Virus record (IMG/VR): IMGVR_UViG_3300025118_000012
Coordinates: 1-63,205 of that record
DNA from: a virus
Length of the DNA: 63,205 nucleotides
Reading direction: 5' to 3' (one strand)
The first letter of the stretch is position 1, and every line of letters begins with the position of its first letter. The notes beneath the pieces were generated by a model. It searched no databases and was not told the origin of the DNA. It saw only the letters and a program-made list of their open reading frames with translations. This document shows positions 1-63,205 of the stretch, piece after piece. Made by a program: the position numbers and the translations under genes.

Positions 1-154
1 AAATTAATGGCAGAGATGAGCGAAGCTATTGCAAAAAGACAACCAAACAAAGCCAGAGCTATTGGTAATGAGGTAAAAGACATTCAAGCAAAATTAAATT
101 CAGTTTTTACTAGAAGGTCAAAGGAAGGTTCTAGATATGATTATTTTCCTATGG
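1..154. repeat. Terminal direct repeat, left copy (contig closure)
   Basis: This segment recurs at 63052-63205. The two copies differ only at 21 (C here, T at 63072, silent) and at 28 (A here, G at 63079, Ile versus Val). The same reading frame runs through both. The simplest explanation is overlap of a circular or circularly permuted genome. The two differences suggest population variation or assembly from different molecules rather than a fixed physical end. Confidence 0.93.
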
Positions 155-699
155 TTGAGGCAGATCAATACGGAGACCATGCTTTAAAATATTTAGTACA
201 AAAAGCTGCTAGAGAAGGTGTTGATTATGTAGCCGTTGCTCCTTTTTCTAAATTAAGTTTTAGACAAGGGTATAAAGCAGGGAATGAAAGATTTTATGGA
301 TATGCAACTGGTAAAGGTATAGATAAAAAAGGCTCAGCAGTAATGCCTAATCTTATGAAGAAATTAGCAAAATTCTATAATACAAAAGCAGGGCCACAAA
401 AAATTTCTCTTTCAAATCCAAAAAAAGTTTGGAAAAAAGTTGAAAAAGACAAGTTTGAATACCCAAGTGACCATTCTCAAAAAGGAAGAACAATAACAAG
501 TGAGTATCATGCAGGGGATAGTCTAGATAAATTAGAAGGGTATAAACTTATGCACGCTGATGATCCAAGATTGTATTTTGATGCATTTGCTGTTAAAGTG
601 GAACCTTTAATGAAATTCACCCAAAAAACATATAAAGCTACCGGCGGACTGGTGGTGGATATGTTTAAACCTATAAGGTACAATACATTATGGCTGTAG
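1..699 (+). CDS. C-terminal part of a split virion-associated or polyvalent protein
   Basis: Codons are open from base 1 (Lys-Leu-Met) and continue in frame from the gene that begins at 61819. Joining the two across the 154-bp overlap gives a protein of about 643 residues. The ATG at 7 is therefore internal, not a start. This part is lysine-rich and contains a VDYVAVAPFSKLSFRQG stretch, a segment resembling those in large polyvalent phage proteins. The stop at 697-699 overlaps the portal start at 690, so the two are probably co-translated. The function is unknown. Its position between the large terminase and portal suggests a late virion protein. Confidence 0.8.
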   Translation, partial: KLMAEMSEAIAKRQPNKARAIGNEVKDIQAKLNSVFTRRSKEGSRYDYFPMVEADQYGDHALKYLVQKAAREGVDYVAVAPFSKLSFRQGYKAGNERFYGYATGKGIDKKGSAVMPNLMKKLAKFYNTKAGPQKISLSNPKKVWKKVEKDKFEYPSDHSQKGRTITSEYHAGDSLDKLEGYKLMHADDPRLYFDAFAVKVEPLMKFTQKTYKATGGLVVDMFKPIRYNTLWL

Positions 700-3008
700 A
701 AAAGAATAACGAATTTATTGAAGAAGAAGTTGTAGAGCAACCTGAAGGTTTACCTGTAGATATAACTATTGAAGGTGAGGAAGAAGTTGAAGAAAGACCT
801 CAAGATGATTTTAATGCCAATTTAGCAGAGGAAATGGACGAAAGAACTCTTAGGGAGATGTCTTCTACATTAGTTCAAGATTATAAAAAAGATAAAGGTT
901 CTAGAAAAGATTGGGAGGACGCATACATAAAAGGTTTAGATTTACTTGGTACCAAATACATAAATGTAACAAGACCATTTAAAGGAGCTTCTAACGTAAC
1001 TCACCCGATGCTTGCAGAAGCAGTCACACAATTTCAAGCACAAGCTTATAAAGAATTAGTTCCATCAGATGGACCTGTAAGAACACAAACTGTTGGTTTA
1101 AAAACACCAGCTATTGAGCAACAAGGAGAAAGAGTAAAAGATTACATGAACTTTCTTCTAATGGAAGAGATGGAAGAATATACAACAGACATGGATCAAA
1201 TGTTATTCTATTTACCATTGTCCGGTAGTACCTTTAAAAAAATATATTACGATGCACTATTGATGAGACCCGTCTCAAAATTTATACCTGCTGAAGATAT
1301 TGTAGTGCCTTACTATGCATCTGATTTAAAAGATTGCGAAAGAATTACACACGTCATTAAAATGACGAAAAATGACATTAATAAAAAAATGGCGGCAGGA
1401 TTTTATAGAGATATAGAATTAAACGAAGGAGAGCCAGAGCCAGATAATTTACAGAAAAAATTACATGAACTTGAAGGAGTCAAAAAAACTGGAGATGATT
1501 ATTTACATACAGTTTTAGAAATGCATGTTGATTTAAATTTAGATGAATACGAAGAATTTGATGACAAAGCTAAAAAAATTAAAATTCCTTATGTTGTTAC
1601 TGTAGATGAAGGTAGCGGTGAAATATTATCAATTTATAGAAACTACAAACCAAATGATTTAAATTATTCTAGAGTAGAATACTTTGTTCATTACAAATTT
1701 TTACCAGGACTAGGTTTTTATGGTTTTGGTTTAACTCATATGATTGGTGGTTTATCTACTGCTGCAACTCAATCGCTTAGACAATTAATTGATGCAGGAA
1801 CTTTAAAAAATTTACCTGCTGGATTTAAGTCAAGAGGTATTAGAGTTAGAGATGATGATCAACCAATGCAACCAGGAGAGTTTAGAGACGTAGATGCACC
1901 TGGTGGAAACATACGAGATCAATTTTTCCCACTACCATTTAGTGAACCATCTGTAACACTATATAATCTTTTAGGTTTTGTAGTACAAGCTGGACAAAAA
2001 TTTGCTGCTATCACAGATTCAAATGTAGGAAACGACACACAAAACAGAGCAGTTGGAACTACTGTTGCTCTTATGGAACGTGGCTCAAGAGTTATGAGTG
2101 GTGTTCATAAACGTTGTTACTACGCAATGAGACTAGAGTTTAAAATTTTATCAAGAATTTGTTCTGATTTCTTACCTAAAGAATATCCTTATGATGTTTA
2201 TGGTGGCCCAAGACAAATTAAACAAACAGATTTCGATGGTAGAGTAGATATTCTACCTGTTGCAGATCCAAATATTATGTCTATGGCGCAAAGAGTTACA
2301 TTAGCACAAACTCAATTACAAGTTGCTTCATCTAATCCACAACTTCATAATTTACATGAAGCATATAGAAGAGTTTACGAAGCCCTAGGAACAAAACAAA
2401 TTGAAAATTTACTTAAACCACCCCCTAAGCAACCAGAACCCATGGATCCTGCGAAAGAAAATGCACGTGCATTACAAATGCAAATATTAACTGCATTTGA
2501 ATTTCAAGATCATGACGCACATATACAAGCACACATGGCTTTTATGGCTACAAGAATGGTACAAATTAATCCACAAGTCTATGCATTGCTTCAATCTCAT
2601 ATTTCTGATCACATTTCTTGGAAAGCAAGACAAGAAGTTGAACAAATGATATCCCAAAATCCACAAATGGCAGAAATGCGACAAGCAGATCCAAAGCAAT
2701 TTAGAATTGTGTTTGATGCAGAGGTTGCAAAAAAAGCTGCACAGATAACTCAAGAGCTTGCACAAAGTGAAATGCAGGCAAATGCAAATAAACAAGATCC
2801 ATTAGTAAGAATTAAACAACAAGAAGTTGATTTAAAGGCTATGGACATGCAAAGAAAAGCTGAGGAAACTAAATTTAAAGCAGAAAAAGAAGACGAGAGA
2901 TTAGCTGACAGACTTGATTTTGAATATGATCGTTTGGCAACACAAGATTCACAATCAGATGAAAGATTAGAAGTAGCGAGAGAGAAACTTGAGCAGAATA
3001 AAAAATAA
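690..3008 (+). CDS. Portal protein
   Basis: The product has 772 residues, the size expected of a podovirus-type portal. It forms the dodecameric ring at one capsid vertex through which DNA is packaged and ejected. The N-terminus is acidic. The middle carries a portal-like block (NVTHPMLAEAVTQFQAQAYK, then FIPAEDIVVPYYASDL and GFGLTHMIGGLSTAATQ). The C-terminal about 150 residues are a charged, Gln-rich helical region, as expected for the portal crown and barrel. The gene lies downstream of the large terminase with one gene set between and upstream of scaffold and capsid, the usual order. The family call rests on motif recognition without an alignment. Confidence 0.9.
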   Translation: MAVEKNNEFIEEEVVEQPEGLPVDITIEGEEEVEERPQDDFNANLAEEMDERTLREMSSTLVQDYKKDKGSRKDWEDAYIKGLDLLGTKYINVTRPFKGASNVTHPMLAEAVTQFQAQAYKELVPSDGPVRTQTVGLKTPAIEQQGERVKDYMNFLLMEEMEEYTTDMDQMLFYLPLSGSTFKKIYYDALLMRPVSKFIPAEDIVVPYYASDLKDCERITHVIKMTKNDINKKMAAGFYRDIELNEGEPEPDNLQKKLHELEGVKKTGDDYLHTVLEMHVDLNLDEYEEFDDKAKKIKIPYVVTVDEGSGEILSIYRNYKPNDLNYSRVEYFVHYKFLPGLGFYGFGLTHMIGGLSTAATQSLRQLIDAGTLKNLPAGFKSRGIRVRDDDQPMQPGEFRDVDAPGGNIRDQFFPLPFSEPSVTLYNLLGFVVQAGQKFAAITDSNVGNDTQNRAVGTTVALMERGSRVMSGVHKRCYYAMRLEFKILSRICSDFLPKEYPYDVYGGPRQIKQTDFDGRVDILPVADPNIMSMAQRVTLAQTQLQVASSNPQLHNLHEAYRRVYEALGTKQIENLLKPPPKQPEPMDPAKENARALQMQILTAFEFQDHDAHIQAHMAFMATRMVQINPQVYALLQSHISDHISWKARQEVEQMISQNPQMAEMRQADPKQFRIVFDAEVAKKAAQITQELAQSEMQANANKQDPLVRIKQQEVDLKAMDMQRKAEETKFKAEKEDERLADRLDFEYDRLATQDSQSDERLEVAREKLEQNKK

Positions 3009-3023
3009 AACTAATCAAATAAA

Positions 3024-3048
3024 AAATCTAAGCGGCGGCGTTAGATTT
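3024..3048. other. Hairpin after the portal gene
   Basis: An 8-bp perfect stem (AAATCTAA at 3024-3031, TTAGATTT at 3041-3048) encloses the GC-rich loop GCGGCGGCG. No T-tract follows, so it is not a classical terminator. It sits in the leader of the endonuclease gene and may act in mRNA processing or attenuation. Confidence 0.5.
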
Positions 3049-3106
3049 GGACCACCCCCATTAAGAGGCCCCAACCCACAAGGTCTCAAAAGGAAAAAAT
3101 TCAAAA

Positions 3107-3475
3107 ATGTCGGAACCTACACCAAAAAAATCGTCTCTGTACGATAAGCTTTCAGAAAAAAATAAAATAATTTTTTTAGCAGGAGTGTTTGAAGGGGAAG
3201 GTAGTTTTGGTCTTTGGTCAAAGTGGAAAACTAAAAAATATTTTGCCTGTTCCGTAGAAATGACCGATAAAGATGTTGTGCAGCTTTTTTATGACTACTT
3301 CGGGGGGTGTATGTACCTTTGTAAAAGGCGCAAAAAACACCATAAAGACACTTGGAGATGGCGGATTAATGGCAAAGGGGCTTTAAATACACTTGAGAAA
3401 ATGATAGATTACTTGTGTAATAGACGGAAGGAGAAATTTGCAAATGTGGTTCAGTGCCTTAAAATTAGCAGTTAG
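3107..3475 (+). CDS. LAGLIDADG-type homing endonuclease
   Basis: The product has 122 residues with one clear LAGLIDADG-like helix (FLAGVFEGEGSFG, about residues 23-36), whose acidic residues would bind the catalytic metal. Single-motif members work as homodimers that cut long asymmetric sites and spread their own gene. The region after the motif (basic and aromatic residues, WRWRINGKGAL) fits the DNA-contacting sheet. The gene lies between the portal and a membrane protein and overlaps the latter by about 30 bases. No intron structure is evident, so it is probably a free-standing mobile gene. A recruited, non-mobile role is possible. Confidence 0.82.
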   Translation: MSEPTPKKSSLYDKLSEKNKIIFLAGVFEGEGSFGLWSKWKTKKYFACSVEMTDKDVVQLFYDYFGGCMYLCKRRKKHHKDTWRWRINGKGALNTLEKMIDYLCNRRKEKFANVVQCLKISS

Positions 3476-3827
3476 TGCTGGAAGCAAAATTTACGCTAAC
3501 AAACAGAAGGCAAAAATTGCAATGTCTGACGCACAGGTATTGCATGCAGAACGACAAGCCCGAGGTGAGGAAGCTTACCAGGGCAAACTTTTAGAAGCCC
3601 GTCAAAACGACTACAAGGACGAGGTCGTTTTAGCGATTCTCACACTGCCCATTTTGGTGCTCGCCTGGGGGGTCTGGTCGGACGATCCGGCCGCTATGGA
3701 GAAAATAAAAATTTTCTTCGAGCATTTTGCGGCACTGCCGACATGGTTTACGTCACTTTGGATTCTTGTCTGCGGAAGTATTTTTGGTATAAAAGGCACA
3801 CAAATATTTCGTAATGGCAAAAAATAA
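3444..3827 (+). CDS. Holin-like protein with two membrane segments
   Basis: The product has 127 residues from ATG 3444. A TTG at 3438 is an alternative, and AAGGAG lies at 3427-3432. An amphipathic N-terminal half rich in Lys, Ala and Gln is followed by two hydrophobic segments (VVLAILTLPILVLAWGVW and FTSLWILVCGSIFGIKG) and a basic tail. This topology fits a class II holin or a small inner-membrane virion protein. The only recognisable endolysin is far away at 12865. The 3' half is more GC-rich than its surroundings. The holin role is inferred from topology alone. Confidence 0.6.
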   Translation: MWFSALKLAVSAGSKIYANKQKAKIAMSDAQVLHAERQARGEEAYQGKLLEARQNDYKDEVVLAILTLPILVLAWGVWSDDPAAMEKIKIFFEHFAALPTWFTSLWILVCGSIFGIKGTQIFRNGKK

Positions 3828-4630
3828 TGCCATTCGAATCAGAAAAACAAAGACGATATATGCATGCTAATCACCCTGAAATCGCAAAAAAATGGACTAA
3901 TAAATATGGAAGAAGAGCAGCTACAGGTAAAATAATGGTTAAAGAAAATAAAAAAAAGAAAAAATTCATACCCGATTATTTAAAGAAAAAAATTAAAGGA
4001 ACTACAATTGGGGGTGGTTTTAATATAGGCGATGATGAGTGGGCAACAACACCAAGCGGAAGTTTAAAACTAGGAAAAGGTAATAAAACAGCAAACATAA
4101 GTATTTCAAAACCTTTTAGTAAAGTAGATAAAAGCAATATAAATAGCACAATAGGACTTGATTTTACAAAAGAAGGGAAAAATTCTTCATTAACTATTGG
4201 TGGAAGTAAAACCGGAAAATCAAAAAATTTTGGAATTTCCTTAACAAAAACTTTTACTAAAGGTGGTGGTGCTGATATGGGTAAGCACAGTCTTTCAGGA
4301 AGAGATGTAAAAATGTTAGGTAAAAAAGGCACAGAAAAATTAATGGAAGCAAGAGGTAAAGTAATTGATTTAGGCACTCCAGAAGGAGAAGCTCATTTAA
4401 GAAAGCATAACCCAGGTTTAACTTACGAATCAAGATATTTACCACCTTGGACAATTATACCAAAGAAAAAACCTAAATATAAAGCAGAGCCTTACACACC
4501 AGGTAAGAAAAAACCTAAATATAAAGCAGAGCCTTACATACCAGGTAAGAATAAAGGTAAGTATAAAAAATTAAATAAAAATACTGGCGGATTTATATCT
4601 ATTAGTGAATACGTTGAAGATATTGTATAA
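3827..4630 (+). CDS. Lysine-rich phage protein with tandem repeats
   Basis: The product has 267 residues and is strongly basic. It starts with MPFESEKQRRYMHANHPEIA, a leader I recognise from many phage small proteins of unknown role. The middle is rich in Gly, Ser and Lys in a beta-like alternating pattern (residues 65-140). The C-terminus carries two near-identical tandem copies of KKKPKYKAEPY(T/I)PGK. A 20-base stretch at 4256-4275, encoding TKGGGAD, is identical to one in the distant gene at 60257, so the two may share a domain or partner. The stop of the preceding gene overlaps its start. The function is unknown and a virion role is plausible. Confidence 0.65.
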   Translation: MPFESEKQRRYMHANHPEIAKKWTNKYGRRAATGKIMVKENKKKKKFIPDYLKKKIKGTTIGGGFNIGDDEWATTPSGSLKLGKGNKTANISISKPFSKVDKSNINSTIGLDFTKEGKNSSLTIGGSKTGKSKNFGISLTKTFTKGGGADMGKHSLSGRDVKMLGKKGTEKLMEARGKVIDLGTPEGEAHLRKHNPGLTYESRYLPPWTIIPKKKPKYKAEPYTPGKKKPKYKAEPYIPGKNKGKYKKLNKNTGGFISISEYVEDIV

Positions 4631-4665
4631 TTTGCAAAAACAAAAATAATCTATATATTGTCGTC

Positions 4666-5250
4666 ATGACTATTCGAGGCGACTCACAAGAATACGACCT
4701 TCTAAAAAAATGGACAGAGACTTTACCTTTTTATGAAGAACCAAAGGTAGTAACCACCGTAGAGATTGGTGTGCGTGAAGGATTGGGCTCTAAGGTTATT
4801 ATGTTAGCCATTAAAGAAAGATTAGGTGGTGCTAAAATACCTTATAAACATATAGGCATAGATCAATATGCTAATTTAAAATATCAACATTATGATAATT
4901 CACCAGCACATACAGCCGACTACACAGATGAAATGAGAAAAACAATGGTAGAAGATTTTAAAGACCACCCGGAGTTTATGTTTTATCACATGAAAGATAT
5001 TGATTTTATGAATACTTTTGTTGAAACAGGTTTTAAAGTTTATGATTTAGTTCATTTTGATGGGCCTCATATGACTAAAGATGTTTTAAGAGAAGCAATA
5101 TGGTTTGCAGATAAATCAAGAGTTGGAACAAGATTTATATTTGATGATTATAAAAAATATGAAATGGATCAAATAGCATTAGTACTAACTCATTTTGGAT
5201 TTAAAACAAAAGAAGCAGGAGATCATAAAATTTGTTTGCAAAGGGTGTAA
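4666..5250 (+). CDS. Class I SAM-dependent methyltransferase (Methyltransf_24-like)
   Basis: The product has 194 residues with a Rossmann pattern. The SAM-binding motif I is VEIGVREGLGSKV (about residues 31-43), an acidic end of strand 2 is seen in HIGIDQYA, and YDLVHFDGPHMTKDVL plus TRFIFDDY match motifs IV and V. This resembles the Methyltransf_24 group, which often acts on sugars or small molecules. Its stop overlaps the start of an oxygenase (TAATG at 5248), so the two are likely made together and may act on one target. The substrate cannot be told. A DNA methylase is unlikely because no NPPY or PC motif is visible. Confidence 0.75.
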   Translation: MTIRGDSQEYDLLKKWTETLPFYEEPKVVTTVEIGVREGLGSKVIMLAIKERLGGAKIPYKHIGIDQYANLKYQHYDNSPAHTADYTDEMRKTMVEDFKDHPEFMFYHMKDIDFMNTFVETGFKVYDLVHFDGPHMTKDVLREAIWFADKSRVGTRFIFDDYKKYEMDQIALVLTHFGFKTKEAGDHKICLQRV

Positions 5251-5768
5251 TGAAAGTAATAGATAACTTTCTTGTAAAGGAAGAAGCTGATAAAATAGAA
5301 AAAGAATTTTTACATCCTTTCTTTCCATGGTATTACGCTAAATCTATAAATCCAGACTTTGACCATCTACAGGAAAAACCAAATCATCAATTTCAGTTTG
5401 TTCATTCTTTCTTTTTTGAACATAAAATTCAATCAAATGGTTGGTCGATACTGGAACCTATTATTAATAAATTAAAAATTAAAGCATTAATAAGGGTAAA
5501 AGCTAATTGTATTCCAATGACAGAACAAATAATTACACATGGGTTTCACATTGATTACAAAGACAATCTAACAGCTGTTTATTATATTAATTCAAACAAC
5601 GGCTACACAGAATTTGAAACTGGAGAAAAAGTTGAAAGCATTAAAAACAGAATGATTATCTTTAATTCAAATGTTAAACATAGAGGAACGACTTGTACTG
5701 ATAAACACACCAGAATGAATGTAAATATTAATTTTTATGAACCAAAAGGAGATATGTATGAATATTGA
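5250..5768 (+). CDS. 2OG-Fe(II) oxygenase, NNGYT subfamily copy 1
   Basis: The product has 172 residues from ATG 5250, chosen because it overlaps the preceding stop. The iron site is visible as HID in HGFHIDYKD and a distal His in NVKHRGTT. The Arg in TRMNVNINF is the likely 2-oxoglutarate contact. The family signature between them is YYINSNNGYTEFETGEKV. Two paralogs (57952 and the minus-strand gene at 50991) share the FPWYY-like N-terminus and this signature. These enzymes hydroxylate using 2-oxoglutarate and oxygen. The target is unknown, and the coupled methyltransferase suggests a shared substrate. Confidence 0.82.
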   Translation: MKVIDNFLVKEEADKIEKEFLHPFFPWYYAKSINPDFDHLQEKPNHQFQFVHSFFFEHKIQSNGWSILEPIINKLKIKALIRVKANCIPMTEQIITHGFHIDYKDNLTAVYYINSNNGYTEFETGEKVESIKNRMIIFNSNVKHRGTTCTDKHTRMNVNINFYEPKGDMYEY

Positions 5769-5985
5769 CACGATATCATTAGTTCAGAGACTTCTTAAAA
5801 GAAGACTCGAGCAACTTAAAGAAACCGCTCTATATAGTGTTGACACGATGGATCAACTACAATATGTTAGAGGACAAATCAAATCATTAGAAGATTTGCA
5901 ACAGGAACTAAAAGACCTGCTGAATAAACAGGAGTTTGAAGATGATAATGTCCACGGTGAAACCGAAACGGACTGGAAAACTTGA
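5758..5985 (+). CDS. Small helical protein
   Basis: The product has 75 residues from ATG 5758, preceded by AAGGAGA at 5746. It overlaps the end of the oxygenase gene and the start of the GroES-like gene. It is predicted to be almost wholly helical and coiled-coil (VQRLLKRRLEQLKETAL, then QLQYVRGQIKSLEDLQQELKDLLNKQ). Nothing identifies a function. Such small coiled-coil genes are frequent next to phage capsid genes. Confidence 0.6.
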   Translation: MNIDTISLVQRLLKRRLEQLKETALYSVDTMDQLQYVRGQIKSLEDLQQELKDLLNKQEFEDDNVHGETETDWKT

Positions 5986-6388
5986 AGACTCGTATAAAAG
6001 CGAAGAAGAAGTCAGAACAGTTCTAGATCCAAAAGCGATCGATGATAAGCTATTAGCTAGATTACCAACACCAACAGGTTACAGAATATTAGTGTTACCT
6101 TATGCTGGCCCAAAGAAAACTAAGGGTGGTATTCTTTTATCTGATACAACACAAGAAACAATTCAGATGACTACAGTTTGTGGTCTAATTCTTAAAATGG
6201 GGAATCTTTGTTACAGAGACAAAGAGAAATTTCCGTTAGGACCTTGGTGTAAACTAAACGAATGGGTAATATTTAGTAGGTACGCAGGTTCAAGATTCAA
6301 GATTGAAGGTGGAGAAGTAAGAGTGTTGAATGATGATGAAATTATTTCAACAATCAAAAACCCACGTGAAATTTTGCACCATTTTTAA
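5942..6388 (+). CDS. GroES-like co-chaperonin
   Basis: The product has 148 residues from ATG 5942, with GGAG at 5931. ATG 5948 is an alternative. Residues about 45-145 follow the Cpn10 pattern: GYRILVLPY (first strand), KTKGGILLSDTTQE (start of the mobile loop), TVCGLILKMG, KLNEWVIFSRYAGSRFKIEGGEVRVLNDDEI (closing strands). It would cap the host GroEL chamber, as T4 gp31 does to fold the major capsid protein. About 45 extra N-terminal residues precede the fold. It directly precedes scaffold and capsid genes, which supports a capsid-folding role. I am confident of the family; the role is inferred. Confidence 0.85.
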   Translation: MIMSTVKPKRTGKLEDSYKSEEEVRTVLDPKAIDDKLLARLPTPTGYRILVLPYAGPKKTKGGILLSDTTQETIQMTTVCGLILKMGNLCYRDKEKFPLGPWCKLNEWVIFSRYAGSRFKIEGGEVRVLNDDEIISTIKNPREILHHF

Positions 6389-6397
6389 GGAGGATAT

Positions 6398-7423
6398 ATG
6401 GCTGAAGAAAATAAAATTCCAGAAGTGGAATTAGATACTGATGGCGTTAATGAAGAAAATGTTAACGTTGATTCAAAAGAACCAGATGAATCTTTTGAAC
6501 AAAAAGAAAATGTTGATCTTGGTTACACTGAGGTAACTAATGGAAAAACAGCAAAGGAACTTTTACAGGAAACAAAAGAAACACCTGAAGAAACACCTAA
6601 AGAAACACCTGAACCAATAAAAAAATCGGAAGAACCGTTAGAGCAAAAGGTTGAGGAAGAAGATAAAGGTGATCTTGGAGAGTATTCTGACAAGGTTCAA
6701 AAGAGAATAAAAAAACTTACCTTTCAAATTCGTGAAGCAGAAAGAAGAGAAAGAGCTGCTATGGATTATGCAAAAGGTTTGAAAGATAAATTTGACACTG
6801 TTGAGAAAAAATATGACGAAACAGACACAAATTATCTTAAACAATACGATGCAAGAATAAATTCTGAAAGAGATAAAGCTAGAACAAATCTAAAAGCTGC
6901 TCTTGATGAAAATGATACAGACAAAATAATGGAAGCTAACGATCTGCTTACTAAATTGGCTGTAGAAAAAGAAAAGGTTTCTATGACTCTTGGCGAAAAA
7001 GAGGCTAGAAAAAAAGAAGCTGAATCACAACCCCAAGCCCCCCAGGAGGGAAAACCACCAGCACCAATTAGTCAAAGAGCTCAAAAATGGGCTGAGAACA
7101 ATGACTGGTTTGGTTCTGATAGAGTGCTTACTGGAGCTGCAATGAGTATTCATGAAGATCTTATACAGCAGGGAATTGACGGAGAAAGTGATCAGTACTA
7201 TAATCAAATAAACAAACGTATGAAGGATTATTTCCCTCAGAAGTTTGCCGAATCTTCGACTGGAGAACAACCAAAGGCTGCACTCGTCCAGAACGTAGCC
7301 TCTGTTAGTAGAAGAGCAGGTGGACGCAAGTCTGTGAAGCTCACCAAATCACAGGTAGTTATCGCTAAGAAATTAGGGGTGCCACTAGAGGAATACGCAA
7401 AATACGTGAAGGAAGGAACATAA
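6398..7423 (+). CDS. Capsid scaffolding protein
   Basis: The product has 341 residues, with AAGGAGG just before the ATG. The first about 110 residues are very acidic and low in complexity, including a repeated ETPEETPKETPE stretch. A long charged coiled coil follows (about 115-215), and the C-terminal about 100 residues are basic and helical (SRRAGGRKSVKLTKSQVVIAKKLG). The acid-coil-basic layout and the position directly before the capsid genes match phage scaffolds, which line the procapsid through a basic C-terminus and then leave. No protease motif is visible. Confidence 0.83.
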   Translation: MAEENKIPEVELDTDGVNEENVNVDSKEPDESFEQKENVDLGYTEVTNGKTAKELLQETKETPEETPKETPEPIKKSEEPLEQKVEEEDKGDLGEYSDKVQKRIKKLTFQIREAERRERAAMDYAKGLKDKFDTVEKKYDETDTNYLKQYDARINSERDKARTNLKAALDENDTDKIMEANDLLTKLAVEKEKVSMTLGEKEARKKEAESQPQAPQEGKPPAPISQRAQKWAENNDWFGSDRVLTGAAMSIHEDLIQQGIDGESDQYYNQINKRMKDYFPQKFAESSTGEQPKAALVQNVASVSRRAGGRKSVKLTKSQVVIAKKLGVPLEEYAKYVKEGT

Positions 7424-7424
7424 T

Positions 7425-7892
7425 ATGGAAAAAGTTAAAACCTCACGCACGTCCGATACTAGAATTAAACAATCTAGAAAAAAAGCTTGGACACCACCAT
7501 CCAGTTTGGATGCGCCAGCTGCACCGCAGGGTTTCTGTCATAGATGGATACGAACTGCGACTCAAGGTTTGGAGGACGTTGCAAACGTCTCCAAAAAACT
7601 TCGAGAAGGTTGGGAATTTGTTAAAGCTGAAACTATTTTAAGTGAAATTGGCGAAAACGAATACCCAGTCATCACTGAAGGAAAACATGCTGGTCTTATT
7701 GGAATTGGGGGCCTTGTGTTGGCAAGGATACCAGAAGAGATTCTGAAACAACGCGCTGAGTATTTTAGAAAAATTACTCAAGATAGAACAGACGCGCTTG
7801 ATAGGGATCTTATGAAGGAGCAACACCCGGACATGCCAATCAATATTGATAGGCAGTCTAGAGTTACCTTTGGAGGTTCTCGTAAAAAGTAA
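7425..7892 (+). CDS. Conserved head-region protein
   Basis: The product has 155 residues. It resembles a protein found before the capsid gene in many marine podovirus genomes, with a PPSSLDAPAAPQGFCHRWIR block, a WEFVKAE block and a hydrophobic centre (GLIGIGGLVLARIPEEILKQR). It sits two bases after the scaffold stop. The biochemical role is unknown. A head assembly or minor head component is likely from synteny. Confidence 0.7.
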   Translation: MEKVKTSRTSDTRIKQSRKKAWTPPSSLDAPAAPQGFCHRWIRTATQGLEDVANVSKKLREGWEFVKAETILSEIGENEYPVITEGKHAGLIGIGGLVLARIPEEILKQRAEYFRKITQDRTDALDRDLMKEQHPDMPINIDRQSRVTFGGSRKK

Positions 7893-7952
7893 TATTTTTG
7901 CGATATCTACAAGTAGCTTGGATTAAATAAATGTTAAAAGGAGAAAACAACT

Positions 7953-8528
7953 ATGGCTAACGTAAGTGAACAGTTTGGTCTAAGACCTTACAGAAAACTA
8001 GACGGTACACCATTAGTAGGTGCTCAAAACAGATACACGATTGCTAGTGGCTATGCAACTGCAATATATCAAGGGGACATGGTGGAACCATTAACCTCTG
8101 GTAATATTCAGAAACATGGTGCTAACACATCTGATGCTGTTGTGGGCGTTTTTAACGGATGTTTTTACACTGATCCAACTACACAAAAGCCGACCTATAA
8201 AAACTACTACCCTGGAGGAGTAGCTGCGAGTGACATTACAGCATTCATAGTTGACGATCCAGATGCAGTATTTTTAGTAGACGCAGATGAGGCTTTTACT
8301 AGAGCAGATCTATTTAGAAACTACTCTGTTACTAACACTACTGGTGTTACACAAACAGGAATATCAAAGGCACAATTAGATGTTAGTGTTTCTGGTACAG
8401 CGACTACTTTCGCAATTCAAGCGATCGACATTTCGCAAGACCCAGATAACTCTGACACTTCTGCTGCTAATGCTAATGTTCTTGTTAGAATCAACAACCA
8501 CTTCTATAGAAGTGGTACAGGGCTATAA
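7953..8528 (+). CDS. Head decoration-like structural protein
   Basis: The product has 191 residues preceded by AAGGAG. It is rich in Thr, Ala, Asp and small residues with an alternating beta pattern. It has few charges except a short acidic run (VDDPDAVFLVDADEAF). It lies immediately upstream of the capsid gene with its own ribosome site. The composition and position suit a head stabilisation or decoration protein. I recognise no catalytic motif. It may be a minor head protein instead. Confidence 0.65.
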   Translation: MANVSEQFGLRPYRKLDGTPLVGAQNRYTIASGYATAIYQGDMVEPLTSGNIQKHGANTSDAVVGVFNGCFYTDPTTQKPTYKNYYPGGVAASDITAFIVDDPDAVFLVDADEAFTRADLFRNYSVTNTTGVTQTGISKAQLDVSVSGTATTFAIQAIDISQDPDNSDTSAANANVLVRINNHFYRSGTGL

Positions 8529-8547
8529 TAAATAAAGGAGAATAACT

Positions 8548-9465
8548 ATGGCAATATCACGTTCGCAACTAGTTAAAGAACTAGAGCCAGGTTTGAATGC
8601 TTTATTCGGCCTGGAATATAGTAGATATGAAAATCAGCATGCTGAGATTTATACTACTGAAACATCTGACAGAGCTTTTGAAGAAGAAGTAATGTTAAGT
8701 GGTTTCGCTTCTGCACCTGTTAAACAAGAAGGTGCTGGAGTAGTGTTCGATCAAGCAAATGAGACTTTCACTGCTAGATACTCACACGAAACAATCGCTT
8801 TAGCATTTGCTATTACTGAAGAAGCAATTGAAGACAACCTATACGATAGACTTGCTGCTAGATACACTAGAGCATTAGCAAGATCTATGGCAAATACGAA
8901 GCAAGTTAAAGCTGCAAATGTATTGAACAACGCACAGGTTACTACTGTAACAGGTGGTGATGGCGAATCTTTAGTCGGAAACGCTCACCCACTTGCAACT
9001 GGTGGAACTTTCTCAAACGTTCTTGCAACTGCTGCAGACCTTAACGAAACTTCGTTAGAGCAGTCGTTAATCGACATTGCTGGGTTCGTAGACGAAAGAG
9101 GCTTAAAAATCGCTTCTCAAGGTAGAAAAATGATAATTCCAAAAGAATTACAATTTACTGCTGAGAGATTGATGAAGTCTCCTATGAGACCAGGAACTGC
9201 AGATAATGACATAAATGCTGTAAGAAGCATGGGAATGGTACCAGAAGGTTATTCAGTGAATAACTTCCTAACTGATACTGATTCTTACTTCTTAATGACT
9301 GATGTACCTAATGGATTTAAATATTTCGTTAGATCACCAATCAAAACAGCAATGGAAGGTGACTTCGATACTGGTAACGTAAGATTTAAAGCTAGAGAAA
9401 GATACAGCTTTGGGTGGAGTGACCCAAGATGTGTTTTTGGTAACGGAAATCTACCAACTAGTTAA
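8548..9465 (+). CDS. Major capsid protein
   Basis: The product has 305 residues, a usual length for an HK97-fold capsid subunit. The N-terminal segment LVKELEPGLNALFGLEYSRY suits the N-arm. ETSDRAFEEEVMLSGFASAP and FTARYSHETIALAFAITEEAIEDNLYDR suit the E-loop and spine region, and the C-terminal half is the P and A domain mix. The gene has a strong AAGGAG site, stands after scaffold and ends at a strong terminator, all typical of the most abundant virion protein. It is similar in style to Mu-type gpT subunits. The subgroup is uncertain. Confidence 0.85.
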   Translation: MAISRSQLVKELEPGLNALFGLEYSRYENQHAEIYTTETSDRAFEEEVMLSGFASAPVKQEGAGVVFDQANETFTARYSHETIALAFAITEEAIEDNLYDRLAARYTRALARSMANTKQVKAANVLNNAQVTTVTGGDGESLVGNAHPLATGGTFSNVLATAADLNETSLEQSLIDIAGFVDERGLKIASQGRKMIIPKELQFTAERLMKSPMRPGTADNDINAVRSMGMVPEGYSVNNFLTDTDSYFLMTDVPNGFKYFVRSPIKTAMEGDFDTGNVRFKARERYSFGWSDPRCVFGNGNLPTS

Positions 9466-9490
9466 TAGATAATACGTAAGTATTTAAGAA

Positions 9491-9520
9491 GGGGCGGTGT
9501 TTTACATCGCCCCTTTTTTT
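9491..9520 (+). terminator. Rho-independent terminator after the capsid gene
   Basis: An 8-bp stem (GGGGCGGT with ATCGCCCC, one G-T pair) and a 7-base loop are followed by seven T residues (9514-9520). It closes the scaffold-capsid transcription unit, 25 bases past the capsid stop. Confidence 0.9.
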
Positions 9521-9523
9521 ATG

Positions 9524-9592
9524 TATAATATAAAAACCTAGAATTAATTAATTATGTCGACTGGCTAGGCAGACGGTATAGAGACGGCATAG
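9524..9592 (+). promoter_or_regulatory. Possible promoter region and 11-bp tandem repeat
   Basis: TATAAT lies at 9524-9529, just past the terminator, but no good -35 box can be placed because the terminator occupies that position. Farther on, AGACGGTATAG and AGACGGCATAG lie in tandem (9571-9592, one mismatch). The region may restart transcription for the 9622 gene. The evidence is weak. Confidence 0.3.
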
Positions 9593-9621
9593 TAAAATGG
9601 CTATACACAAAGGAGAATATT

Positions 9622-10182
9622 ATGGCAAGAACAACGTTTAGTGGACCGGTAAGATCTTTAAGAGGATTCTTAGGAACAGGTCCAGAAATGGCACAATCAA
9701 TAGGTGCAGGAACTACCGATGGTGGAACTGACATTGCAGGGATTGATAAATATCAAGGTAAAGTAATAACATTAGGTGACAATGTTACTGTATTTAACTT
9801 ACCTTCAATTATTGCAACAGCAACTTCTGCAGTAGCAGGTGGAGATGATCCATCTTCTGCAAACAGAGTTGGAATGATGTATGAGTTTATCATGACTTCA
9901 AGTTTAACATCATCAAACACGTTTACTTTAAACGCAGGAACTGCTGCTGGAAGAGACACAGCGGATGTTTTTAGAGGTTGTGCATGGTACAACAATACAG
10001 CGACTGATCCAGGAGCTGTAACTGCTTTTACTGCAGGTGGTACTGACACTTTAACTTTAAGTGCAACTACTAAAGGTGGACTAGAAGGTGCTCACATAAG
10101 ATGTAGAGCAGTTGCTGGTTTAATTTGGTCAATTGATGCATTCCTAATTGGGAATGGTACATTTGCTCAACCTTGGAGTTAA
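9622..10182 (+). CDS. Gly/Thr-rich beta structural protein
   Basis: The product has 186 residues with a good AAAGGAG. The composition (Gly, Ala, Thr, Ser; few charges) and alternating hydrophobic pattern suggest an all-beta virion protein, perhaps a head fibre or decoration. No signal peptide or catalytic motif is visible. It has its own leader after the capsid terminator and is followed by a hairpin and a second, shorter protein of similar composition. Confidence 0.6.
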   Translation: MARTTFSGPVRSLRGFLGTGPEMAQSIGAGTTDGGTDIAGIDKYQGKVITLGDNVTVFNLPSIIATATSAVAGGDDPSSANRVGMMYEFIMTSSLTSSNTFTLNAGTAAGRDTADVFRGCAWYNNTATDPGAVTAFTAGGTDTLTLSATTKGGLEGAHIRCRAVAGLIWSIDAFLIGNGTFAQPWS

Positions 10183-10197
10183 TAGTTAAATAAAATT

Positions 10198-10217
10198 GGT
10201 GCTCCTCCGGGAGCACC
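10198..10217 (+). other. Strong hairpin without T-tract
   Basis: A perfect 8-bp stem (GGTGCTCC with GGAGCACC) encloses a TCCG tetraloop. It stands between two structural genes and is followed by TAATTAAAGGAG, the ribosome site of the next gene. Lacking a T-tract, it more likely stabilises or processes mRNA than terminates it. Confidence 0.7.
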
Positions 10218-10235
10218 TAATTAAAGGAGAATTTT

Positions 10236-10538
10236 ATGGGCGGATCAAGTTTTACAAGTGACCAGTCGAGTGCACATGCTACGGCTACGGGACAAATGGT
10301 TGCTGTAGGCGGAACAGGCTTAACAAATAGAACAAGATTAACCTCTATTCAGGCAAAAGGTAATGCAAGTGGATCTATTATTTTTAAAAGTGGTGGAGGT
10401 TCTGGAACTACAATCGCAACTTATTTGTTTGGAACTGAAGGTTTAGATATGTACTTACCGGGTTCAGGAATTTTATTTAAAGATGGAATTCATGCAACTA
10501 TTGCTGGTACTGCTGGCGTAACTATTACATATACTTAA
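10236..10538 (+). CDS. Small beta structural protein
   Basis: The product has 100 residues, rich in Gly, Thr and Ser, preceded by AAAGGAG. The pattern of short hydrophobic strands separated by Gly (GSIIFKSGGGSGTTIATYLF, LPGSGILFKDGIHATIAG) suggests a jelly-roll or small beta-sandwich, as in head or tail decoration proteins. I cannot name the family. Confidence 0.6.
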   Translation: MGGSSFTSDQSSAHATATGQMVAVGGTGLTNRTRLTSIQAKGNASGSIIFKSGGGSGTTIATYLFGTEGLDMYLPGSGILFKDGIHATIAGTAGVTITYT

Positions 10539-10565
10539 TAGATAACAATTTAAACAAAGGGAAAT

Positions 10566-10805
10566 ATGGAATTGTGTTTAGAATGTAATCACTTATGTCA
10601 TTGTAAAGGTGTTGCCCCAAATCCAAATACAAATCAATGTATGGGAGATGACGGAAATTGCTTATGTATAGTGTGTAAGCATAATTCAACAGAAGGGAAG
10701 GATATGAACATAATTAAAAAAGTAATAAAATGGATATGGTCTATCATTTGTTGGCCTTTTAAAAAGGTTTTTAAATGGTTAGGGAGTTGTTTACCAAATG
10801 GCTAA
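10566..10805 (+). CDS. Cys-rich protein with Trp/Lys amphipathic tail, copy 1
   Basis: The product has 79 residues. The N-terminus carries CLECNHLCHCKG and then CMGDDGNCLCIVCKH, a dense Cys/His set that could bind zinc or an iron-sulfur centre. The C-terminal about 30 residues (KKVIKWIWSIICWPFKKVFK) form a cationic, Trp-rich amphipathic helix likely to lie on a membrane. The gene overlaps the related gene at 10798 by 8 bases. The two share the CxxCxHxCHC head but not the tail. The function is unknown. Confidence 0.6.
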   Translation: MELCLECNHLCHCKGVAPNPNTNQCMGDDGNCLCIVCKHNSTEGKDMNIIKKVIKWIWSIICWPFKKVFKWLGSCLPNG

Positions 10806-10995
10806 ATGCACTAAATGTTTTCACGATTGTCATTGCAGCGGGGATTTACACGCAGATGAATACGGCTCCTGTGCATGTAAAAATTGTGAATGTATAAATA
10901 AGCAAGAGAGAGCCCACGACTCAACTTATGAAACTAGTTATAAGAGTAATGGATGTGTTGTTGATGACACTGGGGAATGTGAAAGCTGTCAATGA
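10798..10995 (+). CDS. Cys-rich protein, copy 2
   Basis: The product has 65 residues and begins MAKCTKCFHDCHCSGD, the same CxxCxHDCHC head as the preceding gene, followed by CACKNCEC and a final CESC pair. Nine or more Cys plus His residues suggest two metal sites. It lacks the membrane-active tail of copy 1. The 8-base overlap upstream and 4-base overlap downstream point to one transcription and translation unit with the membrane proteins that follow. Confidence 0.6.
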   Translation: MAKCTKCFHDCHCSGDLHADEYGSCACKNCECINKQERAHDSTYETSYKSNGCVVDDTGECESCQ

Positions 10996-11243
10996 TGGAA
11001 AAAGTTTTAACTCTTCTAGTTGGACTGCTAATTGCATTAGGAGGATGGAGCTTATCTAGAACATTTGAACTTTCTACAACTCAAGCAGTTCTGGAAAATC
11101 AAATTGATCAATTAGAATTTAGAGTACAGATGTTAGATGAGAAGGTGGACAAGATGATGGACTCTGATGAAGAAATTATGGACCAACATAAAAAATTATT
11201 TGAAAAATTAGAATCAGGTAACACAGGGTATAGTTACAACTAA
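10992..11243 (+). CDS. N-terminal membrane anchor plus coiled coil
   Basis: The product has 83 residues. One membrane helix (VLTLLVGLLIALGGWSLS) is followed by a heptad-rich acidic region (LENQIDQLEFRVQMLDEKVDKMM). This is the form of a small inner-membrane spanin-like or virion-associated protein. It overlaps both neighbours by a few bases. A lysis role is possible since an endolysin lies 1.9 kb downstream, but no spanin partner with a lipobox is evident. Confidence 0.6.
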   Translation: MMEKVLTLLVGLLIALGGWSLSRTFELSTTQAVLENQIDQLEFRVQMLDEKVDKMMDSDEEIMDQHKKLFEKLESGNTGYSYN

Positions 11244-11656
11244 TGGCACTCAAAATTTCAGACGAAGCAAAAGTTCAAATGCCGATGAAAACGGTTGCCA
11301 GCCTCATCGCGCTGGTCGCGATCGGAACCTGGGCTTTTTTCGGCATTCAAGAAAAATTAAATTCAAACTCAACAAAATTAGAACTAATGGAGAAGGATCT
11401 CGTAGAGAACACAGCTTTCCGTATCGGATGGCCTCGGGGTACTTTAGGAAGTCTTCCGGCTGATTCAGAACAATTTATGCTTATCGAAGAATTGTATAAG
11501 CAGGTAGAAAAATTGCAAGTACAACAAGAGTCTGGAATGCATAATAAAGTAAACATTGAATTTTTAACTAAACAATTAGAGAAGGCTTTAGAAGATATAG
11601 AAAAACTTAAAGACTCCAATAGAGAAATACATTATAAGAATGGAAAGACGGAGTAA
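11243..11656 (+). CDS. Conserved membrane coiled-coil protein
   Basis: The product has 137 residues. A membrane helix near residues 18-34 (ASLIALVAIGTWAFFGI) is followed by a long coiled coil interrupted by a conserved-looking loop, FRIGWPRGTLGSLPADSEQF. I recognise this loop and layout from other marine phage genomes, where the protein has no assigned role. The membrane-helix codons are locally GC-rich compared with the gene. It overlaps the preceding gene by one base. Confidence 0.65.
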   Translation: MALKISDEAKVQMPMKTVASLIALVAIGTWAFFGIQEKLNSNSTKLELMEKDLVENTAFRIGWPRGTLGSLPADSEQFMLIEELYKQVEKLQVQQESGMHNKVNIEFLTKQLEKALEDIEKLKDSNREIHYKNGKTE

Positions 11657-11660
11657 TTAA

Positions 11661-11897
11661 ATGACAGAATTAGTAGTAGCCCTATTAATGATAATCAATG
11701 GAGAGATTATAGAACACCGAATACAAATTGATCCTAAAACAGGTAAGCCTTCAATGGCAATGTGTTTAAAAGGTAAAAGACACGCTTCAAGAGGTGAAAA
11801 AAATAATCATATACAACACCAGTGTATAAAATCTATGGCTGAAACAGAGTTAAATATTGATGGTAGTAAAAGTATTAAAAAACTAATATTAGAATAA
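11661..11897 (+). CDS. Small protein, possibly exported
   Basis: The product has 78 residues. The N-terminal TELVVALLMIING is hydrophobic and could be a weak signal or anchor. The rest is basic with two Cys (MCLKGKR and HQCIKSM) that could form a disulfide if exported. It follows the coiled-coil membrane gene by a few bases, so it may belong to the same envelope-acting group. The function is unknown. Confidence 0.5.
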   Translation: MTELVVALLMIINGEIIEHRIQIDPKTGKPSMAMCLKGKRHASRGEKNNHIQHQCIKSMAETELNIDGSKSIKKLILE

Positions 11898-11933
11898 TGA
11901 AAAAATTAAAAAAGTGACAAGAGAGGAGATAAT

Positions 11934-12134
11934 ATGAGTATAAAAGGAAAAATTAAATGGTTTAATGCCACTAAAGGTTATGGTTTTATAGCACGTGAAG
12001 ACAATGAAAAAGATGTTTTTGTACATAATTCAGCAGCACAAGCAGCTAACGTAGAGTTACGTGAAGGTGACACAATAACATTTGATGTTGAACTAGGACA
12101 AAAAGGGCCATCCGCAGTTAACTTGAATAAGTAA
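11934..12134 (+). CDS. Cold-shock domain protein
   Basis: The product has 66 residues, a full single cold-shock domain. Both RNA-binding motifs are present: [15 protein letters not shown] (RNP1 region, residues 4-18) and DVFVHNSA (RNP2 region, 27-34). The end, [10 protein letters not shown], is also typical. Such proteins bind single-stranded RNA or DNA and melt RNA structure. It has its own GAGGAG site. In a phage it could aid late mRNA translation or antitermination; that role is inferred. Confidence 0.93.
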
Positions 12135-12176
12135 TAGTATTAATATAAAATTCAACTTTACAAAAAGGAGAACATT

Positions 12177-12293
12177 ATGGAAAAAGTAATACAACAAGCT
12201 AAAAGAATATGGGGATTAGCTATAACTAACAAAAAAGTTACTGTTGGTATAGTTATCGCTATCTTAGTTATATACCACTTAGCTACTAAATAA
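12177..12293 (+). CDS. Small single-span membrane protein
   Basis: The product has 38 residues, preceded by AAAAGGAG at 12161-12170. An amphipathic basic N-terminus (KVIQQAKRIWGL) leads to one membrane span, VTVGIVIAILVIYHLA. It lies 43 bases after the cold-shock gene and before an oxygenase. The ribosome site and coding pattern argue that it is real despite its size. Confidence 0.6.
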   Translation: MEKVIQQAKRIWGLAITNKKVTVGIVIAILVIYHLATK

Positions 12294-12332
12294 ATTATTC
12301 ATATACAGTTAAAAATCGTAAAGAATGGAAAG

Positions 12333-12863
12333 ATGAAAATAAATAAAATAGTTCAAAGAAAAATTTCCATGGATTATGTTTTGTTTACTGGAAAGATAGA
12401 TATAGACACAAATTATTTTATTGAAAAAATAGATGAACAAATAAAAGGAGACGATAATCTTAATGGTAAAACAAATGTTATTGGTGGAATGACAAATTGG
12501 CATTTTTTTACACAAGATGAAAAATTTTGGACTCCTTTTTTTCCAGTTCAAGACTACATAGATCAAAAAGACTTATTTTCAGGAACAATTTATAAAATTA
12601 AAGAAGTATGGGGTTTATGTAATCCAAAAGGAGCTTATACTAGATTACATAAACATTTTCCTTCAGTATTTGGAGGAGTTATATATTTAAATAGTAGTGA
12701 TCAAAAATTATTTTTTCCTGATATTGGTGAAGAAATTAAACCAGAACCAGGAACGTTTGCAATTTTTAGTGGTTTTTTAAATCATTATACAAACCGAAAC
12801 ACTAATAATGTTCCAAAATATGCGTTAAGTTTAAACGCTTACGCAAACATGATAGGAGAATGA
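12333..12863 (+). CDS. 2OG-Fe(II) oxygenase, HxH (Oxy_5-like) family copy 1
   Basis: The product has 176 residues. The C-terminal half shows the family pattern: WGLCNPKGAYTRLHKHFPS with the metal-binding HKH, FGGVIYLNSS (core strand), then KPEPGTFAIFSGFLNHYT with the distal His, and a final strand ALSLNAYA. Two relatives lie in tandem at 43661 and 44252. It sits between a small membrane protein and the endolysin, one base before the latter. The target is unknown. A non-enzymatic double-stranded beta-helix protein is the alternative. Confidence 0.75.
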   Translation: MKINKIVQRKISMDYVLFTGKIDIDTNYFIEKIDEQIKGDDNLNGKTNVIGGMTNWHFFTQDEKFWTPFFPVQDYIDQKDLFSGTIYKIKEVWGLCNPKGAYTRLHKHFPSVFGGVIYLNSSDQKLFFPDIGEEIKPEPGTFAIFSGFLNHYTNRNTNNVPKYALSLNAYANMIGE

Positions 12864-12864
12864 T

Positions 12865-13341
12865 ATGAATTTAAGTCGTAACTTTAGTTTACAGGAATTA
12901 ATCAAATCGGACACAGCGATTCGTAAGGGTATCAACAATAATCCAAACGCAGGTCAGATAGAAAAATTAAAAGAACTTTGTGAAAATATTTTACAGCCAG
13001 TACGAGACCATTTTGGTAGAATTAAGATTACCAGCGGATTTCGTAGCGAAGAGTTGTGTCTTGCCATCGGCAGCTCAGTCAATAGTCAGCATACAAAAGC
13101 TGAGGCGGCGGATTTCGAATGTATGGGCACAGATAATGCTGAACTAGCTGATTGGATTTATAAAAATCTTCCATTTGACCAGCTAATTCTTGAGTTCTAC
13201 ACTCCTGGCGAACCAAACAGCGGGTGGATCCATTGTAGTTTTGTACCCGAAGAGAGACGTGCTTCTTTTCTGCATGCATATAAAAATGAAGAAAAAACCA
13301 AATATAAACCAGTTATCGGTAAAGCCACAGACCTCGTATAA
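12865..13341 (+). CDS. Peptidoglycan peptidase, M15 family (endolysin)
   Basis: The product has 158 residues, the usual size of a single-domain M15 endolysin or VanY-type carboxypeptidase. The zinc site is clear: QHTKAEAADF (His and Asp ligands, about residues 72-81) and SGWIHCSF (second His). KITSGFRSEELCLAIG is the substrate-side loop. It cleaves stem peptides of host peptidoglycan for lysis. No signal peptide is present, so a holin is needed for export. Membrane candidates are at 3444 and 10992-11656. Confidence 0.9.
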   Translation: MNLSRNFSLQELIKSDTAIRKGINNNPNAGQIEKLKELCENILQPVRDHFGRIKITSGFRSEELCLAIGSSVNSQHTKAEAADFECMGTDNAELADWIYKNLPFDQLILEFYTPGEPNSGWIHCSFVPEERRASFLHAYKNEEKTKYKPVIGKATDLV

Positions 13342-13427
13342 CCCTATAGCGAAAAATCTAAGGTCTAGAACTTATAAACAGAAAGTGATACAATCGAAGA
13401 AATTGTATAATCGCAAAAAGGAGAAAC

Positions 13428-13634
13428 ATGGCTATCAAACACAGGATTAAATTTAAGGCAGCAATGGGAAGAGCAGCTTTTAGTGAGACTACATCACAAG
13501 CTCCAAGCACTAAAAATCAAGAAAAGTATATAGGTAGTCATATTAAATCAGAAATTGATGGAAAATACGTCTCCAACAAAAGTTATGAAAATTATTACGG
13601 AGAATTTTTAAAAGGTATTAAGAAGGTAAATTAA
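13428..13634 (+). CDS. Small basic protein before the tail genes
   Basis: The product has 68 residues, with AAAAGGAG upstream. It is basic, with no recognisable domain. A perfect TATAAT at 13406-13411 lies just upstream but has no good -35 box. The gene is followed one base later by the adaptor gene, so it probably belongs to the tail operon. Confidence 0.5.
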   Translation: MAIKHRIKFKAAMGRAAFSETTSQAPSTKNQEKYIGSHIKSEIDGKYVSNKSYENYYGEFLKGIKKVN

Positions 13635-13635
13635 T

Positions 13636-14331
13636 ATGGCAACATCAGGATCTACATCATTTAATCTTAGTATTGATGATATTATTCAAGAAGGTTATCA
13701 AAGATGTGGGGTTAGAACTAACTCAGGATATGATCTTAAATCTGCAAGAACAAGTTTAAATTTGCTTTTTGCTGAATGGGGTAACAGAGGCATTCATCTT
13801 TGGAAAGTTGAATTAGACGAATCACAATTAGTGGAAGGACAAGCTGCTTACACAGTAGCAACTGATGTTAGTGATATCTTAGAGGCTTTTATTTCTACGT
13901 CAGCAGCTTCATCTAATTCTACAGAAACGGAAGATTTATCTCTTACAAAAATTGATCGTTCAACTTACGCTGCAATACCAAATAAATATTCTAAAGGATC
14001 ACCTTCACAGTATTATGTTTCTAGACAAACAACACCAGTAATTTATTTATATCAAACTCCAGATTTAAATAATTACACTTATATAAAATATTATGTAATT
14101 AAAAGAATTGAAGATTCAGGTAAATATACAAACACTGCAGATGTAGCATATAGATTTTTACCATGCATGACTGCAGGTTTAGCTTATTATCTTGCCATGA
14201 AAATTAAACCAGAACTTGTACAACAAAATAAATTAATTTATGAAGATGAATTGAAAAGAGCACTTGAAGAAGATGGTCAAAGAGCTTCAACTTTTGTAAC
14301 GCCTCAATCATTTTATCCGAGTGGAGTTTAA
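13636..14331 (+). CDS. Head-tail adaptor, P22 gp4-like tail accessory factor
   Basis: The product has 231 residues. The N-terminal helix pair (DDIIQEGYQRCGV and SARTSLNLLFAEWGNRGIHLWKV) and the later PVIYLYQTPD...YYVIKRIED strands, then CMTAGLAYYLAMKI helix, match the adaptor rings that extend the portal in P22-like and related podoviruses. The ring stabilises packaged DNA and joins the tail. It starts the tail gene block. The family assignment is by pattern only. Confidence 0.75.
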   Translation: MATSGSTSFNLSIDDIIQEGYQRCGVRTNSGYDLKSARTSLNLLFAEWGNRGIHLWKVELDESQLVEGQAAYTVATDVSDILEAFISTSAASSNSTETEDLSLTKIDRSTYAAIPNKYSKGSPSQYYVSRQTTPVIYLYQTPDLNNYTYIKYYVIKRIEDSGKYTNTADVAYRFLPCMTAGLAYYLAMKIKPELVQQNKLIYEDELKRALEEDGQRASTFVTPQSFYPSGV

Positions 14332-14333
14332 TT

Positions 14334-14795
14334 ATGGGAAAATTTGCAACAGGAAAACAATCATTAGCAATTTCTGATAGATCAGGAATGGCTTTTCCAT
14401 ATGAAGAAATGGTTAAAGAATGGACTGGTGCATTAGTTCATTATTCTGAGTTTGAACCAAAGCAACCACAAATACGTAGAAAAAGAGTAACCGCAGATGC
14501 AATTGCATTACAGAACCCAAGAGTTCAAAAATACCAACAACCGCAGGTCATGTCTTCATTAAATCCAACGTTTGCTCCTAACGATGCGTCTATTGTAGCT
14601 TCGGGTGGAATAACTGTTTGTATTGCAAATTTAGATTTACCTGGAGACTTTGCATTTAAAACACAAGAATTTAAGATTACAAGAGATGGAGTTACTGAAA
14701 CACTTTATAGTATGATTCCAGAAAATCCTTCCTTACAAAATAGAAGAAGAGAACTTATTCCAACAATAGGAAAAGTAACAGTGAGTATTACATAA
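14334..14795 (+). CDS. Conserved virion structural protein
   Basis: The product has 153 residues. The N-terminus MGKFATGKQSLAISDRSGMA and MVKEWTGALVHYSEFEPKQPQ match a small protein that I associate with the tail region of many marine phages. In those genomes it is called structural without a known role. The C-terminal half is beta-rich. It lies between two adaptor-like proteins and overlaps the next start by one base. Confidence 0.7.
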   Translation: MGKFATGKQSLAISDRSGMAFPYEEMVKEWTGALVHYSEFEPKQPQIRRKRVTADAIALQNPRVQKYQQPQVMSSLNPTFAPNDASIVASGGITVCIANLDLPGDFAFKTQEFKITRDGVTETLYSMIPENPSLQNRRRELIPTIGKVTVSIT

Positions 14796-15454
14796 TGGCA
14801 ATAACACATTCAAATTTTTTAACAGAAGTAAGAAATTATACAGAGGTAACTTCTACAGTATTAACTGATGCAATAATAGAAGATTTTATTAGAAACGTTG
14901 AGTTAGACATAGCTGGTAAAGTTGATTATGATGACTTAAGAAAGTATTCAACTTCTAATTTTACTAAGGATAATAGATATGTATCTATGCCTGCAGATTG
15001 TATGATTATAAGATCTGTACAGCATATAGCATCTGGTGGTGATAGAACTTTCTTAGAAAAAAGAGATACTAGTTTTATATCTGAATATAACAACGAAGGA
15101 ACAACAGGAACTCCTAAATATTGGGCTAATTGGGACGATTTCACTATACTATGTGCACCAATACCAAGTGCAGCAGACACTATACAAATTAATTATATAA
15201 TTGACCCACCTCATTTTTCCTCATCTTTACAAACCTTCTTAGCAAAATATCAAGAATCCATGTTATTACATGGTGTCTTAGCTGAAGCTTTTAGGTTTTT
15301 AAAAGGACCCGACAATCTATACAATCTATATTCTACCAAGTATAATGAAGAGATACAAAATTTTGCCTTACAACAAATGGGCAGAAGAAGACGTGCGGAG
15401 TATGATGAAGGTGTTCCAAGAGTTAAAATACCATCACCGTCTCCAAACAATTAA
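14795..15454 (+). CDS. Adaptor or tail-completion protein (SU10-adaptor-like)
   Basis: The product has 219 residues. A mainly helical start (DAIIEDFIRNVELDIAGKVDYDDLR) leads to a beta segment (YVSMPADCMIIRSVQHIASGG) and then PKYWANWDDFTILCAPIPSAADTIQINYI, ending with helices (LLHGVLAEAFRFLKG). This is the pattern of small phage adaptor proteins that bridge portal and tail. It is adjacent to the gp4-like gene at 13636. The exact position in the virion is inferred. Confidence 0.7.
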   Translation: MAITHSNFLTEVRNYTEVTSTVLTDAIIEDFIRNVELDIAGKVDYDDLRKYSTSNFTKDNRYVSMPADCMIIRSVQHIASGGDRTFLEKRDTSFISEYNNEGTTGTPKYWANWDDFTILCAPIPSAADTIQINYIIDPPHFSSSLQTFLAKYQESMLLHGVLAEAFRFLKGPDNLYNLYSTKYNEEIQNFALQQMGRRRRAEYDEGVPRVKIPSPSPNN

Positions 15455-15475
15455 TTAATTATAAAGGAGGCCAAT

Positions 15476-15928
15476 ATGGCAATAACAACAAATGCAATTT
15501 GCGATTCGTTTAAGAAGCAATTGATGGGTGGAGAGCATGATTTCGATGCAGCTCCAAATGGTGATACATTTAAATTAGCAATGTACACTAACTCATCTAG
15601 TTTGGGTAAATCTACTGCAAACTACGCAACAGGAAACGAAGTAACTTCACCGTCAGGATATTCTGCAGGTGGAAAAGCTTTAGTAAACGCAGGATGTAAA
15701 GTTTCATCTTCAGTAGCAATTACTGATTTTGCTGACTTATCATTTCAAGGTGTAACATTGACTGCAAGAGGAGCATTAATTTACAATACAACTACTGATG
15801 GCGGAAGTAACACAACTGAAGCCGTAGCTGTTTTAGATTTTGGTGGTGATAAAACTGCAACTTCTGGAACTTTTACAATTCAGTTCCCTGCTTTCACAAC
15901 TTCGGCGGCTATACTTAGAATAGCATAA
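15476..15928 (+). CDS. Tail or virion beta protein
   Basis: The product has 150 residues, with AAAGGAGG upstream. It starts with a helix, CDSFKKQLMGGEHDF, then NGDTFKLAMYTNSSSLG and a beta-rich, Gly/Thr/Ser-rich body. This leader is common in phage proteins placed before fibres. No enzyme motif is visible. It is probably a minor tail or fibre-linking protein. Confidence 0.6.
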   Translation: MAITTNAICDSFKKQLMGGEHDFDAAPNGDTFKLAMYTNSSSLGKSTANYATGNEVTSPSGYSAGGKALVNAGCKVSSSVAITDFADLSFQGVTLTARGALIYNTTTDGGSNTTEAVAVLDFGGDKTATSGTFTIQFPAFTTSAAILRIA

Positions 15929-15944
15929 GGAGTAGAATGTTTTT

Positions 15945-17417
15945 ATGTCAAACACTTGGGGAGCACTTAAATGGTCGGATGGAAATTGGTCCGCACAAAA
16001 TGATTTCACAGTAGAAGTCACTGGTTTAAGCGCATCCTCAAGTCTTGGCACACATTCAATAGAATTAAATACAATAGAACCTGTTACTGGCCAAGTAGCT
16101 ACAATGTCAACAGGGCAAGCCTCTGTTGAACTTGTAAACAACGGGTGGGGCGCAAACACCTGGAGCTTTAGTGAATGGGGACAAGTAGGTAATATTGTAA
16201 CTGGGCAACAAGCAACATTAACTGTTGCAAGTGTAACACCAGTAATCGATGTATCATTTTCTGTTTCAGGAATTAGTTCGACTACATCAATCGGATCAAA
16301 TTCTGTTACAATCAATCAAACTTTAACACTAACAGGACAAACCTTAACATCAAGCATTGGAAATGCTGATCCAGCACCAGATGCTATGATTGTTGGACAA
16401 TCGATGACCACTTCAATAGGAAGTGTAACAGCCGAAGGTATTATAGAAGTTGGTTGGGGCGGAGATAGTTGGGGTCAAAACCAATGGGGTGAATTGAATG
16501 CTCCTACTGTTCCTGTTACTGGAGCAAGCGCAACCATAACTGCGGGAACTGGAACGACCGTTGCAGCACAAGCAACAGCTTCGCCAAGCGGAATATCAAT
16601 TACTCCTTCCATAGGAACAGCTTTAGGCGGAACATCGCATACACAAGCTGTAACAGGTGTTTCAATGACATCTCAAATAGGAACTGAAGTAATTAATATA
16701 GGAGTTCATACTACCGGTTCTACAGCTACCATGACTGCGGGTCAAAGTACAATCGATCCAACATATTTAATTGGTGAAGGTTGGGGTAGAGATGCTTATG
16801 GTAACTTAGGATGGGGAGTTAATTATTCAGCAATAAATTCTGGAGGTTTAGAATTAACTTCATCGATAGGTAGCGAAGCTGTAACTGCTGATGCAAATGT
16901 TACTGTATCTGGTTTAGGTATGACTTCTACGTTTGGAGTTTACTCAGTACAAGCAGATGCTGATATATCACTAACTGTAGCTGAACACACAATGACATCG
17001 TCATTAGGTTCAATTAATTTAATTCAAACTACAAATGAATCAGTAACTGGACAATCTTTAACATCCTCTATGGGTGATGGAGAAGCAGGTCTATTCCTTG
17101 TGGTTCCTGTAACAGGTTCACAAGCTACAATATCTCAAGGAACTACGTCACTTGAGCAAAGCACAGTAGAACCTGTAACTGGACAATCTTTAACATCGTC
17201 TGTTGGAACTGTTACTGAAATCCCTGCACAAATAGTGGGAGTTAGTGGTATATCCATGACTGCTTCAATAGGGGAGGAAGGAACCGCTTCTGATGCAAAC
17301 GTCACCCTTACGGGCATATCATTGACAGTATCTACGGGAGAGGTTAATATTACAGCATGGTCTGAAATTGACATAGGAGTTCTTAATATTTGGCACGATG
17401 TTGATTTGGCAGCCTGA
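15945..17417 (+). CDS. Repeat-containing tail fibre or surface protein
   Basis: The product has 490 residues and is built of repeats. Units such as VTGQSLTSSMGDG, VTGQSLTSSVGTV and VSGISMTASIGEE recur about every 30 residues, interrupted by Trp-rich linkers (WGALKWSDGNW, WGANTWSFSEWG, WGGDSWGQNQWG, WGRDAYGNLGWG). Such a layout predicts a long beta-solenoid or string of small beta domains. It is placed between adaptors and the Gly-rich fibre, suggesting a distal fibre or head fibre. No chaperone or peptidase domain is seen. Confidence 0.75.
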   Translation: MSNTWGALKWSDGNWSAQNDFTVEVTGLSASSSLGTHSIELNTIEPVTGQVATMSTGQASVELVNNGWGANTWSFSEWGQVGNIVTGQQATLTVASVTPVIDVSFSVSGISSTTSIGSNSVTINQTLTLTGQTLTSSIGNADPAPDAMIVGQSMTTSIGSVTAEGIIEVGWGGDSWGQNQWGELNAPTVPVTGASATITAGTGTTVAAQATASPSGISITPSIGTALGGTSHTQAVTGVSMTSQIGTEVINIGVHTTGSTATMTAGQSTIDPTYLIGEGWGRDAYGNLGWGVNYSAINSGGLELTSSIGSEAVTADANVTVSGLGMTSTFGVYSVQADADISLTVAEHTMTSSLGSINLIQTTNESVTGQSLTSSMGDGEAGLFLVVPVTGSQATISQGTTSLEQSTVEPVTGQSLTSSVGTVTEIPAQIVGVSGISMTASIGEEGTASDANVTLTGISLTVSTGEVNITAWSEIDIGVLNIWHDVDLAA

Positions 17418-17454
17418 TTAAGATAAAATACAACTATTAAGGAGAATTAATTTT

Positions 17455-18714
17455 ATGGCATCAACTTATTCAAGTGATATAAAACTAGAACTTATGGCGA
17501 CTGGCGAAAACGCTGGTACATGGGGTGATAAAACAAATACAAATTTAAATCTTTTACAACAAGCAATTGCAGGATATGAAGCAGTAACACTTTCAAGTGG
17601 TGGAACTGTTGCTCTTGCTATGACAGATGGAACATTATCCAATGCTCGTAACCTGGTAATCAAATTTGCAACTGCTTCTATTGCAGCAAGCACAATATGT
17701 ACTATACCAGACAGTATTGAAAAATTTTATATTTTTGATTGTAGTGGTTTAACTAACCCTACAAACTTAACAATTAAAACTGCATCAGGAACTGGATTTA
17801 CTCCAGACGCAGCAAAAATTTATGCTGCATATTCTGATGGAACAAACCTTGTAGAAGTATCTCTTGATACTTTAGGTGGAGCTGTTGGACCTGCACAAAT
17901 TGAAGACGATGCTGTAACTACAGATAAAATTTTAGATGACAATGTAACTTATGCAAAAATGCAAGACACATCTGCTGATAACAGAGTTTTAGGCGCTGCT
18001 ACTGCTGGAACGATTGGAGAAGTTCAAATTGCTACAGATATGATCGCAGACGATGCCGTTGATGCAGACAAACTTGATAACACGACTGTATCTGCAGGAT
18101 CTTACACTTCTGCATCAATTACAGTTGATGCTCAAGGAAGATTAACTGCTGCTTCATCTGGTTCTGCAGGTGGTGGCGGATTTGAACCATTAACTTTTGC
18201 AACAGGTAACGGAACTTATACATCAAGCTCAAACGCATCTTACGTTGCAGCCCTTCTATGGGGTGGCGGTGGCGGAGGAGCAGGAGGCTCACAATGTTGT
18301 GGTGGCGGAACTGGAGGAGGAGGAGGATTTGGTTTCTTCGGTGGCCCAATAACTCACCCTGTATCTTATGCATACACTCTTGGATCTGGAGGAAATAAAG
18401 GTAACGGAAACCCTAACCCAGGACATGGAAATGCGGGGAACGCAGGAAATGGATCTACACTAACAAACATTGGTACATCTAATGGAGGAACTGGTGCAGG
18501 ATCCCATACTAATAACCAAGGTGGACCAGCAGGCAGTACAGGTTCAGCTCCAGGTGCTAAAATGGATATGTCAAACAACTTTAGAAGTTATTTGGTAGGA
18601 TCTTCTTATGGTGCTGGTGGAACTGGTGGAACTTCAATGCCAGGCGGTAGTATGAGTGGTGGAAATGCTGGTCAAGGTGGCGCAATATTCATTCTAGAAA
18701 ATACAGGAGCATAA
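17455..18714 (+). CDS. Tail fibre with polyglycine-rich tip
   Basis: The product has 419 residues. The N-terminus (SDIKLELMATGENAGTWGDK and NTNLNLLQQAIAG) is a fibre leader I recognise from marine phages. The middle holds helical repeats (DDAVTTDKILDDNVTYAKM and DMIADDAVDADKLDN), then VTVDAQGRLTAAS. From about residue 235 the tip is glycine-rich (GGGGGGAGGS, GGGTGGGGG), like the polyglycine-helix adhesins of some T4-type fibres. It likely binds the host receptor. A tip-associated small gene follows by one base. Confidence 0.83.
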   Translation: MASTYSSDIKLELMATGENAGTWGDKTNTNLNLLQQAIAGYEAVTLSSGGTVALAMTDGTLSNARNLVIKFATASIAASTICTIPDSIEKFYIFDCSGLTNPTNLTIKTASGTGFTPDAAKIYAAYSDGTNLVEVSLDTLGGAVGPAQIEDDAVTTDKILDDNVTYAKMQDTSADNRVLGAATAGTIGEVQIATDMIADDAVDADKLDNTTVSAGSYTSASITVDAQGRLTAASSGSAGGGGFEPLTFATGNGTYTSSSNASYVAALLWGGGGGGAGGSQCCGGGTGGGGGFGFFGGPITHPVSYAYTLGSGGNKGNGNPNPGHGNAGNAGNGSTLTNIGTSNGGTGAGSHTNNQGGPAGSTGSAPGAKMDMSNNFRSYLVGSSYGAGGTGGTSMPGGSMSGGNAGQGGAIFILENTGA

Positions 18715-18715
18715 T

Positions 18716-19180
18716 ATGGCAAAAGCACTTTTTTCAAAATTTTCATCTGGTGCAGATTCAAACTGCATTGGAATTGTATCTACTTCAGATTGGTTGGATC
18801 CAGCAGAAAGCTTAGTCGATACAGGAGTTACTGAGGTAATAGAAATTTCTGATGTTGATTTTAATAATTATAGAAATGGTACTTCATATATTAATCGTGA
18901 AGATGGTGGAACAATAGTATCTAATTCTGATGCAATCAATAACCAAACACAAGAAGATGCTAAAAAGTATATGGAAGACATGAAAGATTGGCATAAGACT
19001 GTTATGGCTACATGGATTGCAGATGGAAGAACATATAAAATTAGTGAAGCTACAACATGGAATTCTTTTTTAGAAAGTTGGGATACTTCAGCAATAACTT
19101 GGCCTTTAGATAAAACTTTTGAACAGTATTTAGAAAGTATTAGTCAAGACTACGTTAGTCCTTTACAGCTTTGTTTATAA
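18716..19180 (+). CDS. Probable fibre-associated protein
   Basis: The product has 154 residues directly after the fibre gene, the place of fibre assembly chaperones. It is acidic and mixed in structure with an amphipathic centre (DAKKYMEDMKDWHKTVMATW). I recognise no known family. The chaperone role is suggested by position only. Confidence 0.55.
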   Translation: MAKALFSKFSSGADSNCIGIVSTSDWLDPAESLVDTGVTEVIEISDVDFNNYRNGTSYINREDGGTIVSNSDAINNQTQEDAKKYMEDMKDWHKTVMATWIADGRTYKISEATTWNSFLESWDTSAITWPLDKTFEQYLESISQDYVSPLQLCL

Positions 19181-19196
19181 GTTGTAAAAGACATGG

Positions 19197-19940
19197 ATGT
19201 TTGAACAGAAGATAATTTTTTCAGCAGATCAAGAATTTATTAATCAAAATATAGCTCACCCACAACCTATTAAAGTTAATATACCTAAATGGTATAAAGA
19301 GCTTGACCATACAAAAGAAATACAAACTATTAAAGGTTGTATACCTGTTTTAGATTCATTGACTTCTGGGTATCTCATGCGGATGCCTCAAGATATGGCA
19401 ATCCAACATAATGTAACTAATAAAGAAGGCAAGCAAGATTCTTTTGTAAAATGGGGGTACGAGCCTTTAGGGGCATGGACTGCAGCAAAAGGTTTAAACT
19501 TAAATTTTGATGCTTCTGATACACACAACCCAAGACAGGTTGGTAAGTGTCCTTACCTACAAAAAAATAAAGAATTACCTTTTTATAAAATTATGAATCC
19601 TTGGGTTATAACAACACCCCCAGGTTATTCATGTTTATTTGTACCTCCACTCAATAACCCTGACGATAGGTTTCATATTGTTGCTGGTATAGTTGATACT
19701 GATACATATACAACACACATAAATTTTCCTATGGTAATTAATGGTGATAAATACCCAACATTAGAAACAACCATAAAAGTAAATACACCCATTGTTCAAA
19801 TAATACCCTTTAAGAGAGATAATTGGAAAATGGAAATAAAACCAAGTAAAGTTGATGGACGATGGAAAATGCTTAAGTTGACACAAAGATTAGTTCATAA
19901 ATATAAAAATGCTTTTTGGGCTAAGAAATCATGGAAATAA
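19197..19940 (+). CDS. Unrecognised beta protein, paralog of the 57224 product
   Basis: The product has 247 residues. With the 57224 product it shares an ordered set of short motifs: NIPKWYKEL-like start, GCIPV or CPGI, PW-x(4)-P-x-GY, DRFH or ENRFT, GI(V)-DTDTY, and NTPIVQIIPFKRD against GTPIAQLVLYKKE. The spacing of GY, RF and the final PI-Q strand suggests a beta-barrel, possibly a relative of the DUF6065-type phage proteins. In both places it immediately precedes an oxygenase and overlaps its start, so a joint function is likely. The activity is unknown. Confidence 0.6.
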   Translation: MFEQKIIFSADQEFINQNIAHPQPIKVNIPKWYKELDHTKEIQTIKGCIPVLDSLTSGYLMRMPQDMAIQHNVTNKEGKQDSFVKWGYEPLGAWTAAKGLNLNFDASDTHNPRQVGKCPYLQKNKELPFYKIMNPWVITTPPGYSCLFVPPLNNPDDRFHIVAGIVDTDTYTTHINFPMVINGDKYPTLETTIKVNTPIVQIIPFKRDNWKMEIKPSKVDGRWKMLKLTQRLVHKYKNAFWAKKSWK

Positions 19941-20506
19941 AAGACTACATAAAAATTATTGATAATACTCTTAGACCCGAAACACTTGAAGTAATTATGA
20001 AATATGCAAAAGAGTTAAAATACGAAGAAGCAGAAATAGTAACTCAACAACAGGAAAAACCTTTTGTAGAAAATACTACCAGAAAAACTTTATTAAAACC
20101 TTTATATAATACTTCACAATCTTTAACTGAAGTTCATTGGGCACATGTTTTTAACAAAATATTTAAAGAAGCCATTACGGCATACTTAAATGCATTTAAT
20201 ATACCTAGTAATACAATAGCTAAACTTGAAGGAGTTCAAATTTTAAAATATGAACCCGGTGGATTTTACACATGGCATGTAGACCATGGTATTCATTTAA
20301 ATAGAAAACTAAGTTGTATATTTTATTTAAATGATGAGTACGAAGGAGGTTCAATACAATTTGCATTTCCTGCAAAAAACGAAAGTTTTGAAATTAAACC
20401 TAAAGAAAATAGAATGATTCTTTGGCCATCAAATTTTTTATACCCACACAGGGTAACTCCAGTAGAGAAAGGTAGTAGATATTCAGCGGTATGTTGGGCA
20501 GTATAA
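19931..20506 (+). CDS. 2OG-Fe(II) oxygenase, prolyl-4-hydroxylase-like
   Basis: The product has 191 residues. The double-stranded beta-helix core is complete: VQILKYEPGGFYTWHVDHG (iron ligands His and Asp in HVD), LSCIFYLNDEYEGGSIQF, then MILWPSNFLYPHRVTPVEKGSRYSAVCW with the distal His in PHRV and Arg of SRYS binding 2-oxoglutarate. This is the P4Hc or PiuC-like arrangement, which hydroxylates protein or small substrates. It overlaps both neighbours by 10-16 bases, forming a cassette with two further oxygenases inside the tail module. Confidence 0.9.
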   Translation: MEIKDYIKIIDNTLRPETLEVIMKYAKELKYEEAEIVTQQQEKPFVENTTRKTLLKPLYNTSQSLTEVHWAHVFNKIFKEAITAYLNAFNIPSNTIAKLEGVQILKYEPGGFYTWHVDHGIHLNRKLSCIFYLNDEYEGGSIQFAFPAKNESFEIKPKENRMILWPSNFLYPHRVTPVEKGSRYSAVCWAV

Positions 20507-21075
20507 AAGATTTTAAATATAAGCTTGTAAAAAACTTTTTAACTAAAGAAGAAACAGAGCTATTAAAACAATTTACAATATTATTTCATCAAAGAAATGA
20601 TTCGTCATTTGATACTAAACAATCAATAACTATGGATACAATGGACTACGGAAACCCAGCAACTGATGCATTATTAATTACAAAACGTAAAAAGATGGAA
20701 GAAGAAACAAAACTTAAACTAAACCCAACATATAGTTTTTGGAGAATGTATACAAAATATGCTGTTCTTAAAAAACATAAAGATAGACCATCTTGTGAAA
20801 TATCTTGTACTGTTATGGTAGGTTCTGACAATACTCCTTGGCCCATATACATGGCTGGCACACTAATAGAAATGCAGCCTGGTGATGCAGCTATATATTT
20901 GGGTTGCGATGTAGAACATTGGCGAGAAGAGTTTCAAGGTGATTGGCATAGTCAAATTTTTTTACATTACGTAGATGCAAACGGACCTTTTAAAGATTAT
21001 CAAAATGATCAAAGAGAAATAACTGAAACAGGATTCGAAAATAGACTAAATGCAAAACTTCCCGACAGAATATAA
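20491..21075 (+). CDS. 2OG-Fe(II) oxygenase-like protein
   Basis: The product has 194 residues. The candidate iron site is HKD in KHKDRPSCEISCTVMVG plus the His in GCDVEHWREEF. GDWHSQIFLHYVD forms the last strand. MQPGDAAIYLG is the usual turn before the distal His. The usual C-terminal RY(S/A) is replaced by WHSQ, so cofactor binding may differ. The 16-base and 26-base overlaps with its neighbours place it in the same cassette. It may be active on a different substrate or be a degenerate partner. Confidence 0.75.
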   Translation: MLGSIKDFKYKLVKNFLTKEETELLKQFTILFHQRNDSSFDTKQSITMDTMDYGNPATDALLITKRKKMEEETKLKLNPTYSFWRMYTKYAVLKKHKDRPSCEISCTVMVGSDNTPWPIYMAGTLIEMQPGDAAIYLGCDVEHWREEFQGDWHSQIFLHYVDANGPFKDYQNDQREITETGFENRLNAKLPDRI

Positions 21076-21700
21076 CCACAAGATTACAGATCTTATTCAC
21101 ATACAAAAAGAGTTTGTTGGTGTTCCTTTATGTAAAATGTTTATTGAAGCATTTAACAAATTCCCCCAGCTACAGACTAGAGAACAAAGCTATAAGTATG
21201 ATGAAAAGAAAATTGTGTGGGATAATTATAAGTGCTTAAGTTTATCCGAACATCATAAAAAAGACGAAGTATTACAAAATGTTTTTAAAATAGCAGTTGA
21301 TATGGTTTCCCATGTATTAAAAAATTATGTTGAATACATAAGAAAAGAAATTTCTCCTACGTTTACAGATATGCATATAAGCCAAACAGATAATATTAGA
21401 ATATTAGAGTATGCAGAAGGCACTCAAATAAAAGATCATTCTGACATGACTAAACAAATCAGAGGTTCTCTCTCTATTAATTTAAACGAAGACTATGAAG
21501 GGGGTGATTTTAGATTCTTTAACGGAAGACATAAGGTTAAATTAGGTACGGGAGATACTATGCTTTTTCCTGCTGAACCTATATGGATACATGGAACAGA
21601 AAAAATTACAAAAGGAACCCGATATGCCATAAATTGTTTTTTGACTTTATCGGATGACAAGATACAACAAATGAAAGAGAAAGGATTTTATGAGATTTAA
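21050..21700 (+). CDS. 2OG-Fe(II) oxygenase, prolyl-4-hydroxylase-like
   Basis: The product has 216 residues. The core shows IRILEYAEGTQIKDHSDMT with HSD iron ligands, GSLSINLNEDYEGGDFRF, KVKLGTGDTMLFPAEPIWIHGTEKITKGTRYAINC with the distal His and the Arg-Tyr pair. The first about 110 residues form a helical N-terminal region. It ends the three-gene oxygenase cassette and overlaps the next small gene by 11 bases. It is similar in fold to the 19931 product but not a near duplicate. Confidence 0.87.
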   Translation: MQNFPTEYNHKITDLIHIQKEFVGVPLCKMFIEAFNKFPQLQTREQSYKYDEKKIVWDNYKCLSLSEHHKKDEVLQNVFKIAVDMVSHVLKNYVEYIRKEISPTFTDMHISQTDNIRILEYAEGTQIKDHSDMTKQIRGSLSINLNEDYEGGDFRFFNGRHKVKLGTGDTMLFPAEPIWIHGTEKITKGTRYAINCFLTLSDDKIQQMKEKGFYEI

Positions 21701-21923
21701 ACAATTTGATGATGGTAGCTGTGATATAGAATTTTCAGATGTGGAAATAAAAATGCTGAATGAAAAAAAGAAGATATTTCTTGATTCTACATCTTTTAGA
21801 AATTTTGGTAATATTCTGATTAAAATGGTAGCTGAATGGCAAAAAAAATTTGATGATAGAGTGAAAAATCTTACTACCTATGGGGAAGATACTGAGGACC
21901 CAGATATTAACAAAGCCCCGTGA
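21690..21923 (+). CDS. Small protein at the end of the oxygenase cassette
   Basis: The product has 77 residues. It begins with a short beta segment (FKQFDDGSCDIEFSDVEIKM) and continues as a helix (FRNFGNILIKMVAEWQKKFDD) with an acidic tail. The 11-base overlap with the oxygenase gene argues for co-translation. No known family. Confidence 0.5.
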   Translation: MRFKQFDDGSCDIEFSDVEIKMLNEKKKIFLDSTSFRNFGNILIKMVAEWQKKFDDRVKNLTTYGEDTEDPDINKAP

Positions 21924-21940
21924 CCGTGTTATAATGCTTT

Positions 21941-24112
21941 ATGCCGTTAACAAGTGTAAATATAAGACCAGGATTTAATAAACAAGTCACAGAAGCAGGA
22001 GCTGAAGGTCAGTGGACTGATGGTGATAATGTTAGATTTAGATATGGTTTACCAGAAAAGATAGGCGGTTGGGAGCAAATTACTTCTAATACACTTGTTG
22101 GTGCAGCAAGAGATCAACACATTTGGGCAGATTTAGATGGTAGGTCTTATGCAGCAATAGGAACACATAAAGGATTGTTTATTTATTACGGAGGTGTAAT
22201 GTATGACATTACTCCTTTAGCGACTGCGGTTACAGGTGCAACTTTTACGATAGCATCAACTTCTGCTCCTCAAACAATAACCGTAAACAAAGCATCACAT
22301 GGATTGGTAGCAGGCGATCTTTTTACTTTTACATCGGTCACACCACCAACTGGATCGGGTTATACTGTTTCTCAACTAGAAGCAAATCCTTTTGAAGTTT
22401 TAACTGCAAGTACTAACACCTTCACTATACAATTTGCAAGTGCTGCTTCAGGAACAACATCGGCCACCGGATCAGCGACAATTAATCCGTATGTTGGTTT
22501 TGGACCACTTACTCAAAGTTTTGGATATGGTTTTGGTACTGGATTATTTGGAGGAACTGTAAGTGGAGCAATCACAACGACTCTAAACGGAGCCATTACA
22601 GGTACAACCGGAGGTAACAATGCATCTGCTACTAATATTACTTTAACGTCTGCTAGTGGACTTCCTTCTTCTGGAACGGTCTTAATAGGAAGTGAACTTA
22701 TAACTTATAGTTCGATAAGCACTAATGATATTATAATTGCATCGAGAGGAGCTTTAGGAACCACTGCGACCACTCATTTAAATTCTGCGACAGTAACAGA
22801 TGCATCAAATTTTATAGGATGGAACCAAGCAACTACATCTTCTACAGTGGTACTAGATCCTGCATCATGGTCTATAGATAATTTTGGCCAACAATTAATA
22901 GCAACAAACAAAAATGGTACAAGTTTTCAATGGAATCCAATAGCTTCAAGCACAAATGCTTTATCAACTAGAGCTACAGCTATATCTGGAGCACCAACTA
23001 AAACAGTCCAAGCGATTGTATCAGAAAGAGATCGACACTTAATAATGTTAGGAACTGAAACAACCATAGGAGATACTTCCACTCAAGATAAATTATTCAT
23101 AAGATTCTCAGACCAGGAAACCACAGGAACTTACGCACCAACATCGACTAACACAGCAGGTACTTTTAGACTGGACTCTGGAACAAAAATAGTTGGAGCT
23201 GCAAAAGGAAAAGATTACATTTTAATTATTACTGATAATGCTGCTTACATAATGCAGTTTGTAGGACCACCTTTTACATTTTCAATTAAACAAGTTGGAT
23301 CTAACTGTGGAGCTATAGGACAACATGCAATATGCTTCGTTAATGGCTCGGTATACTGGATGGGACAATCCGGTGGGTTTTTCAAGTTTGATGGAACAGT
23401 TAAATCACTTCCTTGTTTGGTTGAGGATTTTGTATTTACAAACGGAGGAAATAATCTTGGTTTAAATTATACAGCAGGGGAACTAACATATGCAGGTATA
23501 AACAATCTATACTCTGAAATTAATTGGTTTTATGCAAAAAATGGTTCGACACTAATAGATAGAGTAGTTACATATAATTATAATGAAAATGTTTGGACAA
23601 CCGGATCATTAAATAGAACGACTTATGCTGATGCAACTTTATTTGAACACCCCTATGCAACAGAATTTATTTCATCAGGAACTCCTAATTTTCCAACAAT
23701 TAATGGTGTTACAGCTGCTAATGGAGCAACTACTTACTATGCTCATGAAGAAGGAACCAATCAAGTAAGTGCTTCTGGAACGTCCTCAGCTATAACCTCT
23801 TTCATACAATCCGGTGATTTTGATTTAGATATTGAAGGTAATGGACAGTATTTTATGAGTATGAGAAGATTTGTGCCAGACTTTAAAATCCTTACAGGAG
23901 ATGCTAAGATATCAATATTATTAAAAGATTTCCCTGTGGACACCGAGGTATCATCTCCACTCGGACCTTTTACTATATCTAGTTCAACGAAAAAAATTGA
24001 CACAAGAGCTAGAGCACGGTTTGCAAGTTTAAAAGTAGAGAATACTTCTATTAACCAAAGTTGGCGTTATGGAACATTTAGAGCTGACACACAACCAGAT
24101 GGTATGAGATAA
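21941..24112 (+). CDS. Tail nozzle or hub protein (P22 gp10-like)
   Basis: The product has 723 residues. The start (VNIRPGFNKQVTEAGAEGQWTDGDNVRFRYGLPEKIGGW) is the signature of podovirus DNA-stabilisation or nozzle proteins. The rest is beta-rich and propeller-like (AAIGTHKGLFIYYGG, LIMLGTE, YWMGQSGGFFKFDGTVKSLPC) with inserted Thr/Ser-rich domains at about residues 90-290. In P22-like particles such a hexamer seals the portal channel. Placement after adaptors and fibres supports this. Confidence 0.8.
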   Translation: MPLTSVNIRPGFNKQVTEAGAEGQWTDGDNVRFRYGLPEKIGGWEQITSNTLVGAARDQHIWADLDGRSYAAIGTHKGLFIYYGGVMYDITPLATAVTGATFTIASTSAPQTITVNKASHGLVAGDLFTFTSVTPPTGSGYTVSQLEANPFEVLTASTNTFTIQFASAASGTTSATGSATINPYVGFGPLTQSFGYGFGTGLFGGTVSGAITTTLNGAITGTTGGNNASATNITLTSASGLPSSGTVLIGSELITYSSISTNDIIIASRGALGTTATTHLNSATVTDASNFIGWNQATTSSTVVLDPASWSIDNFGQQLIATNKNGTSFQWNPIASSTNALSTRATAISGAPTKTVQAIVSERDRHLIMLGTETTIGDTSTQDKLFIRFSDQETTGTYAPTSTNTAGTFRLDSGTKIVGAAKGKDYILIITDNAAYIMQFVGPPFTFSIKQVGSNCGAIGQHAICFVNGSVYWMGQSGGFFKFDGTVKSLPCLVEDFVFTNGGNNLGLNYTAGELTYAGINNLYSEINWFYAKNGSTLIDRVVTYNYNENVWTTGSLNRTTYADATLFEHPYATEFISSGTPNFPTINGVTAANGATTYYAHEEGTNQVSASGTSSAITSFIQSGDFDLDIEGNGQYFMSMRRFVPDFKILTGDAKISILLKDFPVDTEVSSPLGPFTISSSTKKIDTRARARFASLKVENTSINQSWRYGTFRADTQPDGMR

Positions 24113-25110
24113 TGGGCGAAGAATACGATATTAACTACCTTAATAATTTAAATGACCCTTTTGTGTTTAGAAATGATAAACCTGATTTGTCAGGTACAGG
24201 AAATGTTCAGCCTAGAGTAGGACTAGAACCTTTATATCCTAATTTTGGTGCTCCAATGCCGATGGGATGGGAGAAAGAGCAGGGTACAGGAAATGTTCCT
24301 TTACAGGCAGATACAGGAAATGTGGTCCCTAACTTACAAGCACCAGATTGGACAAGTGTTTATGGAGATCCCAACAGAATTCAAGGATTTGAGGAGCGAG
24401 GACAACCTCTTGGTGGTGGGATTGCACCTATATATAATAATGCACTAGCAGCTAACAACAATAACTTACCTTTTAATCCAATTAAATCAGCTAAAAATTT
24501 TATACAGAATAAAATTTTAAATAAAGCAAATTTTACTGGAATGATACCTCTGGGTGCTCAACTATTAGGAGCAGTCCTACCTAAAGAAGATCCAAGGACT
24601 ACTGAGATAAGAAATTATTATTCAGGAATGTACGGTACAGACGATATTGGAAGAATATCGGAAGGAGATTTAATGGCTGGTTATAATCCTATATCAGGTG
24701 GTGGTTTATATACGTTAACAGGCGGAAGAGCGGGAGACCCTCCAACTCAAGGTTTAGATAGAGCATATCAAAAAAGAATTGAAGGAATTGAAAAAACTTT
24801 AAGAAGAAAATACAAAATGACAGATACTGAGATTGCTGATATTTATGCAGGAGATTATAAAGGCGATGTCTCAAGTGATTTAATAAATAGAATAGTTACC
24901 CTTAAAGACAGACAAACTAAAGATAAAAAAACAATTAATAGAATTAAACAAAAACACGGTGCTAACGAAAATACTATAAGAAACCCGAATGTAAGCTCAA
25001 AAGTTAATTATGGAAAAAAAGATACTCATAGAGAAAGTTATCGAGGTAATATTACACCATCTAAAAAAAGTAATGTTCATAGCCAAGCTAGTTATGATAG
25101 AAGAACATAA
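24112..25110 (+). CDS. Virion-region protein with TGNV repeats
   Basis: The product has 332 residues. The N-terminal third is Pro/Gly/Asn-rich with three GTGNV or DTGNV elements. The centre has one hydrophobic stretch (FTGMIPLGAQLLGAVLP), and the C-terminus is helical and strongly basic. It overlaps the nozzle gene by one base and the next gene by one base. I recognise no family. It may be a minor tail or ejected protein. Confidence 0.55.
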   Translation: MGEEYDINYLNNLNDPFVFRNDKPDLSGTGNVQPRVGLEPLYPNFGAPMPMGWEKEQGTGNVPLQADTGNVVPNLQAPDWTSVYGDPNRIQGFEERGQPLGGGIAPIYNNALAANNNNLPFNPIKSAKNFIQNKILNKANFTGMIPLGAQLLGAVLPKEDPRTTEIRNYYSGMYGTDDIGRISEGDLMAGYNPISGGGLYTLTGGRAGDPPTQGLDRAYQKRIEGIEKTLRRKYKMTDTEIADIYAGDYKGDVSSDLINRIVTLKDRQTKDKKTINRIKQKHGANENTIRNPNVSSKVNYGKKDTHRESYRGNITPSKKSNVHSQASYDRRT

Positions 25111-25274
25111 TGGCTAAAATAAATATTTATATTCCAGAACCAAAGGATGTATATGAAGCGTCTAATCAAAGACAAATTCTAGAAGCTTTAGATACATTAA
25201 AAAGTCAACTTAATTTTTCTTTTCAATTTGATTTAAAAGAAGAGCAAGATACATTTAATTGGTTTATAGCATGA
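25110..25274 (+). CDS. Small tail-operon protein
   Basis: The product has 54 residues, too short for many gene finders. It starts at the TAATG junction with the previous stop. The sequence (INIYIPEPKDVYEASNQRQI, then LEALDTLKSQLNFSFQ and EQDTFNWF) matches a short protein that I know to precede a beta protein in podovirus tail operons. The last two codons overlap the next start (ATGA). The role is unknown. Confidence 0.7.
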   Translation: MAKINIYIPEPKDVYEASNQRQILEALDTLKSQLNFSFQFDLKEEQDTFNWFIA

Positions 25275-25615
25275 CAATACAATACAAAAATCAAGGGTTC
25301 AGTTTAACTACAACAAATACTGTTTCAGTGCTTACTGCAAACACAAGCTCAACTATATTAATAAAACAAATTCAAGCAAGTAATGGATCAGGAGGTTCTG
25401 CTCTTTCAGTAGTTTCTCAAGTTACAGATAATTCTGCATCATTAACTTACAGAATAAGTAATCAAAGTATTGATGCATCATCAACCACAGATTTAATAAC
25501 CAAGACATTAGTACTAGAGCCCGGAGACGCACTAAAAATGACATGTTCAACAAAGGATGAGATACAAGGAATTGTATCCTATGCATTGATAGACAGATCA
25601 CAGGAAAATGGCTAG
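25271..25615 (+). CDS. Small beta tail protein
   Basis: The product has 114 residues from ATG 25271, which overlaps the preceding stop. It is a beta-sandwich-like protein (NTSSTILIKQIQASNGSGG, LTYRISNQSI, LVLEPGDALKMTCS). It is common in marine phage tail operons, where it may be a fibre-connecting or decoration domain. No enzyme motif. Confidence 0.65.
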   Translation: MTIQYKNQGFSLTTTNTVSVLTANTSSTILIKQIQASNGSGGSALSVVSQVTDNSASLTYRISNQSIDASSTTDLITKTLVLEPGDALKMTCSTKDEIQGIVSYALIDRSQENG

Positions 25616-25736
25616 ACAAAAATTTACGCATTTTGTACCTAGACCTAAACCCAAGAAAAGAATAAGATGCCACAAAAAAAAACTTTCCAAAGAAGAAAAA
25701 AGAGACTATAAAAAATATAATCGACAAGGGCGTTAA
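25608..25736 (+). CDS. Tiny basic protein (42 residues)
   Basis: The product is almost all basic (FVPRPKPKKRIRCHKKKL and YKKYNRQGR). It overlaps both neighbours (8 bases upstream, TAATG downstream). I associate this form with a conserved small protein of marine podoviruses. The charge suggests nucleic acid or internal virion binding. The function is unknown. Confidence 0.65.
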   Translation: MARQKFTHFVPRPKPKKRIRCHKKKLSKEEKRDYKKYNRQGR

Positions 25737-26281
25737 TGGATTTACAAGACATTGCTAAAAAAGTAAAAAAAATTCAGGTGCCCCTGAAGGAGCAAGATAT
25801 CTTAGACTTTTTAAAAATAACTAGGAGATGGCAATATAGAAATACTTGGGGCCACCCATCAATAGAAATGATAGATTCAATTGGAAGAAGGCAGTCTGAA
25901 AGATTTTTTGATATAAAAGGAGAGCTTATTTATGATATTTGGAAACAATATTACGATAAAGGATTTACCTTTATTTTAACTAATATTTTAGATTTAACAA
26001 AAGAACTTCGAGAAATTGACCAATTAACAAGGGATCAAACTGGTTGGCATACATGGGGTAATTTTTATTTTTCTAAACCTGGAAGACTAGCTAGTTTTGG
26101 GTTACATGAACATGATTATGCTGTTATAGTAAAACAAATTTATGGTAACTCTCATTGGCTGGTTGGGGATAAAAAATTTATCTTAAAACCAGATGAAGTT
26201 TGTTTTATACCAGAAAAAACAAAACACATGGTGTATAATAAAAGTGAAAATAAATTATCACTAACTATAAACTTAGAATAA
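25736..26281 (+). CDS. Cupin or JmjC-like oxygenase candidate
   Basis: The product has 181 residues. A helical first half leads to a cupin-like core: FGLHEHDYAVIVKQIYG with HEHD as metal ligands, SHWLVGDKKFILKPDEVCFIPEKTKHMVYN with the distal His. The pattern H-x-H-D...H fits metal-dependent cupins, including JmjC-type hydroxylases, though cofactor residues cannot be confirmed. It starts a cassette with a small gene and two glycosyltransferases (26292-28319), suggesting hydroxylation or sugar modification of a common target. A non-enzymatic cupin is possible. Confidence 0.6.
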   Translation: MDLQDIAKKVKKIQVPLKEQDILDFLKITRRWQYRNTWGHPSIEMIDSIGRRQSERFFDIKGELIYDIWKQYYDKGFTFILTNILDLTKELREIDQLTRDQTGWHTWGNFYFSKPGRLASFGLHEHDYAVIVKQIYGNSHWLVGDKKFILKPDEVCFIPEKTKHMVYNKSENKLSLTINLE

Positions 26282-26291
26282 AGGAGTATAT

Positions 26292-26489
26292 ATGAGTGAG
26301 TTAGAAAGAGTACCTGCTGAAGCAAAAGAAATTATCAAGCACAAAACAACAGGAAAAGTCTATGAGTCTAAGGCTGCTTTTGATGCTGATGTTGCTGATC
26401 CAAGCACAGACACTACAGATGCAGATTTTTCTCAACACGTTGAGATTACTGTTGCAAAACTATCTCTCTTTGGTAAAACCAAGGAGTAA
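26292..26489 (+). CDS. Small conserved protein
   Basis: The product has 65 residues with AAAGGAG upstream. It contains a KHKTTGKVYESKAAFDADVAD block, which I have seen in other marine phages without a function. Its stop overlaps the start of the glycosyltransferase gene (TAATG). Probably real, role unknown. Confidence 0.55.
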   Translation: MSELERVPAEAKEIIKHKTTGKVYESKAAFDADVADPSTDTTDADFSQHVEITVAKLSLFGKTKE

Positions 26490-27421
26490 TGGAACCTAGA
26501 GGTGCAACAGAACTTCAACAAGAACAGTTAATAAAACATGTCCCAAAAGAAATTTTGGACAAAGTACAAATCTGTACATCTATACCAGGAAAGGTTCCAA
26601 TCGATCCAAAGAAATTAAATGTGCTTTGGCAAAAGAATTCCTATGACCAAGGTAATTTACAAGAATTTTTTGGTGATTCTAAAAGACATGATGAATATGA
26701 TTGGTATGTCTTCAATTCACATTGGACTTATGAGAAGTTTAGATACTTCCATCAAATACCAGAAGATAAAAGCATCGTAATTAAAAATGGTGCTCACCAT
26801 TTCCCTAAAAGAAAAATTTATAAGCAAGGAGATACAGTAAGAATACTTCACCATTGTACTCCTTGGCGAGGATTAAACGTATTGTTACTAGCAATGCAAA
26901 TGCTTAAAAGCAAACATGTTGTTTTAGATGTGTATAGTTCAGCAAAAGTCTATGGATCTGAGTTTGAAAAAGACCATGACGAATCCTTTCAACCTTTATA
27001 TGAACAAGCTAAATCATTATCAAATGTAAATTATATTGGTTTTAAACCTAACGAATATATTTTAGAGCATATGTCAGATTATGATTTATTTGTTTACCCA
27101 TCTATATTTGAAGAAACTTTCTGCGTATCTGCCTTAGAGGCTTTAGCAGCAGGAGTTCATGTAATCACAACTAATTTTGGTGCACTTCCTGAAACTTGTG
27201 CAGAGTGGCCAGTCTATGTAAACTATTCTCAAAATCATGAATTATTAGCTGCATCTTTTGCACAGGCTATTGAAGTGGCTGTAGCTTATTTACATACTAA
27301 TGATATTCAAAGTCATCTTGAAGAACAACAAAAATTTTATAAGAGATTTTATAATTGGAATAAAAAAGGGCACGAATGGACAAATTTTTTGAAGGGGGCG
27401 TTACGTGTCAAAGGAGTATAA
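26489..27421 (+). CDS. Glycosyltransferase, GT4-like
   Basis: The product has 310 residues. The C-terminal nucleotide-sugar domain is clear: VRILHHCTPWRGLNVLLLAM (start of the GT-B C domain), then VFVYPS-type YPSIFEETFCVSALEALAAGVHVITTNFGALPE, the E-x7-E motif of retaining GT4 enzymes. The N-terminal acceptor domain is shorter than usual (about 100 residues). It adds a sugar to a phage or host acceptor. It overlaps the next glycosyltransferase gene by 17 bases, so both probably act in series. Confidence 0.85.
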   Translation: MEPRGATELQQEQLIKHVPKEILDKVQICTSIPGKVPIDPKKLNVLWQKNSYDQGNLQEFFGDSKRHDEYDWYVFNSHWTYEKFRYFHQIPEDKSIVIKNGAHHFPKRKIYKQGDTVRILHHCTPWRGLNVLLLAMQMLKSKHVVLDVYSSAKVYGSEFEKDHDESFQPLYEQAKSLSNVNYIGFKPNEYILEHMSDYDLFVYPSIFEETFCVSALEALAAGVHVITTNFGALPETCAEWPVYVNYSQNHELLAASFAQAIEVAVAYLHTNDIQSHLEEQQKFYKRFYNWNKKGHEWTNFLKGALRVKGV

Positions 27422-28319
27422 ACCGATAAAGGTTCAATCAGATTTTACTAAATCTACAAAACCTTTATGGCTAGAAAAAAAACAAGAAGAATATGTCAAT
27501 AAAGATACATATCAAACTCTAAAAGATTTTAGAGTTGATTCTGTAACTCCTATAGATAAAGATAAAAAACCATATTCTGTTTTTTTAGGCACTCCATGTC
27601 ATTCAGAAGTATCTTTGCATTATGTTCAAGCTTTATTAAAATTTAGTCAAATGTGTTATGCGCAAAAAGTTCATTTTGAAGTACAAATTATGAAATCTTC
27701 TTTAGTTACACAAGGTCGTAATTTGTGTGTGTCTGGCTTTTTAAACAGTAAATGTTCACATCTTCTATTCATTGATTCGGATATACATTTTAATCCTGTT
27801 ACTATTTTTAAAATGATTGTTGCAAACAAAGATGTAATTTCTGTACCCTATCCATTAAAACTTTTTATGTGGGACAAAGCTTTTGATGATATAAAAGCTG
27901 GTAAGATAAAATCACCCGAGCAATTATCACAAAGCATGAATTCATACCCTATGAGGGTCTATGATGAAAAAGATATAAAGATCAATAATGGTGTTATTGA
28001 AGTAACACATAGTCCAACAGGGTGTATGTTAATAAAAAGAGAGGTGTTTGATAAAATGATAAAAGCATATCCAAATAGAGAAATCAGTCAACATACAATA
28101 ATAAACGGTAAATTGGTGCCTAAAAAACACATGTGGAACTTCTTTGATACACTTCACGACCCCGTGGAAAAAACTTATCTAGGAGAAGATTTTGCCTTCT
28201 GTAAACTTTGGAAAGATCTGGGGGGTAAATGTTATGCCTATGTCAACGATGAAATCACCCATGTTGGGGAACATACCTATTCTGGCAAGTTTGTCGATGA
28301 GTTGATAATCAATGAGTAA
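27405..28319 (+). CDS. Glycosyltransferase, GT-A fold (GT2-like)
   Basis: The product has 304 residues. The first domain resembles GT-A transferases: YSVFLGTPCHSEVSLHYVQALL, SLVTQGRNLCVSGFLNSKCSHLLFIDSDIHFNP with DSD as the metal-binding DxD motif, and VISVPYPLKLF. A later YLGEDFAFCKLWKDLGG segment supplies the probable catalytic ED pair. It is coupled to the GT4 gene upstream. The target could be a virion protein, host surface glycan or modified DNA. Confidence 0.82.
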   Translation: MSKEYKPIKVQSDFTKSTKPLWLEKKQEEYVNKDTYQTLKDFRVDSVTPIDKDKKPYSVFLGTPCHSEVSLHYVQALLKFSQMCYAQKVHFEVQIMKSSLVTQGRNLCVSGFLNSKCSHLLFIDSDIHFNPVTIFKMIVANKDVISVPYPLKLFMWDKAFDDIKAGKIKSPEQLSQSMNSYPMRVYDEKDIKINNGVIEVTHSPTGCMLIKREVFDKMIKAYPNREISQHTIINGKLVPKKHMWNFFDTLHDPVEKTYLGEDFAFCKLWKDLGGKCYAYVNDEITHVGEHTYSGKFVDELIINE

Positions 28320-28366
28320 AATGGTATTATTCCTTATTTAGATCTAAAAGGAGAATTTTATATATT

Positions 28367-29386
28367 ATGTGGCATCTATTACCCTACGCACTAGCAGCAT
28401 ACGGAGGTTATCAAGGCTATAAAGGAGCAAAACAATCTGGAGCTTCTGGCTTAGGAAGATTATTTGGTGCAGGTATGGGTGCTTATGGTGGCTACACACT
28501 TGGTGCACATGGCTTAAATACAATGAACCCGGGTGCCTACAGTAAATTTGCAGGTATGAGTAAACCTGCGTGGCTTTCACAAGTACCTGGTATGCCAGCA
28601 GCAGGAGCAGGAGCAGGAATAACATCATATCCAGGAATGAATAGAACTGGTGAAGCAACATTTGCTTCTGATATGATTAACGCTAGACAAAAAGCGAATG
28701 CTAGAGAAAGTGGTTCAATTATGGATTTACTTTTCAGAAAAGAAAATGAAAAAGGAGTAATGGAACTTGATCCACTTAAACTTGCAGTAACAACTGGTGC
28801 AGGAATGTATGCATCAGGTGCTTTTAAACAAGCGCCAACGGACATATACACACCAGGATATAATATGGGTTACCTGAAGATGAAAGAAGAGAGAGGTAAT
28901 TACAAATACATAGACCCGGCTACCGGACAAGAAAAAGAATATGAAGAAATGTATTCACCAGAAGAACAAGGAATAGGACAAAGACAAATAGGTCCTTACT
29001 CTTATGATGTTCAGAGATTAAGAGCTGGTGGTATAGCAGAAATTAAAAAATTTAACGAAGGTGGTGTTAACTACCTTCCATCAAAAGTTTCCCACGATGA
29101 AAACGATTCAAATAACTATGTCAGAGCTTCTGGCTATGTTGAAGATGGATCAGGAACAGGTGATAAAGACGAGGATACAATGTTAGCTCAATTAGCAGAC
29201 GGAGAGTTTGTAACAAGAGCAGATGGAGTATTAGGTGCTGGTATCATAGCTGGAGCAAATCCAAACAGCTTCAAAGATATGAAAGAAAAAGGTGCCGAAT
29301 ATTTCTACGAACAACAAAAAAAATACAAAAGAGTATTTGATTTATTGAAGGAGAAAAATGGCGATAGCAAGCAAAAAGCGAATTAA
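28367..29386 (+). CDS. Gly/Ala-rich virion protein
   Basis: The product has 339 residues with AAAGGAG upstream. The N-terminal 110 residues are rich in Gly, Ala and Tyr with weak membrane character (YALAAYGGYQGYKGAKQSG, GLGRLFGAGMGAYGGYTLG). The C-terminal 130 residues hold RAGGIAEIKKFNEGGVNYLP and DEDTMLAQLADGEFVTRADGVLGAG, motifs that recur in phage ejected or internal proteins. It opens the block of internal virion proteins. The precise role is unknown. Confidence 0.65.
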   Translation: MWHLLPYALAAYGGYQGYKGAKQSGASGLGRLFGAGMGAYGGYTLGAHGLNTMNPGAYSKFAGMSKPAWLSQVPGMPAAGAGAGITSYPGMNRTGEATFASDMINARQKANARESGSIMDLLFRKENEKGVMELDPLKLAVTTGAGMYASGAFKQAPTDIYTPGYNMGYLKMKEERGNYKYIDPATGQEKEYEEMYSPEEQGIGQRQIGPYSYDVQRLRAGGIAEIKKFNEGGVNYLPSKVSHDENDSNNYVRASGYVEDGSGTGDKDEDTMLAQLADGEFVTRADGVLGAGIIAGANPNSFKDMKEKGAEYFYEQQKKYKRVFDLLKEKNGDSKQKAN

Positions 29387-29819
29387 ACCGCTAGTAAACG
29401 TTTTACCAATAGAACCTAAAGATATAGAAAGGTTTTGGCCTCTTATGGAATTTATGATTGCTGAAGCTTTAGCATTTTCAGGAAAATACGCTGATGTAGA
29501 ATATTTTTATAGAGAATTAAAAAAAGACACAATGCAATGTTGGTTGATGTTTGGCTCTGACGAAGATGAAGAAAATAAAGTTTTTGGAGTTTGTATTGGT
29601 AGAATTTCACAACTTCCTAATTACTCTCAATATGAAATTACAATTTGTACTGGTAAAAGAAGAGAGCTATGGGAACATCAATTAGTTAAAGCAATAACAG
29701 ATTTTGCTAAAGTTAATAAATGTAAAAGATTAAGTATAATGGCCAGACCTGGTTGGGAAAGAGTATCTAAACAATGGGGATGGAAAAAGAAACACGTACA
29801 ACTAGAGAAATGGATATAA
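29358..29819 (+). CDS. GNAT-like acetyltransferase-fold protein
   Basis: The product has 153 residues. The layout fits a GNAT fold: a first helix pair (DIERFWPLMEFMIAEALAF), strands CWLMFGSD and KVFGVCIGRISQL, YEITICTG, a helix WEHQLVKAITDFAKV, then RLSIMARPGWERVSKQWGWK. Similar proteins sit among internal virion genes of T7-like and marine podoviruses. The acetyl-CoA motif is not clear, so it may be structural. It overlaps the preceding gene by 29 bases. Confidence 0.65.
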   Translation: MAIASKKRIKPLVNVLPIEPKDIERFWPLMEFMIAEALAFSGKYADVEYFYRELKKDTMQCWLMFGSDEDEENKVFGVCIGRISQLPNYSQYEITICTGKRRELWEHQLVKAITDFAKVNKCKRLSIMARPGWERVSKQWGWKKKHVQLEKWI

Positions 29820-29820
29820 T

Positions 29821-30666
29821 ATGAGTTTTTTTGGAGGAGGAAGATCTAGCGCACCAACGACACCATCAACGCAAACACAAATAATGCGTGAGGCTCCTGG
29901 TATTGAAGAAAGAAAAATTGAATTAATGGATATAGCGAGACAAGTCGCTAATCAACCCATAAACCTTCCTGATATTCAAGTATCTCCTTTTTCAGCAATG
30001 GAGCAAGCTGGACTTACAAAAGCTGGAACTACAGGAGTTGGAGCAGGAGCTACGACTGCAGGAATAGGACAAGTTCTTGGAGCTGCGGCACCCGTTGGAG
30101 CTTCTCAAATTTCACAATACTTAAATCCATATCAATCATATGTTACTGGAGAGATTGGAAGACAAGGACAGATGATGCAAAACCAATTAGGTGCACAAGC
30201 TGTAGGCGCAGGCGCATTTGGTGGAGGAAGAGAAGGTGTTCAGCAAGCAGAATTACAAAGAAGAACTTTAGAACAAATGGGTAAGGCTCAACAAGCAGGT
30301 TTTACAACAGCACTAGGAGCTGCTCAAAGACAACAACAAGTTGGTTTAGCAGCAGGTCAACAATTAGGTCAATTAGGATTGCAACAGCAACAAATGGCTT
30401 CAGGTGATATAAATCAATTAATGCAAGCGGGTGGTGTTCAAAGACAATTAGCTCAGGCAACTTTAGATGCGCAAAGACAAAGTACATTACAACAACAATA
30501 TGAACCTTACCAAAGAGCAGAATTTTTAGCTAACCTATATGCTGCTGGACCTAAAACACAATCAGGTGTAACGATGGGAACTACACCTTCAACAAGCCCA
30601 TTAGCACAATCTATAGGAACAGGAATAGGAGCATTCGCAGCTTATCAAGGCGCACAACAAGCATAG
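29821..30666 (+). CDS. Gln/Ala-rich internal virion protein
   Basis: The product has 281 residues. After APGIEERKIELMDIARQVANQP it becomes an Ala/Gln/Gly-rich helical protein (QQAELQRRTLEQMGKAQQAG, QQQQMASGDINQLM). The Gln richness and position resemble P22 gp7-type or T7 internal core proteins that enter the host ahead of DNA. No enzyme motif. The internal location is inferred. Confidence 0.65.
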   Translation: MSFFGGGRSSAPTTPSTQTQIMREAPGIEERKIELMDIARQVANQPINLPDIQVSPFSAMEQAGLTKAGTTGVGAGATTAGIGQVLGAAAPVGASQISQYLNPYQSYVTGEIGRQGQMMQNQLGAQAVGAGAFGGGREGVQQAELQRRTLEQMGKAQQAGFTTALGAAQRQQQVGLAAGQQLGQLGLQQQQMASGDINQLMQAGGVQRQLAQATLDAQRQSTLQQQYEPYQRAEFLANLYAAGPKTQSGVTMGTTPSTSPLAQSIGTGIGAFAAYQGAQQA

Positions 30667-30674
30667 GAGATTAA

Positions 30675-32909
30675 ATGAACCAAGTTTTAAATAGACCTAT
30701 GTTTCGTCAGACAGCACTTCGTAAAGGTCACTTAACACCTGTACGTGCAAATACAGGAGTTATGATAGGACAACCTTATGGTCCACCCGGTCCTTTCAAA
30801 CCACCCTCAACTCAAATAGCTCCTTGGTATCAAAGACTTAAAGCAGATTTTTTAAATTCTAGACAAGGAATTCAACAAGTATTAAAAGGCCATAAAGGAG
30901 CTAATCCTTTAGGATCAGGAAGAGGGCTTGCAGCCGCAACAGGTTATTTGGGTGTTGAGGATTTAGTAAGTAGATTTACAGGATCCCCTTATGGCAGGAG
31001 TATTTTTGAACAATATGGTGTGGAGCCCGGTTTAAAAAAAGTGGCACTAGATACAGGAATAGCAGCAGCATTATCTTTTAATCCTATAACAGGGCCAGTA
31101 GCAAGAGGTGTAGGACTAGGATGGACAGGAGCTAAATTAGGTAAAAAATATCTTTATGACCCAGCAAAAAATTGGTTGTCGGGAATGCCCACTGGAGATC
31201 TTGATACAAAATGGGGAATAGAAGAAGGCCAAAAGATGGTAGATCTAAGTGGAAAGGAACAACCTAAAACAGCAATCCAAATTAAAAAAGAAGTTGAAAA
31301 TATTGGGCCCAAGAGAAAACATAACAGAGTTGGTTTTGGTAATAAACTAACACAAACTGACAATGAATCAAAAGTTGTGGATGGAGCGGTAGATGTTAAT
31401 AAAGTTATAGATAACAACATAGCTTCTATGCTACCAGAAGGTGGAGGGGTAGATGCGTCAAAATCAACATATGGAAAACCTAAATCTAACTACCCTGAAG
31501 ATGAAGAGCTTATTGCAGTATCCGACAAAGAAAAAATAACTGATAAAAAGGCAAATCTGAATGTTGTAAAAAAAGCTAATGCAGTAAATAATGAATTAGA
31601 TAAACCGGGTAAAATAAAAGCAGGGGATGGCACAGAGGTTAATACTGAAGTAATTGACCTTGCAAGAAAATATAGAAAAGAATTAATGGCAGGACAAAAA
31701 TCTCAAGCTGGTTTAGTCTTTTTAGCAAACCTAGCTTCAGGTTTACTTTCAGGAACAACTGCAAAAGCTGGAGTAGGGGGAGCTTTAGAAGTATTAGGTA
31801 AAGCTTTAGGCCCTGCAGTTAACAACTATGCAACTATTAAATTAAAAGAAAACGAACTATCCAACAGTTTTATGTCAGACGCTTTAGAATTAGCAGGAGA
31901 TGAGATTGAAAGAGCAAATGAAATAATAGAATTTAAAATGCCAGAGTACCCAGATGGTGATCCAGGAGTTATTCAAATGTTTGACAGAAATAACCAAATT
32001 GTAAATATGCGTGGTATTAGATTAAAAGATGGTACTGTACAAGTAGCTATGCCTGGCATGAAAGATCAATTTGGTCATAACGTTTATCAAACAATGGTAA
32101 CAGGTTCGTTTAACAGATTTATGCCAAATAGTGAGTTAGATCCAAAAGCTATAGATACTCTTCTAGAATTAGACCAAAAATACAAAGCATACAAATACGG
32201 TGAAACATCTTACAATTTAGTTAAATCATTTGCAGATAAAGGTATCACGGGTGCAGGTCCAGTTGGTAGATTAAATTTAGTTAAAAGTAGATTAGGGGAA
32301 GCTATGTATGACTTAACAGGTATGAATATGTTTACAAACACTGATGATGCATTCCGAAAAGCTGATGAATACAAACAAATGTTAATAGATGATTATATGG
32401 AACAAAACGATGCAACTGAAAAAACAGCTAGAAAATGGGTTGAAAAAGAATTTGGTGAATTTAATTTAGGTAGTGGCGCACAAAATAAACTTACAAAGGC
32501 AATATCAGAATATACTGGAGAAGCTGACGCACAAAAATTATCTCAATTAGCTATTAACGAAACTGTCATGGTTTACGCATTAGCGAACTCATTAAAATCA
32601 AAAGACAGGTTAACTGCTAAAGATATTAAAATGGCTAAAGATCTAGTAAATATCTTCCCGTGGTTTAGAGGTCAAAAAGCAGTTATGAGAGATCTTAAAT
32701 CAGTTAATAATACAATTTTACAAGATATTAAATCTTTGGAAAATACTTATGTTATGGGTTTAATGGGAGAAACTTCTACTATTAACAAATACAGACGAAT
32801 ATATGGAATTGGCGTAGGTGCAGCAGATATGGCACCACAAGAAATACCTGGTTTTGATTGGGAAAATAAATCTGTTGAGGAAATGATGGCGGAAGGTTGG
32901 GGCTCATGA
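30675..32909 (+). CDS. Large internal virion or ejection protein
   Basis: The product has 744 residues. It includes an N-terminal basic region, a hydrophobic segment (DTGIAAALSFNPITGPVARGVGLG, residues about 118-142) and a second (SQAGLVFLANLASGLLSGTTAKAG, about 340-365), followed by a long helical charged C-terminal half. Such mixed soluble and membrane-seeking proteins are typical of podovirus ejection proteins. It overlaps the next large gene by 4 bases. No transglycosylase motif is recognised. Confidence 0.65.
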   Translation: MNQVLNRPMFRQTALRKGHLTPVRANTGVMIGQPYGPPGPFKPPSTQIAPWYQRLKADFLNSRQGIQQVLKGHKGANPLGSGRGLAAATGYLGVEDLVSRFTGSPYGRSIFEQYGVEPGLKKVALDTGIAAALSFNPITGPVARGVGLGWTGAKLGKKYLYDPAKNWLSGMPTGDLDTKWGIEEGQKMVDLSGKEQPKTAIQIKKEVENIGPKRKHNRVGFGNKLTQTDNESKVVDGAVDVNKVIDNNIASMLPEGGGVDASKSTYGKPKSNYPEDEELIAVSDKEKITDKKANLNVVKKANAVNNELDKPGKIKAGDGTEVNTEVIDLARKYRKELMAGQKSQAGLVFLANLASGLLSGTTAKAGVGGALEVLGKALGPAVNNYATIKLKENELSNSFMSDALELAGDEIERANEIIEFKMPEYPDGDPGVIQMFDRNNQIVNMRGIRLKDGTVQVAMPGMKDQFGHNVYQTMVTGSFNRFMPNSELDPKAIDTLLELDQKYKAYKYGETSYNLVKSFADKGITGAGPVGRLNLVKSRLGEAMYDLTGMNMFTNTDDAFRKADEYKQMLIDDYMEQNDATEKTARKWVEKEFGEFNLGSGAQNKLTKAISEYTGEADAQKLSQLAINETVMVYALANSLKSKDRLTAKDIKMAKDLVNIFPWFRGQKAVMRDLKSVNNTILQDIKSLENTYVMGLMGETSTINKYRRIYGIGVGAADMAPQEIPGFDWENKSVEEMMAEGWGS

Positions 32910-35900
32910 CATTAGAAGAATTACAAAAAAAATTAGATGATAAATCTCTTGACCCATCAAGATTAGATAGAAAACAAAGATCTATAATTGATGAATTAAT
33001 TAAAAGAGGAGAATTAAAAGGTCCTAATATAAAAGAATTACAAGCAGAAAGAAACGCAGCAGCTAGAGCAATAGCTAGAAAAGAAGAATTTCATGCAGAT
33101 CCAATAGCCGCAGCTTTAGAAGCTGAGGATAGTTTTTTTAAAGGTAGACCAACTGCAGAACTTGCAGGTGACTTATCTGGTTCAATTGCACCTTACGTAG
33201 CTATGAGAAAAAAAATATTTGGTGCTGCTAAGAACGGTACTCTTTGGCAAAAAGGACCAGGAAAATTTTTACAATCAGCTACAAGAGTTGCTGATAAACT
33301 TCCTGGAAAATGGGGAAAAATAATAGGTGGTGCATTAAAATTAGTTGCAAGAACTGCAGACGTACCTGCTAAAGTTTGGGCTAGTCCTCTTGGTAAAGCA
33401 GAAATTTATTCTGTATTAGGTGGTTCTGCAGGAGCAGGAGCTGGTTCAATTACATATGATATGCTTAACGAGCAAGCAGGAGTAACAATTGCAAATTCAA
33501 TTACAGATGCATTTAGAGATATGCCTCAAAAAGAAATAGATCAAGACATTTTAAAAAATGCTTTTGAAGCTACAAAATATGCAGCAATGTGGAATGCAGG
33601 TGCAGCGGCATTAACCCCTTTTATATTAGGACCACTAGGTAAAGGAGTAGGAAAATTATTTGGAACTAAAGGTGAAAAAGCTGTGAGATTATCTGAGTAT
33701 GCAAAAGAAAAAGGTTTACCATTACCACTTATGACAGGTATTAAAGATGGTGTTCTTACAAACTTAGGTACGGGATATTTTAAAACGGTGGGTGTCTTTC
33801 CTTTTGTGTCTGGAATAGGAAGAAAATCTTTACAAGGAGCTGAACAAGAAGCAAGTAAACAATATTTAGAAGGATTGGTAAAGTTTGCACCTTTAATGAA
33901 AACAGCAGCTCTTTCATCTTCTATCTATAACCAAGCCGCAAAAACTTTTGCAGATCACGTAGCCGTTATTGGTTCTAAATATCAAGCTTTTGAAAGATTT
34001 GCAGAAGCAGCAGGTAATCCAAGAGTAATAGGTTTAGATAAAACATCTAAAGCCGCAAAAGAAATGGTTGAAAACTACAGACAAATGTTTCCTGATATTC
34101 AATCTGCATTAGATACGCAAAGACGACTTGGACGTTCTATTGGTGACTTAGATATCAAAGCAATTGAAAAACATCTTACAGATGCAGGAGATCCTTTAAA
34201 TTTATTTATAAAATCCATTGTTGCTGTTGGAGAGAATGGTAAAATTACTCCTAAAGAATATGGGGGTATTATGAAAATGTTAAATAGAGCTATTGAAGGC
34301 TCTAACTTACAAATTCCAAATAAAACGGTTTGGGCATTAAGAGAAGCTTTAGAAGTAGATTTAAATTCTTTTGGAGCAAAGCTTACAAAAGATAACTTTT
34401 TAAAAGATGATGTTATAAAAGAAGGCTACGAACAAATGGTTAAACAAAGTGGTAAAGAATTTGCTGATGCTGATATGGCTTATAAAATTGGTCAAGGTAC
34501 ACAATTATATAGTAAATTAAAAGAAGCAAATTCTGCATTCTCAAGTATTATGGGATTTTACACAAAACAAACTTTACCTTCTCATTTTAAAAGATTTGAT
34601 ACTACTTTATTTACTGGAAGAGGTGTTAATGGAATTTTAGGTAAAGAAAGTATCCCTAGAGATCAAATGTTTAAGTCTATGGCTAGGGATGTTTTTGCGT
34701 CTAACTCAGAAGATGCAATTTTTCAATTTAAAAGAATTATAGGAGCTGAAGGTCCTAACGCAACAAAAAATGGTAAGCAATTATTTGAGGCAGCTAAAGC
34801 AAGATATATGTTTAATGCTTTTTTTAGTGCTTTTGATAGTGCAGGAAGTCCACAAGCTAAATCTATATTTAATGATGTAGCAATGGACGCATCAGTTAAA
34901 TCAGGTAATAAATATATGGCAGACGCAATGGAAGAATTTGGGGGAGCTGCTCAACAACGTTATAGAAATTTTTCAATTGAGGATGTTAGACTTAATAATG
35001 GTATTTATGATGTATCAAAAATAAGATTTGGTGTAGATGATATTGCTGATTTTAATATAAATAAATTTATGGATAATCTTGGAATTGGTAAAGCAACAGA
35101 AGATTTAGGAAGAGACAAGATGGCTGCAATTATAGGAAAAGGAAAACCTTTAGATGATTTTTATAAATTTACCGACTACATGAAAGCTATATCAGATATT
35201 GCAATATCAGATACATCTACATTCCTTCAAAGAAGATTTACACTTTCTGGAGGTAAAGGTGTTTTAACTGGTGTTGTAATTGGAGGGGGTATGGGTGCGG
35301 TTAATCCTCTTGCTCCATTAGTATTTTTAATGTTAGCGAGAAAAGCAGGAAGCATGTTAACGGATCCTGTTGCTTTAAGATATTTAAATGATGCACTTAG
35401 TGTTGATGAACAATTAAAAATTTTAAAAGGTCAAAAAATTAGAGGTCAAACTTATGGAAGAGGAGCAGTTCCAAAATGGACAGCTGCTGGATTAACTCAA
35501 AAAAGAGAAGCGTTTGCAAGATTGTGGAATTATATGGCTGATGAAGATAAAGATATGCCTAGAATTAATCCTAAAATGATTGACCCAATTAAAATACAAG
35601 AATTTTTACTTAGTCAACCTTTTGAAAGTCCTAAACCAAGATACGATGATAACACTTTACCTAAAAAAACAATTGAATCTATGTTTTCAGAAGATTTTAC
35701 AGGTAGCTCAGGAAATGTAGTAAAGGATAATCAAATAGTTGACTACGTTCGATCAACTGTAGGACATGAAATTGAATCGGATGTTGATCAAGAATCAAGA
35801 GAAGTGGAAGCTGAAAGAGCGAGTATTACAGAAGGTATGGAATTAGAAAATCCTGTACAAAGTCCACCGAACACCGGACAAGCTGGACAAGCTGGACAAC

Positions 35901-35986
35901 AAGTAAACGCACAACAGTTCCAAGCACTATTCCCTAACGATCCAACAGGTGCTGCAATAGCACAAAGAGCAACTAGACGTGCCTAA
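32906..35986 (+). CDS. Very large internal virion or ejection protein
   Basis: The product has 1026 residues from ATG 32906, which overlaps the preceding stop as ATGA. It is mostly helical, with hydrophobic stretches near residues 170-185 (SVLGGSAGAGAGSITYD) and about 780-815 (GGKGVLTGVVIGGGMGAVNPLAPLVFLMLA). The C-terminus has a GQAGQAGQQ low-complexity run. Size, position and glycine-rich membrane-active segments fit an ejected core protein that helps DNA cross the envelope. No lytic enzyme motif is apparent. Confidence 0.68.
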   Translation: MTLEELQKKLDDKSLDPSRLDRKQRSIIDELIKRGELKGPNIKELQAERNAAARAIARKEEFHADPIAAALEAEDSFFKGRPTAELAGDLSGSIAPYVAMRKKIFGAAKNGTLWQKGPGKFLQSATRVADKLPGKWGKIIGGALKLVARTADVPAKVWASPLGKAEIYSVLGGSAGAGAGSITYDMLNEQAGVTIANSITDAFRDMPQKEIDQDILKNAFEATKYAAMWNAGAAALTPFILGPLGKGVGKLFGTKGEKAVRLSEYAKEKGLPLPLMTGIKDGVLTNLGTGYFKTVGVFPFVSGIGRKSLQGAEQEASKQYLEGLVKFAPLMKTAALSSSIYNQAAKTFADHVAVIGSKYQAFERFAEAAGNPRVIGLDKTSKAAKEMVENYRQMFPDIQSALDTQRRLGRSIGDLDIKAIEKHLTDAGDPLNLFIKSIVAVGENGKITPKEYGGIMKMLNRAIEGSNLQIPNKTVWALREALEVDLNSFGAKLTKDNFLKDDVIKEGYEQMVKQSGKEFADADMAYKIGQGTQLYSKLKEANSAFSSIMGFYTKQTLPSHFKRFDTTLFTGRGVNGILGKESIPRDQMFKSMARDVFASNSEDAIFQFKRIIGAEGPNATKNGKQLFEAAKARYMFNAFFSAFDSAGSPQAKSIFNDVAMDASVKSGNKYMADAMEEFGGAAQQRYRNFSIEDVRLNNGIYDVSKIRFGVDDIADFNINKFMDNLGIGKATEDLGRDKMAAIIGKGKPLDDFYKFTDYMKAISDIAISDTSTFLQRRFTLSGGKGVLTGVVIGGGMGAVNPLAPLVFLMLARKAGSMLTDPVALRYLNDALSVDEQLKILKGQKIRGQTYGRGAVPKWTAAGLTQKREAFARLWNYMADEDKDMPRINPKMIDPIKIQEFLLSQPFESPKPRYDDNTLPKKTIESMFSEDFTGSSGNVVKDNQIVDYVRSTVGHEIESDVDQESREVEAERASITEGMELENPVQSPPNTGQAGQAGQQVNAQQFQALFPNDPTGAAIAQRATRRA

Positions 35987-36176
35987 AGAAAACGCAATAC
36001 AGAAAATAGAATCACATGAAAAACTTTGCCGAATCATGCAAAAACAGACTCAAACTGAGATTAGAGAACTTCAAGCAAGTATACATCGTATAGAAAAAAT
36101 TTTATTGACATCAGCGGGTGTATTAATTACTGGTATGGCAGGAGTCATAATAGTATTAATAACAAAAGTCTGGTGA
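35979..36176 (+). CDS. Small coiled-coil membrane protein
   Basis: The product has 65 residues with a GTG start at 35979 that overlaps the preceding gene. A basic helical start (CRIMQKQTQTEIRELQASIHRIEKIL) is followed by one C-terminal membrane span (LTSAGVLITGMAGVIIVLI). The layout suggests a small membrane or holin-like protein. It overlaps the nuclease gene by 4 bases. Confidence 0.6.
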   Translation: MPKENAIQKIESHEKLCRIMQKQTQTEIRELQASIHRIEKILLTSAGVLITGMAGVIIVLITKVW

Positions 36177-36829
36177 AATTAATTAAAAAATATCCCTATA
36201 AACATTACAATAGATTTTCAGATACGACTGGAAGAAAGTATCTGGTTGATAATATTAAAGTCCCAAGTGTGACAACCATATTAAGTGCCACTAAAGACAT
36301 GCGCCAACTTAATAATTGGCGCAGAAGAGTGGGCGAGAAGGAAGCAGACCGAATTATGAACCAAGCATCAACTATTGGAACCGAAATGCATAGGGTTCTG
36401 GAGTACCATTTAACAGGAGAAGGATATTATAATGACAGGGAGGAAGGCACAAAACCACGAATGATGGCTAAAACTATACTAGATAATATACAATTAGATG
36501 AAGTATGGGGGAATGAGATAAGCCTAGAATATCAAAATAAATTTGCAGGAACCTGTGATTTAACAGCTGTGGCTTATGGAAAACCAAGTATTGTGGACTG
36601 GAAACAGTCAAATAGGCCAAAAAAAGAGGAGTATGTAGAAGACTACAAATATCAGTTGGGTGCTTATTATTTAGCCCATACAGCGAATTACGGCCCCATA
36701 GAGCAGGGGGTAATCAGTATTTGTACCCGAGACCTTCAATATCAGGAATTTAAGCTATCAGAGCCTGAATTAATAGAATATGGGGATAAGTTTTTAGAAA
36801 GACTAGAGCAATTTAAAAAGCTACAATGA
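36173..36829 (+). CDS. PD-(D/E)XK nuclease, RecB/Cas4-like exonuclease
   Basis: The product has 218 residues. The nuclease core is visible: GTEMHRVLEYHL (His of the RecB-type motif), NKFAGTCDLTAVAYGKPSIVDWKQSN (D...DxK), and YKYQLGAYYLAHTANYG (motif with Gln and Tyr). The last catalytic acidic position reads D in DWK rather than the usual E or D-x-K variant. It is likely a recombination or host DNA degradation exonuclease. It links the tail block to the replication block and is followed by a hairpin and promoter. Confidence 0.8.
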   Translation: MKLIKKYPYKHYNRFSDTTGRKYLVDNIKVPSVTTILSATKDMRQLNNWRRRVGEKEADRIMNQASTIGTEMHRVLEYHLTGEGYYNDREEGTKPRMMAKTILDNIQLDEVWGNEISLEYQNKFAGTCDLTAVAYGKPSIVDWKQSNRPKKEEYVEDYKYQLGAYYLAHTANYGPIEQGVISICTRDLQYQEFKLSEPELIEYGDKFLERLEQFKKLQ

Positions 36830-36840
36830 AGAAATAAGTA

Positions 36841-36868
36841 TTGCATTTCTTATAAAAGTCATTATATA
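36841..36868 (+). promoter_or_regulatory. Sigma70-like promoter upstream of hsp20
   Basis: TTGCAT (36841-36846), a 16-base spacer and TATATA (36863-36868) lie in the 96-base gap before the heat-shock gene. A similar TTGCAT box occurs at 47815. It would let hsp20 be expressed apart from the tail operon. Confidence 0.45.
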
Positions 36869-36874
36869 GGGCTT

Positions 36875-36899
36875 ATAGGTGCCTTTAAGGGCCTATTTT
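36875..36899 (+). terminator. Possible terminator before hsp20
   Basis: An imperfect stem (ATAGG with CCTAT plus inner CC with GG) is followed by TTTT. It may end transcripts from the long tail operon or act as an attenuator downstream of the 36841 promoter. The stem is imperfect, so confidence is modest. Confidence 0.4.
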
Positions 36900-36925
36900 A
36901 TTAACTGTCTAAACATGGAGGTTAA

Positions 36926-37384
36926 ATGACACTCAATAAACTAAAACTACCATCAATCTTTAATCAATTAAGACCTGTATCTATAGGTTTCGATAATATT
37001 TTCGATCATTTCGAAAAAATTTTGGATGACAGTGACGAATTCTTTCGTACACCTACAGCTACATTTCCTTTTTATAACATTGTAAAAACTGGAGGCACAA
37101 CTTACGACATAGAAGTTGCTCTTGCAGGTTACAGTAAGAAGGATATCAAAGTTGATTATACAGATAATCTATTAACAATTAAATCTGTTAAAGAAGTAAA
37201 CGATAGCAAAGAATCTAATGGAGTAATCCATAAAGGTATTGCTAAAAGATACTTCTCTAAAGTATTTACCATCGCTGATGATGTAGAAATCAAAGGTGCT
37301 GAGTTAAAAGATGGATTACTGAAAGTTTCTTTAAACAAGATTCTTCCAGAATCTAAAAAATCTAGATCAATCGAAGTTAAATAA
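36926..37384 (+). CDS. Small heat-shock protein (Hsp20/alpha-crystallin)
   Basis: The product has 152 residues. The N-terminus holds GFDNIFDHFEKILD, typical of bacterial Hsp20. The alpha-crystallin domain runs from about residue 48 (FPFYNIVKTGGTTYDIEVALAGYSKKDI) to AELKDGLLKVSLNK, which is the G-L-L motif, and ends with an I-x-V-like anchor (SIEVK). Such proteins hold unfolding proteins in solution. They occur in cyanophages and other marine phages. With GroES and cold-shock genes it forms a set of phage folding factors, expressed from its own promoter. Confidence 0.93.
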   Translation: MTLNKLKLPSIFNQLRPVSIGFDNIFDHFEKILDDSDEFFRTPTATFPFYNIVKTGGTTYDIEVALAGYSKKDIKVDYTDNLLTIKSVKEVNDSKESNGVIHKGIAKRYFSKVFTIADDVEIKGAELKDGLLKVSLNKILPESKKSRSIEVK

Positions 37385-37405
37385 TCTTTAACAATCAACA
37401 ACATG

Positions 37406-37428
37406 AGTAGGGCGCTCTGCGCCCTACT
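37406..37428. terminator. Bidirectional hairpin between convergent genes
   Basis: A perfect 10-bp stem (AGTAGGGCGC with GCGCCCTACT) and loop TCT stand between the hsp20 stop and the SNF2 stop. Transcripts meet here from both sides. T-tracts are short on either strand, so efficiency is uncertain. Confidence 0.75.
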
Positions 37429-37441
37429 TATAAATAAAAAG

Positions 37442-38869
37442 CTACAATAACCAAGCTCTTAGGTCTTCTTCTCCTAAAGTTTTAGCTGCTATTTGTCCTT
37501 TGTTTACAAGAGACTTCATTATAGCTTCATCAAGAGTATTTTTTGCCACTATATCAATATATAACACGGATTCTTTTTGTCCCATTCTATGGGCTCTATC
37601 CTCAGATTGCATACGAACTTCTAGGTTGTAACTATTTGAATAGTAAATAACTGTAGTACATGCAGTTAAAGTTAATCCAAAACCTCCGGTGGTTGGGTTA
37701 CCCACTAAAAATCTCGTTTTTGAATCTGTCTGAATTCTATTAACAGCATCTTTTCTATCCATCACACTGACTTCTCCAAAAATACAGACGGTTGATTCGG
37801 GCCCATACTTATTTATAAGAAAGTTTTTAATTTCATGAATATTATATAAATAATTAGCCCAAATAATTACTTTACCACCTGTCTCCTCAAGAATTTCATC
37901 TAATGTATTTAATTTTTGTTTATGTAATCCAATTATTTTACCCTCATCATCTTTAGTAAACCCATTGCACACCTGGTGTAATTTAACAATTTCTGTTAAT
38001 TTATTGGAAAAAGAAATAGTGCTATCTTCTACAATAGCTAAAGCACTATGCCTTAATCTATCATATATTTTTTTATGTTCTCCTTCTAATTCAATATATC
38101 TTTTTTGACGAATCTTAGGTTTAAGATCTAAGCATTGGTCTTTTCTTATTCTAGTTGAAAAGAATTTTAATTTGGTTTCTAGTTCTTCTAACCTTTTGTA
38201 GTATTTTGGAACACTAATAAAACGACCAGAGCCTACTGGTATATCAGTCATTTCTGCATATCTATTTCTAAAAGCTAAGTAACTACCAAACCCTAATAAT
38301 TCTGGACTTAAAAACTGACATTGTGTATATAAATCCAATGGAGATTTTGTTATTGGCGATCCTGTTAGGATACGCCTTATATGCGACAGTTGTCTTAATC
38401 CTAAAATGTTCTTTGTTCTTTTTGCTGATTTATTTTTTATGGTGGTTGATTCATCCAGTACTACAAAATTTAGCTTATTTTTAGTTAAAAAATCTACGCA
38501 ACCATTAAATCCTCTTTTAGTTGATAAAGCCTCAACGTTAATTAGAAAGATTCTAAGATCCTTATATTCATTAAGTTTATAGTATTCACCAGGTTTATCT
38601 AAATTCCATTTATATATTTTATATTTTAATTGGTCTGGAAAATGAGTTTCTATCTCAGTTTCCCATACTGTATATACCGATTTAGGTGCAATGATTAATG
38701 TAGAGGTTATTTTTCTTTGAAAAAATAAATATGCAATATTGTCAAGAGTAACTTTTGTTTTACCCGTACCCATTTCCATGAAATAAGCCCATTGAACTTT
38801 TTCGGCTGATTGATTTAAAGCATCCCTCTGGTGCTGGTATGGCTTAGTCTTATACGGATATTTCCACAT
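37442..38869 (-). CDS. SNF2-family DNA helicase
   Basis: The product has 475 residues encoded opposite to its neighbours. Motifs in order: QHQRDALNQSAEKVQWAYFMEMGTGKTKV (Q motif and Walker A), LIIAPKSVYTVW (Ia), VLDESTTIKN (Walker B, DEST), LTGSPITKSPLDLY (III), KVIIWANYLYNIHEI (IV), NPTTGGFGLTLTACTTVIYY (V) and QSEDRAHRMGQKESVLY (VI). Such compact helicases are common in phage replication modules and translocate on duplex DNA. It converges on hsp20 and diverges from 38940, the only long gene on this strand. Confidence 0.93.
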   Translation of the reverse strand: MWKYPYKTKPYQHQRDALNQSAEKVQWAYFMEMGTGKTKVTLDNIAYLFFQRKITSTLIIAPKSVYTVWETEIETHFPDQLKYKIYKWNLDKPGEYYKLNEYKDLRIFLINVEALSTKRGFNGCVDFLTKNKLNFVVLDESTTIKNKSAKRTKNILGLRQLSHIRRILTGSPITKSPLDLYTQCQFLSPELLGFGSYLAFRNRYAEMTDIPVGSGRFISVPKYYKRLEELETKLKFFSTRIRKDQCLDLKPKIRQKRYIELEGEHKKIYDRLRHSALAIVEDSTISFSNKLTEIVKLHQVCNGFTKDDEGKIIGLHKQKLNTLDEILEETGGKVIIWANYLYNIHEIKNFLINKYGPESTVCIFGEVSVMDRKDAVNRIQTDSKTRFLVGNPTTGGFGLTLTACTTVIYYSNSYNLEVRMQSEDRAHRMGQKESVLYIDIVAKNTLDEAIMKSLVNKGQIAAKTLGEEDLRAWLL

Positions 38870-38939
38870 CAGAAAAAATATATAATTTTTTTATTGCAAA
38901 TATCAAGAAGATAATTTAAGAGATCTCTAGGAGGAAAAT

Positions 38940-39482
38940 ATGGATATAGAAAAAATGTCATCCATTGACATTGATCAAGATAAAGTAAAATCAATATCGG
39001 ATAAATGTCACCAACTCAATGAACTCCAACAGCAACTAAAGGAAAAAGAAGAAATTCTTTCAAAACTTAAATTTAAAATTAAAGATTTTGAAGAACGAAT
39101 CATTCCCGAAATGATGCAGGAAGCAGGTGTATCTAAAATTAAATTAAAAGATGGCACCGAAGTAGAAGTTAAACCTTTCTACGCAGCAAAAATTCCTGAG
39201 TCACGTGTTGAAGAAGCTTTTGGCTGGTTAAGAAGCGAAGGCTTTGAGGACTTGATTAAAAATACTGTGACTGCTTCGTTTGGTCGTGGGCAAGATAATC
39301 AAGTTTCTGAACTTATAGGTGTCTGTGAAAAATTTGGTTTCAATTATAATAAAAAAGAAAAAGTTGAACCAATGACTTTAAAGGCATTTGTAAAAGAACA
39401 AGTTGAAGGTGGTAAGAAATTACCATTTGATTTGTTTGGGGTATATATTGCAAATAAAACGAAAATAACAAATAACAAATAA
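38940..39482 (+). CDS. Coiled-coil protein of the DNA replication module
   Basis: The product has 180 residues, preceded by AGGAGG. It starts with a coiled coil (LNELQQQLKEKEEILSKLKF) and then a mixed domain (GVSKIKLKDGTEVEVKPFYAAKIP, FGWLRSEGFEDLIKNTVTASFG). This pattern resembles phage proteins of the Gp157 type and similar proteins found beside ssDNA-binding genes. It may help recombination or replication. I cannot name the family with certainty. Confidence 0.6.
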   Translation: MDIEKMSSIDIDQDKVKSISDKCHQLNELQQQLKEKEEILSKLKFKIKDFEERIIPEMMQEAGVSKIKLKDGTEVEVKPFYAAKIPESRVEEAFGWLRSEGFEDLIKNTVTASFGRGQDNQVSELIGVCEKFGFNYNKKEKVEPMTLKAFVKEQVEGGKKLPFDLFGVYIANKTKITNNK

Positions 39483-39492
39483 GGAGTATAAC

Positions 39493-40281
39493 GTGACGAT
39501 AAAAGACGGACAATCGAACGAAGTAGCGATTAAAAAAGAAGGTCAGTTAGCTGGTTTAAATATTGAACAGTTTGCTGATGCAGGATTTGAGAATGTGGAC
39601 TCTAAGAGTTTAGCATTACCTTTCCTTAAAGTGCTTGGACAATTATCACCACAAGTAACACAAGGTGATAGTAACTTTATGCCACAGGCCAGAGCAGGTA
39701 TGATCTATAACACGGTTACAGATGAACTGTATGATGGTCAAAAAGGTATATCAGTTATTCCATGCTTTTATAAGTTGGAGTACATTGAGTGGAAAGACAG
39801 AGAAAAAGGTGCTGTCGCTCCCGTAAATGTATACACTAGCGACTCAGACATCATGAGTAAAACTACAAGAGGTGAGGACGGTAAGGATAGATTACCAAAT
39901 GGTAATTATATTGAAGAAACTGCGTCTCATTATGTTGTAATTGTTGAACCAGAAAAAACTTCAACAGCCTTAATTGCCATGAAATCTACTCAAAGAAAAA
40001 AATCTAAGAAGTGGAATTCAATGATGATGTCCTTACGACAGAAAAGAAAAAATGGTCAAGGTTTTTTCAAACCTGCTCCATTTACTCAACAGTACACTAT
40101 GAAAACTGTATTAGAAAAAAATAATTTAGGTTCATGGTTTGGTTGGGAGATCGAGTATCAAGGCCCTGTCGGTAACGAGGAGGTCATGAAATCAGCTTTT
40201 GATTTTTATGAAAGCTGTAAAAAAGGTTCTGTGAGAGTGAATCATAACAAAGAAGAACAAGCGCCCAAGACTCCATTCTAA
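39493..40281 (+). CDS. Single-stranded DNA-binding protein candidate
   Basis: The product has 262 residues with a GTG-type ribosome context (AAGGAG, then GTG at 39493). It contains FLKVLGQLSPQVTQGDSNF, AGMIYNTVTDELYDGQKGISVIPCFYKLEYIEW and WFGWEIEYQGPV, a beta-rich core that I associate with the T7 gp2.5-like ssDNA-binding proteins of marine podoviruses. The usual acidic C-tail is not obvious; the end is PKTPF. It is followed 3 bases later by the primase gene. The function is likely but not proven. Confidence 0.6.
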   Translation: MTIKDGQSNEVAIKKEGQLAGLNIEQFADAGFENVDSKSLALPFLKVLGQLSPQVTQGDSNFMPQARAGMIYNTVTDELYDGQKGISVIPCFYKLEYIEWKDREKGAVAPVNVYTSDSDIMSKTTRGEDGKDRLPNGNYIEETASHYVVIVEPEKTSTALIAMKSTQRKKSKKWNSMMMSLRQKRKNGQGFFKPAPFTQQYTMKTVLEKNNLGSWFGWEIEYQGPVGNEEVMKSAFDFYESCKKGSVRVNHNKEEQAPKTPF

Positions 40282-40284
40282 TTT

Positions 40285-41856
40285 ATGGACGTACTTGACA
40301 AGACCCTGGGGGAGTTTGTACAACTCTTCCAGGGGTCCACTACATATTTTGGTGTTTCCAAACCTACAGGAAAGAAAAATTCTAAAGGTAAGGCAGAATT
40401 CAAACATTGGGTTGAACCTTCTCCAATGACAAAAAAGCATTGGGTGGAACACTTAAAAGGAGAAGCTTACTATGGGTCAGTTCCCATTAGAGACGATAAT
40501 ACATGTAGTTGGGGGGTCATTGATGTTGATCGTTATAATATACGCCATCAAGACCTTATATCCATTATTCGTAAAAGAAAATACCCGCTCGTCCCATTCA
40601 GATCAAAATCCAACGGACTCCATTTAATTTTATTCATTGACGGTGTTGTTCCAGCATCTGCTATGCGTAAAAAATTAATTGAGATTGCATCTGACCTTGG
40701 AATTAATGACACCACTACCGATATATTTCCTGCACAAGACGAAGTTGATTTAAGTCCTGAAGATTGGGAGAAGAAAAGAAAAGGTAATTTTGTAAATCTA
40801 CCTTATCAAAAAGCACACATGACAACTAGAGTTGCTATGGATGATAAAAGTAATTCTATAAAATTAGAAAACTTATTTGAGTTTATTAAAAAATTTAGAC
40901 TTACTCCCGCTGAATTTAAAAAAATTAAAATATTTAAAGACGATGAAACTAAAGACTATCCGCCTTGCGTAGTTAATTTTATGAAAAATAAAGTTCAAAA
41001 AGGTGAAGGTCGTAATGATGCTATGTTTAATGTAGCTGTATTAGCCAAAAAAATTAATCCCGATCCTGTTATGTATGAAGAATGGACTAGAGAAATAATG
41101 CCTAAAGTTTGTTCGGAAAAACTCCACCCGAAGGAGTTACAAAATATATTTAGAGGTGTGGAAAATAAAGAATATGCTTACAAATGTAAAACCTCTATTG
41201 CTAGAATGCATTGTGTATCTTCAGAGTGTATTAAACGAAAGCTTGGAATTGGTGCTAACGAAGCTTTACCTGAAGTTGGAAAACTTCTTAAAGTTAATTC
41301 GTACCCGGAGCCTTATTGGATATTACCTATTCAAGGTAAATCAATTAGATTATCAACTAAACAATTATATCAACAACAATTATTAGGTGAGCAACTTTTA
41401 AACTATGACATTGTTTGGAGACCCTTAAAACCAACTAAAAGAGATCCAGATCCTTATAGAGATTGGTTGGAAGAATTAATTGAAAACAAACAAGATATGG
41501 AAGGATTTGATGCGGTTGAAGAAAGAGACGATGTATTCAACAATAGGATGGCAAGATTTTTAGAAGATGTTGAAGACACCACTGAATTTGATCAAATAGA
41601 TTCTGATAATATATGGCGGGATGATTCTGAAATGAGATTTAAACTAGAGACATTTAGATCTTTTATGAAAAAACTAGGATATAATTGGAATGAAAAAGAG
41701 TGTACAAGATTTTTAGAACAAGGTGGAGCAAAGCCAAAGAAAAAATTTCAAGGCATAGATAGTAGACATTGGTTGGTGGCTCTACCAAAACAAATGGAGC
41801 ATAAAAACAAAGATGTCAAGTTCGCTAAGCCAAAAGCTGCGTGGGAAGACAATTAA
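40285..41856 (+). CDS. Archaeo-eukaryotic-type primase
   Basis: The product has 523 residues. The N-terminal AEP core shows WGVIDVDRYNI (catalytic DxD), PLVPFRSKSNGLHLILF, and TTDIFPAQDEVDLSPEDWEKKRKGNFVNLPYQ (C-terminal catalytic region). A helical middle and a Cys/His group (CKTSIARMHCVSSECIKRK) near residues 296-316 follow, suggesting a zinc site. The C-terminal 150 residues are acidic and unassigned. It primes DNA synthesis for the PolA product at 44836. The 44-base overlap with the helicase gene points to coupled synthesis. Confidence 0.82.
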   Translation: MDVLDKTLGEFVQLFQGSTTYFGVSKPTGKKNSKGKAEFKHWVEPSPMTKKHWVEHLKGEAYYGSVPIRDDNTCSWGVIDVDRYNIRHQDLISIIRKRKYPLVPFRSKSNGLHLILFIDGVVPASAMRKKLIEIASDLGINDTTTDIFPAQDEVDLSPEDWEKKRKGNFVNLPYQKAHMTTRVAMDDKSNSIKLENLFEFIKKFRLTPAEFKKIKIFKDDETKDYPPCVVNFMKNKVQKGEGRNDAMFNVAVLAKKINPDPVMYEEWTREIMPKVCSEKLHPKELQNIFRGVENKEYAYKCKTSIARMHCVSSECIKRKLGIGANEALPEVGKLLKVNSYPEPYWILPIQGKSIRLSTKQLYQQQLLGEQLLNYDIVWRPLKPTKRDPDPYRDWLEELIENKQDMEGFDAVEERDDVFNNRMARFLEDVEDTTEFDQIDSDNIWRDDSEMRFKLETFRSFMKKLGYNWNEKECTRFLEQGGAKPKKKFQGIDSRHWLVALPKQMEHKNKDVKFAKPKAAWEDN

Positions 41857-43426
41857 AATATTTGGACCCCCAGGTACAGGTAAGACTGAAAATTTATTAA
41901 AACGTGTTCAACGTTATTTAAAAAAAGGATATTCACCCGATGAAATATGTTACATATCATTTACTAATAAAGCTGTGGACGAATGCGTTAGTAGAGTTAG
42001 AAAAAAATTTAAAGAATATAATGAGGATGATTTTAAATATTTTAGAACATTACACTCTTTGGCAAGACAACAATTTGCCGAAATCCCAGTCTTAGATCCT
42101 AAAGCAGACCTTCTGATGTTCCACACTCAATATGGAACTGTAAAAATTAATTATAAAGATAATTATGATGATGCTAAAGTTTATAACAATTGGTCACTAC
42201 AAATTTATGATAGATCTAGAAATATGAAGGTTGATCCTGTGTGGTTGTATAAACAGCAACCTAGAAAAGCTGTAAGACTTCAGCAGTTTAAATCCATTGT
42301 TGCTGGTTACGAACAATTTAAAACAATGGAAGCGCCTACAGGACAACGGACACCGGACAAATTAGACTTTACAGATATGATTGAAAGATACATTACAAAT
42401 GGTTTAGTGATTCCTTTTAAAGTGTTAATGGTAGATGAAGCTCAAGATCTTACTCCTTTACAGTGGGACATGGTAGTTAAGATAGCTAAGCACGTAGACA
42501 GAATTTATATAGCGGGGGATGATGATCAAGCTATTTATGAATGGAACGGTGCTGACGTAACCCTGTTCCAAAAGTTTCCAGGCAAATCATTAGTTTTAAA
42601 AAACTCAGTAAGACTTAACAAAAATATACATTTATTTTCTAAAGGTCTTTTAAATAGTATGGGAAATAACCGTGTTCAAAAAGAGTTTTATTCAAACCAA
42701 AAAGAAGGTAGCGTTCATAAATGGAATTCTTTAAAAAAAGTTCCTTGGGATATGGAAGGTAGTTGGATGGTGTTAGCTAGAATTAATGACGTAAAAAAAG
42801 AACTCCAGCAGGAGGCACGTAACCTGTCTTTATATTATCAAGATGTAAAAGGTAATAAATCATTTGATCCTGGGCAATTTTTAGCTATTGAATATTGGAA
42901 TAAGATTTGTGAAGGAGGTTCTATTACTAGAGAAGAAGCTTGCATAATGTACGAGTATTTATTAAACATAGACCATGGATACCGGACACATGATAGTAAA
43001 AAATGGAGTTTTGCACATCCTAATCAAATGTTTACATTTGAAGAATTACATTTAAGGTGTGGTATGCGTGATGAAAAAGGTCCATGGAATCAAGTATTTA
43101 AAAGAAAATTTAAAGATAAAGACAAACAATATTTTGCTAAATTAACGAAAGAAGGTGTAGATCTTACGCAACCACCTAAAATTACTATTGATACGATACA
43201 TCAAGTTAAAGGTGGGGAAGCTGACAATGTAGTCTTAGCCAGTAAATGTAATTTTCCTTCACATTTTGAAAAGAAAAATCTAGAGGAAAAAGTTAAAGAG
43301 CTGAGAGTCTGGTACACAGGTGCCACAAGATCTAAGCAAACTCTTCATTTATTAGGCACCTATCATCAATATAATTTTCCATTAGGAAAATATTTTAAAC
43401 AATATGAGGCGAACTATGACCAATAA
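41813..43426 (+). CDS. UvrD/PcrA-like superfamily 1 helicase
   Basis: The product has 537 residues. Motifs: KIFGPPGTGKTENL (Walker A, about residues 14-27), YISFTNKAVDE (Ia), MVDEAQDLTPLQW (Walker B), IAGDDDQAIYEWNGAD (III), KNSVRLNKNI (IV-like), TIDTIHQVKGGEADNVVL (V), and RVWYTGATRSKQTLHLL (VI). It is a 3'-5' SF1A helicase and, with the AEP primase overlapping it by 44 bases, likely provides the replicative helicase-primase pair. There is no DnaB-type helicase in the window. Confidence 0.92.
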   Translation: MSSSLSQKLRGKTIKIFGPPGTGKTENLLKRVQRYLKKGYSPDEICYISFTNKAVDECVSRVRKKFKEYNEDDFKYFRTLHSLARQQFAEIPVLDPKADLLMFHTQYGTVKINYKDNYDDAKVYNNWSLQIYDRSRNMKVDPVWLYKQQPRKAVRLQQFKSIVAGYEQFKTMEAPTGQRTPDKLDFTDMIERYITNGLVIPFKVLMVDEAQDLTPLQWDMVVKIAKHVDRIYIAGDDDQAIYEWNGADVTLFQKFPGKSLVLKNSVRLNKNIHLFSKGLLNSMGNNRVQKEFYSNQKEGSVHKWNSLKKVPWDMEGSWMVLARINDVKKELQQEARNLSLYYQDVKGNKSFDPGQFLAIEYWNKICEGGSITREEACIMYEYLLNIDHGYRTHDSKKWSFAHPNQMFTFEELHLRCGMRDEKGPWNQVFKRKFKDKDKQYFAKLTKEGVDLTQPPKITIDTIHQVKGGEADNVVLASKCNFPSHFEKKNLEEKVKELRVWYTGATRSKQTLHLLGTYHQYNFPLGKYFKQYEANYDQ

Positions 43427-43664
43427 AGATATGTTTAATGATGCCTTCCCGCAGGAGAAGCAGGTGGGAGGAAGCCACTATAAACATTTTACAATTCAAC
43501 CATACGAATTTATTTCGAAAAACAATCTTAGTTTTTTTCAAGGAAACGTTGTAAAATATGTTTGTAGATATATTTACAAAAATAAAATAGAAGATTTAGA
43601 AAAGATAAAACATTATTGTGATCTTGAAATTTTAAAAATGAAGGATGAGAAAAAAAATAAATGA
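43416..43664 (+). CDS. DUF3310 protein
   Basis: The product has 82 residues from ATG 43416. It carries the DUF3310 pattern: QVGGSHYKHFTIQPYEFISKNNLSFFQGNVVKYVCRY, then KIEDLEKIKHYCDLEI. These small phage proteins are often beside nucleotide or replication genes. Some are labelled as nucleotide kinases, without an experimental basis known to me. It overlaps the helicase and the next gene slightly. Confidence 0.88.
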   Translation: MTNKDMFNDAFPQEKQVGGSHYKHFTIQPYEFISKNNLSFFQGNVVKYVCRYIYKNKIEDLEKIKHYCDLEILKMKDEKKNK

Positions 43665-44248
43665 TATTTGAATTTAATGTACCCATGCCAAAATTGGCAC
43701 AGCTTTTAAATATTGCAGATGCTGAGCAAACACCTATGAATGAAAGACTTGCAGGTAATATTAGAAAAGAAATCGATTTAAGTAAGTATACATATCTTCT
43801 TGAAAATTTTTTAAAAAATAAAATTGCAGAACACAAACCTTTAGAGGAAAGAGTTTACTCATACAATTGGAATGACACAAAAAAGGATATTCGTTTAAGA
43901 GAATTATGGGTTAATTACCAAGCTAAACATGAGTTTAATCCAATCCACAATCACGCAGGTATTGTTAGTTTTGTAATTTTTGGACGAATACCTTACTGGA
44001 TTAAAGACGAACATAAGGTAAGCCCAGGCGTAAAAGCTAGAAAAAATAAGTCTGGTGTTTTGCAGTTTATTAAATTATCGAATGATTTTAAAGAACCAAT
44101 TGATACAATTGATTGTTTTGCTGACGCTGGTTGGGTTGGTAAAGGTCTTTTGTTTTTGTCAAATGTAAATCATTGTGTTTATCCTTTTTATTCAAGTGAT
44201 GATTATCGTGTAACTTTTTCAGGAAATTTTTATTATAGTGATAAGTAA
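43661..44248 (+). CDS. 2OG-Fe(II) oxygenase-like, HxH family copy 2
   Basis: The product has 195 residues. The core reads LRELWVNYQAKHEFNPIHNHAGIVSFVIFG, with HNH as metal ligands, then KGLLFLSNVNHCVYPFYSSDDYRVTFSGNFYY with the distal His in NHCV and Arg in YRVTF. It forms a tandem pair with the next gene, which has equal length but low identity. They lie inside the replication operon directly before PolA, which makes a DNA or nucleotide target possible. The iron ligand set is HxH rather than HxD. Confidence 0.75.
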   Translation: MIFEFNVPMPKLAQLLNIADAEQTPMNERLAGNIRKEIDLSKYTYLLENFLKNKIAEHKPLEERVYSYNWNDTKKDIRLRELWVNYQAKHEFNPIHNHAGIVSFVIFGRIPYWIKDEHKVSPGVKARKNKSGVLQFIKLSNDFKEPIDTIDCFADAGWVGKGLLFLSNVNHCVYPFYSSDDYRVTFSGNFYYSDK

Positions 44249-44251
44249 TTA

Positions 44252-44839
44252 ATGCCAGATGCAATTATAAAACCTTTTGGTCCATGTTTAGTGGAAACGT
44301 CTGTAGAAGAAGACAAAGTAGAAAAAATAAAAGAATTTTGTGAAAAAAACAAAAATTTAAATATAAGAGATAAGTTAGCTGGACATTTAGATCATGAATA
44401 TGAAATTAATGCAACTAAGTTGCAAGAAATAATTCAATTTAATGTGGATCAATATAAAGTAATATTAAATCATTATTATGGATACAATGAACAAAGAAAT
44501 TTAACTATATCAGTAGCATGGGTAAATTATATGCAAAGTGGAGATTTTAATCCTTTACATACACACTCTGACTGCAATTTTTCAGGAGTTATATATTTAA
44601 GTGTGCCGAAAGAATTAGAGAAAGAAGCTGAAGCAAGTGTTGCTAAGGGTATAAAACCTGGTCAAATAGAATTTACAGTAGGAACAAAAGTTCCAAATTA
44701 TATTACAAGCCACCAATTTTTTCCTAAAAAGGGTTCTTTATATATTTTTCCTCATAACATATTACATATGGTGTGCCCTTTTAAATCTAATGTTGAAAGA
44801 GTATCCGTAGCTTTTAATCTACTATGGAGTAATGAATGA
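44252..44839 (+). CDS. 2OG-Fe(II) oxygenase, HxH (Oxy_5-like) family copy 3
   Basis: The product has 195 residues. AWVNYMQSGDFNPLHTHSDCNFSGVIYLSVP shows the HTH metal site and core strand, QFFPKKGSLYIFPHNILHMVCPF the distal His, and ERVSVAFNLLW the Arg and last strand. This is the best match of the three to the 2OG-FeII_Oxy_5 pattern. It overlaps the PolA gene by 4 bases (ATGA). The relationship to the 43661 product suggests an old duplication and divergence. The target is unknown. Confidence 0.82.
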   Translation: MPDAIIKPFGPCLVETSVEEDKVEKIKEFCEKNKNLNIRDKLAGHLDHEYEINATKLQEIIQFNVDQYKVILNHYYGYNEQRNLTISVAWVNYMQSGDFNPLHTHSDCNFSGVIYLSVPKELEKEAEASVAKGIKPGQIEFTVGTKVPNYITSHQFFPKKGSLYIFPHNILHMVCPFKSNVERVSVAFNLLWSNE

Positions 44840-46704
44840 CACATCAATTAAATTTTATATACAACGACAGTGATTGGGTCTGCCCCCCGGAGTATCCAGA
44901 TTTATCTCAAGCAAAAGAAATAGCAATTGACCTAGAAACCAAAGATCCAAATATTAAAACAAAAGGCCCAGGTTGGGCAACTTTTGATGGTGCTATAGTT
45001 GGTTTTGCAGTAGCTGCCTTTGATCAGCAATGGTATTTTCCAATTCAACATGACGCAGGTGGTAATATGGATCTTGCGATTACTACTGCATGGATGCAAG
45101 ACATACTTAACACTCCTGCAACTAAAATTTTTCACAATGCAAGTTATGATGTCGGTTGGTTAAAGATAAATGGTTTTAATATTAATGGACCAATTGTAGA
45201 TACAATGATTGCAGCAGCTTTGATTAATGAAAATAGATTTAGTTTTGCATTAAATTCTTGTGCTAAAGATTATCTTGGTGAAATTAAAAATGAAACTTTT
45301 TTAAATGAAAAAGCAAAAGAATGGGGAATTGATCCTAAAGCAGACTTATGGAAACTACCCGCAGGTTATGTAGGATTCTATGCTGAACAAGACGCAGGTC
45401 TAACTTTACGTTTATGGCAGCGTTTTAAAACAGAAATTTCTAAACAAAGTTTAAATGATGTGTGGGAAATGGAGATGGAGCTGCTACCTATTTTAATAGA
45501 TACTAGAATGAGAGGAATAAGAGTTGACGAAGAGAAAGCTTCACTTCTTAAAAAAGAATTTAAAAGTAAAGAGTCTGAGGTATTAAATAAAATTAAAAAA
45601 GAAACCAGTTTAAATGTGGACATTTGGGCTGCAAGATCTGTAGCGCAGGTGTTTGATAGAATAGGTGTTGACTACCCACGGACACCGAAAAGTGATGAGC
45701 CTAGCTTTACCCAAAATTGGTTAGTAAACTGTGATAACCCGATAGCGCAACTAATAAGACAAGCAAGAGAAATAAATAAATTCCATTCCACATTTATAGA
45801 CTCAATTCAACGTTATGCTCACAAAGGCAGAATACATTCTGAAATAAATCAATTAAGATCTGATCAAGGTGGAACTGTTTCTGGAAGACTTTCATATTCA
45901 AATCCTAATTTACAACAAATTCCAGCAAGAAACAAAGAATACGGAGATAAAATTAGAAGTTTATTTTTACCTGAAGAAGGTAAACAATGGGGTTCTTTTG
46001 ATTACAGCCAACAGGAGCCTAGACTTGTAGCTCATTATGCTGCAAGTGTTGATCAACAATTTACAGGAGCAGATGAATTTATAGATGCTTATAAAAATGA
46101 AGCTGCCGATTTCCACCAAATCGTGGCAGATATGGCAGAAATAAGTAGAACTCATGCTAAAACAATTAACCTTGGTTTATTCTATGGTATGGGTAAAGCT
46201 AAATTAGCTAGAGAATTGGGTATTTCTAAAGACAAGGCAGAAGCCCTTTTAAATCAATACAATTCTAGAGTCCCATTTGTTAAAAGATTAGCTACAGAAG
46301 TCACTAATTCTGCTTCAAAATATGGCTTTATTCGAACAATAAGGGGTCGTAAATGCCGATTTGACATGTGGGAGCCTGCTACCTTCGGAATGAATAAGGC
46401 AATGCAATATGAAGAGGCTAAGGCAATTTATGGAAATAATATAAGAAGAGCCTTTACTTATAAGGCTTTAAATAGATTAATCCAAGGATCAGCAGCAGAT
46501 CAGACTAAACAAGCTATGATAAATTGTTATAAACAGGAATATCAACCCATCCTACAAATTCATGATGAATTGTGCTTTTCTATAAATGACGAAAGTGATA
46601 TAGTGGGGGTGAAGGAGGTAATGGAAAATGCCATCGAAAATCTCAAAGTCCCCTTCAAGGTTGACGTTGCACTCGGAAGAAGTTGGGGCGAAGCAAAAGA
46701 GTAA
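44836..46704 (+). CDS. polA: DNA polymerase I (family A) with proofreading exonuclease
   Basis: The product has 622 residues. The 3'-5' exonuclease is intact: IAIDLETKDPN (Exo I), FHNASYDVGWLK (Exo II), YAEQDAGLTL (Exo III). The polymerase motifs are GTVSGRLSYSNPNLQQIPARN, WGSFDYSQQEPRLVAHYA (motif A), HAKTINLGLFYGMGKAKLA (O helix) and QIHDELCFS (motif C). The residue matching E. coli Phe762 is Leu. There is no 5'-3' exonuclease domain, as usual for phages. It is the replicative polymerase of the AEP primase and SF1 helicase module just upstream. Confidence 0.97.
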   Translation: MTHQLNFIYNDSDWVCPPEYPDLSQAKEIAIDLETKDPNIKTKGPGWATFDGAIVGFAVAAFDQQWYFPIQHDAGGNMDLAITTAWMQDILNTPATKIFHNASYDVGWLKINGFNINGPIVDTMIAAALINENRFSFALNSCAKDYLGEIKNETFLNEKAKEWGIDPKADLWKLPAGYVGFYAEQDAGLTLRLWQRFKTEISKQSLNDVWEMEMELLPILIDTRMRGIRVDEEKASLLKKEFKSKESEVLNKIKKETSLNVDIWAARSVAQVFDRIGVDYPRTPKSDEPSFTQNWLVNCDNPIAQLIRQAREINKFHSTFIDSIQRYAHKGRIHSEINQLRSDQGGTVSGRLSYSNPNLQQIPARNKEYGDKIRSLFLPEEGKQWGSFDYSQQEPRLVAHYAASVDQQFTGADEFIDAYKNEAADFHQIVADMAEISRTHAKTINLGLFYGMGKAKLARELGISKDKAEALLNQYNSRVPFVKRLATEVTNSASKYGFIRTIRGRKCRFDMWEPATFGMNKAMQYEEAKAIYGNNIRRAFTYKALNRLIQGSAADQTKQAMINCYKQEYQPILQIHDELCFSINDESDIVGVKEVMENAIENLKVPFKVDVALGRSWGEAKE

Positions 46705-46846
46705 AGATATAGTTTGTAAAAGGTGTAAGGACACCGGACAAATAGAAACTTGGCACGATGCTTCAGAAAAACGTAAAATTATTTCTGACTGTCCTGTTTG
46801 TCCTCCTCAAATAAATCTTTTTCATCTTCGGGCTGCTGGTCTTTAA
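46628..46846 (+). CDS. Small zinc-ribbon-like protein overlapping polA
   Basis: The product would have up to 72 residues, overlapping the polymerase end by 77 bases in another frame. The region after the overlap holds VCKRCKDTGQIETW and DCPVCPP, two CxxC pairs that could form one zinc ribbon like those of DnaJ-type proteins. The true start may be internal. The Cys pairs argue that the frame is real. It also overlaps a minus-strand small gene, which makes the assignment uncertain. Confidence 0.5.
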   Translation: MPSKISKSPSRLTLHSEEVGAKQKSKDIVCKRCKDTGQIETWHDASEKRKIISDCPVCPPQINLFHLRAAGL

Positions 46847-46910
46847 TAAATTCTTCCCGAATTTTTCTTAGTTCTTTATAGTGGTTTGGGTGTTTCCATT
46901 CAAACGTCAT
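46779..46910 (-). CDS. Small acidic protein on the minus strand
   Basis: The product has 43 residues, with AAGGAGAG a few bases before the ATG on the minus strand. It is charged and ends in an acidic helix (DEKDLFEEDKQD). It is preceded by a perfect TATAAT at 46938-46943. It is convergent with, and overlaps, the small zinc-ribbon frame. The good ribosome site supports it. Confidence 0.5.
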   Translation of the reverse strand: MTFEWKHPNHYKELRKIREEFIKDQQPEDEKDLFEEDKQDSQK

Positions 46911-46937
46911 ATGCTCTCCTTGTTTTTTTTATAACCT

Positions 46938-46943
46938 ATTATA
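46938..46943 (-). promoter_or_regulatory. Possible -10 box for the minus-strand small gene
   Basis: Read on the minus strand it is a perfect TATAAT, 28 bases before the small gene at 46910. No good -35 box lies 16-18 bases upstream, so only part of a promoter is supported. The stretch 46944-47098 between minus-strand genes is AT-rich and holds nothing else I recognise. Confidence 0.3.
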
Positions 46944-47098
46944 ACATGAGCACTTTTTTGAAATCCTCCAGAAGTTAGTAAAACAATTTTTCTAAAAAAA
47001 TTATTTAGTAGTACCAATGTGTATAAAATTAAAAAAATGTTTTTTCGGAAAATTTAGAGCGCACTATCCTTAAGGAAAAAATTAATTTTTTGGGCTAC

Positions 47099-47275
47099 TT
47101 AACTTGCTATGCTAAACTTTTTACTTTGTTCAACAGCATTGTCTATTTGCTTCTTTAGGTCACCTATTCTTATTGCAGTCCATTTCATTTCTTCTTCATG
47201 ACCTTCAGCAGCTTGCTTCGCCCATTTGTGTTCCAAGTTCAATTTGTCCTGAACTACTTGTTGTAACGTTGACAT
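47099..47275 (-). CDS. Small helical protein
   Basis: The product has 58 residues from the ATG at 47275, chosen for GAGGAGG about 12 bases upstream. A longer frame to 47335 is possible but lacks this support. It is helical and charged (QQVVQDKLNLEHKWAKQAAE, IRIGDLKKQIDNAVEQSKK). It overlaps the end of the next minus-strand gene. The function is unknown. Confidence 0.55.
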   Translation of the reverse strand: MSTLQQVVQDKLNLEHKWAKQAAEGHEEEMKWTAIRIGDLKKQIDNAVEQSKKFSIAS

Positions 47276-47465
47276 CTTTTTTATCAACCTCCTCAAATGT
47301 AAGAAACACTTTGTAGGGTTCGTAGAACCCTTCATCGGTTCCTTCTATTGCCCCTGATTCTACTTCTGTAGCAAATTTGTCAAGAGCAGCCCTATCGCTC
47401 TCCGCCTCTATTATCTTATTAAGATACATATTTTTGTATCTTGCTTGGATGCGATAAAGCTTCAT
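47205..47465 (-). CDS. Small conserved-looking protein
   Basis: The product has 86 residues. Start MKLYRIQARYKNMYLNKIIEAESDRAALDKF has the form of a small beta-helix-beta protein, and the second half is acidic with GFYEPYKVFLTFEEVDKKD. It overlaps the downstream small gene by 71 bases in a different frame. Both are likely translated. No family recognised. Confidence 0.55.
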   Translation of the reverse strand: MKLYRIQARYKNMYLNKIIEAESDRAALDKFATEVESGAIEGTDEGFYEPYKVFLTFEEVDKKDVNVTTSSSGQIELGTQMGEASC

Positions 47466-47500
47466 GTAGTATTATATATCAAAATAAGTGCACATTGCAA

Positions 47501-47782
47501 CTATGTGGACACTTTTGGTTTAGGTGAGGGAATTATTAATTTTGGCGGTTTTGGTAGGTTTACGGGCTTACATTCAAATTTTATTACTAATTTTTCACGT
47601 TCTACGTGTTTCCTATCTATTTCTTCTGTCTGTTCTAGCCCTTTAAAAGTATTATGGGCCACTCTATAACCTGTCACTACGCAGTCATAATGATTATCGA
47701 ACGTATATCCTGGAATGGAACTAAATGGGCACATTCCTGTGATTGTGCTACAAAGATACATAATTAATACAAATTTTGTCAT
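47501..47782 (-). CDS. Putative exported small protein
   Basis: The product has 93 residues. The first about 17 residues (TKFVLIMYLCSTITGMC) form a signal peptide, perhaps a lipobox variant with Cys at 17. The mature part has two further Cys (DCV, FECKP) and ends Pro/Lys-rich (KPPKLIIPSPKPK). It may be a periplasmic phage protein that alters the host envelope or excludes superinfection. The function is inferred from the signal only. Confidence 0.55.
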   Translation of the reverse strand: MTKFVLIMYLCSTITGMCPFSSIPGYTFDNHYDCVVTGYRVAHNTFKGLEQTEEIDRKHVEREKLVIKFECKPVNLPKPPKLIIPSPKPKVST

Positions 47783-47814
47783 AAAATCCTATATTATCCT
47801 ATTGTATTTTTTCC

Positions 47815-47844
47815 TTGCATATCCCACGAAAATGTTTATATACA
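47815..47844 (+). promoter_or_regulatory. Promoter in the divergent gap before 47885
   Basis: TTGCAT (47815-47820), 18 bases and TATACA (47839-47844) lie upstream of the small early genes. The gap separates the minus-strand group from the plus-strand group. The spacing is one base over the optimum. Confidence 0.45.
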
Positions 47845-47884
47845 GTTCATGTTTTTTAAAAATAATAACAACAAAGAGGATACC

Positions 47885-48196
47885 ATGAAAACAGATGGAA
47901 AAGAAGAAGCGATAACTGTACAAGAAAAGCAGTTAATCACTGAGAAGATAGGCGAAGCTTTGGTTTTAAAACCCGATTGGGAAATTAAACCTAAGAGCGT
48001 TGCTATGACTCATATCTTTTCAGTTGAATTTAATGAGTCAACTAAAGAACTACAACTGGTGGTCAATAATGAAGTTTATGAAACTCTCAGATGTAAAGAT
48101 ATACTTAATGGTAAAATTAAATTTCATAATGGTTTAAATGAAATCATTTCTAAATTTAATTTGTGGAGGTATGATGAGCCAAAATCCAAAAACTAA
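47885..48196 (+). CDS. Small early protein
   Basis: The product has 103 residues from ATG 47885, with AGAGGA nearby. It contains no recognisable domain, but a mixed alpha-beta pattern (TKELQLVVNNEVYETLRC). It is the first plus-strand gene after a divergent gap with a likely promoter, so it may be an early takeover gene. Overlaps the next by 26 bases. Confidence 0.5.
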   Translation: MKTDGKEEAITVQEKQLITEKIGEALVLKPDWEIKPKSVAMTHIFSVEFNESTKELQLVVNNEVYETLRCKDILNGKIKFHNGLNEIISKFNLWRYDEPKSKN

Positions 48197-48443
48197 ATCA
48201 TCGTCAACAGTATTCTTGGAATGGATAGATGAAATGAATAAAATTTTATCTGAAGTTCCGATGAATAATATAAGTGGTGAAATGGTAGAATATTCCGATC
48301 ACGAATGGCAAAAGGCAATGAAGCAACTTCAACAGTGCTCAATGAAATTTGAGGACATGCCTATTTACCCAATCAACGAAGAGATCGCAAATAGACTAGT
48401 CGCAGACCACTTGAAAGGTAAGGATGAGCAACCAGATCATTAG
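48171..48443 (+). CDS. Small early protein
   Basis: The product has 90 residues from ATG 48171 with GGAGG at 48162. It is acidic with two helical stretches (FLEWIDEMNKILSEVPM, HEWQKAMKQLQQCSM). It overlaps the next tiny membrane gene by 20 bases. The function is unknown. Confidence 0.55.
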   Translation: MMSQNPKTKSSSTVFLEWIDEMNKILSEVPMNNISGEMVEYSDHEWQKAMKQLQQCSMKFEDMPIYPINEEIANRLVADHLKGKDEQPDH

Positions 48444-48531
48444 TTTTTTATTCTTACTTTTATTAATAGTATTACCAGCAAAACTTGTATTAGCAATTTT
48501 TGGATTACTGGTATACACAATCTTGTTTTAA
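48424..48531 (+). CDS. Tiny hydrophobic membrane protein
   Basis: The product has 35 residues: a short polar start, then two hydrophobic stretches (SFLFLLLLIVLPA and VLAIFGLLVYTI). It overlaps the upstream gene and is followed by the ribosome site of the ParB-like gene. It resembles the 55290 and 52427 products in size and hydrophobicity. Confidence 0.45.
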   Translation: MSNQIISFLFLLLLIVLPAKLVLAIFGLLVYTILF

Positions 48532-48546
48532 CCAAGGAGGGAAAAG

Positions 48547-49332
48547 ATGGCAAGAGCAGTAAATAATAAATTTTTTGAAACTAGAGATTACTCTATATTC
48601 AAAAAAGTCCGAGGCAATAGACCTGTGGATGAAGCACACGTTAAGCAATTAAAAAAATTAATTGCTGATAAAGATCTAATGGATCCTATACGTGTAAATC
48701 AAAATAAAGAGGTAGTGGATGGTCAACATACATTACAAGCGAGAAAGGAATTAGGTTTACTTGTTCCTTACATCATAATTAATTCTGATGATCCGCTTGA
48801 TGTAGCAAGACTTAACCAAGGTAGAAAAAATTGGTCGATGGAACATTTTTTACATCACCATTGTTCTAGAGGCAAAATGGATTACAAAATTTGTAAATCT
48901 AAAATGCAACAGTATGGTCTACCTGTGTCTGAAACAATAATTTTATTGTTGAAGATAACCTCAAAATGGAGAACGATTCACGATCAATTCAAACAAGGGG
49001 AATTTAAAATTCCTGCAGGTGGAATTTCACATTGTGATAGAATAGGTGATCAATTAATGGCTCTTAAAAAATATCTTCTTGGTATGGATAATACTAATAG
49101 AAGAGTTAAGAGACAAATGGTAACTGCTTATATTATAGCAGATAGACACCCGGAGTTTAGTTACGATAGATTTAAAAATGCTATTAAAACTAAATCAGCA
49201 TGGTTGATGACTGGAACATCAGCACGTGATTATATTCAAATTTTTCAGAAAATATATAACTCTGGTTTAAAGCCCAATAGAAGAATTAATCTTCTTGATT
49301 TCTTTGATACTAGACAATATACCGAAGAATAA
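48547..49332 (+). CDS. ParB-like nuclease-domain protein
   Basis: The product has 261 residues, with AAGGAGG upstream. The ParB/Srx-type fold spans residues about 20-85: RPVDEAHVKQLKKLIADKDLMDPIRVNQNKEVVDGQHTLQARKELG, where DGQHT corresponds to the G-x-R/H motif. A long helical C-terminal region follows. Such proteins are frequent in marine phages; they may bind DNA or nick it. No ParA partner is present, so partition is unlikely. Confidence 0.78.
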   Translation: MARAVNNKFFETRDYSIFKKVRGNRPVDEAHVKQLKKLIADKDLMDPIRVNQNKEVVDGQHTLQARKELGLLVPYIIINSDDPLDVARLNQGRKNWSMEHFLHHHCSRGKMDYKICKSKMQQYGLPVSETIILLLKITSKWRTIHDQFKQGEFKIPAGGISHCDRIGDQLMALKKYLLGMDNTNRRVKRQMVTAYIIADRHPEFSYDRFKNAIKTKSAWLMTGTSARDYIQIFQKIYNSGLKPNRRINLLDFFDTRQYTEE

Positions 49333-49341
49333 GGAGACACA

Positions 49342-49557
49342 ATGGATATCACTAAATGGAAATCTTGTGCGGTTGATATTGAATCATACATTCTAATAAG
49401 AGCGATGGGAAAGGCAGGTTTTAGAAGACCTGGAAGTATGATCGCTAAATTAGTTGATGAAGAAGTAAAGAAGATAGCTAAAAAAGAGGGTAAGAGTTAT
49501 CAATCAATGAAAGAGAATTTGCTATCTCAAGGTAAGAAGCTCTTGAATGGTAAGTAG
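49342..49557 (+). CDS. Small basic protein, possible ribbon-helix-helix
   Basis: The product has 71 residues. The central SYILIRAMGKAGFRRPGSMIAKLVDEEVKKIAKKEG could be a strand followed by two helices, as in Arc/CopG regulators, but the match is weak. It ends the ParB-like gene's unit and is followed by a strong terminator. A DNA-binding regulator is possible. Confidence 0.5.
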   Translation: MDITKWKSCAVDIESYILIRAMGKAGFRRPGSMIAKLVDEEVKKIAKKEGKSYQSMKENLLSQGKKLLNGK

Positions 49558-49597
49558 ACCTGCAGGTTGGATGGTTAACCTTTAATCTGGGGTTGAG

Positions 49598-49624
49598 AAG
49601 GGCCGGGAGACTGGCCCTTTTTTT
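49598..49624 (+). terminator. Rho-independent terminator
   Basis: A 7-bp stem (AAGGGCC with GGCCCTT) and 8-base loop are followed by a T-rich tail. It closes the 47885-49557 transcription unit. Confidence 0.9.
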
Positions 49625-49639
49625 CTTGCAATATAATAT

Positions 49640-49668
49640 TTGACATAGATCAAATATTTTTATATTCA
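49640..49668 (+). promoter_or_regulatory. Promoter with an FNR-like inverted repeat
   Basis: TTGACA (49640-49645) with TATTCA at 17 bases or TATATT at 15 forms a promoter right after the terminator. The same bases form TTGAC-ATAG-ATCAA, one mismatch from the TTGAT-N4-ATCAA site of FNR/CRP-family regulators. The regulator link is inference. The region 49625-49774 holds nothing else recognised. Confidence 0.45.
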
Positions 49669-49774
49669 CAATACATACGTATTCATAAGCCTAAAATGAA
49701 AAGGTGAGGCTTTCAAAACACCTTATTTCCAATTAACAACGAACACTAAAATTAACTTTTAAAAAGGAGATTTA

Positions 49775-50017
49775 GTGGGTAAAAAAGCTACAAAAGGTAG
49801 CCCAGAAGCATTAGAACAAGCACTACAAAAGCTTGTAATGTTGTGTCCGAATAAGCAAACTTATGACGAGATGACCAGTTTAATGTTTCAGTTGTACTGT
49901 GGAAATGACTTTGGCTTAGGAAATTTTAGTTTAGCATTTCTTGATAAAATCGAGAAATGTTGGCAATCAGGTAGAAAAAAGGCCGCTTCGGCTAAAGGTT
50001 TAAGACTGGTTGTCTAA
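49775..50017 (+). CDS. Small protein with GTG start
   Basis: The product has 80 residues from GTG 49775, preceded by AAAAAGGAG. It is mainly helical with basic ends (GKKATKGSPEALEQALQKLVMLC). It has its own promoter after a terminator. The function is unknown. Confidence 0.55.
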   Translation: MGKKATKGSPEALEQALQKLVMLCPNKQTYDEMTSLMFQLYCGNDFGLGNFSLAFLDKIEKCWQSGRKKAASAKGLRLVV

Positions 50018-50064
50018 AATGTGTAGCCAAGGTGTAATTCCACATCTATATCTTTTCCCACATC

Positions 50065-50271
50065 TTGGCTATGCTGATGTATTTATTTGATAAAACTTAT
50101 ATAAGAGCCTCAATTAATTTTTGCAAAACTTTGGATGGTCCCGGTCGTGTGGGCTTTATCTCTGAAGTTCTTGAAGATTATTATATTAGCGTAGAAAAGA
50201 AATCTCCAGCACTTGTTCAAAGGAGGTTTCGTGAGTTATACGCCGAACTTATTAAAAATTTTGGGCACTAG
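50065..50271 (+). CDS. Small protein
   Basis: The product has up to 68 residues. The start is uncertain: TTG 50065, ATG 50071 and ATG 50077 are in frame, and no clear ribosome site is present. It is helical with basic and aromatic residues (FRELYAELIKNF). It overlaps the next gene. The function is unknown. Confidence 0.45.
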   Translation: MAMLMYLFDKTYIRASINFCKTLDGPGRVGFISEVLEDYYISVEKKSPALVQRRFRELYAELIKNFGH

Positions 50272-50641
50272 CATGTCTGCTCAAATTTTAAAAGAAGATA
50301 AATCACCTGAACAGAAATTATTTCAGGCTATAGTCCTCCAGGCGTTTGAAGATGTTTTGACGACTCATGGGAATAAGCAAGATTCTTATCTTAAAAAAGA
50401 TGCTCATGATTGGTTTTTAAATAAAAATAATCGCTTTAATGATATTTGTTGGTATGCAGGTTTTGATCCAGAAATTATAAATGAAAAATATAAAAAATTA
50501 TTAGCTGAAGGTAAAATTAAATTTACTCGACTCCAGGAGGCGTGGATAGAATATAGAAATTTATATAAAAATTATAGAGCTGCTAAAACTTCTGTTGAGA
50601 GAAGAAACATTATGATTAAAATTTGTAGAATAAAAAAATAG
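50231..50641 (+). CDS. Conserved helical phage protein
   Basis: The product has 136 residues from GTG 50231, chosen for AAAGGAGG at 50219-50226. ATG 50273 is an alternative. The sequence (EQKLFQAIVLQAFEDVLTTHGNKQDSYLKKDAHDWFLN, then FNDICWYAGFDPEIINEKYKKL) resembles a small conserved family of T4-type and other marine phages. The role is unknown. The C-terminus is strongly basic, so nucleic acid binding is possible. Confidence 0.6.
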   Translation: MSYTPNLLKILGTSMSAQILKEDKSPEQKLFQAIVLQAFEDVLTTHGNKQDSYLKKDAHDWFLNKNNRFNDICWYAGFDPEIINEKYKKLLAEGKIKFTRLQEAWIEYRNLYKNYRAAKTSVERRNIMIKICRIKK

Positions 50642-50818
50642 TTACCATTTTCTAACGGGACAGTAAGATCTTTCTAATCTTACTTTTAAACGCATTACAC
50701 ATCCACATTTAAGGCATAGACCTATTTTATAAAATGGACAAGTACGGCAGTGGTTGATTCTTTTTTTAATTGTGGAGTGGTTTGCTAGGATAGGTTTTTT
50801 TCGTGGTTTGGTAGTCAT
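50642..50818 (-). CDS. Small zinc-ribbon protein
   Basis: The product has 58 residues. CRTCPFYKIGLCLKCGCVM and the late YCPV give five or six Cys, and the final CPVRKW is typical of a short Cys-rich phage family that I recognise. It would bind one zinc ion. It converges tail to tail with the 50231 gene, one base apart. No good ribosome site is seen on the minus strand. The function is unknown. Confidence 0.72.
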   Translation of the reverse strand: MTTKPRKKPILANHSTIKKRINHCRTCPFYKIGLCLKCGCVMRLKVRLERSYCPVRKW

Positions 50819-50873
50819 GGTGGCCTGAATGTTAATCTAATAAACCGGTGCAATCTTTTTTTAATGTAAGGGA

Positions 50874-50922
50874 CCCTTGGGGGAAGTTCTAAAGAGCTTT
50901 GATGACTAAAAACCCCCAAAGG
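50874..50922. repeat. Inverted repeat with 29-base loop
   Basis: CCCTTGGGGG (50874-50883) and CCCCCAAAGG (50913-50922) pair at 9 of 10 positions. It lies between two minus-strand genes and may form a large hairpin or be an operator. No T-tract follows on either strand. The rest of 50819-50990 holds no gene that I can see. Confidence 0.5.
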
Positions 50923-50990
50923 TTCCGATACTTTTAAGTAAGTGCTAATTAACACATAATAAGTATATCACAACACCGGATACCGGACAA

Positions 50991-51518
50991 TTAATTTGTA
51001 TAGTTGATGTTTAGGACTATCCTACATTTACTGTCTGTGGTATTTGTGCCACAATGTTTCATCTGAGAGTTGAAGGTAATTAATCTATTGGCTTTTGAGT
51101 ATATTTTTGTGCCATCTTCAAATTTTGTATACCCATTATTGGTATTTATATAAAAAGCTGAGGTTTTGCAGTCATCTGGGACATCAACATGTAGATCTGA
51201 TTCATGTAATTTAGCTGAACCAGTAGTCATATTAAGCTTTAATCTATATAATAGTTTGACATTTAATTTTTGCAAAATTGGCTTAACAATATCAAAATAT
51301 CTAGACGCTATTTCTTTATCATCGTAGGTTTTGAATACATGTGTAAATTGGAATGATTCTAAAATAGGATCATCCCATTTGGGATCACCATCTTGATTGT
51401 AATTTATATATTTGTTAAAAAACCACGGAAAATGAGCACCTTCTAGGTCTTCAACCACCACATCAAAGATTCTTTTGTCTAAAAAATTGTCCTCCTGAGT
51501 GTATCCAAGTATTTCCAT
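50991..51518 (-). CDS. 2OG-Fe(II) oxygenase, NNGYT subfamily copy 2
   Basis: The product has 175 residues. It shares with the 5250 and 57952 products HFPWFF near the start, FQFTHVF, the iron motif HVD in SDLHVDVPDD, AFYINTNNGYTKFEDGTKI, and FNSQMKHCGTNTTD with CRIVLNINY. It stands alone on the minus strand, upstream of the iteron region, which is unlike the other two. Its leader (51519-51540) touches the repeat array, so it could be regulated from there. Confidence 0.8.
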   Translation of the reverse strand: MEILGYTQEDNFLDKRIFDVVVEDLEGAHFPWFFNKYINYNQDGDPKWDDPILESFQFTHVFKTYDDKEIASRYFDIVKPILQKLNVKLLYRLKLNMTTGSAKLHESDLHVDVPDDCKTSAFYINTNNGYTKFEDGTKIYSKANRLITFNSQMKHCGTNTTDSKCRIVLNINYTN

Positions 51519-51542
51519 AAATTTTACTATATAGATATTCTA

Positions 51543-51686
51543 GACACCTGACTAATAAAAAGTACCCCAGGGGGTCAAACAGGTGTCCCTGGTGTCCCTG
51601 ATACACTATTAATCAATAATATCAATGCTTTTAATCAATTTTAATGGTGTCCCTGTGGTGTCCCCGTGGTGTCCCTAGGGACACCA
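51543..51686. repeat. GGTGTCCC repeat array ending in a 20-bp palindrome
   Basis: Five direct copies of GGTGTCCCT or GGTGTCCCC start at 51582, 51591, 51646, 51657 and 51668. The last three are 11 bases apart, one helical turn. The last copy and the inverted copy at 51677 form the perfect palindrome TGGTGTCCCTAGGGACACCA (51667-51686). A partial inverted copy (GACACCTG) lies at 51543. The 46 bases between the two sets are AT-rich and contain TTAATCAAT twice. The layout is that of iterons with an unwinding element, or a multi-site operator, in a 242-base gap between divergent genes. Confidence 0.8.
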
Positions 51687-51760
51687 CTCTTGCGGGAACG
51701 CAATCAAAACAATTTCAGGTAGTTACTTTGTGATGAAATAATCTATATAATAAAAAAACT

Positions 51761-52216
51761 ATGATGAAAAAATTAGAAATGTCCAAACTGATATTTAAGA
51801 CCGCTAAAGAGCAGTTTAGAAAACTATATAAAAAACATAAATCTGAGGTGAGGCACACCAAAAAAACAAAAGGGGCTATTCCAACTGTTCCATATCAACT
51901 TAAGAAAGCTGATGTAAAAAGAAAAATAAGAGGAACTAAATTTACTGCTAAAGCTGACATAAAAGCTAAACCAGGTTTAAGACGTAGAATCTTACTTAAA
52001 ATTGAAAGAGATAAGCGAGCTAAAACTAAACATAAAGGTCCTGTTATTTATGGTAAAGGTTGGGCATCCGACAGAGCAGGTAAGACTATGCAAATTCCTG
52101 CAATGACATTTAAAGCTAGAAAGCAAATGAAAAAAGAAATGGCAGTAGCTGCTGAGAAAGGTTATAAGAGAATTAGGTTTAAAAAATTCGGATATAAAAA
52201 AGGTAGTTATGTATAA
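51761..52216 (+). CDS. Very basic protein
   Basis: The product has 151 residues, extremely rich in Lys and Arg throughout (RRRILLKIERDKRAKTKHK). A SDRAGKTMQIPAMTF stretch is the only less basic part. It begins the plus-strand unit after the iteron region. DNA binding is likely from charge. No family is recognised. ATG codons at 51761, 51764 and 51779 are possible starts. Confidence 0.5.
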   Translation: MMKKLEMSKLIFKTAKEQFRKLYKKHKSEVRHTKKTKGAIPTVPYQLKKADVKRKIRGTKFTAKADIKAKPGLRRRILLKIERDKRAKTKHKGPVIYGKGWASDRAGKTMQIPAMTFKARKQMKKEMAVAAEKGYKRIRFKKFGYKKGSYV

Positions 52217-52427
52217 AAAAATGTTGTTAGGTGGTTTGTTAACCAAAGGTATTAAAGAAAGTTATAAGGCTTATAGAAAAGCTGGTGGTAGAAGTATTAT
52301 TGAAATTATGAAATCTGGTGTACGAGGTGCTGGTAAAAGAAAAGATGCAAAACTTGATATTAAACATGGTATCAAAGTACATGGTGGTAGACATTTAACA
52401 AAAAGAGATTTGGCAAAATTAAGATAA
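52209..52427 (+). CDS. Small basic protein
   Basis: The product has 72 residues, overlapping both neighbours (8 bases upstream, TAATG downstream). It is basic with a Gly-rich start (MLLGGLLTKGIKESYKAYRKAGG). Possibly a partner of the preceding basic protein. The function is unknown. Confidence 0.5.
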   Translation: MYKKMLLGGLLTKGIKESYKAYRKAGGRSIIEIMKSGVRGAGKRKDAKLDIKHGIKVHGGRHLTKRDLAKLR

Positions 52428-52534
52428 TGTTTTGGGTTTGGCATTTGGTGGCAATTACATCTATAATATCAATTTCATTCATAATAGGATACAGCTATGG
52501 GTCTAAAGAAAAAAGAATTAAGAACAGTAGATGA
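52427..52534 (+). CDS. Tiny single-span membrane protein overlapping terS
   Basis: The product has 35 residues. It starts at the TAATG junction with the preceding gene, holds one membrane span (VWHLVAITSIISISFIIGYSYG) and ends in a basic tail (KEKRIKNSR). The tail lies inside the small terminase gene in another frame. The junction and composition suggest that it is real. Confidence 0.45.
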   Translation: MFWVWHLVAITSIISISFIIGYSYGSKEKRIKNSR

Positions 52535-53021
52535 TTTAACTCCCAAACAAAGAATGTTTGTGGAAATTTACGTAAAAGACTGGGGAAGCATTACTCAAGC
52601 GGAAGCTTTAAAACGCGCTGGATATGTTTGTAAAAATGAGAATGACTATAGTGCAATCGCTTCTAGATTATTATCCAGAAGATTAAATCCACACGTTGCA
52701 AAATATTTTGATAAACGATTTGAAAAAGAAATAAAAATGTATGAGGGAGATAACCTCAGACGGTTTAAACGATTTGAAAGACTTGCTGATAAAGCTGAGA
52801 ATAAGGAGCAATTTGCTGCTGCTATTAATGCTGAATATAGATCAGGTCAATTAGCGGGTTCTTTTATTGATAGAAAAGAAGTTAGAGTAACCGGACTGGA
52901 GGGTATGTCACGTGAAGAACTTGAAAACAAGTTACAAGAGCTATCGCAGAAGATCGATGGGCATAATGCCAAAACGATCCAAGCTGAGCCCACAGACATT
53001 AAAGAAATTAAAAACAGTTAG
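52497..53021 (+). CDS. Terminase small subunit
   Basis: The product has 174 residues. The N-terminal helix-turn-helix region (LTPKQRMFVEIYVKDWGSITQAEALKRAGY, about residues 15-44) is the terminase_2-type signature. A helical oligomerisation middle and a charged C-terminal tail (GMSREELENKLQELSQKIDG) follow. It recognises packaging DNA and regulates the large subunit. It lies 5.4 kb upstream of the large subunit gene (58436), unusually far for this pair, with the GC-rich island between them. Confidence 0.83.
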   Translation: MGLKKKELRTVDDLTPKQRMFVEIYVKDWGSITQAEALKRAGYVCKNENDYSAIASRLLSRRLNPHVAKYFDKRFEKEIKMYEGDNLRRFKRFERLADKAENKEQFAAAINAEYRSGQLAGSFIDRKEVRVTGLEGMSREELENKLQELSQKIDGHNAKTIQAEPTDIKEIKNS

Positions 53022-53115
53022 TTGGTCTGAGTGGATAAAAGTATTCAACAGTGTCCACAACTCAACTATGTTTACCTCCGTAGGAATGGTGAAGGTAGAT
53101 ATTGATGAGACATAA
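52966..53115 (+). CDS. Small protein overlapping terS
   Basis: The product would have 49 residues from ATG 52966; a longer frame from 52912 is possible. It overlaps the small terminase end by 56 bases and the next start by 11. Sequence ends TVSWSEWIKVFNSVHNSTMF and contains no known motif. Tight overlap on both sides supports it, but codon evidence is thin. Confidence 0.45.
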   Translation: MPKRSKLSPQTLKKLKTVSWSEWIKVFNSVHNSTMFTSVGMVKVDIDET

Positions 53116-53404
53116 GAAAAAAATTGTAATTAATAAAAAGGCCAAACATTGGAAGGATAGATTTCCTTTGGTAGAGGTTACATGGGTTGATATTTGTAGT
53201 GATTCAGCGTGGCAAAGTATAGATACTTTAAATAAAGCACAACTACCTAATTGTGTGACTAAAGGGCATTTACTAACTCAAAAAAATGGTGTTACTAGGT
53301 TGTTTGGAGACTACTCCGAGAATAAAGAAGGAGAGATTGACGAAATAGGAAATAGTACTATTATTCCCAACAACGTGATTAAAAAAATTCAAAAACTGAT
53401 CTAA
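53105..53404 (+). CDS. Conserved small phage protein
   Basis: The product has 99 residues from ATG 53105. KHWKDRFPLVEVTWVDICSDSAWQSID resembles a short phage family with a VxWxDI core near terminase and nuclease genes. A beta-rich pattern continues with LPNCVTKGHLLTQ. It overlaps the next start by one base (TAATG). The function is unknown. Confidence 0.6.
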   Translation: MRHKKKIVINKKAKHWKDRFPLVEVTWVDICSDSAWQSIDTLNKAQLPNCVTKGHLLTQKNGVTRLFGDYSENKEGEIDEIGNSTIIPNNVIKKIQKLI

Positions 53405-53805
53405 TGCCACGTAGTATAAACCAAGAGAGTTTATTGTGGCAAAGAACTAAAAAAGGACTGACTGATTGTTACTTAACCCGCATAGAAACTAGCACAATCA
53501 ATGGTGTACCTGATATTCATGGAGTACATAAACAAGGTGTTTTTTGGATAGAATTAAAATCAGATCAACTCAATTATCCCAAACTAAATAAGTGGCAGAT
53601 AGTATGGATAAATAAATATATTAAAGCTGGTGGTAAAGTATTTATCTTGAAAGAGACCCTCTCGAAGAGGTCTCTTAGACTGTACAGACCGGTGTCCCGG
53701 TTCACCGAACCTCGGGAACTGAAACCTCGGTTTGAGTTCTCGGTTCCTTTTAAATGGCCGGCGATCCAGGAAGCACTGGTGAGCTCCCTCCAGGAGGCAG
53801 CGTGA
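53404..53805 (+). CDS. VRR-NUC-like nuclease with a GC-rich tail
   Basis: The product has 133 residues. The nuclease pattern is SINQESLLWQRTK (first helix), NGVPDIHGVHKQGVFWIELKSDQ (G-x-PD...E-x-K) and NKWQIVWINKYIKAGGKVFIL. VRR-NUC enzymes cut branched DNA and are often near phage terminases. After residue 84 the codons switch from AT-rich to GC-rich and a near-perfect inverted repeat (53652-53674, AGAGACC...GGTCTCT) lies in the frame. The last about 50 residues therefore look like material added at the edge of the GC-rich island. Confidence 0.72.
   Translation: MPRSINQESLLWQRTKKGLTDCYLTRIETSTINGVPDIHGVHKQGVFWIELKSDQLNYPKLNKWQIVWINKYIKAGGKVFILKETLSKRSLRLYRPVSRFTEPRELKPRFEFSVPFKWPAIQEALVSSLQEAA
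53661..53671 (+). repeat. Left flanking repeat of the GC-rich island
   Basis: CTCGAAGAGGT here is identical to 57171-57181. The two copies flank the 3.5-kb GC-richer, gene-poor island. Both lie inside small hairpins. They may be insertion-site duplications or recombination joints, though an 11-base match could also reflect a shared hairpin type. Confidence 0.45.
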
Positions 53806-54002
53806 TCTCGTTCTCGTTGGCATTTCTCGTTGACAAACCTCGCTCGTTAAGGAAGACCGGACCATCCAGGCCGTCTTCAGCAGCTGGGTCTGGATCCTGA
53901 AGCTCGTGTCGTTTCCCGCCCTCGTTTTATTTCCCTCTTTGTTAGTTTAACGGGGGCAGGTGACGACACGAATGGGGCAGCGTGAGGCTGTCGTTTTAGC
54001 TA

Positions 54003-54031
54003 TTGACAAATCTCCCATGATATCTTATATA
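54003..54031 (+). promoter_or_regulatory. Strong sigma70-like promoter
   Basis: TTGACA (54003-54008), an exact 17-base spacer and TATATA (54026-54031). Expected transcription start is near 54038. No gene follows within 500 bases, so the product may be a non-coding RNA or long leader. Confidence 0.7.
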
Positions 54032-54037
54032 GACAAT

Positions 54038-54130
54038 GCCTCGTTGTGGCTGGTCCATTGGAAAATGATATATGGAAACCAAGATGTAGCCACGGGATCG
54101 CAAAGTCCCTAGGAACCAGACTTTGGACGC
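54038..54130 (+). ncRNA. Candidate structured non-coding RNA
   Basis: Directly after the 54003 promoter, GTGGCT pairs with AGCCAC to close about 50 bases, inside which TTGG pairs with CCAA. A short GGGA/TCCC hairpin follows (near 54102-54117). There is no ribosome site or frame. The 3' end is not clear since no terminator is visible. This is a candidate only. Confidence 0.35.
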
Positions 54131-54300
54131 AACGTGGAACGAACTGAAGGGAAGAGTAGTTAACTATAAAACAGGGATCTTCTTCATTAGCTTCATTAGG
54201 TGAGGTTAGAGGCGAGCCACTAGGTTAAACGAAGGTGCGCCTCGATCCTCGTTCTCGTTTGAAAATCAATCATCTCGTTCTCGTTTATAAGGATAGCACT

Positions 54301-54360
54301 GGGGTCTGCAGCGTACTTCAGCTTCCTTCCCCCCCTGAAGCACAGTACCTTCTCTTCGCT
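54301..54360 (+). repeat. Island element, copy A
   Basis: GGGGTCTGCAGC followed 28 bases later by CACAGTACCTTCTCTTCGCT (54341-54360). Copy B lies at 55443-55478, with the second block 19 of 20 identical and the first block different by one inserted A. Both copies are followed by CGTTT and TAAGGAAA. Copy A has an extra 20-odd bases between blocks that include a CTTCAGC/CTGAAG inverted pair. Confidence 0.65.
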
Positions 54361-54486
54361 CTCGTTTTTGGTAAGGAAAAAGAAAGGTTTTGTATCTCGT
54401 TTAAGACTGGGATCTCCGGGCACTGGTGGTAATGATGACCATTAGGGTCTCCAGAGCTGCTGGAAAAAAGAATTCAAAAAAAGGAC

Positions 54487-54515
54487 TTGACATTTATCTT
54501 ATCGTGTCTTATGTA
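54487..54515 (+). promoter_or_regulatory. Sigma70-like promoter for the 54606 genes
   Basis: TTGACA (54487-54492), 17 bases and TATGTA (54510-54515), followed by AT. It is 90 bases before the 54606 start, which has AAAGGAGG. It should drive the two island genes. Confidence 0.7.
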
Positions 54516-54605
54516 ATGTCTGGCCTGTAACGCTGGCACATTAACAAGTCGCCTATGTAACAAACGAAAGGGTGGTGCAGGCTTAACTAACAAAAGGAGG
54601 AAAAG

Positions 54606-54791
54606 ATGAAGAATAAAGAATATCAAAAAGAGTTAGATGAAGCCATTCAGGAAACGGTACCACATAATGATATTGCGGAAGCTAACAACATACCACAAGC
54701 TGGTAAGGTTTATGCGTTAACCGGTGGCACCGGATCCAAATGCATTGCCAATGGAAATACATGGAAAGAGTCGGAGGTAAAAGATGGCTAG
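54606..54791 (+). CDS. Small acidic protein
   Basis: The product has 61 residues, with AAAGGAGG upstream and a good promoter at 54487. It contains KVYALTGGTGSKCIANGNTW, a Gly-rich segment without a known family. It overlaps the next gene by 8 bases. The function is unknown. Confidence 0.55.
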   Translation: MKNKEYQKELDEAIQETVPHNDIAEANNIPQAGKVYALTGGTGSKCIANGNTWKESEVKDG

Positions 54792-55293
54792 ACATTTAAT
54801 GACAAAGCAAAAACAATTGCTCGACAAACATAGATGGTGTAAAAAATGGCAGGATCTCCCGGACGAGGTTTACTTCTCGCTCGAACAACTCAATGATTTT
54901 GAAACCATTCAACATCACATTGATGACCACCTGCAGCGTAACTTCGATGCCGATGCCGTGAAGCCTGAAGAGGCAAAGCACATTTCGCACTGGTTGCAGC
55001 TCGGTGAGAAGGATGATCAGTTTCTCATCAAAGATATAGCTAAACACGGCTGCGCCGGTGGCGTGCCAGGACTAGTCTACTATCGTGAGACAGGGTCGTT
55101 TTACAATGATTTCCATCTGGAGATCTGGCTAATGATTGGGGATTACGCAGCGGACGCTGGGCAGAAGACTGGTCACTTTTTAGGGGCTATCGTGAAGGAT
55201 GCCTCGTCTCGTGCTCAGTTCAAGAATGCATTGGTTTGGTGGGCCGTTGAGGTACGAGCCCAGGAGCTGCTGGAGAAAAGGAATGCCGCTTGA
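54784..55293 (+). CDS. Conserved phage protein of GC-rich codon use
   Basis: The product has 169 residues. HRWCKKWQDLPDEVYFSLEQLNDFETIQHHIDDHLQRNFD, HWLQLGEKDDQFLIKDIAKHGCAGGVPGLVYYRET and FHLEIWLMIGDYAAD match a conserved family that I recognise from marine phages and plasmids, without known function. Its codons are clearly GC-richer than those of the rest of the genome, which suggests recent transfer. It starts in the shadow of an acidic small gene and ends on a TTGACA that may be a promoter or a start codon. Confidence 0.7.
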   Translation: MARHLMTKQKQLLDKHRWCKKWQDLPDEVYFSLEQLNDFETIQHHIDDHLQRNFDADAVKPEEAKHISHWLQLGEKDDQFLIKDIAKHGCAGGVPGLVYYRETGSFYNDFHLEIWLMIGDYAADAGQKTGHFLGAIVKDASSRAQFKNALVWWAVEVRAQELLEKRNAA

Positions 55294-55391
55294 CAATTGC
55301 CTCTATCTACATACTATTGCTCTTACTATGGCCTGAAGGGATGTTAGTCATTACTGGCATCCTAATTCTCGTTTTGACTGGAATGTTCTAG
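55290..55391 (+). CDS. Tiny hydrophobic protein or promoter (ambiguous)
   Basis: A frame of 33 residues opens with TTG 55290, eight bases after AAAAGGA. It is very hydrophobic in two stretches (IASIYILLLLLW and MLVITGILILVLTGMF). The same bases read TTGACA with TACTAT 16 bases on, a possible promoter. The hydrophobic pattern in GC-richer codons favours coding, but either reading is open. Confidence 0.4.
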   Translation: MTIASIYILLLLLWPEGMLVITGILILVLTGMF

Positions 55392-55442
55392 CTCGTTCTC
55401 GTTTAAGAAAGAACTGGGACCAGCTGCCCGTACTCAAAGGAC

Positions 55443-55478
55443 GGGGATCTGCAGCACACACAGTACCTTCTCCTCGCT
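55443..55478 (+). repeat. Island element, copy B
   Basis: GGGGATCTGCAGC, then CACAGTACCTTCTCCTCGCT (55459-55478). See copy A at 54301. In this copy the two blocks are almost adjacent, and CGTTTGATAAGGAAA follows. Confidence 0.65.
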
Positions 55479-55699
55479 CGTTTGATAAGGAAATGCTAAT
55501 GGGACTAGACTTTAATGAGCTTCCCCCCTCCAGTAGCGTAGCTGATGGCAGATGTCGCTCGTTGGGTAAAGAAATTGTTTAGTTTAGAATAGTTCTAAAG
55601 AGTTCCCGCGCCTCCAGTTCTTCCCTGACGCTTCAGATGTCCATGCACTTGTGCATGAATTAATGCTTGCACTACTGCATGGGATTTGATAAGAGTTGT

Positions 55700-55719
55700 C
55701 AACGACACTTATGTCGTTG
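55700..55719 (+). promoter_or_regulatory. Hairpin in the leader of the 55746 gene
   Basis: CAACGACA and TGTCGTTG form a perfect 8-bp stem with loop CTTA, followed by a run of A and then AAGGAG. Position suggests an mRNA leader structure or a palindromic operator. Confidence 0.6.
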
Positions 55720-55745
55720 AAAAAAACTAAACAAGGAGAAAAGTT

Positions 55746-56153
55746 ATGGGACTAGATATGTATGCTTATCGTCATAAAGGCGAGATGCTAACAGACGAAG
55801 ATAGAAAAAAACAAGACGAGTTGCCAGAAGATAGAAAGCCAATTCAATTTGCCGATTGGAGAAAGCACAACAGACTACAAGGTTTTATGCAAGAACTTTG
55901 GGATAAGCAAACAGGATACACAGGTGATTTTAATTGTACACCTCTCTATCTCGGTAAAGAAGAGTTTGACATGTTAGAGAAACAAATTGAAACTCGCACA
56001 CTTCCACAAACAGGTGGATTCTTCTTTGGTCAAGACAGCTACACTTGGGAAGGTGAGCAGGAAGATATGAAAGCCTACGATTTAAAATTTTGTAAGGAAG
56101 CAAAACAATGGATAGAGAAAGGATACAAAGTATTTTATGAGTGTTGGTGGTAA
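55746..56153 (+). CDS. Conserved MGLDMYAY family protein
   Basis: The product has 135 residues, with AAGGAG upstream. It shows the family pattern MGLDMYAYR, WRKHNRLQGFMQELW, FNCTPLYLGKEEFDMLEKQIETRTLPQTGGFFFGQDSY and a final VFYECWW. The family is widespread in phages and bacteria and has no proven function; annotations as a kinase are doubtful. It is AT-rich like the core genome. It overlaps the next gene by 17 bases. Confidence 0.8.
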   Translation: MGLDMYAYRHKGEMLTDEDRKKQDELPEDRKPIQFADWRKHNRLQGFMQELWDKQTGYTGDFNCTPLYLGKEEFDMLEKQIETRTLPQTGGFFFGQDSYTWEGEQEDMKAYDLKFCKEAKQWIEKGYKVFYECWW

Positions 56154-56382
56154 AGATAAAAAGAGCGAGACGACTGATGTCGTCTCGTTTCGCTCGGAGT
56201 TAGAGTGTCGTAAGGAACAAAGAGAAAAAGATGCACGACTGCACCAAGACCAAGCAACTAAGCAAGTTGAGAAATTAGTTAAAGAATTAGAAGCTGTAAT
56301 GGGTGAGGGTGTACAACTAGAAGTTGAGCCAAATGTTAGTAGTTTTATTGATAAACCTATTGAGAAAAAAAAGTTAAATTAA
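56137..56382 (+). CDS. Small charged coiled-coil protein
   Basis: The product has 81 residues. It is charged and helical (LECRKEQREKDARLHQDQATKQVEKLVKELEAVMG). It overlaps the preceding gene. No family is recognised. Confidence 0.5.
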   Translation: MSVGGKDKKSETTDVVSFRSELECRKEQREKDARLHQDQATKQVEKLVKELEAVMGEGVQLEVEPNVSSFIDKPIEKKKLN

Positions 56383-56395
56383 TTGAAAATAACTC

Positions 56396-56422
56396 TTGTA
56401 ATAAGATTTGATAAGATATAAA
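56396..56422 (+). promoter_or_regulatory. Possible promoter with GATTTGATAAGA motif
   Basis: TTGTAA (56396-56401) and TATAAA (56417-56422) are 15 bases apart, a short spacing. Between them lies GATTTGATAAGA (56405-56416), the same 12-mer as at 55683, which also precedes a gene. The motif may be the true control site. Confidence 0.4.
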
Positions 56423-56467
56423 AGAGTTGGGCAATCATAAGATTGTAAACTTAACAAAGAGGTCAAT

Positions 56468-56794
56468 ATGACAAACGCGGTAAAAAAGCTAAAGCAAGAT
56501 GAGAAAAAAGTTGTTCTTGCTTATGCTCAATTAAAGCTAAGAGCAAATAGACTATCTAAAGAGTTAGACACAATGAAACAAAATGTTGTTAGTGTGTTTG
56601 ATAGATCAAATCAAAACTTAATCATTGTTCAAGATGAGCATGGCAATAGTTTTGGAATACAAAAAATAAATCGTAAGAGAAAAAAGTTTGAGACAGCAAA
56701 CTTTAAGATTGCTCATAATGATTTATTCAATCAGTTCTGCACCGAATTAGAATATGCAGAATATAAAGCGATTGGTGGTACTGATGACAAATAG
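56468..56794 (+). CDS. Small helical protein
   Basis: The product has 108 residues. The first half is helical and basic (LAYAQLKLRANRLSKELDTMKQ), the second carries FDRSNQNLIIVQDEHGNSFGIQKINRKRKKF, a possible beta-hairpin. It overlaps the next gene by 11 bases. The function is unknown. Confidence 0.55.
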   Translation: MTNAVKKLKQDEKKVVLAYAQLKLRANRLSKELDTMKQNVVSVFDRSNQNLIIVQDEHGNSFGIQKINRKRKKFETANFKIAHNDLFNQFCTELEYAEYKAIGGTDDK

Positions 56795-57038
56795 TCTAAT
56801 CAATATTGCTCAAACATTAACAGAGCGAGTAAGCAATACTACACAACCAACTCAACTATCAGATATGTATCTTGATGTAGCTGGTAAGAAACAATTAAAC
56901 TATGAGATAATGTTTCAGTTATTAATGGGAGAGTGTGAGAAACATATACTAGAAAATCATGGCAACCCTGTTGTTGATGAATTTAGAGATAGTATATTAA
57001 CTAAGTTCTCAACTCTAGTTAGTTCATTAACTAAGTAA
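56784..57038 (+). CDS. Small helical protein
   Basis: The product has 84 residues from ATG 56784, which overlaps the preceding stop region. It is helical with a Cys (LLMGECEKHILENHGN). It is the last gene before the hairpin cluster at 57055. The function is unknown. Confidence 0.5.
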   Translation: MTNSLINIAQTLTERVSNTTQPTQLSDMYLDVAGKKQLNYEIMFQLLMGECEKHILENHGNPVVDEFRDSILTKFSTLVSSLTK

Positions 57039-57054
57039 TTAATCATACATAGAA

Positions 57055-57140
57055 ACCTATAGCGCGTCTGCGCTATAGGTGCGTCTGCACTATAGAAGGC
57101 TCTTAAAATCAAACGACTTAAAACGAAGCGCCTGCGCTTC
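57055..57140 (+). other. Cluster of strong hairpins, two mutually exclusive
   Basis: An 11-bp perfect stem with loop GTCT (57055-57080) overlaps a second stem with the same loop (57073-57095) because both use CTATAGG at 57073-57079. A third stem, GAAGCGC with GCGCTTC, lies at 57125-57140. A CCTC-GAA-GAGG hairpin follows at 57170. The alternatives look like a switch or a processed leader. The 185-base gap 57039-57223 has no gene that I can see. Confidence 0.65.
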
Positions 57141-57170
57141 AGGATCACGTTAAAAGACGTGGCTTTTCCC

Positions 57171-57181
57171 CTCGAAGAGGT
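57171..57181 (+). repeat. Right flanking repeat of the GC-rich island
   Basis: CTCGAAGAGGT, identical to 53661-53671. It marks the point after which the sequence returns to the AT-rich late operon beginning at 57224. Confidence 0.45.
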
Positions 57182-57223
57182 TTACAAAGCAAGATATACA
57201 AATATACTAGGGTCCCAAACGGT

Positions 57224-57955
57224 ATGAATTTTAAAATAAAAAATTTTTCTAAAAAATTAACGTTTTATAGTTTAATTGAAGGTATTGAATATATAATGCC
57301 TATTATACCCAGTAAAGATTACAAGCACCCTTGGTTACAAAAAGCCATTGTAAATATTAAAAAAGATCAAAGTGTTCTAAGATGCCCAGGTATACTTAAA
57401 ATTAGAAATGAAGGTTGGATTGTAAGAGCATGGCAAGACATTAAAATTAAGGTTGAAGGCTCTGAATTCTCTTGGACCACACCTTTAGATCAACGAGAAC
57501 TATACACACATTTACCAGCAGATGCTTTAGGGTGGCATGACGAATCACGATTATTTGATTATTTTGAAAATTGGCCAAAAGATTCTCTATCTAAAATAAT
57601 TAAAATAAATGTACCTTGGTCGGTGGACGTTCCTAAAGGTTATATCTTACATCAGTTCCATCCTGCTTATTTAGATGAAAATAGGTTTACTACACTTCCT
57701 GGAATGTATACGTCAGATACAGGTTTAAATACTTTAAATGTTCCAATTATTTTACATATGAATAAAGGTGAAGTTTTAATCAAGGCTGGTACACCAATAG
57801 CACAACTAGTATTATATAAAAAAGAAAGTATACAACATGAAAATGTATTGGCTTGCACAAGTAAAAAATTTTTAAAAAAAGAAAGATTAACTTATTTATT
57901 GTTAAATATGAGATTTAAAAAACTATATAATAAAATAAAGGATTTTTGGAAATGA
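57224..57955 (+). CDS. Unrecognised beta protein, paralog of the 19197 product
   Basis: The product has 243 residues. Shared features with the 19197 protein are listed there. Here they read VPWSVDVPKGYILHQFHPAYLDENRFTTLPGMYTSDTG, NVPIILHMNKGEVLIKAGTPIAQLVLYKKE. It precedes an oxygenase of the NNGYT group and overlaps it by 4 bases (ATGA), whereas the 19197 copy precedes a P4H-type oxygenase. No ribosome site is obvious before ATG 57224. The function is unknown. Confidence 0.6.
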   Translation: MNFKIKNFSKKLTFYSLIEGIEYIMPIIPSKDYKHPWLQKAIVNIKKDQSVLRCPGILKIRNEGWIVRAWQDIKIKVEGSEFSWTTPLDQRELYTHLPADALGWHDESRLFDYFENWPKDSLSKIIKINVPWSVDVPKGYILHQFHPAYLDENRFTTLPGMYTSDTGLNTLNVPIILHMNKGEVLIKAGTPIAQLVLYKKESIQHENVLACTSKKFLKKERLTYLLLNMRFKKLYNKIKDFWK

Positions 57956-58443
57956 GTTATAAAATAGTAGATAACTTTATAGAGGACCCAAAAGTATTTA
58001 ACATTATTACAGAAAAACTTTTTAGTGATGCCTTTCCTTGGTACTATAGTGATAATGTAGCGTACTCAGGAGAAAATAATAAAAGTTTTTATTTTGTGCA
58101 TAATTTTTTTAGAGATGGTAAACAACAAAGTGATTGGATGGATATAATGCACCCGGTGTTAGGAAGACTACAGTTCAACCACTTGTTACATATACGTGCA
58201 AATTGTTATACTAATGTGACTGAACCTCTTACGCACGACTATCACGTTGATAGACATACTCCGCATAAGGTTGCTTTGTATAGTCTTAATGACAACAATG
58301 GGTACACTCAATTTGAGAAAACAGAAGAGAAGGTTCAGTCTGTTAGAAACAGATTATTATTGTTTGATGGAGAGGATACACATAGAAGTACTACACAAAC
58401 AGATGAAAATTTAAGGATTAATATAAATATTAACTATGTATAA
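57952..58443 (+). CDS. 2OG-Fe(II) oxygenase, NNGYT subfamily copy 3
   Basis: The product has 163 residues from ATG 57952, which overlaps the preceding stop. FPWYYSDNV, FYFVHNFF, HIRANCYTN, then DYHVDRHT with HVD iron ligands, YSLNDNNGYTQFEKTEEKV, FDGEDTHRSTTQTD with the distal His, and RININI with the Arg. It is closest to the 5250 product. Its stop overlaps the large terminase start by 8 bases, so it is made with the packaging motor. The target is unknown. Confidence 0.83.
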   Translation: MSYKIVDNFIEDPKVFNIITEKLFSDAFPWYYSDNVAYSGENNKSFYFVHNFFRDGKQQSDWMDIMHPVLGRLQFNHLLHIRANCYTNVTEPLTHDYHVDRHTPHKVALYSLNDNNGYTQFEKTEEKVQSVRNRLLLFDGEDTHRSTTQTDENLRINININYV

Positions 58444-59917
58444 TTTAGATCAACTTTCCGAAGAAGAATTAAAAGATATTATTTTGCAGAAACAACTGCA
58501 GTGGATCAAGTTATGCCAAGATAATTTTATAATTTTTGCAGAGACTATGTGGCAAGATTTTATTTATCGTAAAACAAAGAACCCAAAAAAATATGGGCAC
58601 CATCAAATTATTGCAAAGGCTTTTCAAGATATAGCAGATGGTGATGCAAAGAGGCTCATCATTAATATGCCTCCTAGGCATACCAAATCAGAATTTGCAT
58701 CTTATTTATTTCCTGCTTGGTTTATTGGAAAGTATCCAAAGAAAAAAATTATGCAGGTATCGCACAACGCAGAACTAGCGTCAAGATTCGGAAGTAAGGT
58801 TCGTAACTTAATGAACACAAAAGAATATAAACAAATTTTTGGTAACGTACAGTTAAGAGAAGATAGTAAAGCAAAAGGCAGGTGGGAAACCAATCATGGT
58901 GGAGAGTACTTTGCAGCGGGAGTTGGCGGATCTATCACAGGTCGAGGGGCCGATTTGCTTATTATCGATGATCCACATACTGAACAAGACTCAATGTCAG
59001 ACAATGCAATGGAACGTACGTACGAGTGGTATAATTCAGGACCCAGACAACGTTTGCAACCAGGGGGAAGAATTTTAATTGTCATGACCCGGTGGGCGGT
59101 AGACGATCTTACTGGAAGGCTCATCAAGGCACAAAGTGAACCTAAAGCAGATAAGTGGAAGTTAATAGAATTTCCTGCAATACTTCCAAGCGATGACCCT
59201 GTGTGGCCAGAATATTGGTCAAAAGAAGATTTAGATTCTGTTAAAGCATCTATCTCTATGAAGAACTGGAATGCACAGTATATGCAGGACCCAACTTCAG
59301 AAGAAGGTGCAATTATAAAACGAGAATGGTGGCAAGACTACGATAAAGAATACCTCCCTAAATTATTACATGTCATACAAAGTTATGATACTGCGTTTTC
59401 AAAAAAAGAAACTGCAGATTATTCTGCTATAACCACCTGGGGTATATTTGAACCTATAGAAGGTTATGAGAAGTGTATTCTTCTATTAGATGCAATGAAA
59501 GGTAGATATGATTTTCCAGATTTAAAAAATATTGCTTTAGAGCAGTATGAATATTGGGAACCGGAAACTGTAATCATTGAGGCTAAAGCTTCAGGACAAC
59601 CATTAATACATGAGTTAAGACGTGCGGGTATACCTGTTATTGATTATGTACCTGCAAGAGGTAGGGATAAACATACACGTATTAATTCCTGTGCCCCCGT
59701 ATTTGAGTCTGGTATGGTATATGCTCCTATTGATGAGCATTTTGCACAAGAGGTTATGGAGGAATGTGCGGCATTTCCTAACGGACAATATGACGACTAT
59801 GTAGACAGTACGACCCAAGCTGTGTTAAGATATCGGCAAGGTGGATTTGTAAGTACCTACTCAGATGATTGGGATGATCCCCCTATAAAAATAGAAAAAG
59901 AGTATAAATATTATTAA
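58436..59917 (+). CDS. Terminase large subunit
   Basis: The product has 493 residues. ATPase motor: LIINMPPRHTKSEF (Walker A, about residues 77-90), ADLLIIDDPHTE (Walker B), MTRWAVDDLTGRL (coupling motif). Nuclease: IQSYDTAFSKKETADYS, TVIIEAKASGQPL and DDYVDSTTQAVLRY supply the acidic triad. It pumps DNA into the prohead and cuts it, using the small subunit at 52497 for recognition. The family resembles terminases of P22-like and marine podoviruses. Full length, no defects seen. Confidence 0.95.
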   Translation: MYNLDQLSEEELKDIILQKQLQWIKLCQDNFIIFAETMWQDFIYRKTKNPKKYGHHQIIAKAFQDIADGDAKRLIINMPPRHTKSEFASYLFPAWFIGKYPKKKIMQVSHNAELASRFGSKVRNLMNTKEYKQIFGNVQLREDSKAKGRWETNHGGEYFAAGVGGSITGRGADLLIIDDPHTEQDSMSDNAMERTYEWYNSGPRQRLQPGGRILIVMTRWAVDDLTGRLIKAQSEPKADKWKLIEFPAILPSDDPVWPEYWSKEDLDSVKASISMKNWNAQYMQDPTSEEGAIIKREWWQDYDKEYLPKLLHVIQSYDTAFSKKETADYSAITTWGIFEPIEGYEKCILLLDAMKGRYDFPDLKNIALEQYEYWEPETVIIEAKASGQPLIHELRRAGIPVIDYVPARGRDKHTRINSCAPVFESGMVYAPIDEHFAQEVMEECAAFPNGQYDDYVDSTTQAVLRYRQGGFVSTYSDDWDDPPIKIEKEYKYY

Positions 59918-59926
59918 GGAGTTATT

Positions 59927-60244
59927 ATGCCAAAAAACTTAGGTTATAGAGGATACGGAGCAGCTAGAACCCCTGGATCACAAGATTACGGTTTACAAGA
60001 TGAGAAGCTTTCTCCTGGAAAAATTTACAGCGCAAAAACAGGAAAATTAATTACAAAGGGATATACAAAAGGTTCAGAACATCCATTAGCTGGTAGACAA
60101 GGTAATGTTCTACATAAACTTAAATCACAAAAAGAATTAAAAAAAATTACTGATAGCGATAAATACAAAAAATCTGATTACAAAGGCAAAACTGAAATGC
60201 TTGGCGGTAAAGTTTATACCAGAGCCGAGATGGAAAATAAATAA
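59927..60244 (+). CDS. Basic late protein
   Basis: The product has 105 residues with AAGGAG upstream. It is rich in Lys, Gly and Tyr (LGYRGYGAARTPGSQDYGLQ, SPGKIYSAKTGKLITKG). No known family. It lies between terminase and other Lys-rich genes and may be an internal virion or DNA-binding protein. Confidence 0.6.
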   Translation: MPKNLGYRGYGAARTPGSQDYGLQDEKLSPGKIYSAKTGKLITKGYTKGSEHPLAGRQGNVLHKLKSQKELKKITDSDKYKKSDYKGKTEMLGGKVYTRAEMENK

Positions 60245-60256
60245 GAGAGGTTAATT

Positions 60257-61810
60257 ATGTTACCACCAAGACACAAATGCCCACCATCAGACAGTCCAAA
60301 AAGACCTGAAAAAGCATTTTTAGGTAAACTGTTTAGAAAAAAAGGAACTGCAACTCCTAACTCAGCATCAAATATTTCTAGCGGAAGTAGTTCTGGAATG
60401 GGTGGTCTATTAAAAATTATTGAAAAGAAAAAACATTTACTCATGGGAAAAGCTAAAAGAGGAAAGTTCATGGAAAGAAGAATGAAACTTGCTGGTGCTA
60501 AAACAGCTATGACTGCGATCTCCGGAAAAACATCAATGGGCAAAGCAACAGATTACAAAAAATATTTAGAAGGTTTAAAAAAAGCTACAGCAGGTGCTAC
60601 ACCAGGTGGCACAGGTTCAGGCTCAGGTTCAGGAAGTACGTTTCTTAAAAGAAGATTGAAACTTGCTGGATCGTCTGCTCTAGGTGCAGCTAAAGCAACT
60701 AAATATGGAAAAATAGCATTAGGTGTCGCTGCTGCGGGATTAACTGCACAACAATACTTAAAATCTAAAATGAAAAAAAATAAAAACAAACAAACTTTAA
60801 AAGATTTTAGAGAACAAAAGAAACCAGGAATACCTTCTAAAAAAACACAAACTATTAATAAGGCTAAAATTAAACTTAAAAAATACACTAAAGGTGGTGG
60901 TGCTGACACTGGTACAAAGGGTGAATGGAAAAGTAAAGGTGCAGTTATAGCTGATAAATTAAAAAGAAAATATAGAACGCTTACCGATCCTGATCTTTTA
61001 AGAAAAGCACACGAAAAAAAATTTAAATCTCTAAGAAAACAAAATCACGATCAAGCTTTAAGACCGGTTCCACAATGGATAAAGGACCGTCAACAGAAAA
61101 AAACAGCAGGTCCGGTGGGTGATTTAAGAAGAGTTAATCCTTTTCAAGGCAGACATAAACCTTTAAATTTTTCAAAAAGAACAATGGAGATTTTAAAATC
61201 ACGAGCTAAAGCAACAAAAAAAATGGGCGGTGGCATGATGCAAAAACCTAGGGGATATAAAACAGGTAGTGATGAATACATTTTCAAGAAACTTAAACCA
61301 ACTGATAGAACAGGAGGTGGTTATGATGCAGGTATACCAGGTATGCTTAGAGACAAGTATAAAGAAGATGGTATTCATTATAGAAAACCACAAGAAATAG
61401 GACCAGATGATCCAAGATCTAGGATATTCAAAAGATATTTAGAAGCACAAGATAGAAAGAAAAAAATTAAACAAAAAATTAAATCTATAGCTAAAGGAAT
61501 TGCTACAGCTGTGATTCCTGGAGCTAAAGCCGCAGAAATTGCTGGTCAAGTTATTTCAAAAATAAAAAGTTCTGGAAGTTCATCTAAGAAGGTTTCGAAG
61601 GGCCCTGGTGGAAGAATAGGTTCAAAAGGTAGACCCATAACTAAAATTGTACCTAAAAAGAATAATGATAATAGTAGAAATCCAAATCCAAAAACACCAA
61701 AAAGAATGGGCGGTGGCATGATGCAAAAACCTTCAGCCGGATTCACATCAGGTGGTTCGGTAACCGTTAAAACTAAAATAGGGAAATTTTTTCCGACTAA
61801 AACATATTAG
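60257..61810 (+). CDS. Large lysine-rich protein with MGGGMMQKP repeats
   Basis: The product has 517 residues and is extremely basic. KKMGGGMMQKP and RMGGGMMQKP are encoded by an identical 27-base block at 61223-61249 and 61706-61732. A TKGGGADTG element is encoded by 20 bases shared with the gene at 3827. One hydrophobic stretch (YGKIALGVAAAGLTAQQYL) is present. I think it is an internal, DNA-associated or ejected protein, but there is no known domain. Confidence 0.6.
   Translation: MLPPRHKCPPSDSPKRPEKAFLGKLFRKKGTATPNSASNISSGSSSGMGGLLKIIEKKKHLLMGKAKRGKFMERRMKLAGAKTAMTAISGKTSMGKATDYKKYLEGLKKATAGATPGGTGSGSGSGSTFLKRRLKLAGSSALGAAKATKYGKIALGVAAAGLTAQQYLKSKMKKNKNKQTLKDFREQKKPGIPSKKTQTINKAKIKLKKYTKGGGADTGTKGEWKSKGAVIADKLKRKYRTLTDPDLLRKAHEKKFKSLRKQNHDQALRPVPQWIKDRQQKKTAGPVGDLRRVNPFQGRHKPLNFSKRTMEILKSRAKATKKMGGGMMQKPRGYKTGSDEYIFKKLKPTDRTGGGYDAGIPGMLRDKYKEDGIHYRKPQEIGPDDPRSRIFKRYLEAQDRKKKIKQKIKSIAKGIATAVIPGAKAAEIAGQVISKIKSSGSSSKKVSKGPGGRIGSKGRPITKIVPKKNNDNSRNPNPKTPKRMGGGMMQKPSAGFTSGGSVTVKTKIGKFFPTKTY
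61223..61732 (+). repeat. 27-base direct repeat within the lysine-rich gene
   Basis: The blocks at 61223-61249 and 61706-61732 are identical over 27 bases, both coding for MGGGMMQKP in the same frame. Identity at silent positions suggests recent duplication or strong constraint on the DNA. Confidence 0.85.
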
Positions 61811-61818
61811 GGGGATTA

Positions 61819-63205
61819 ATGTCCCTAAAGAATATTCTATTCGGGATTGGCAAAAAGGTATTTGGTAAGAAACCACAACCATCACCGGTTACCGGAAAAC
61901 AGCAAGGTTTAATCACATACGAAAAAAAGAACCTTCAATCCACAGGTAAAGATCTAGCTACTCAAGATTTAAAAAATCCCCCAACTATTCTTAAAAAAAC
62001 TAAGCCCCTTCACATGGGCGATAAAACCCCTCCAGCTTTTGGTTCTTCAACTTATGATTGGGTAATGAAAAAAGGATCAGGTAAATTTACTGCGGATGAA
62101 TGGGTAGATCATTTAACTGCTACTAGAAAAGAAACATTTAAATTATGGGGTAAACCTGCAACTAGAACTGTAAGGGATACTAAAAGATTTAAGTACGATT
62201 CAGGAGAATTTCAAGGGAAAGAAGTAACTATTGGTAAAGACGAATTATTCGATTCTAATCTTGCTATTTTTAACGAAGCGGGCGATCTTACAGGTGGTTT
62301 ATTATACGCAGCTAAGAAGTTTGGTTTAAAATTAGATGCTAATGAATTAGGTGCTATGATTAAATTAAATCCTATTAATAGATTAAAACCTATGGAATTT
62401 GGTATACCTAAAGGAGCTGCGGAAGCTCTAGAGACTCAAGTTAAAACTGCAGGCGAACAAATAAAAGGATTATCCAAAAAATACGCTAATATCAGTGATT
62501 CTGTTAAAACAGAATTAGATTCCTTATCCTATCACTTAAAAGGTATTACAGGCACCGGGAGTAACGAACAATTAGTAAATGCAACAGATGATTTTATGTA
62601 TACTCTTAAAGAGATTAGAAAAATGAGAAAAATAGCAGTTGAGGATAAAAAACTTTTAAATGAAATAATGGGCAATCTAAGTAAAAGAGTTGCTCCTATA
62701 AAAGGATCTAAAACAAGATATGCAAACGAAAAAAGTTACACTTTACAAAGTGGAAAAGATTACAAAGAAACTTTATTTTATTTAGACGAGCCAATTGCAT
62801 CTAACAAAAGTCCTTTAGTAAAAGGAGGGCACTTTAGTGACTCCGGTGCTACGAACCAAATTTATCACGTTAGATATGACACAAGGTTCACTCCAGATAA
62901 TAAAAAAGTTTTCATGATTCATGAAGTACAATCAGATGTTAACCAACCCATAGCAAAAGCTTTAACTAAACTTCAGCAATTGGGTGGAGAGAGAAGAGTT
63001 AATCCTTTTCAAGCCGATATAGAATTAGATTTACTTTCACGTAATAGAGCTAAATTAATGGCAGAGATGAGTGAAGCTGTTGCAAAAAGACAACCAAACA
63101 AAGCCAGAGCTATTGGTAATGAGGTAAAAGACATTCAAGCAAAATTAAATTCAGTTTTTACTAGAAGGTCAAAGGAAGGTTCTAGATATGATTATTTTCC
63201 TATGG
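61819..63205 (+). CDS. N-terminal part of the split virion-associated protein
   Basis: The frame runs from ATG 61819 (GGGG before it) off the end of the window and continues at 1-699, for about 643 residues in total. It contains GATNQIYHVRYDTRF and KKVFMIHEVQSDVNQPIAKAL; the E-V-Q-S-D element resembles a motif in large polyvalent phage and MuF-type proteins. The N-terminal part is basic, and the middle is helical. It lies between the Lys-rich gene and portal, in the late operon. The function is unknown. Confidence 0.8.
   Translation, partial: MSLKNILFGIGKKVFGKKPQPSPVTGKQQGLITYEKKNLQSTGKDLATQDLKNPPTILKKTKPLHMGDKTPPAFGSSTYDWVMKKGSGKFTADEWVDHLTATRKETFKLWGKPATRTVRDTKRFKYDSGEFQGKEVTIGKDELFDSNLAIFNEAGDLTGGLLYAAKKFGLKLDANELGAMIKLNPINRLKPMEFGIPKGAAEALETQVKTAGEQIKGLSKKYANISDSVKTELDSLSYHLKGITGTGSNEQLVNATDDFMYTLKEIRKMRKIAVEDKKLLNEIMGNLSKRVAPIKGSKTRYANEKSYTLQSGKDYKETLFYLDEPIASNKSPLVKGGHFSDSGATNQIYHVRYDTRFTPDNKKVFMIHEVQSDVNQPIAKALTKLQQLGGERRVNPFQADIELDLLSRNRAKLMAEMSEAVAKRQPNKARAIGNEVKDIQAKLNSVFTRRSKEGSRYDYFPM
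63052..63205. repeat. Terminal direct repeat, right copy
   Basis: Matches 1-154 with two substitutions (63072 T and 63079 G). See the left copy for the interpretation. Confidence 0.93.

What the first reader, a model, noticed from the sequence alone, without database searches (positions are those of the whole stretch)
5250..58443. Ten oxygenase-like genes in one phage
Nine genes carry recognisable 2OG-Fe(II) patterns (5250, 12333, 19931, 20491, 21050, 43661, 44252, 50991 minus, 57952), and 25736 looks like a cupin-type member. They span all modules: head, lysis, tail, replication and terminase. Single oxygenases are known in marine phages, but this number and spread suggests that oxygenation is central to this phage. 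Possible targets are virion proteins, host translation factors, cell-surface sugars or DNA bases. Iron and 2-oxoglutarate needs would tie infection to host nutrient state; that last point is inference.
Basis: partly seen in the sequence, partly recalled or inferred. Interest (0 to 1): 0.85.

Follow-up and report, generated by a model that had tools for sequence, protein, structure and literature searches.

The report
Oxygenase-rich phage with tail-fibre oxygenase module
This ocean virus of bacteria carries nine iron-dependent oxygenase-type genes, three of them packed behind its tail-fibre gene together with a partner protein, which suggests that it may chemically modify its own host-binding fibre; the large number itself is already known in such viruses.

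Summary
Nine genes belong to the Fe(II)/2-oxoglutarate (2OG) oxygenase fold and 25736 is cupin-like. The number is not new: relatives carry up to 11, cyanophage S-SCSM1 has 24 (PMC9602691), and eight 2OG types are published for HTVC023P-type pelagiphages (PMC9599517).

What looks new:
(1) The family labelled "ferrochelatase" (20491, phrog_2954) is a prolyl-hydroxylase-like fold with an HxD...H triad but no usual 2OG-binding Arg. Two published ecological readings use that label.
(2) 20491 lies in a conserved tail-fibre module: fibre, ~150-aa protein, phrog_7084 protein, P4H-like oxygenase, phrog_2954. A fibre homologue was found in 28 of 36 loci; the other 8 have under 2,080 bases upstream. The last two genes are fused in two cyanophages.
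(3) The phrog_7084 protein has a dUTPase-like predicted fold of moderate confidence. An oxygenase gene of one of three subfamilies overlaps its end in 28 of 28 usable loci, and twice in this window.

Best mechanism, inferred: oxygenation of the tail fibre during assembly. No activity has been shown.

The parts
5250..5768 (+). 2OG-type oxygenase, phrog_274 (labelled 'DNA endonuclease V')
   Evidence: phrog_274 E 7.9e-49; Pfam 2OG-FeII_Oxy_3 25.2 bits, cut-off 27; H100, D102, H144, R155 invariant in the 14 sequences of A4
12333..12863 (+). 2OG-type oxygenase, phrog_81, HxH..H..K
   Evidence: phrog_81 E 5e-18; Pfam 2OG-FeII_Oxy_5 27.5 bits, cut-off 27; HxH and distal His invariant in the 14 sequences of A6
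17455..18714 (+). tail fibre with glycine-rich C-terminal part
   Evidence: Gly_rich_2 E 3.9e-4, below cut-off; phrog_31104 E 1.1e-29, phrog_863 'tail fiber assembly' E 1e-4; matches HTVC023P gp69 'putative tail protein'
18716..19180 (+). 154-aa protein of the fibre module, no family match (role inferred from place)
   Evidence: no PHROG or Pfam match to E 0.001; a gene of similar size follows the fibre in most loci with room for it, but only 12 of 36 match by sequence
19197..19940 (+). phrog_7084 protein, dUTPase-like predicted fold, upstream partner of 19931
   Evidence: phrog_7084 E 1.8e-42; AlphaFold2 pLDDT 69.3, pTM 0.71; 50 of 50 listed rows are dUTPases, Z 8.7-10.0
19931..20506 (+). 2OG oxygenase, prolyl-4-hydroxylase-like; overlaps 19197 by 10 bases
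   Evidence: Pfam 2OG-FeII_Oxy_3 E 7.6e-22; phrog_61 E 9e-42; H 56, D 55, distal H 56 and R/K 56 of 56 sequences
20491..21075 (+). atypical 2OG-fold protein, phrog_2954, published as 'ferrochelatase'
   Evidence: H96, D98, H143 invariant in 23 sequences and 45 of 45; AlphaFold2 pLDDT 85.9, pTM 0.82; best PDB matches PHD2, P. putida P4H, SnoN
21050..21700 (+). 2OG oxygenase, phrog_3531 C-terminal half type
   Evidence: Pfam 2OG-FeII_Oxy_3 E 2.3e-8; phrog_3531 E 3.8e-16
21941..24112 (+). virion structural protein closing the module
   Evidence: phrog_3287 E 5.5e-88; homologue in 32 of the 36 phrog_2954 loci, 31 downstream on the same strand
25736..26281 (+). cupin-like protein, not counted as a 2OG oxygenase
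   Evidence: Cupin_2 23.9 bits (cut-off 27.2), AraC_binding 21.3 (21.1), JmjC_2 20.3 (22); phrog_29157 unknown function E 3.3e-52; weak solved cupin 7zvy E 0.038
43661..44248 (+). 2OG-type oxygenase, phrog_81, HxH..H..R
   Evidence: phrog_81 E 1.1e-18; Pfam 2OG-FeII_Oxy_5 23.2 bits, cut-off 27
44252..44839 (+). 2OG-type oxygenase, phrog_81, HxH..H..R
   Evidence: Pfam 2OG-FeII_Oxy_5 E 3.2e-18; the profile of its group (A6) finds solved 2rg4 at E 1.8e-20
50991..51518 (-). 2OG-type oxygenase, phrog_274
   Evidence: phrog_274 E 3.4e-45; 40% identical to 5250
57224..57955 (+). second phrog_7084 protein, upstream partner of 57952
   Evidence: phrog_7084 E 5.7e-36; weak Pfam dUTPase E 0.026, 14.7 bits against 22
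57952..58443 (+). 2OG-type oxygenase, phrog_274, overlapping 57224 by 4 bases (10 from the TTG start at 57946)
   Evidence: phrog_274 E 3.2e-40; 37% identical to 5250

Best explanation
The window is one genome of the HTVC023P-type pelagiphages that carries nine genes of the Fe(II)/2-oxoglutarate oxygenase fold. They are not one pathway. Three of the nine (19931, 20491, 21050) belong to a conserved tail-fibre module: glycine-rich fibre, ~150-aa protein, phrog_7084 protein with a dUTPase-like fold, P4H-like oxygenase, atypical oxygenase, then a virion protein. The likely working (inferred) is that the canonical oxygenase 19931 hydroxylates residues of the fibre, or of another tail protein made beside it, during assembly. 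The phrog_7084 protein would act as a bound partner that presents the substrate or places the enzyme. The phrog_2954 protein, which keeps iron ligands but lacks the usual 2OG-binding Arg, would act as a second, non-standard subunit. The second phrog_7084 and oxygenase pair (57224/57952, before terminase) would serve another structural protein. Supported by computation: folds, motifs, gene order and fusion. Not shown: activity, substrate, complex.
For: A homologue of fibre 17455 was found in 28 of the 36 phrog_2954 loci, in 27 of them upstream on the same strand; the other 8 have under 2,080 bases before the match. A homologue of virion protein 21941 lies in 32 of 36. phrog_7084 is labelled in 29 of 36. 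An oxygenase gene overlaps the end of phrog_7084 by 8-25 bases (longest-ORF rule) in 28 of 28 usable loci, with three partner subfamilies: 22, 4 and 2 loci. The phrog_2954 domain is fused to a canonical 2OG domain in S-SCSM1 and S-SCSM2R. Genes annotated as tail or fibre lie next to or within about 4 kb of the oxygenase cassette in HTVC023P, Mosig, S-SM1 and S-SCSM1. In contig L163, phrog_7084 sits beside a ~154-aa gene and a glycine-rich fibre-like gene with no oxygenase detected. The 19931 profile finds prolyl hydroxylases among solved proteins; the 20491 model matches PHD2 and P. putida P4H.
Against: No substrate is identified, and gene order does not prove one. The only collagen-like run in the window of five or more G-x-y steps is one of five, in 17455 itself. 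In S-SCSM2R the fused gene lies among glycosyltransferase genes, not fibre genes; in HTVC033P no tail gene is annotated beside the cassette. phrog_7084 is absent from the isolates HTVC023P, HTVC027P, HTVC033P and Mosig and from loci L145, L152 and L154 that have room for it, so the cassette can do without it. In two haloviruses and two cyanophages it is not next to an oxygenase, and 13 of 15 loci from cellular genomes show none in the fetched stretch. The phrog_7084 model has only moderate confidence. phrog_2954 and the 19931 family do not link by profile comparison. The 28 loci are largely orthologous, several nearly identical to the window, so they are not independent events.
Confidence: 0.4

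Rival explanations
1. Host-metabolism genes: the oxygenases draw down 2-oxoglutarate or alter nitrogen or iron/haem metabolism, with 'ferrochelatase' as an iron partner, as proposed for cyanophages and pelagiphages.
For: Published proposals: PMC3037559 (passages) and PMC9599517 (section 7). Such genes are enriched in seasonal virus groups rich in pelagiphages (PMC11561400, passages). Host iron transport genes are upregulated on pelagiphage infection, discussed with HTVC027P's oxygenase (PMC12753301, passages).
Against: The 'ferrochelatase' family is itself an oxygenase fold, so the iron-haem partner falls away. Three of the nine sit inside a structural module. A drain on 2OG does not explain nine diverged active sites.
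Confidence: 0.15
2. Nucleotide or DNA modification: the dUTPase-like phrog_7084 protein binds nucleotides and its coupled oxygenase hydroxylates a base or sugar.
For: The phrog_7084 model matches only dUTPases in the 50 listed rows; weak Pfam dUTPase for 57224. It lies near ribonucleotide reductase genes in HRTV-15, HF2 and S-RIM4. DNA hypermodification genes are published for some HTVC023P-type clades (PMC9599517).
Against: The Asp at the motif-3 position (D167) is Thr in 57224 and His in two cyanophage members; only D169 is invariant (motif recalled). No ribonucleotide reductase or thymidylate synthase is among the 25 Pfam families shown of 31 (six not shown). The module is bound to fibre genes.
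Confidence: 0.15
3. Host translation factor or ribosome hydroxylation, as Pseudomonas putida P4H does to EF-Tu.
For: P. putida P4H, solved in complex with EF-Tu (4iw3), is rank 3 for the 20491 model and is found by the 19931 profile (E 8.9e-6).
Against: Does not explain the conserved place inside the tail-fibre module. The fold match is general to prolyl hydroxylases.
Confidence: 0.15
4. Surface or glycan modification: oxygenases and the two glycosyltransferase-like genes (26489, 27405) alter fibre glycans or host receptor sugars.
For: A group-1 glycosyltransferase and an Anp1-like gene (below cut-off) begin about 5 kb after 21700. In S-SCSM2R the fused oxygenase is followed by three glycosyltransferase genes.
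Against: HTVC023P keeps its glycosyltransferase gene about 6 kb from the cassette as well, so the two are neighbours but not one block; whether other loci have one was not tested.
Confidence: 0.12

Closest known systems
HTVC023P-type pelagiphages with eight 2OG-Fe(II) gene types and 'ferrochelatases' (PMC9599517; section 7 read)
   Same: Same phage type: the large terminase is 69% identical to HTVC023P. Same oxygenase and 'ferrochelatase' association.
   Different: That section treats the partner as a true ferrochelatase and does not mention a dUTPase-like partner or a tie to the tail fibre; the rest of the paper was seen only as passages. The window carries nine oxygenase-type genes against 4 in HTVC023P by one count.
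Cyanophage S-SCSM1 with 24 2OG-Fe(II) genes (PMC9602691; passages)
   Same: Many diverged oxygenases in one phage, some beside tail-fibre genes. My count recovers 23.
   Different: 228.8 kb genome, one per 9.9 kb against 7.0 kb in the window. Its ORF248 fuses the phrog_2954-type and canonical domains.
Pseudomonas putida prolyl-4-hydroxylase and human PHD2
   Same: Fold match of 20491 (Z 15.4 for 4j25, up to 15.2 for PHD2); sequence match of the 19931 profile (E 8.9e-6 and 2e-7).
   Different: Low identity (about 14%). 20491 lacks the usual 2OG-binding Arg.
dUTPase family
   Same: Predicted fold of the phrog_7084 protein (Z 8.7-10.0).
   Different: No Pfam dUTPase match over the cut-off. The motif-3 Asp is not conserved across the family, and a helical C-terminus is added.
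2rg4 and 3bvc, solved uncharacterised proteins of the PF13759 type
   Same: Profile A6 matches them at E 1.8e-20 and 3.2e-20, with the same HxH and distal His.
   Different: Their function is not given in the tool output; family name PF13759 for them is my inference.

Membership tests
Fe(II)/2OG oxygenase superfamily (nine genes) | double-stranded beta-helix fold | tested here: met
   20491 by AlphaFold2 and PDB comparison. phrog_274 and phrog_81 profiles align to the 19931 profile at E 1.6e-9 and 3.1e-7. 19931 and 21050 pass the Pfam cut-off. Only one of the nine was modelled; phrog_2954 against 19931 by profile gave no match.
Fe(II)/2OG oxygenase superfamily (nine genes) | HxD/E...H iron triad | tested here: inconclusive
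   Met in six (5250, 50991, 57952, 19931, 20491, 21050). Not met in the strict form in three (12333, 43661, 44252): His replaces the acid, in 22 of 22 aligned phrog_81 sequences.
Fe(II)/2OG oxygenase superfamily (nine genes) | Arg/Lys about 10-12 residues after the distal His, for 2OG | tested here: inconclusive
   Present in eight (read). Absent from 20491, where Gln is found at +12 in 44 of 45 sequences.
Fe(II)/2OG oxygenase superfamily (nine genes) | 2OG- and Fe(II)-dependent turnover | not testable with these tools
   needs purified protein
Ferrochelatase (label of phrog_2954, gene 20491) | ferrochelatase sequence domain | tested here: not met
   no ferrochelatase family among Pfam matches to E 1 for 20491
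Ferrochelatase (label of phrog_2954, gene 20491) | chelatase alpha/beta fold | tested here: not met
   the confident model is a prolyl-hydroxylase-like beta fold; the chelatase fold itself is recalled
DNA endonuclease V (label of phrog_274: 5250, 50991, 57952) | T4 DenV sequence domain | tested here: not met
   no such family to E 1; Pfam's best for 5250 is 2OG-FeII_Oxy_3 (3.2e-5). P-SSM2 'denV' also matches PF13640, below cut-off (E 0.0014); S-SM1 'denV' matches no Pfam family to E 0.01.
dUTPase (phrog_7084: 19197, 57224) | dUTPase beta fold | tested here: met
   Z 8.7-10.0, 50 of 50 listed rows. Caveats: Foldseek E 1.0e-3 at best, TM-score over the query about 0.3; model pLDDT 69.3; 57224 was not modelled.
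dUTPase (phrog_7084: 19197, 57224) | catalytic motif-3 Asp and C-terminal motif 5 | tested here: not met
   D167 is Thr in 57224 and His in two cyanophage members; no C-terminal glycine-rich motif is seen in the alignments. Motif definitions recalled.
DUF6065 (PF19541) | Pfam gathering score | tested here: inconclusive
   19197 16.4 bits against cut-off 26.6; 6 of 11 members of A3 match at E up to 0.1, best 8.1e-7
HTVC023P-type pelagiphage | shared core genes | tested here: met
   42 of 87 genes match HTVC023P, including capsid 91% and large terminase 69% identity
Cupin (25736) | cupin domain with metal-binding His | tested here: inconclusive
   Cupin_2 and JmjC_2 below their cut-offs, AraC_binding just over its own; HEH...H present by reading

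The most novel reading that the evidence does not exclude
A virion-building oxygenation complex: a dUTPase-fold adaptor (phrog_7084), a canonical prolyl-hydroxylase-like enzyme and an atypical iron protein without the usual 2OG Arg (phrog_2954) act together to hydroxylate the phage's own receptor-binding fibre. I know of no described phage machinery for hydroxylation of tail fibres (searches, seen as listings and passages only), and it would explain a gene family now published as 'ferrochelatase'.
Probability: 0.25. Interest if true: 0.8.

Novelty: new variant of a known kind. Interest (0 to 1): 0.5.

Why it matters
Oxygenases are among the common unexplained genes of marine phages, and since 2010 their role has been guessed at from 2OG or iron metabolism. 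This work removes one support of the iron idea: the 'ferrochelatase' reported always to sit next to an oxygenase is itself an oxygenase-type fold. It also points to a concrete, testable place of action, the tail fibre, and names a partner protein (phrog_7084). If fibres are hydroxylated, host recognition by a widespread group of ocean viruses would depend on iron, oxygen and 2-oxoglutarate in the infected cell.

Tried and rejected
Rejected: 'ten oxygenases in one phage is unprecedented' (PMC9602691). Set aside: 25736 as a 2OG enzyme (cupin-like matches, with a JmjC_2 match below its cut-off). Not found: further 2OG genes in the window (six-frame scan with local profiles; Pfam scan of 59 other genes, of whose 31 families 25 were shown). 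Not found: collagen-like fibre repeats as an obvious prolyl-hydroxylase target (longest run five steps). Rejected: true ferrochelatase and DNA endonuclease V labels.

Led nowhere or weak: profile comparison of phrog_2954 with the 19931 family found no relation by sequence (probability 0.3%), so that link rests on structure and motif. Single-sequence searches of solved structures with 20491 and 5250 gave only chance-like matches. The profile of phrog_7084 found no solved relative by sequence. Pfam found no domain in the N-terminal half of the two fused cyanophage proteins to E 0.01, although the S-SCSM1 authors name pfam05721 in ORF248. The scan of genome contigs for phrog_7084 used a single peptide pattern and so misses relatives. 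No paper with DUF6065 was found. A search for ferrochelatase, phage and misannotation found one unrelated paper.

Rows dropped: L120 (449-base fragment) and L161 (24 residues matched) were left out of the 28-locus count; L100 ends within the following gene, and the pattern test there matched 27 of 28. Repeated ORFs and those over 450 aa were dropped. The alignment used 22 of the 36 loci and that used 18 of the 28, each with window sequences added. In the census, G008 54206-54529 and 54520-54771 may be one broken gene counted twice; only 19 of the 30 records went into it.

Full report
What the window is. It is a single virus record of 63,205 bases with GC 34.8%. A 154-base direct repeat at the two ends (152 identical) suggests a complete genome of about 63.05 kb (inference). 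It belongs with the HTVC023P-type pelagiphages: 42 of 87 genes match HTVC023P by tblastn, including the capsid protein at 91% and the large terminase at 69% identity. Two named phage records match the first 25 kb at DNA level; the rest of the window was not searched that way.

The observation. All ten genes exist. Nine belong to the Fe(II)/2-oxoglutarate (2OG) oxygenase fold, in five groups: phrog_274 (5250, 50991, 57952), phrog_81 (12333, 43661, 44252), phrog_61 (19931), phrog_3531 (21050) and phrog_2954 (20491). Pfam sees only four of them above its cut-off. The link of phrog_274 and phrog_81 to the clear oxygenase family of 19931 was tested by profile-profile comparison: E 1.6e-9 and 3.1e-7. 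The phrog_2954 profile did not link by sequence, so it was tested by structure. A six-frame scan of the window with local profiles found exactly these nine and the two phrog_7084 genes. 25736 is cupin-like; a JmjC_2 match below its cut-off (20.3 against 22 bits) leaves a 2OG role open, and I do not count it.

Active sites. Counts are from local alignments of homologues in the fetched loci plus one window row each. The 19931 group has His 56 and Asp 55 of 56, distal His 56 of 56 and Arg/Lys at +10 in 56 of 56. phrog_274 has H 24, D 25 and distal H 25 of 28, with Arg/Lys at +11 in 22 of 28; the odd rows may be misaligned. The phrog_81 group has HxH in 22 of 22, distal His in 22 of 22 and Arg/Lys at +11 in 20 of 22 (two gaps). 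His stands where the acid should be, and the solved relatives 2rg4 and 3bvc show the same HxH. phrog_2954 has HxD and distal His in 45 of 45, but near the place of the 2OG-binding Arg it has Gln in 44 of 45. So five of the nine are fully standard, three have a three-His set, and one lacks the usual 2OG anchor.

Is the number unusual? I counted places that match phrog_274, 81, 61 or 3531 and merged overlaps. The 19 records gave: window 9 (one per 7.0 kb); IMG/VR relatives G001 11 (5.6 kb), G002 8 (6.2), G008 10 (6.3), G011 10 (8.3), G005 4, G004 0; HTVC023P 4; 023Pt_psg01 4; HTVC027P 3; HTVC033P 3; Mosig 12; DSL-LC04 1; P-SSM2 23; S-SCSM1 23; S-SCSM2R 16; S-SM1 14; S-RIM4 13; Sf-CH8 10. As a check, the published number for S-SCSM1 is 24 (PMC9602691, passages). 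The window is therefore dense per kilobase but matched or exceeded by close relatives, and high absolute counts are in print. Eight 2OG types in this lineage are in print too (PMC9599517, section 7). Proteins with a PHD-like predicted fold were noted as widespread in phages of marine bacteria by the Phold paper (PMC12774648, passages).

The 'ferrochelatase' is an oxygenase fold. Relatives of 20491 are called ferrochelatase in most of the cyanophage and pelagiphage records listed, in PHROGs, in PMC9599517 and in PMC11561400, which names phrog2954 explicitly (passages). No ferrochelatase family matches 20491 to E 1. AlphaFold2 with 23 sequences gives pLDDT 85.9 and pTM 0.82. The best PDB matches are PHD2 and P. 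putida P4H (E 5e-8 to about 1e-6), with Z 15.4 for P4H 4j25 and 15.6 for the epimerase SnoN. In S-SCSM1 (ORF248) and S-SCSM2R the phrog_2954 domain is fused in front of a canonical 2OG domain. The S-SCSM1 authors assign both pfam13640 and pfam05721 to ORF248 (passages); if pfam05721 is the front half (my inference; my own Pfam scan saw nothing there), a hint was in print for one gene. I did not find the general correction. In the same way 'DNA endonuclease V' (phrog_274) has no such Pfam domain, and the P-SSM2 'denV' matches a 2OG family weakly.

The module. Around 36 phrog_2954 loci from IMG/VR the order is strikingly constant: glycine-, serine- and threonine-rich fibre of mostly about 420 aa, a gene of about 150 aa, phrog_7084 (labelled in 29 of 36), 19931-type oxygenase, phrog_2954, often one more oxygenase, then a virion protein. 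A homologue of fibre 17455 is found in 28 of 36, in 27 upstream on the same strand and in L154 on the other strand; the remaining 8 begin under 2,080 bases before the match. The ~150-aa gene is less conserved: 12 of 36 match by sequence. The virion protein 21941 has a homologue in 32 of 36. In named phages, annotated tail or fibre genes lie near the cassette: beside it in HTVC023P, 2 kb away in Mosig, about 4 kb from the first oxygenase of the island in S-SM1, and between oxygenase groups in S-SCSM1. HTVC033P has no such annotation nearby, and S-SCSM2R has the fused gene among glycosyltransferases.

The partner protein. 19197 and 57224 are both phrog_7084, and each overlaps the start of an oxygenase gene (19931; 57952). 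Of 30 IMG/VR loci, two fragments were left out. In the other 28, the next gene overlaps by 8-25 bases (longest ORF, ATG/GTG/TTG) and is an oxygenase (in L100 it is cut by the contig end). Three oxygenase subfamilies serve as partner: 19931 type in 22, phrog_274 type (57952) in 4, and a third type in L159/L160 (Pfam 2OG-FeII_Oxy_3 25.2 bits, just below cut-off). The change of partner is the strongest sign of a functional tie; the loci themselves are mostly orthologous. The predicted fold of 19197 is dUTPase-like: 50 of 50 listed rows, Z 8.7-10.0, with Foldseek E 1.0e-3 at best and moderate model confidence (pLDDT 69.3). The usual dUTPase catalytic Asp is not conserved through the family, so I do not call it a dUTPase. 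Against an obligate tie: in two haloviruses and two cyanophages phrog_7084 is not beside an oxygenase; the nearest found within 5 kb is 2.3 kb away, in S-RIM4. Of 15 loci from cellular genomes only L162, which looks like a phage contig, has the pair, and L168 has an oxygenase 2 kb away. In L163 the family sits beside a ~154-aa gene and a glycine-rich fibre-like gene with no oxygenase detected, which ties it to fibres rather than to oxygenases there.

Mechanism. The best-supported reading is oxygenation of the tail fibre or a neighbouring tail protein during assembly. Gene order, partner change, gene fusion and prolyl-hydroxylase relationship are computed here; substrate, chemistry and complex are inferred. 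The scattered genes (5250, 12333, 43661, 44252, 50991) have no such context and may act elsewhere. Rivals are host metabolism, nucleotide modification, EF-Tu-like targets and surface glycans; none is excluded.

Verdict. Observation confirmed, number already known, interpretation partly supported. The new content is the corrected fold of 'ferrochelatase', the fibre module and the phrog_7084 partner.

Noticed in passing
window 1-154 and 63052-63205: Direct terminal repeat of 154 bases with 152 identical: the contig is probably a complete genome.
   Followed up: partly
window 5250, 50991, 57952; cyanophage records: phrog_274 is labelled 'DNA endonuclease V' in many of the cyanophage records listed, yet carries an oxygenase active site; 258 phage records hold a relative of 5250.
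   Followed up: yes
window 12333, 43661, 44252: All 22 aligned phrog_81 sequences have His in place of the acid of the iron triad; whether three His bind iron here is open.
   Followed up: partly
window 26489-28319: Group-1 glycosyltransferase and Anp1-like gene side by side after the tail block; both have homologues in HTVC023P.
   Followed up: no
window 5936-6388 and the A7 set: GroES-like co-chaperonin (Cpn10) plus Hsp20 and cold-shock domains in one small phage.
   Followed up: no
L163: Two phrog_7084 genes face each other beside a glycine-rich fibre-like gene in a Microbacteriaceae MAG contig, probably a phage.
   Followed up: partly
HRTV-15, HF2 (L084, L087): phrog_7084 is widespread in haloarchaeal tailed viruses; in the two read it lies between ribonucleotide reductase and the tail-fibre or virion protein genes.
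   Followed up: partly
L161: A contig otherwise close to the window matches only the first 24 residues of 57224, so the second phrog_7084 gene may be lost or replaced there.
   Followed up: no

Follow-up and report, generated by a model that had tools for sequence, protein, structure and literature searches.

What does a regular array of short repeats do upstream of the terminase small subunit gene of an ocean virus? The array lies in a 63,205-nucleotide stretch of viral DNA (IMG/VR record IMGVR_UViG_3300025118_000012; hereafter the window), ahead of terS (52497–53021, + strand; Pfam Terminase_2). An original prediction had proposed that it serves either as an initiator-bound origin of replication or as a cooperative operator for the divergent genes 50991 and 51761 and the terS unit. 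The large terminases of the window and of Pelagibacter phage HTVC023P share 69% identity, which identifies the window as an HTVC023P-type pelagiphage; the array belongs to a very abundant group of ocean viruses. A description of this element was not found in the literature that we searched.

Architecture and conservation of the array

In the window, five direct copies of the 8-bp word GGTGTCCC start at positions 51582, 51591, 51646, 51657 and 51668 (+ strand) and are followed by an inverted sixth copy (51678–51685, − strand). The word occurs only once more in the 63 kb, at 53691, and the total of seven copies, against 0.5 expected, was reached by no shuffle. Coordinates confirm the five direct copies that had been predicted, with the last three at an 11-base period: copies 1 and 2 (51582–51598) are 9 bp apart, start to start, and copies 3 to 5 (51646–51675) follow each other at exactly 11 bp. 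The sixth copy completes a palindrome with arms GTGGTGTCCCT, which is perfect, as predicted, but spans 22 bp (51666–51687) and not 20. Likewise, the segment between copies 2 and 3 (51599–51645) is AT-rich and contains TTAATCAAT twice, as had been noted, but measures 47 nt instead of 46; its GC content is approximately 22%, versus 35% for the window. The left limit originally placed at 51543 did not hold, as the half-site GACACCTG found there is not kept in relatives.

A search for the array in related phages, suggested in the original prediction, was strongly positive. Relatives were gathered from IMG/VR through TerS similarity and pattern scans, and yielded at least 130 distinct arrays from assembled contigs, many of them short. 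The common layout consists of two copies of GGTGTNNC 9 bp apart, an AT-rich gap whose length of 47 nt is near-constant, three copies at an 11-bp period (a spacing that was built into the search pattern) and one inverted copy. Copies 1 and 2 stand at −64 and −55 from copy 3 in 128 of the 132 distinct arrays, and the inverted copy at +33 or +32 in 131 of them. In most relatives this last copy lies one base further on than in the window, which makes the palindrome imperfect; the conserved feature is an inverted copy, rather than perfect symmetry. Each of 18 long contigs carries a single array of this kind. In 116 loci, wherever the contig extends far enough, terS follows the array on the same strand at a distance of 112 to 1685 bp, irrespective of the small genes on either side. 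Conservation of the array far exceeds that of the sequence around it. The phage collection gave no DNA match to this region, and in a scan of the genome collection SAR11 was absent among the 80 matches listed, which are apparently chance arrays.

The gap sequence itself diverges among relatives, with the exception of a central TAT(C/T)CAA....TTTTA. The gap also contains a possible IHF-type site, TATCAATGCTTTT (51620–51632, + strand), which agrees with the consensus WATCAANNNNTTR at 8 of 9 positions. In 30 of 132 relatives the match at this place is complete (9/9), compared to 1.4 in mononucleotide shuffles, a difference that is only suggestive since the arrays are related by descent and the shuffles preserve single-base composition.

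Outward-facing −10 elements and neighbouring genes

Each side of the array carries a −10 element (ATCTATATA(A/G)TA) that points outward, with no conserved −35. Both elements are among the most conserved bases of the region, and the right one is almost invariant. The leftward element of the window, TATCTATATAGTA (51525–51537, − strand), lies 48 bp from copy 1, and the distance is 47–48 bp in 132 of 140 arrays. The rightward one, AATCTATATAATA (51740–51752, + strand), is 58 bp from the inverted copy; this gap is 58 bp in 100 of 146 loci and 56–59 bp in 128, most of the others having 66–67, 71–72 or 81 bp, of which the 71–72 bp class (10/146) is out of phase. Left and right distances usually differ by one helical turn. 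From their sequence we infer that these elements are promoters. Conservation of a −10 in the absence of a conserved −35 is as expected of activator-dependent promoters, and activators of class I, CRP for example, commonly act from such distances. The first ATG follows the rightward element after 17 nt in the window and after 11–16 nt in nearly all relatives, implying that the message to the terS operon would be leaderless or near-leaderless.

On the left, any ATG is found at 9–18 nt in only 21 of 137 cases, 7 of which open an ORF of at least 40 codons. The leftward element is thus kept though few loci have a gene behind it; in the window that gene is 50991. Of 116 loci, about 7 contain a homologue of 50991 (about 4 of them in the same position), while the basic product of 51761, which had been proposed as the binder, has homologues in less than half. 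The array is therefore tied to neither, and the two genes are dispensable neighbours. A ParB-like protein, also suggested earlier as a possible binder, fares no better, as its gene is missing in several loci whose upstream sequence is long enough to show it.

The PHROG match of gene 50991 carries the label DNA endonuclease V, though the wider family resembles small 2OG-Fe(II)-type proteins, and the gene is one of three related ones in the same phage (5232–5768, 50991–51518 and 57946–58443); small 2OG-Fe(II)-type proteins are said to be expanded in the HTVC023P-type group. The gene also contains a second perfect TAATCTATATAATA (51240–51253), identical to the rightward element at 51739–51752. 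Beyond the leftward −10, on its left, many relatives carry further short repeats of the TTGTCCG/CCGGACA type (e.g. CACCGGATACCGGACAA), as seen at 50970–50992 of the window and in the left flanks of loci L003 to L093.

Two other genes of the region encode conserved proteins. The product of g50213 (50213–50641, + strand) is all-helical, and its gene precedes the array in nearly every locus that extends far enough; solely by this position it is a candidate late activator. Its ortholog in HTVC023P is gp19 (39%). Comparison to PDB, Pfam and PHROGs gave no convincing match, and fold searches produced only a weak one; a similarity to Phage_Nu1 noted for one member (E = 0.015) is too weak to be used. 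The small conserved product of g49342 (49342–49557, + strand), for which no Pfam match was found, displays by eye a ribbon-helix-helix-like pattern, and is a candidate binder.

Related arrays in other phages

In HTVC023P, the strongest short-word array of the 25 kb examined sits just before terS. Its word, CTAGGAAA, occurs at relative positions 0, 8, 52, 63 and 84, and an inverted half stands near 73; a TTATAAC −10 follows 80 bp on, the ATG of terS is 14 nt after it, and a mirror TTATAAC lies to the left. The tandem pair, the step of 44 bp, the 11-bp spacing, the inverted half and the mirror −10 elements have their counterparts in the window, whereas the word differs and the g50213 ortholog is separated from the array by a further gene, gp20. 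The same layout with another word indicates that the control grammar survives complete replacement of the word. In HTVC027P and 023Pt_psg01, which have terS on the opposite strand, the regions scanned near this gene showed no similar array.

Approximately 16 unrelated viral contigs carry 11-bp GGTGTNNC arrays, several of them with a terminase gene within about 2 kb: terS in L121, L146, L164 and L182 (in L146 by similarity to the TerS of the window) and terL in L126 and L203. As three of these contigs belong to one pelagiphage group, we treat the association, obtained with a search word fixed beforehand, as a lead. The variable bases in these six arrays are CG, TG, AG and others, and the terminase gene is sometimes not transcribed from the array side. 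L121, L146 and L182, which are more distant pelagiphages, have a GGTGTCGC array near terS, but the gene is not read in the direction away from the array.

Concerted switching of two bases

The two variable bases of GGTGTNNC are CC (GGTGTCCC) or AT (GGTGTATC), depending on the phage, and are the same in all six copies of 131 out of 146 arrays; of the remaining 15, 10 differ in the inverted copy only and 5 have the first pair displaced. The trees of TerS, g50213 and g49775 each show only three changes of type, suggesting that CC and AT have interchanged at least three times. L202 (CC) and L181 (AT) have identical gap sequences and different copies. Two switches that are separate from each other, L136/L147/L186 and L115/L105, left the adjoining genes AT-like.

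We looked for a protein that changes in step with the two bases. The TerS HTH is identical across motif types (L136 and L147 versus L170, L166 and L173), and neither the probable recognition helix of g50213 nor the probable reading strand of g49342 changes with the switch. Perfect separation of CC and AT types was not found in columns of g50213, g49775, ParB, g53102, the endonuclease, TerL or PolA, with the sole exception of a hypervariable PolA position (n = 24). When the whole contigs L136, L147 and L115 were compared, only homologues of 30675–32909 and 32897–35986 leaned to the CC type, and for this lean (in L136) AT-type genomes of sufficient length are too few to judge, the AT-type phages of the sample being without near-complete genomes. 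These two genes are much more divergent between relatives than the genes next to them.

None of the DNA-binding proteins of the neighbourhood thus changes in step with the switch, and the reader of the two bases was not found among them; a host gene or a more remote phage gene may encode it. We tentatively suggest, without ranking it as probable, that a trans-acting factor with two discrete specificities, for GGTGTCCC or for GGTGTATC, is encoded by the host or outside the terS neighbourhood, and that all six copies change at once, in the manner of an address code. Such a code would allow or block exchange of the late module between co-infecting pelagiphages, or follow host type. The array offers a defined 230-bp target, with natural variants that differ at 12 bases, for pull-down of the factor.

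Possible roles of the array

The genome map appears to be circular or permuted: contig ends of near-complete relatives fall at varied positions, the ends of the window are joined inside other contigs, and one relative has a 55-bp end overlap that indicates a circle, though direct terminal repeats would look alike. Circularised genomes have been reported (PMC9599517). Six contigs (L045, L122, L166, L177, L189 and L201) end within the array at differing bases, probably owing to an island common to several strains.

The main rival of an operator is a pac site, on which TerS rings would assemble to direct the first cut, with headful packaging to follow, either alone or together with promoter control; we regard this role as possible, if on the whole improbable. 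It would agree with the single array per genome, always close to terS, with the circular or permuted map, with the terminase genes that several other viral contigs have close to 11-bp GGTGTNNC arrays and with the Terminase_2 assignment of TerS, a family to which the SPP1 and SF6 TerS proteins also belong. The SPP1 pac consists of sets of direct repeats that span promoters and the start of terS (gene 1), so that a pac role could coexist with promoter control, and the window resembles it in having repeats that overlap the promoter region just before an adjoining Terminase_2 terS, on a map that may likewise be circularly permuted; SPP1/SF6 pac, however, has three kinds of repeat, less regular, and a known cut site, versus a single word here (PMC4737164). 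A pac site would leave the mirror −10 elements at set distances unexplained, a cut near the array is not evident, and the TerS HTH does not follow the motif switches. The latter point would not in itself exclude pac, since the DNA-binding domain of SF6 TerS is nearly non-specific (PMC4737164).

Other roles are harder to reconcile with the locus. The six repeats, AT-rich gap, single copy per genome and flanking promoters could be those of an origin of replication, with iterons and an unwinding element, but the inflection in GC skew that the original prediction proposed to look for is absent, the skew being positive through the array region of the window. In addition, no initiator gene adjoins, the closest large replication gene is PolA at a distance of 5 kb, the position of the array is fixed to terS instead, and 8-bp words at an 11-bp period are shorter than usual iterons; we therefore consider an origin unlikely. 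A cos site cut at the palindrome is very improbable. Repeats and palindrome beside terS do recall lambda cosN/cosB, in which cosB has the order R3-IHF-R2-R1, and the array shares with cosB its two groups of repeats flanking a (here possible) IHF site; L045 moreover starts at the palindrome centre. Yet the array is crossed without a break in more than 130 contigs, the ends of near-complete contigs are scattered over the map, one such contig appears to close into a circle, the symmetry of the palindrome is not conserved, and word, spacing and flanking promoters are unlike those of cosB. Clustering of contig ends near the array was considered as a sign of cos and rejected, since the ends are not at one base and a strain-shared island would give the same picture. 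Least credible is an RNA element, in which palindrome and repeats would form hairpins in a transcript: the region folds better than shuffles (z = −3.1), but it lies upstream of both −10 elements and thus outside their transcripts, no T-run follows the hairpin and Rfam has no match to the array.

Fixed geometry, an inverted end copy, phase-matched mirror −10 elements, activator-type promoters and a location at the early-late boundary are best fitted by a late-transcription operator. To a cooperative activator site that controls the late terS promoter and its mirror promoter we give an even chance of being the correct reading. Several copies of a sequence-specific protein, for which the products of g50213 and g49342 are candidates, would bind the six GGTGTNNC copies on one helix face and, perhaps with the gap bent by an IHF-like protein, form a compact complex that recruits host RNA polymerase to two divergent extended −10 promoters lacking a −35. 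The rightward promoter would yield a near-leaderless late operon transcript with small basic genes and terS, then terL, portal and capsid; the leftward one would drive a captured gene where present (50991 in the window), and could otherwise produce RNA antisense to the upstream g50213. The near-fixed spacing, the concerted change of the two bases and the layout retained in HTVC023P also favour this reading. Points that speak against it are the right gaps of 71–72 bp, the probable DNA-contacting residues of g50213 and g49342, which stay the same at the switch, the lack of a clear fold match for g50213 and the orientation of terS in L121, L146 and L182. The cooperative operator of the original prediction thus stands in outline, with mirror −10 elements at set distances and terS always downstream, and loses the partners that it had named.

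Comparison with known late promoters

An activator site of this kind would have close parallels in Gram-positive phages. TP901-1 Alt and phage phi13 Ltr use four direct repeats placed immediately ahead of the late promoter that precedes terS, and the regulator gene of such systems, of about 130 aa, lies just upstream (PMC13123087). The window, like Alt, Ltr and RinA (phi11), has direct repeats directly upstream of what would be, as judged from its −10 element, a sigma70-type promoter opening the terS-late operon. It is unlike them in its six copies, arranged as two groups plus an inverted one, in its mirror promoters and near-leaderless start, and in its alphaproteobacterial host; g50213 has no detectable similarity to known families. 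A second parallel comes from an alphaproteobacterium, the C. crescentus GTA, in which a far-upstream activator and IHF act on a sigma70 promoter (PMC11150451). Both would be alphaproteobacterial late promoters with an upstream activator site and IHF, all three of which are putative in the window; the Caulobacter GTA has one activator element (GafY) with IHF between activator and promoter, while in the window the possible IHF site lies inside the array.
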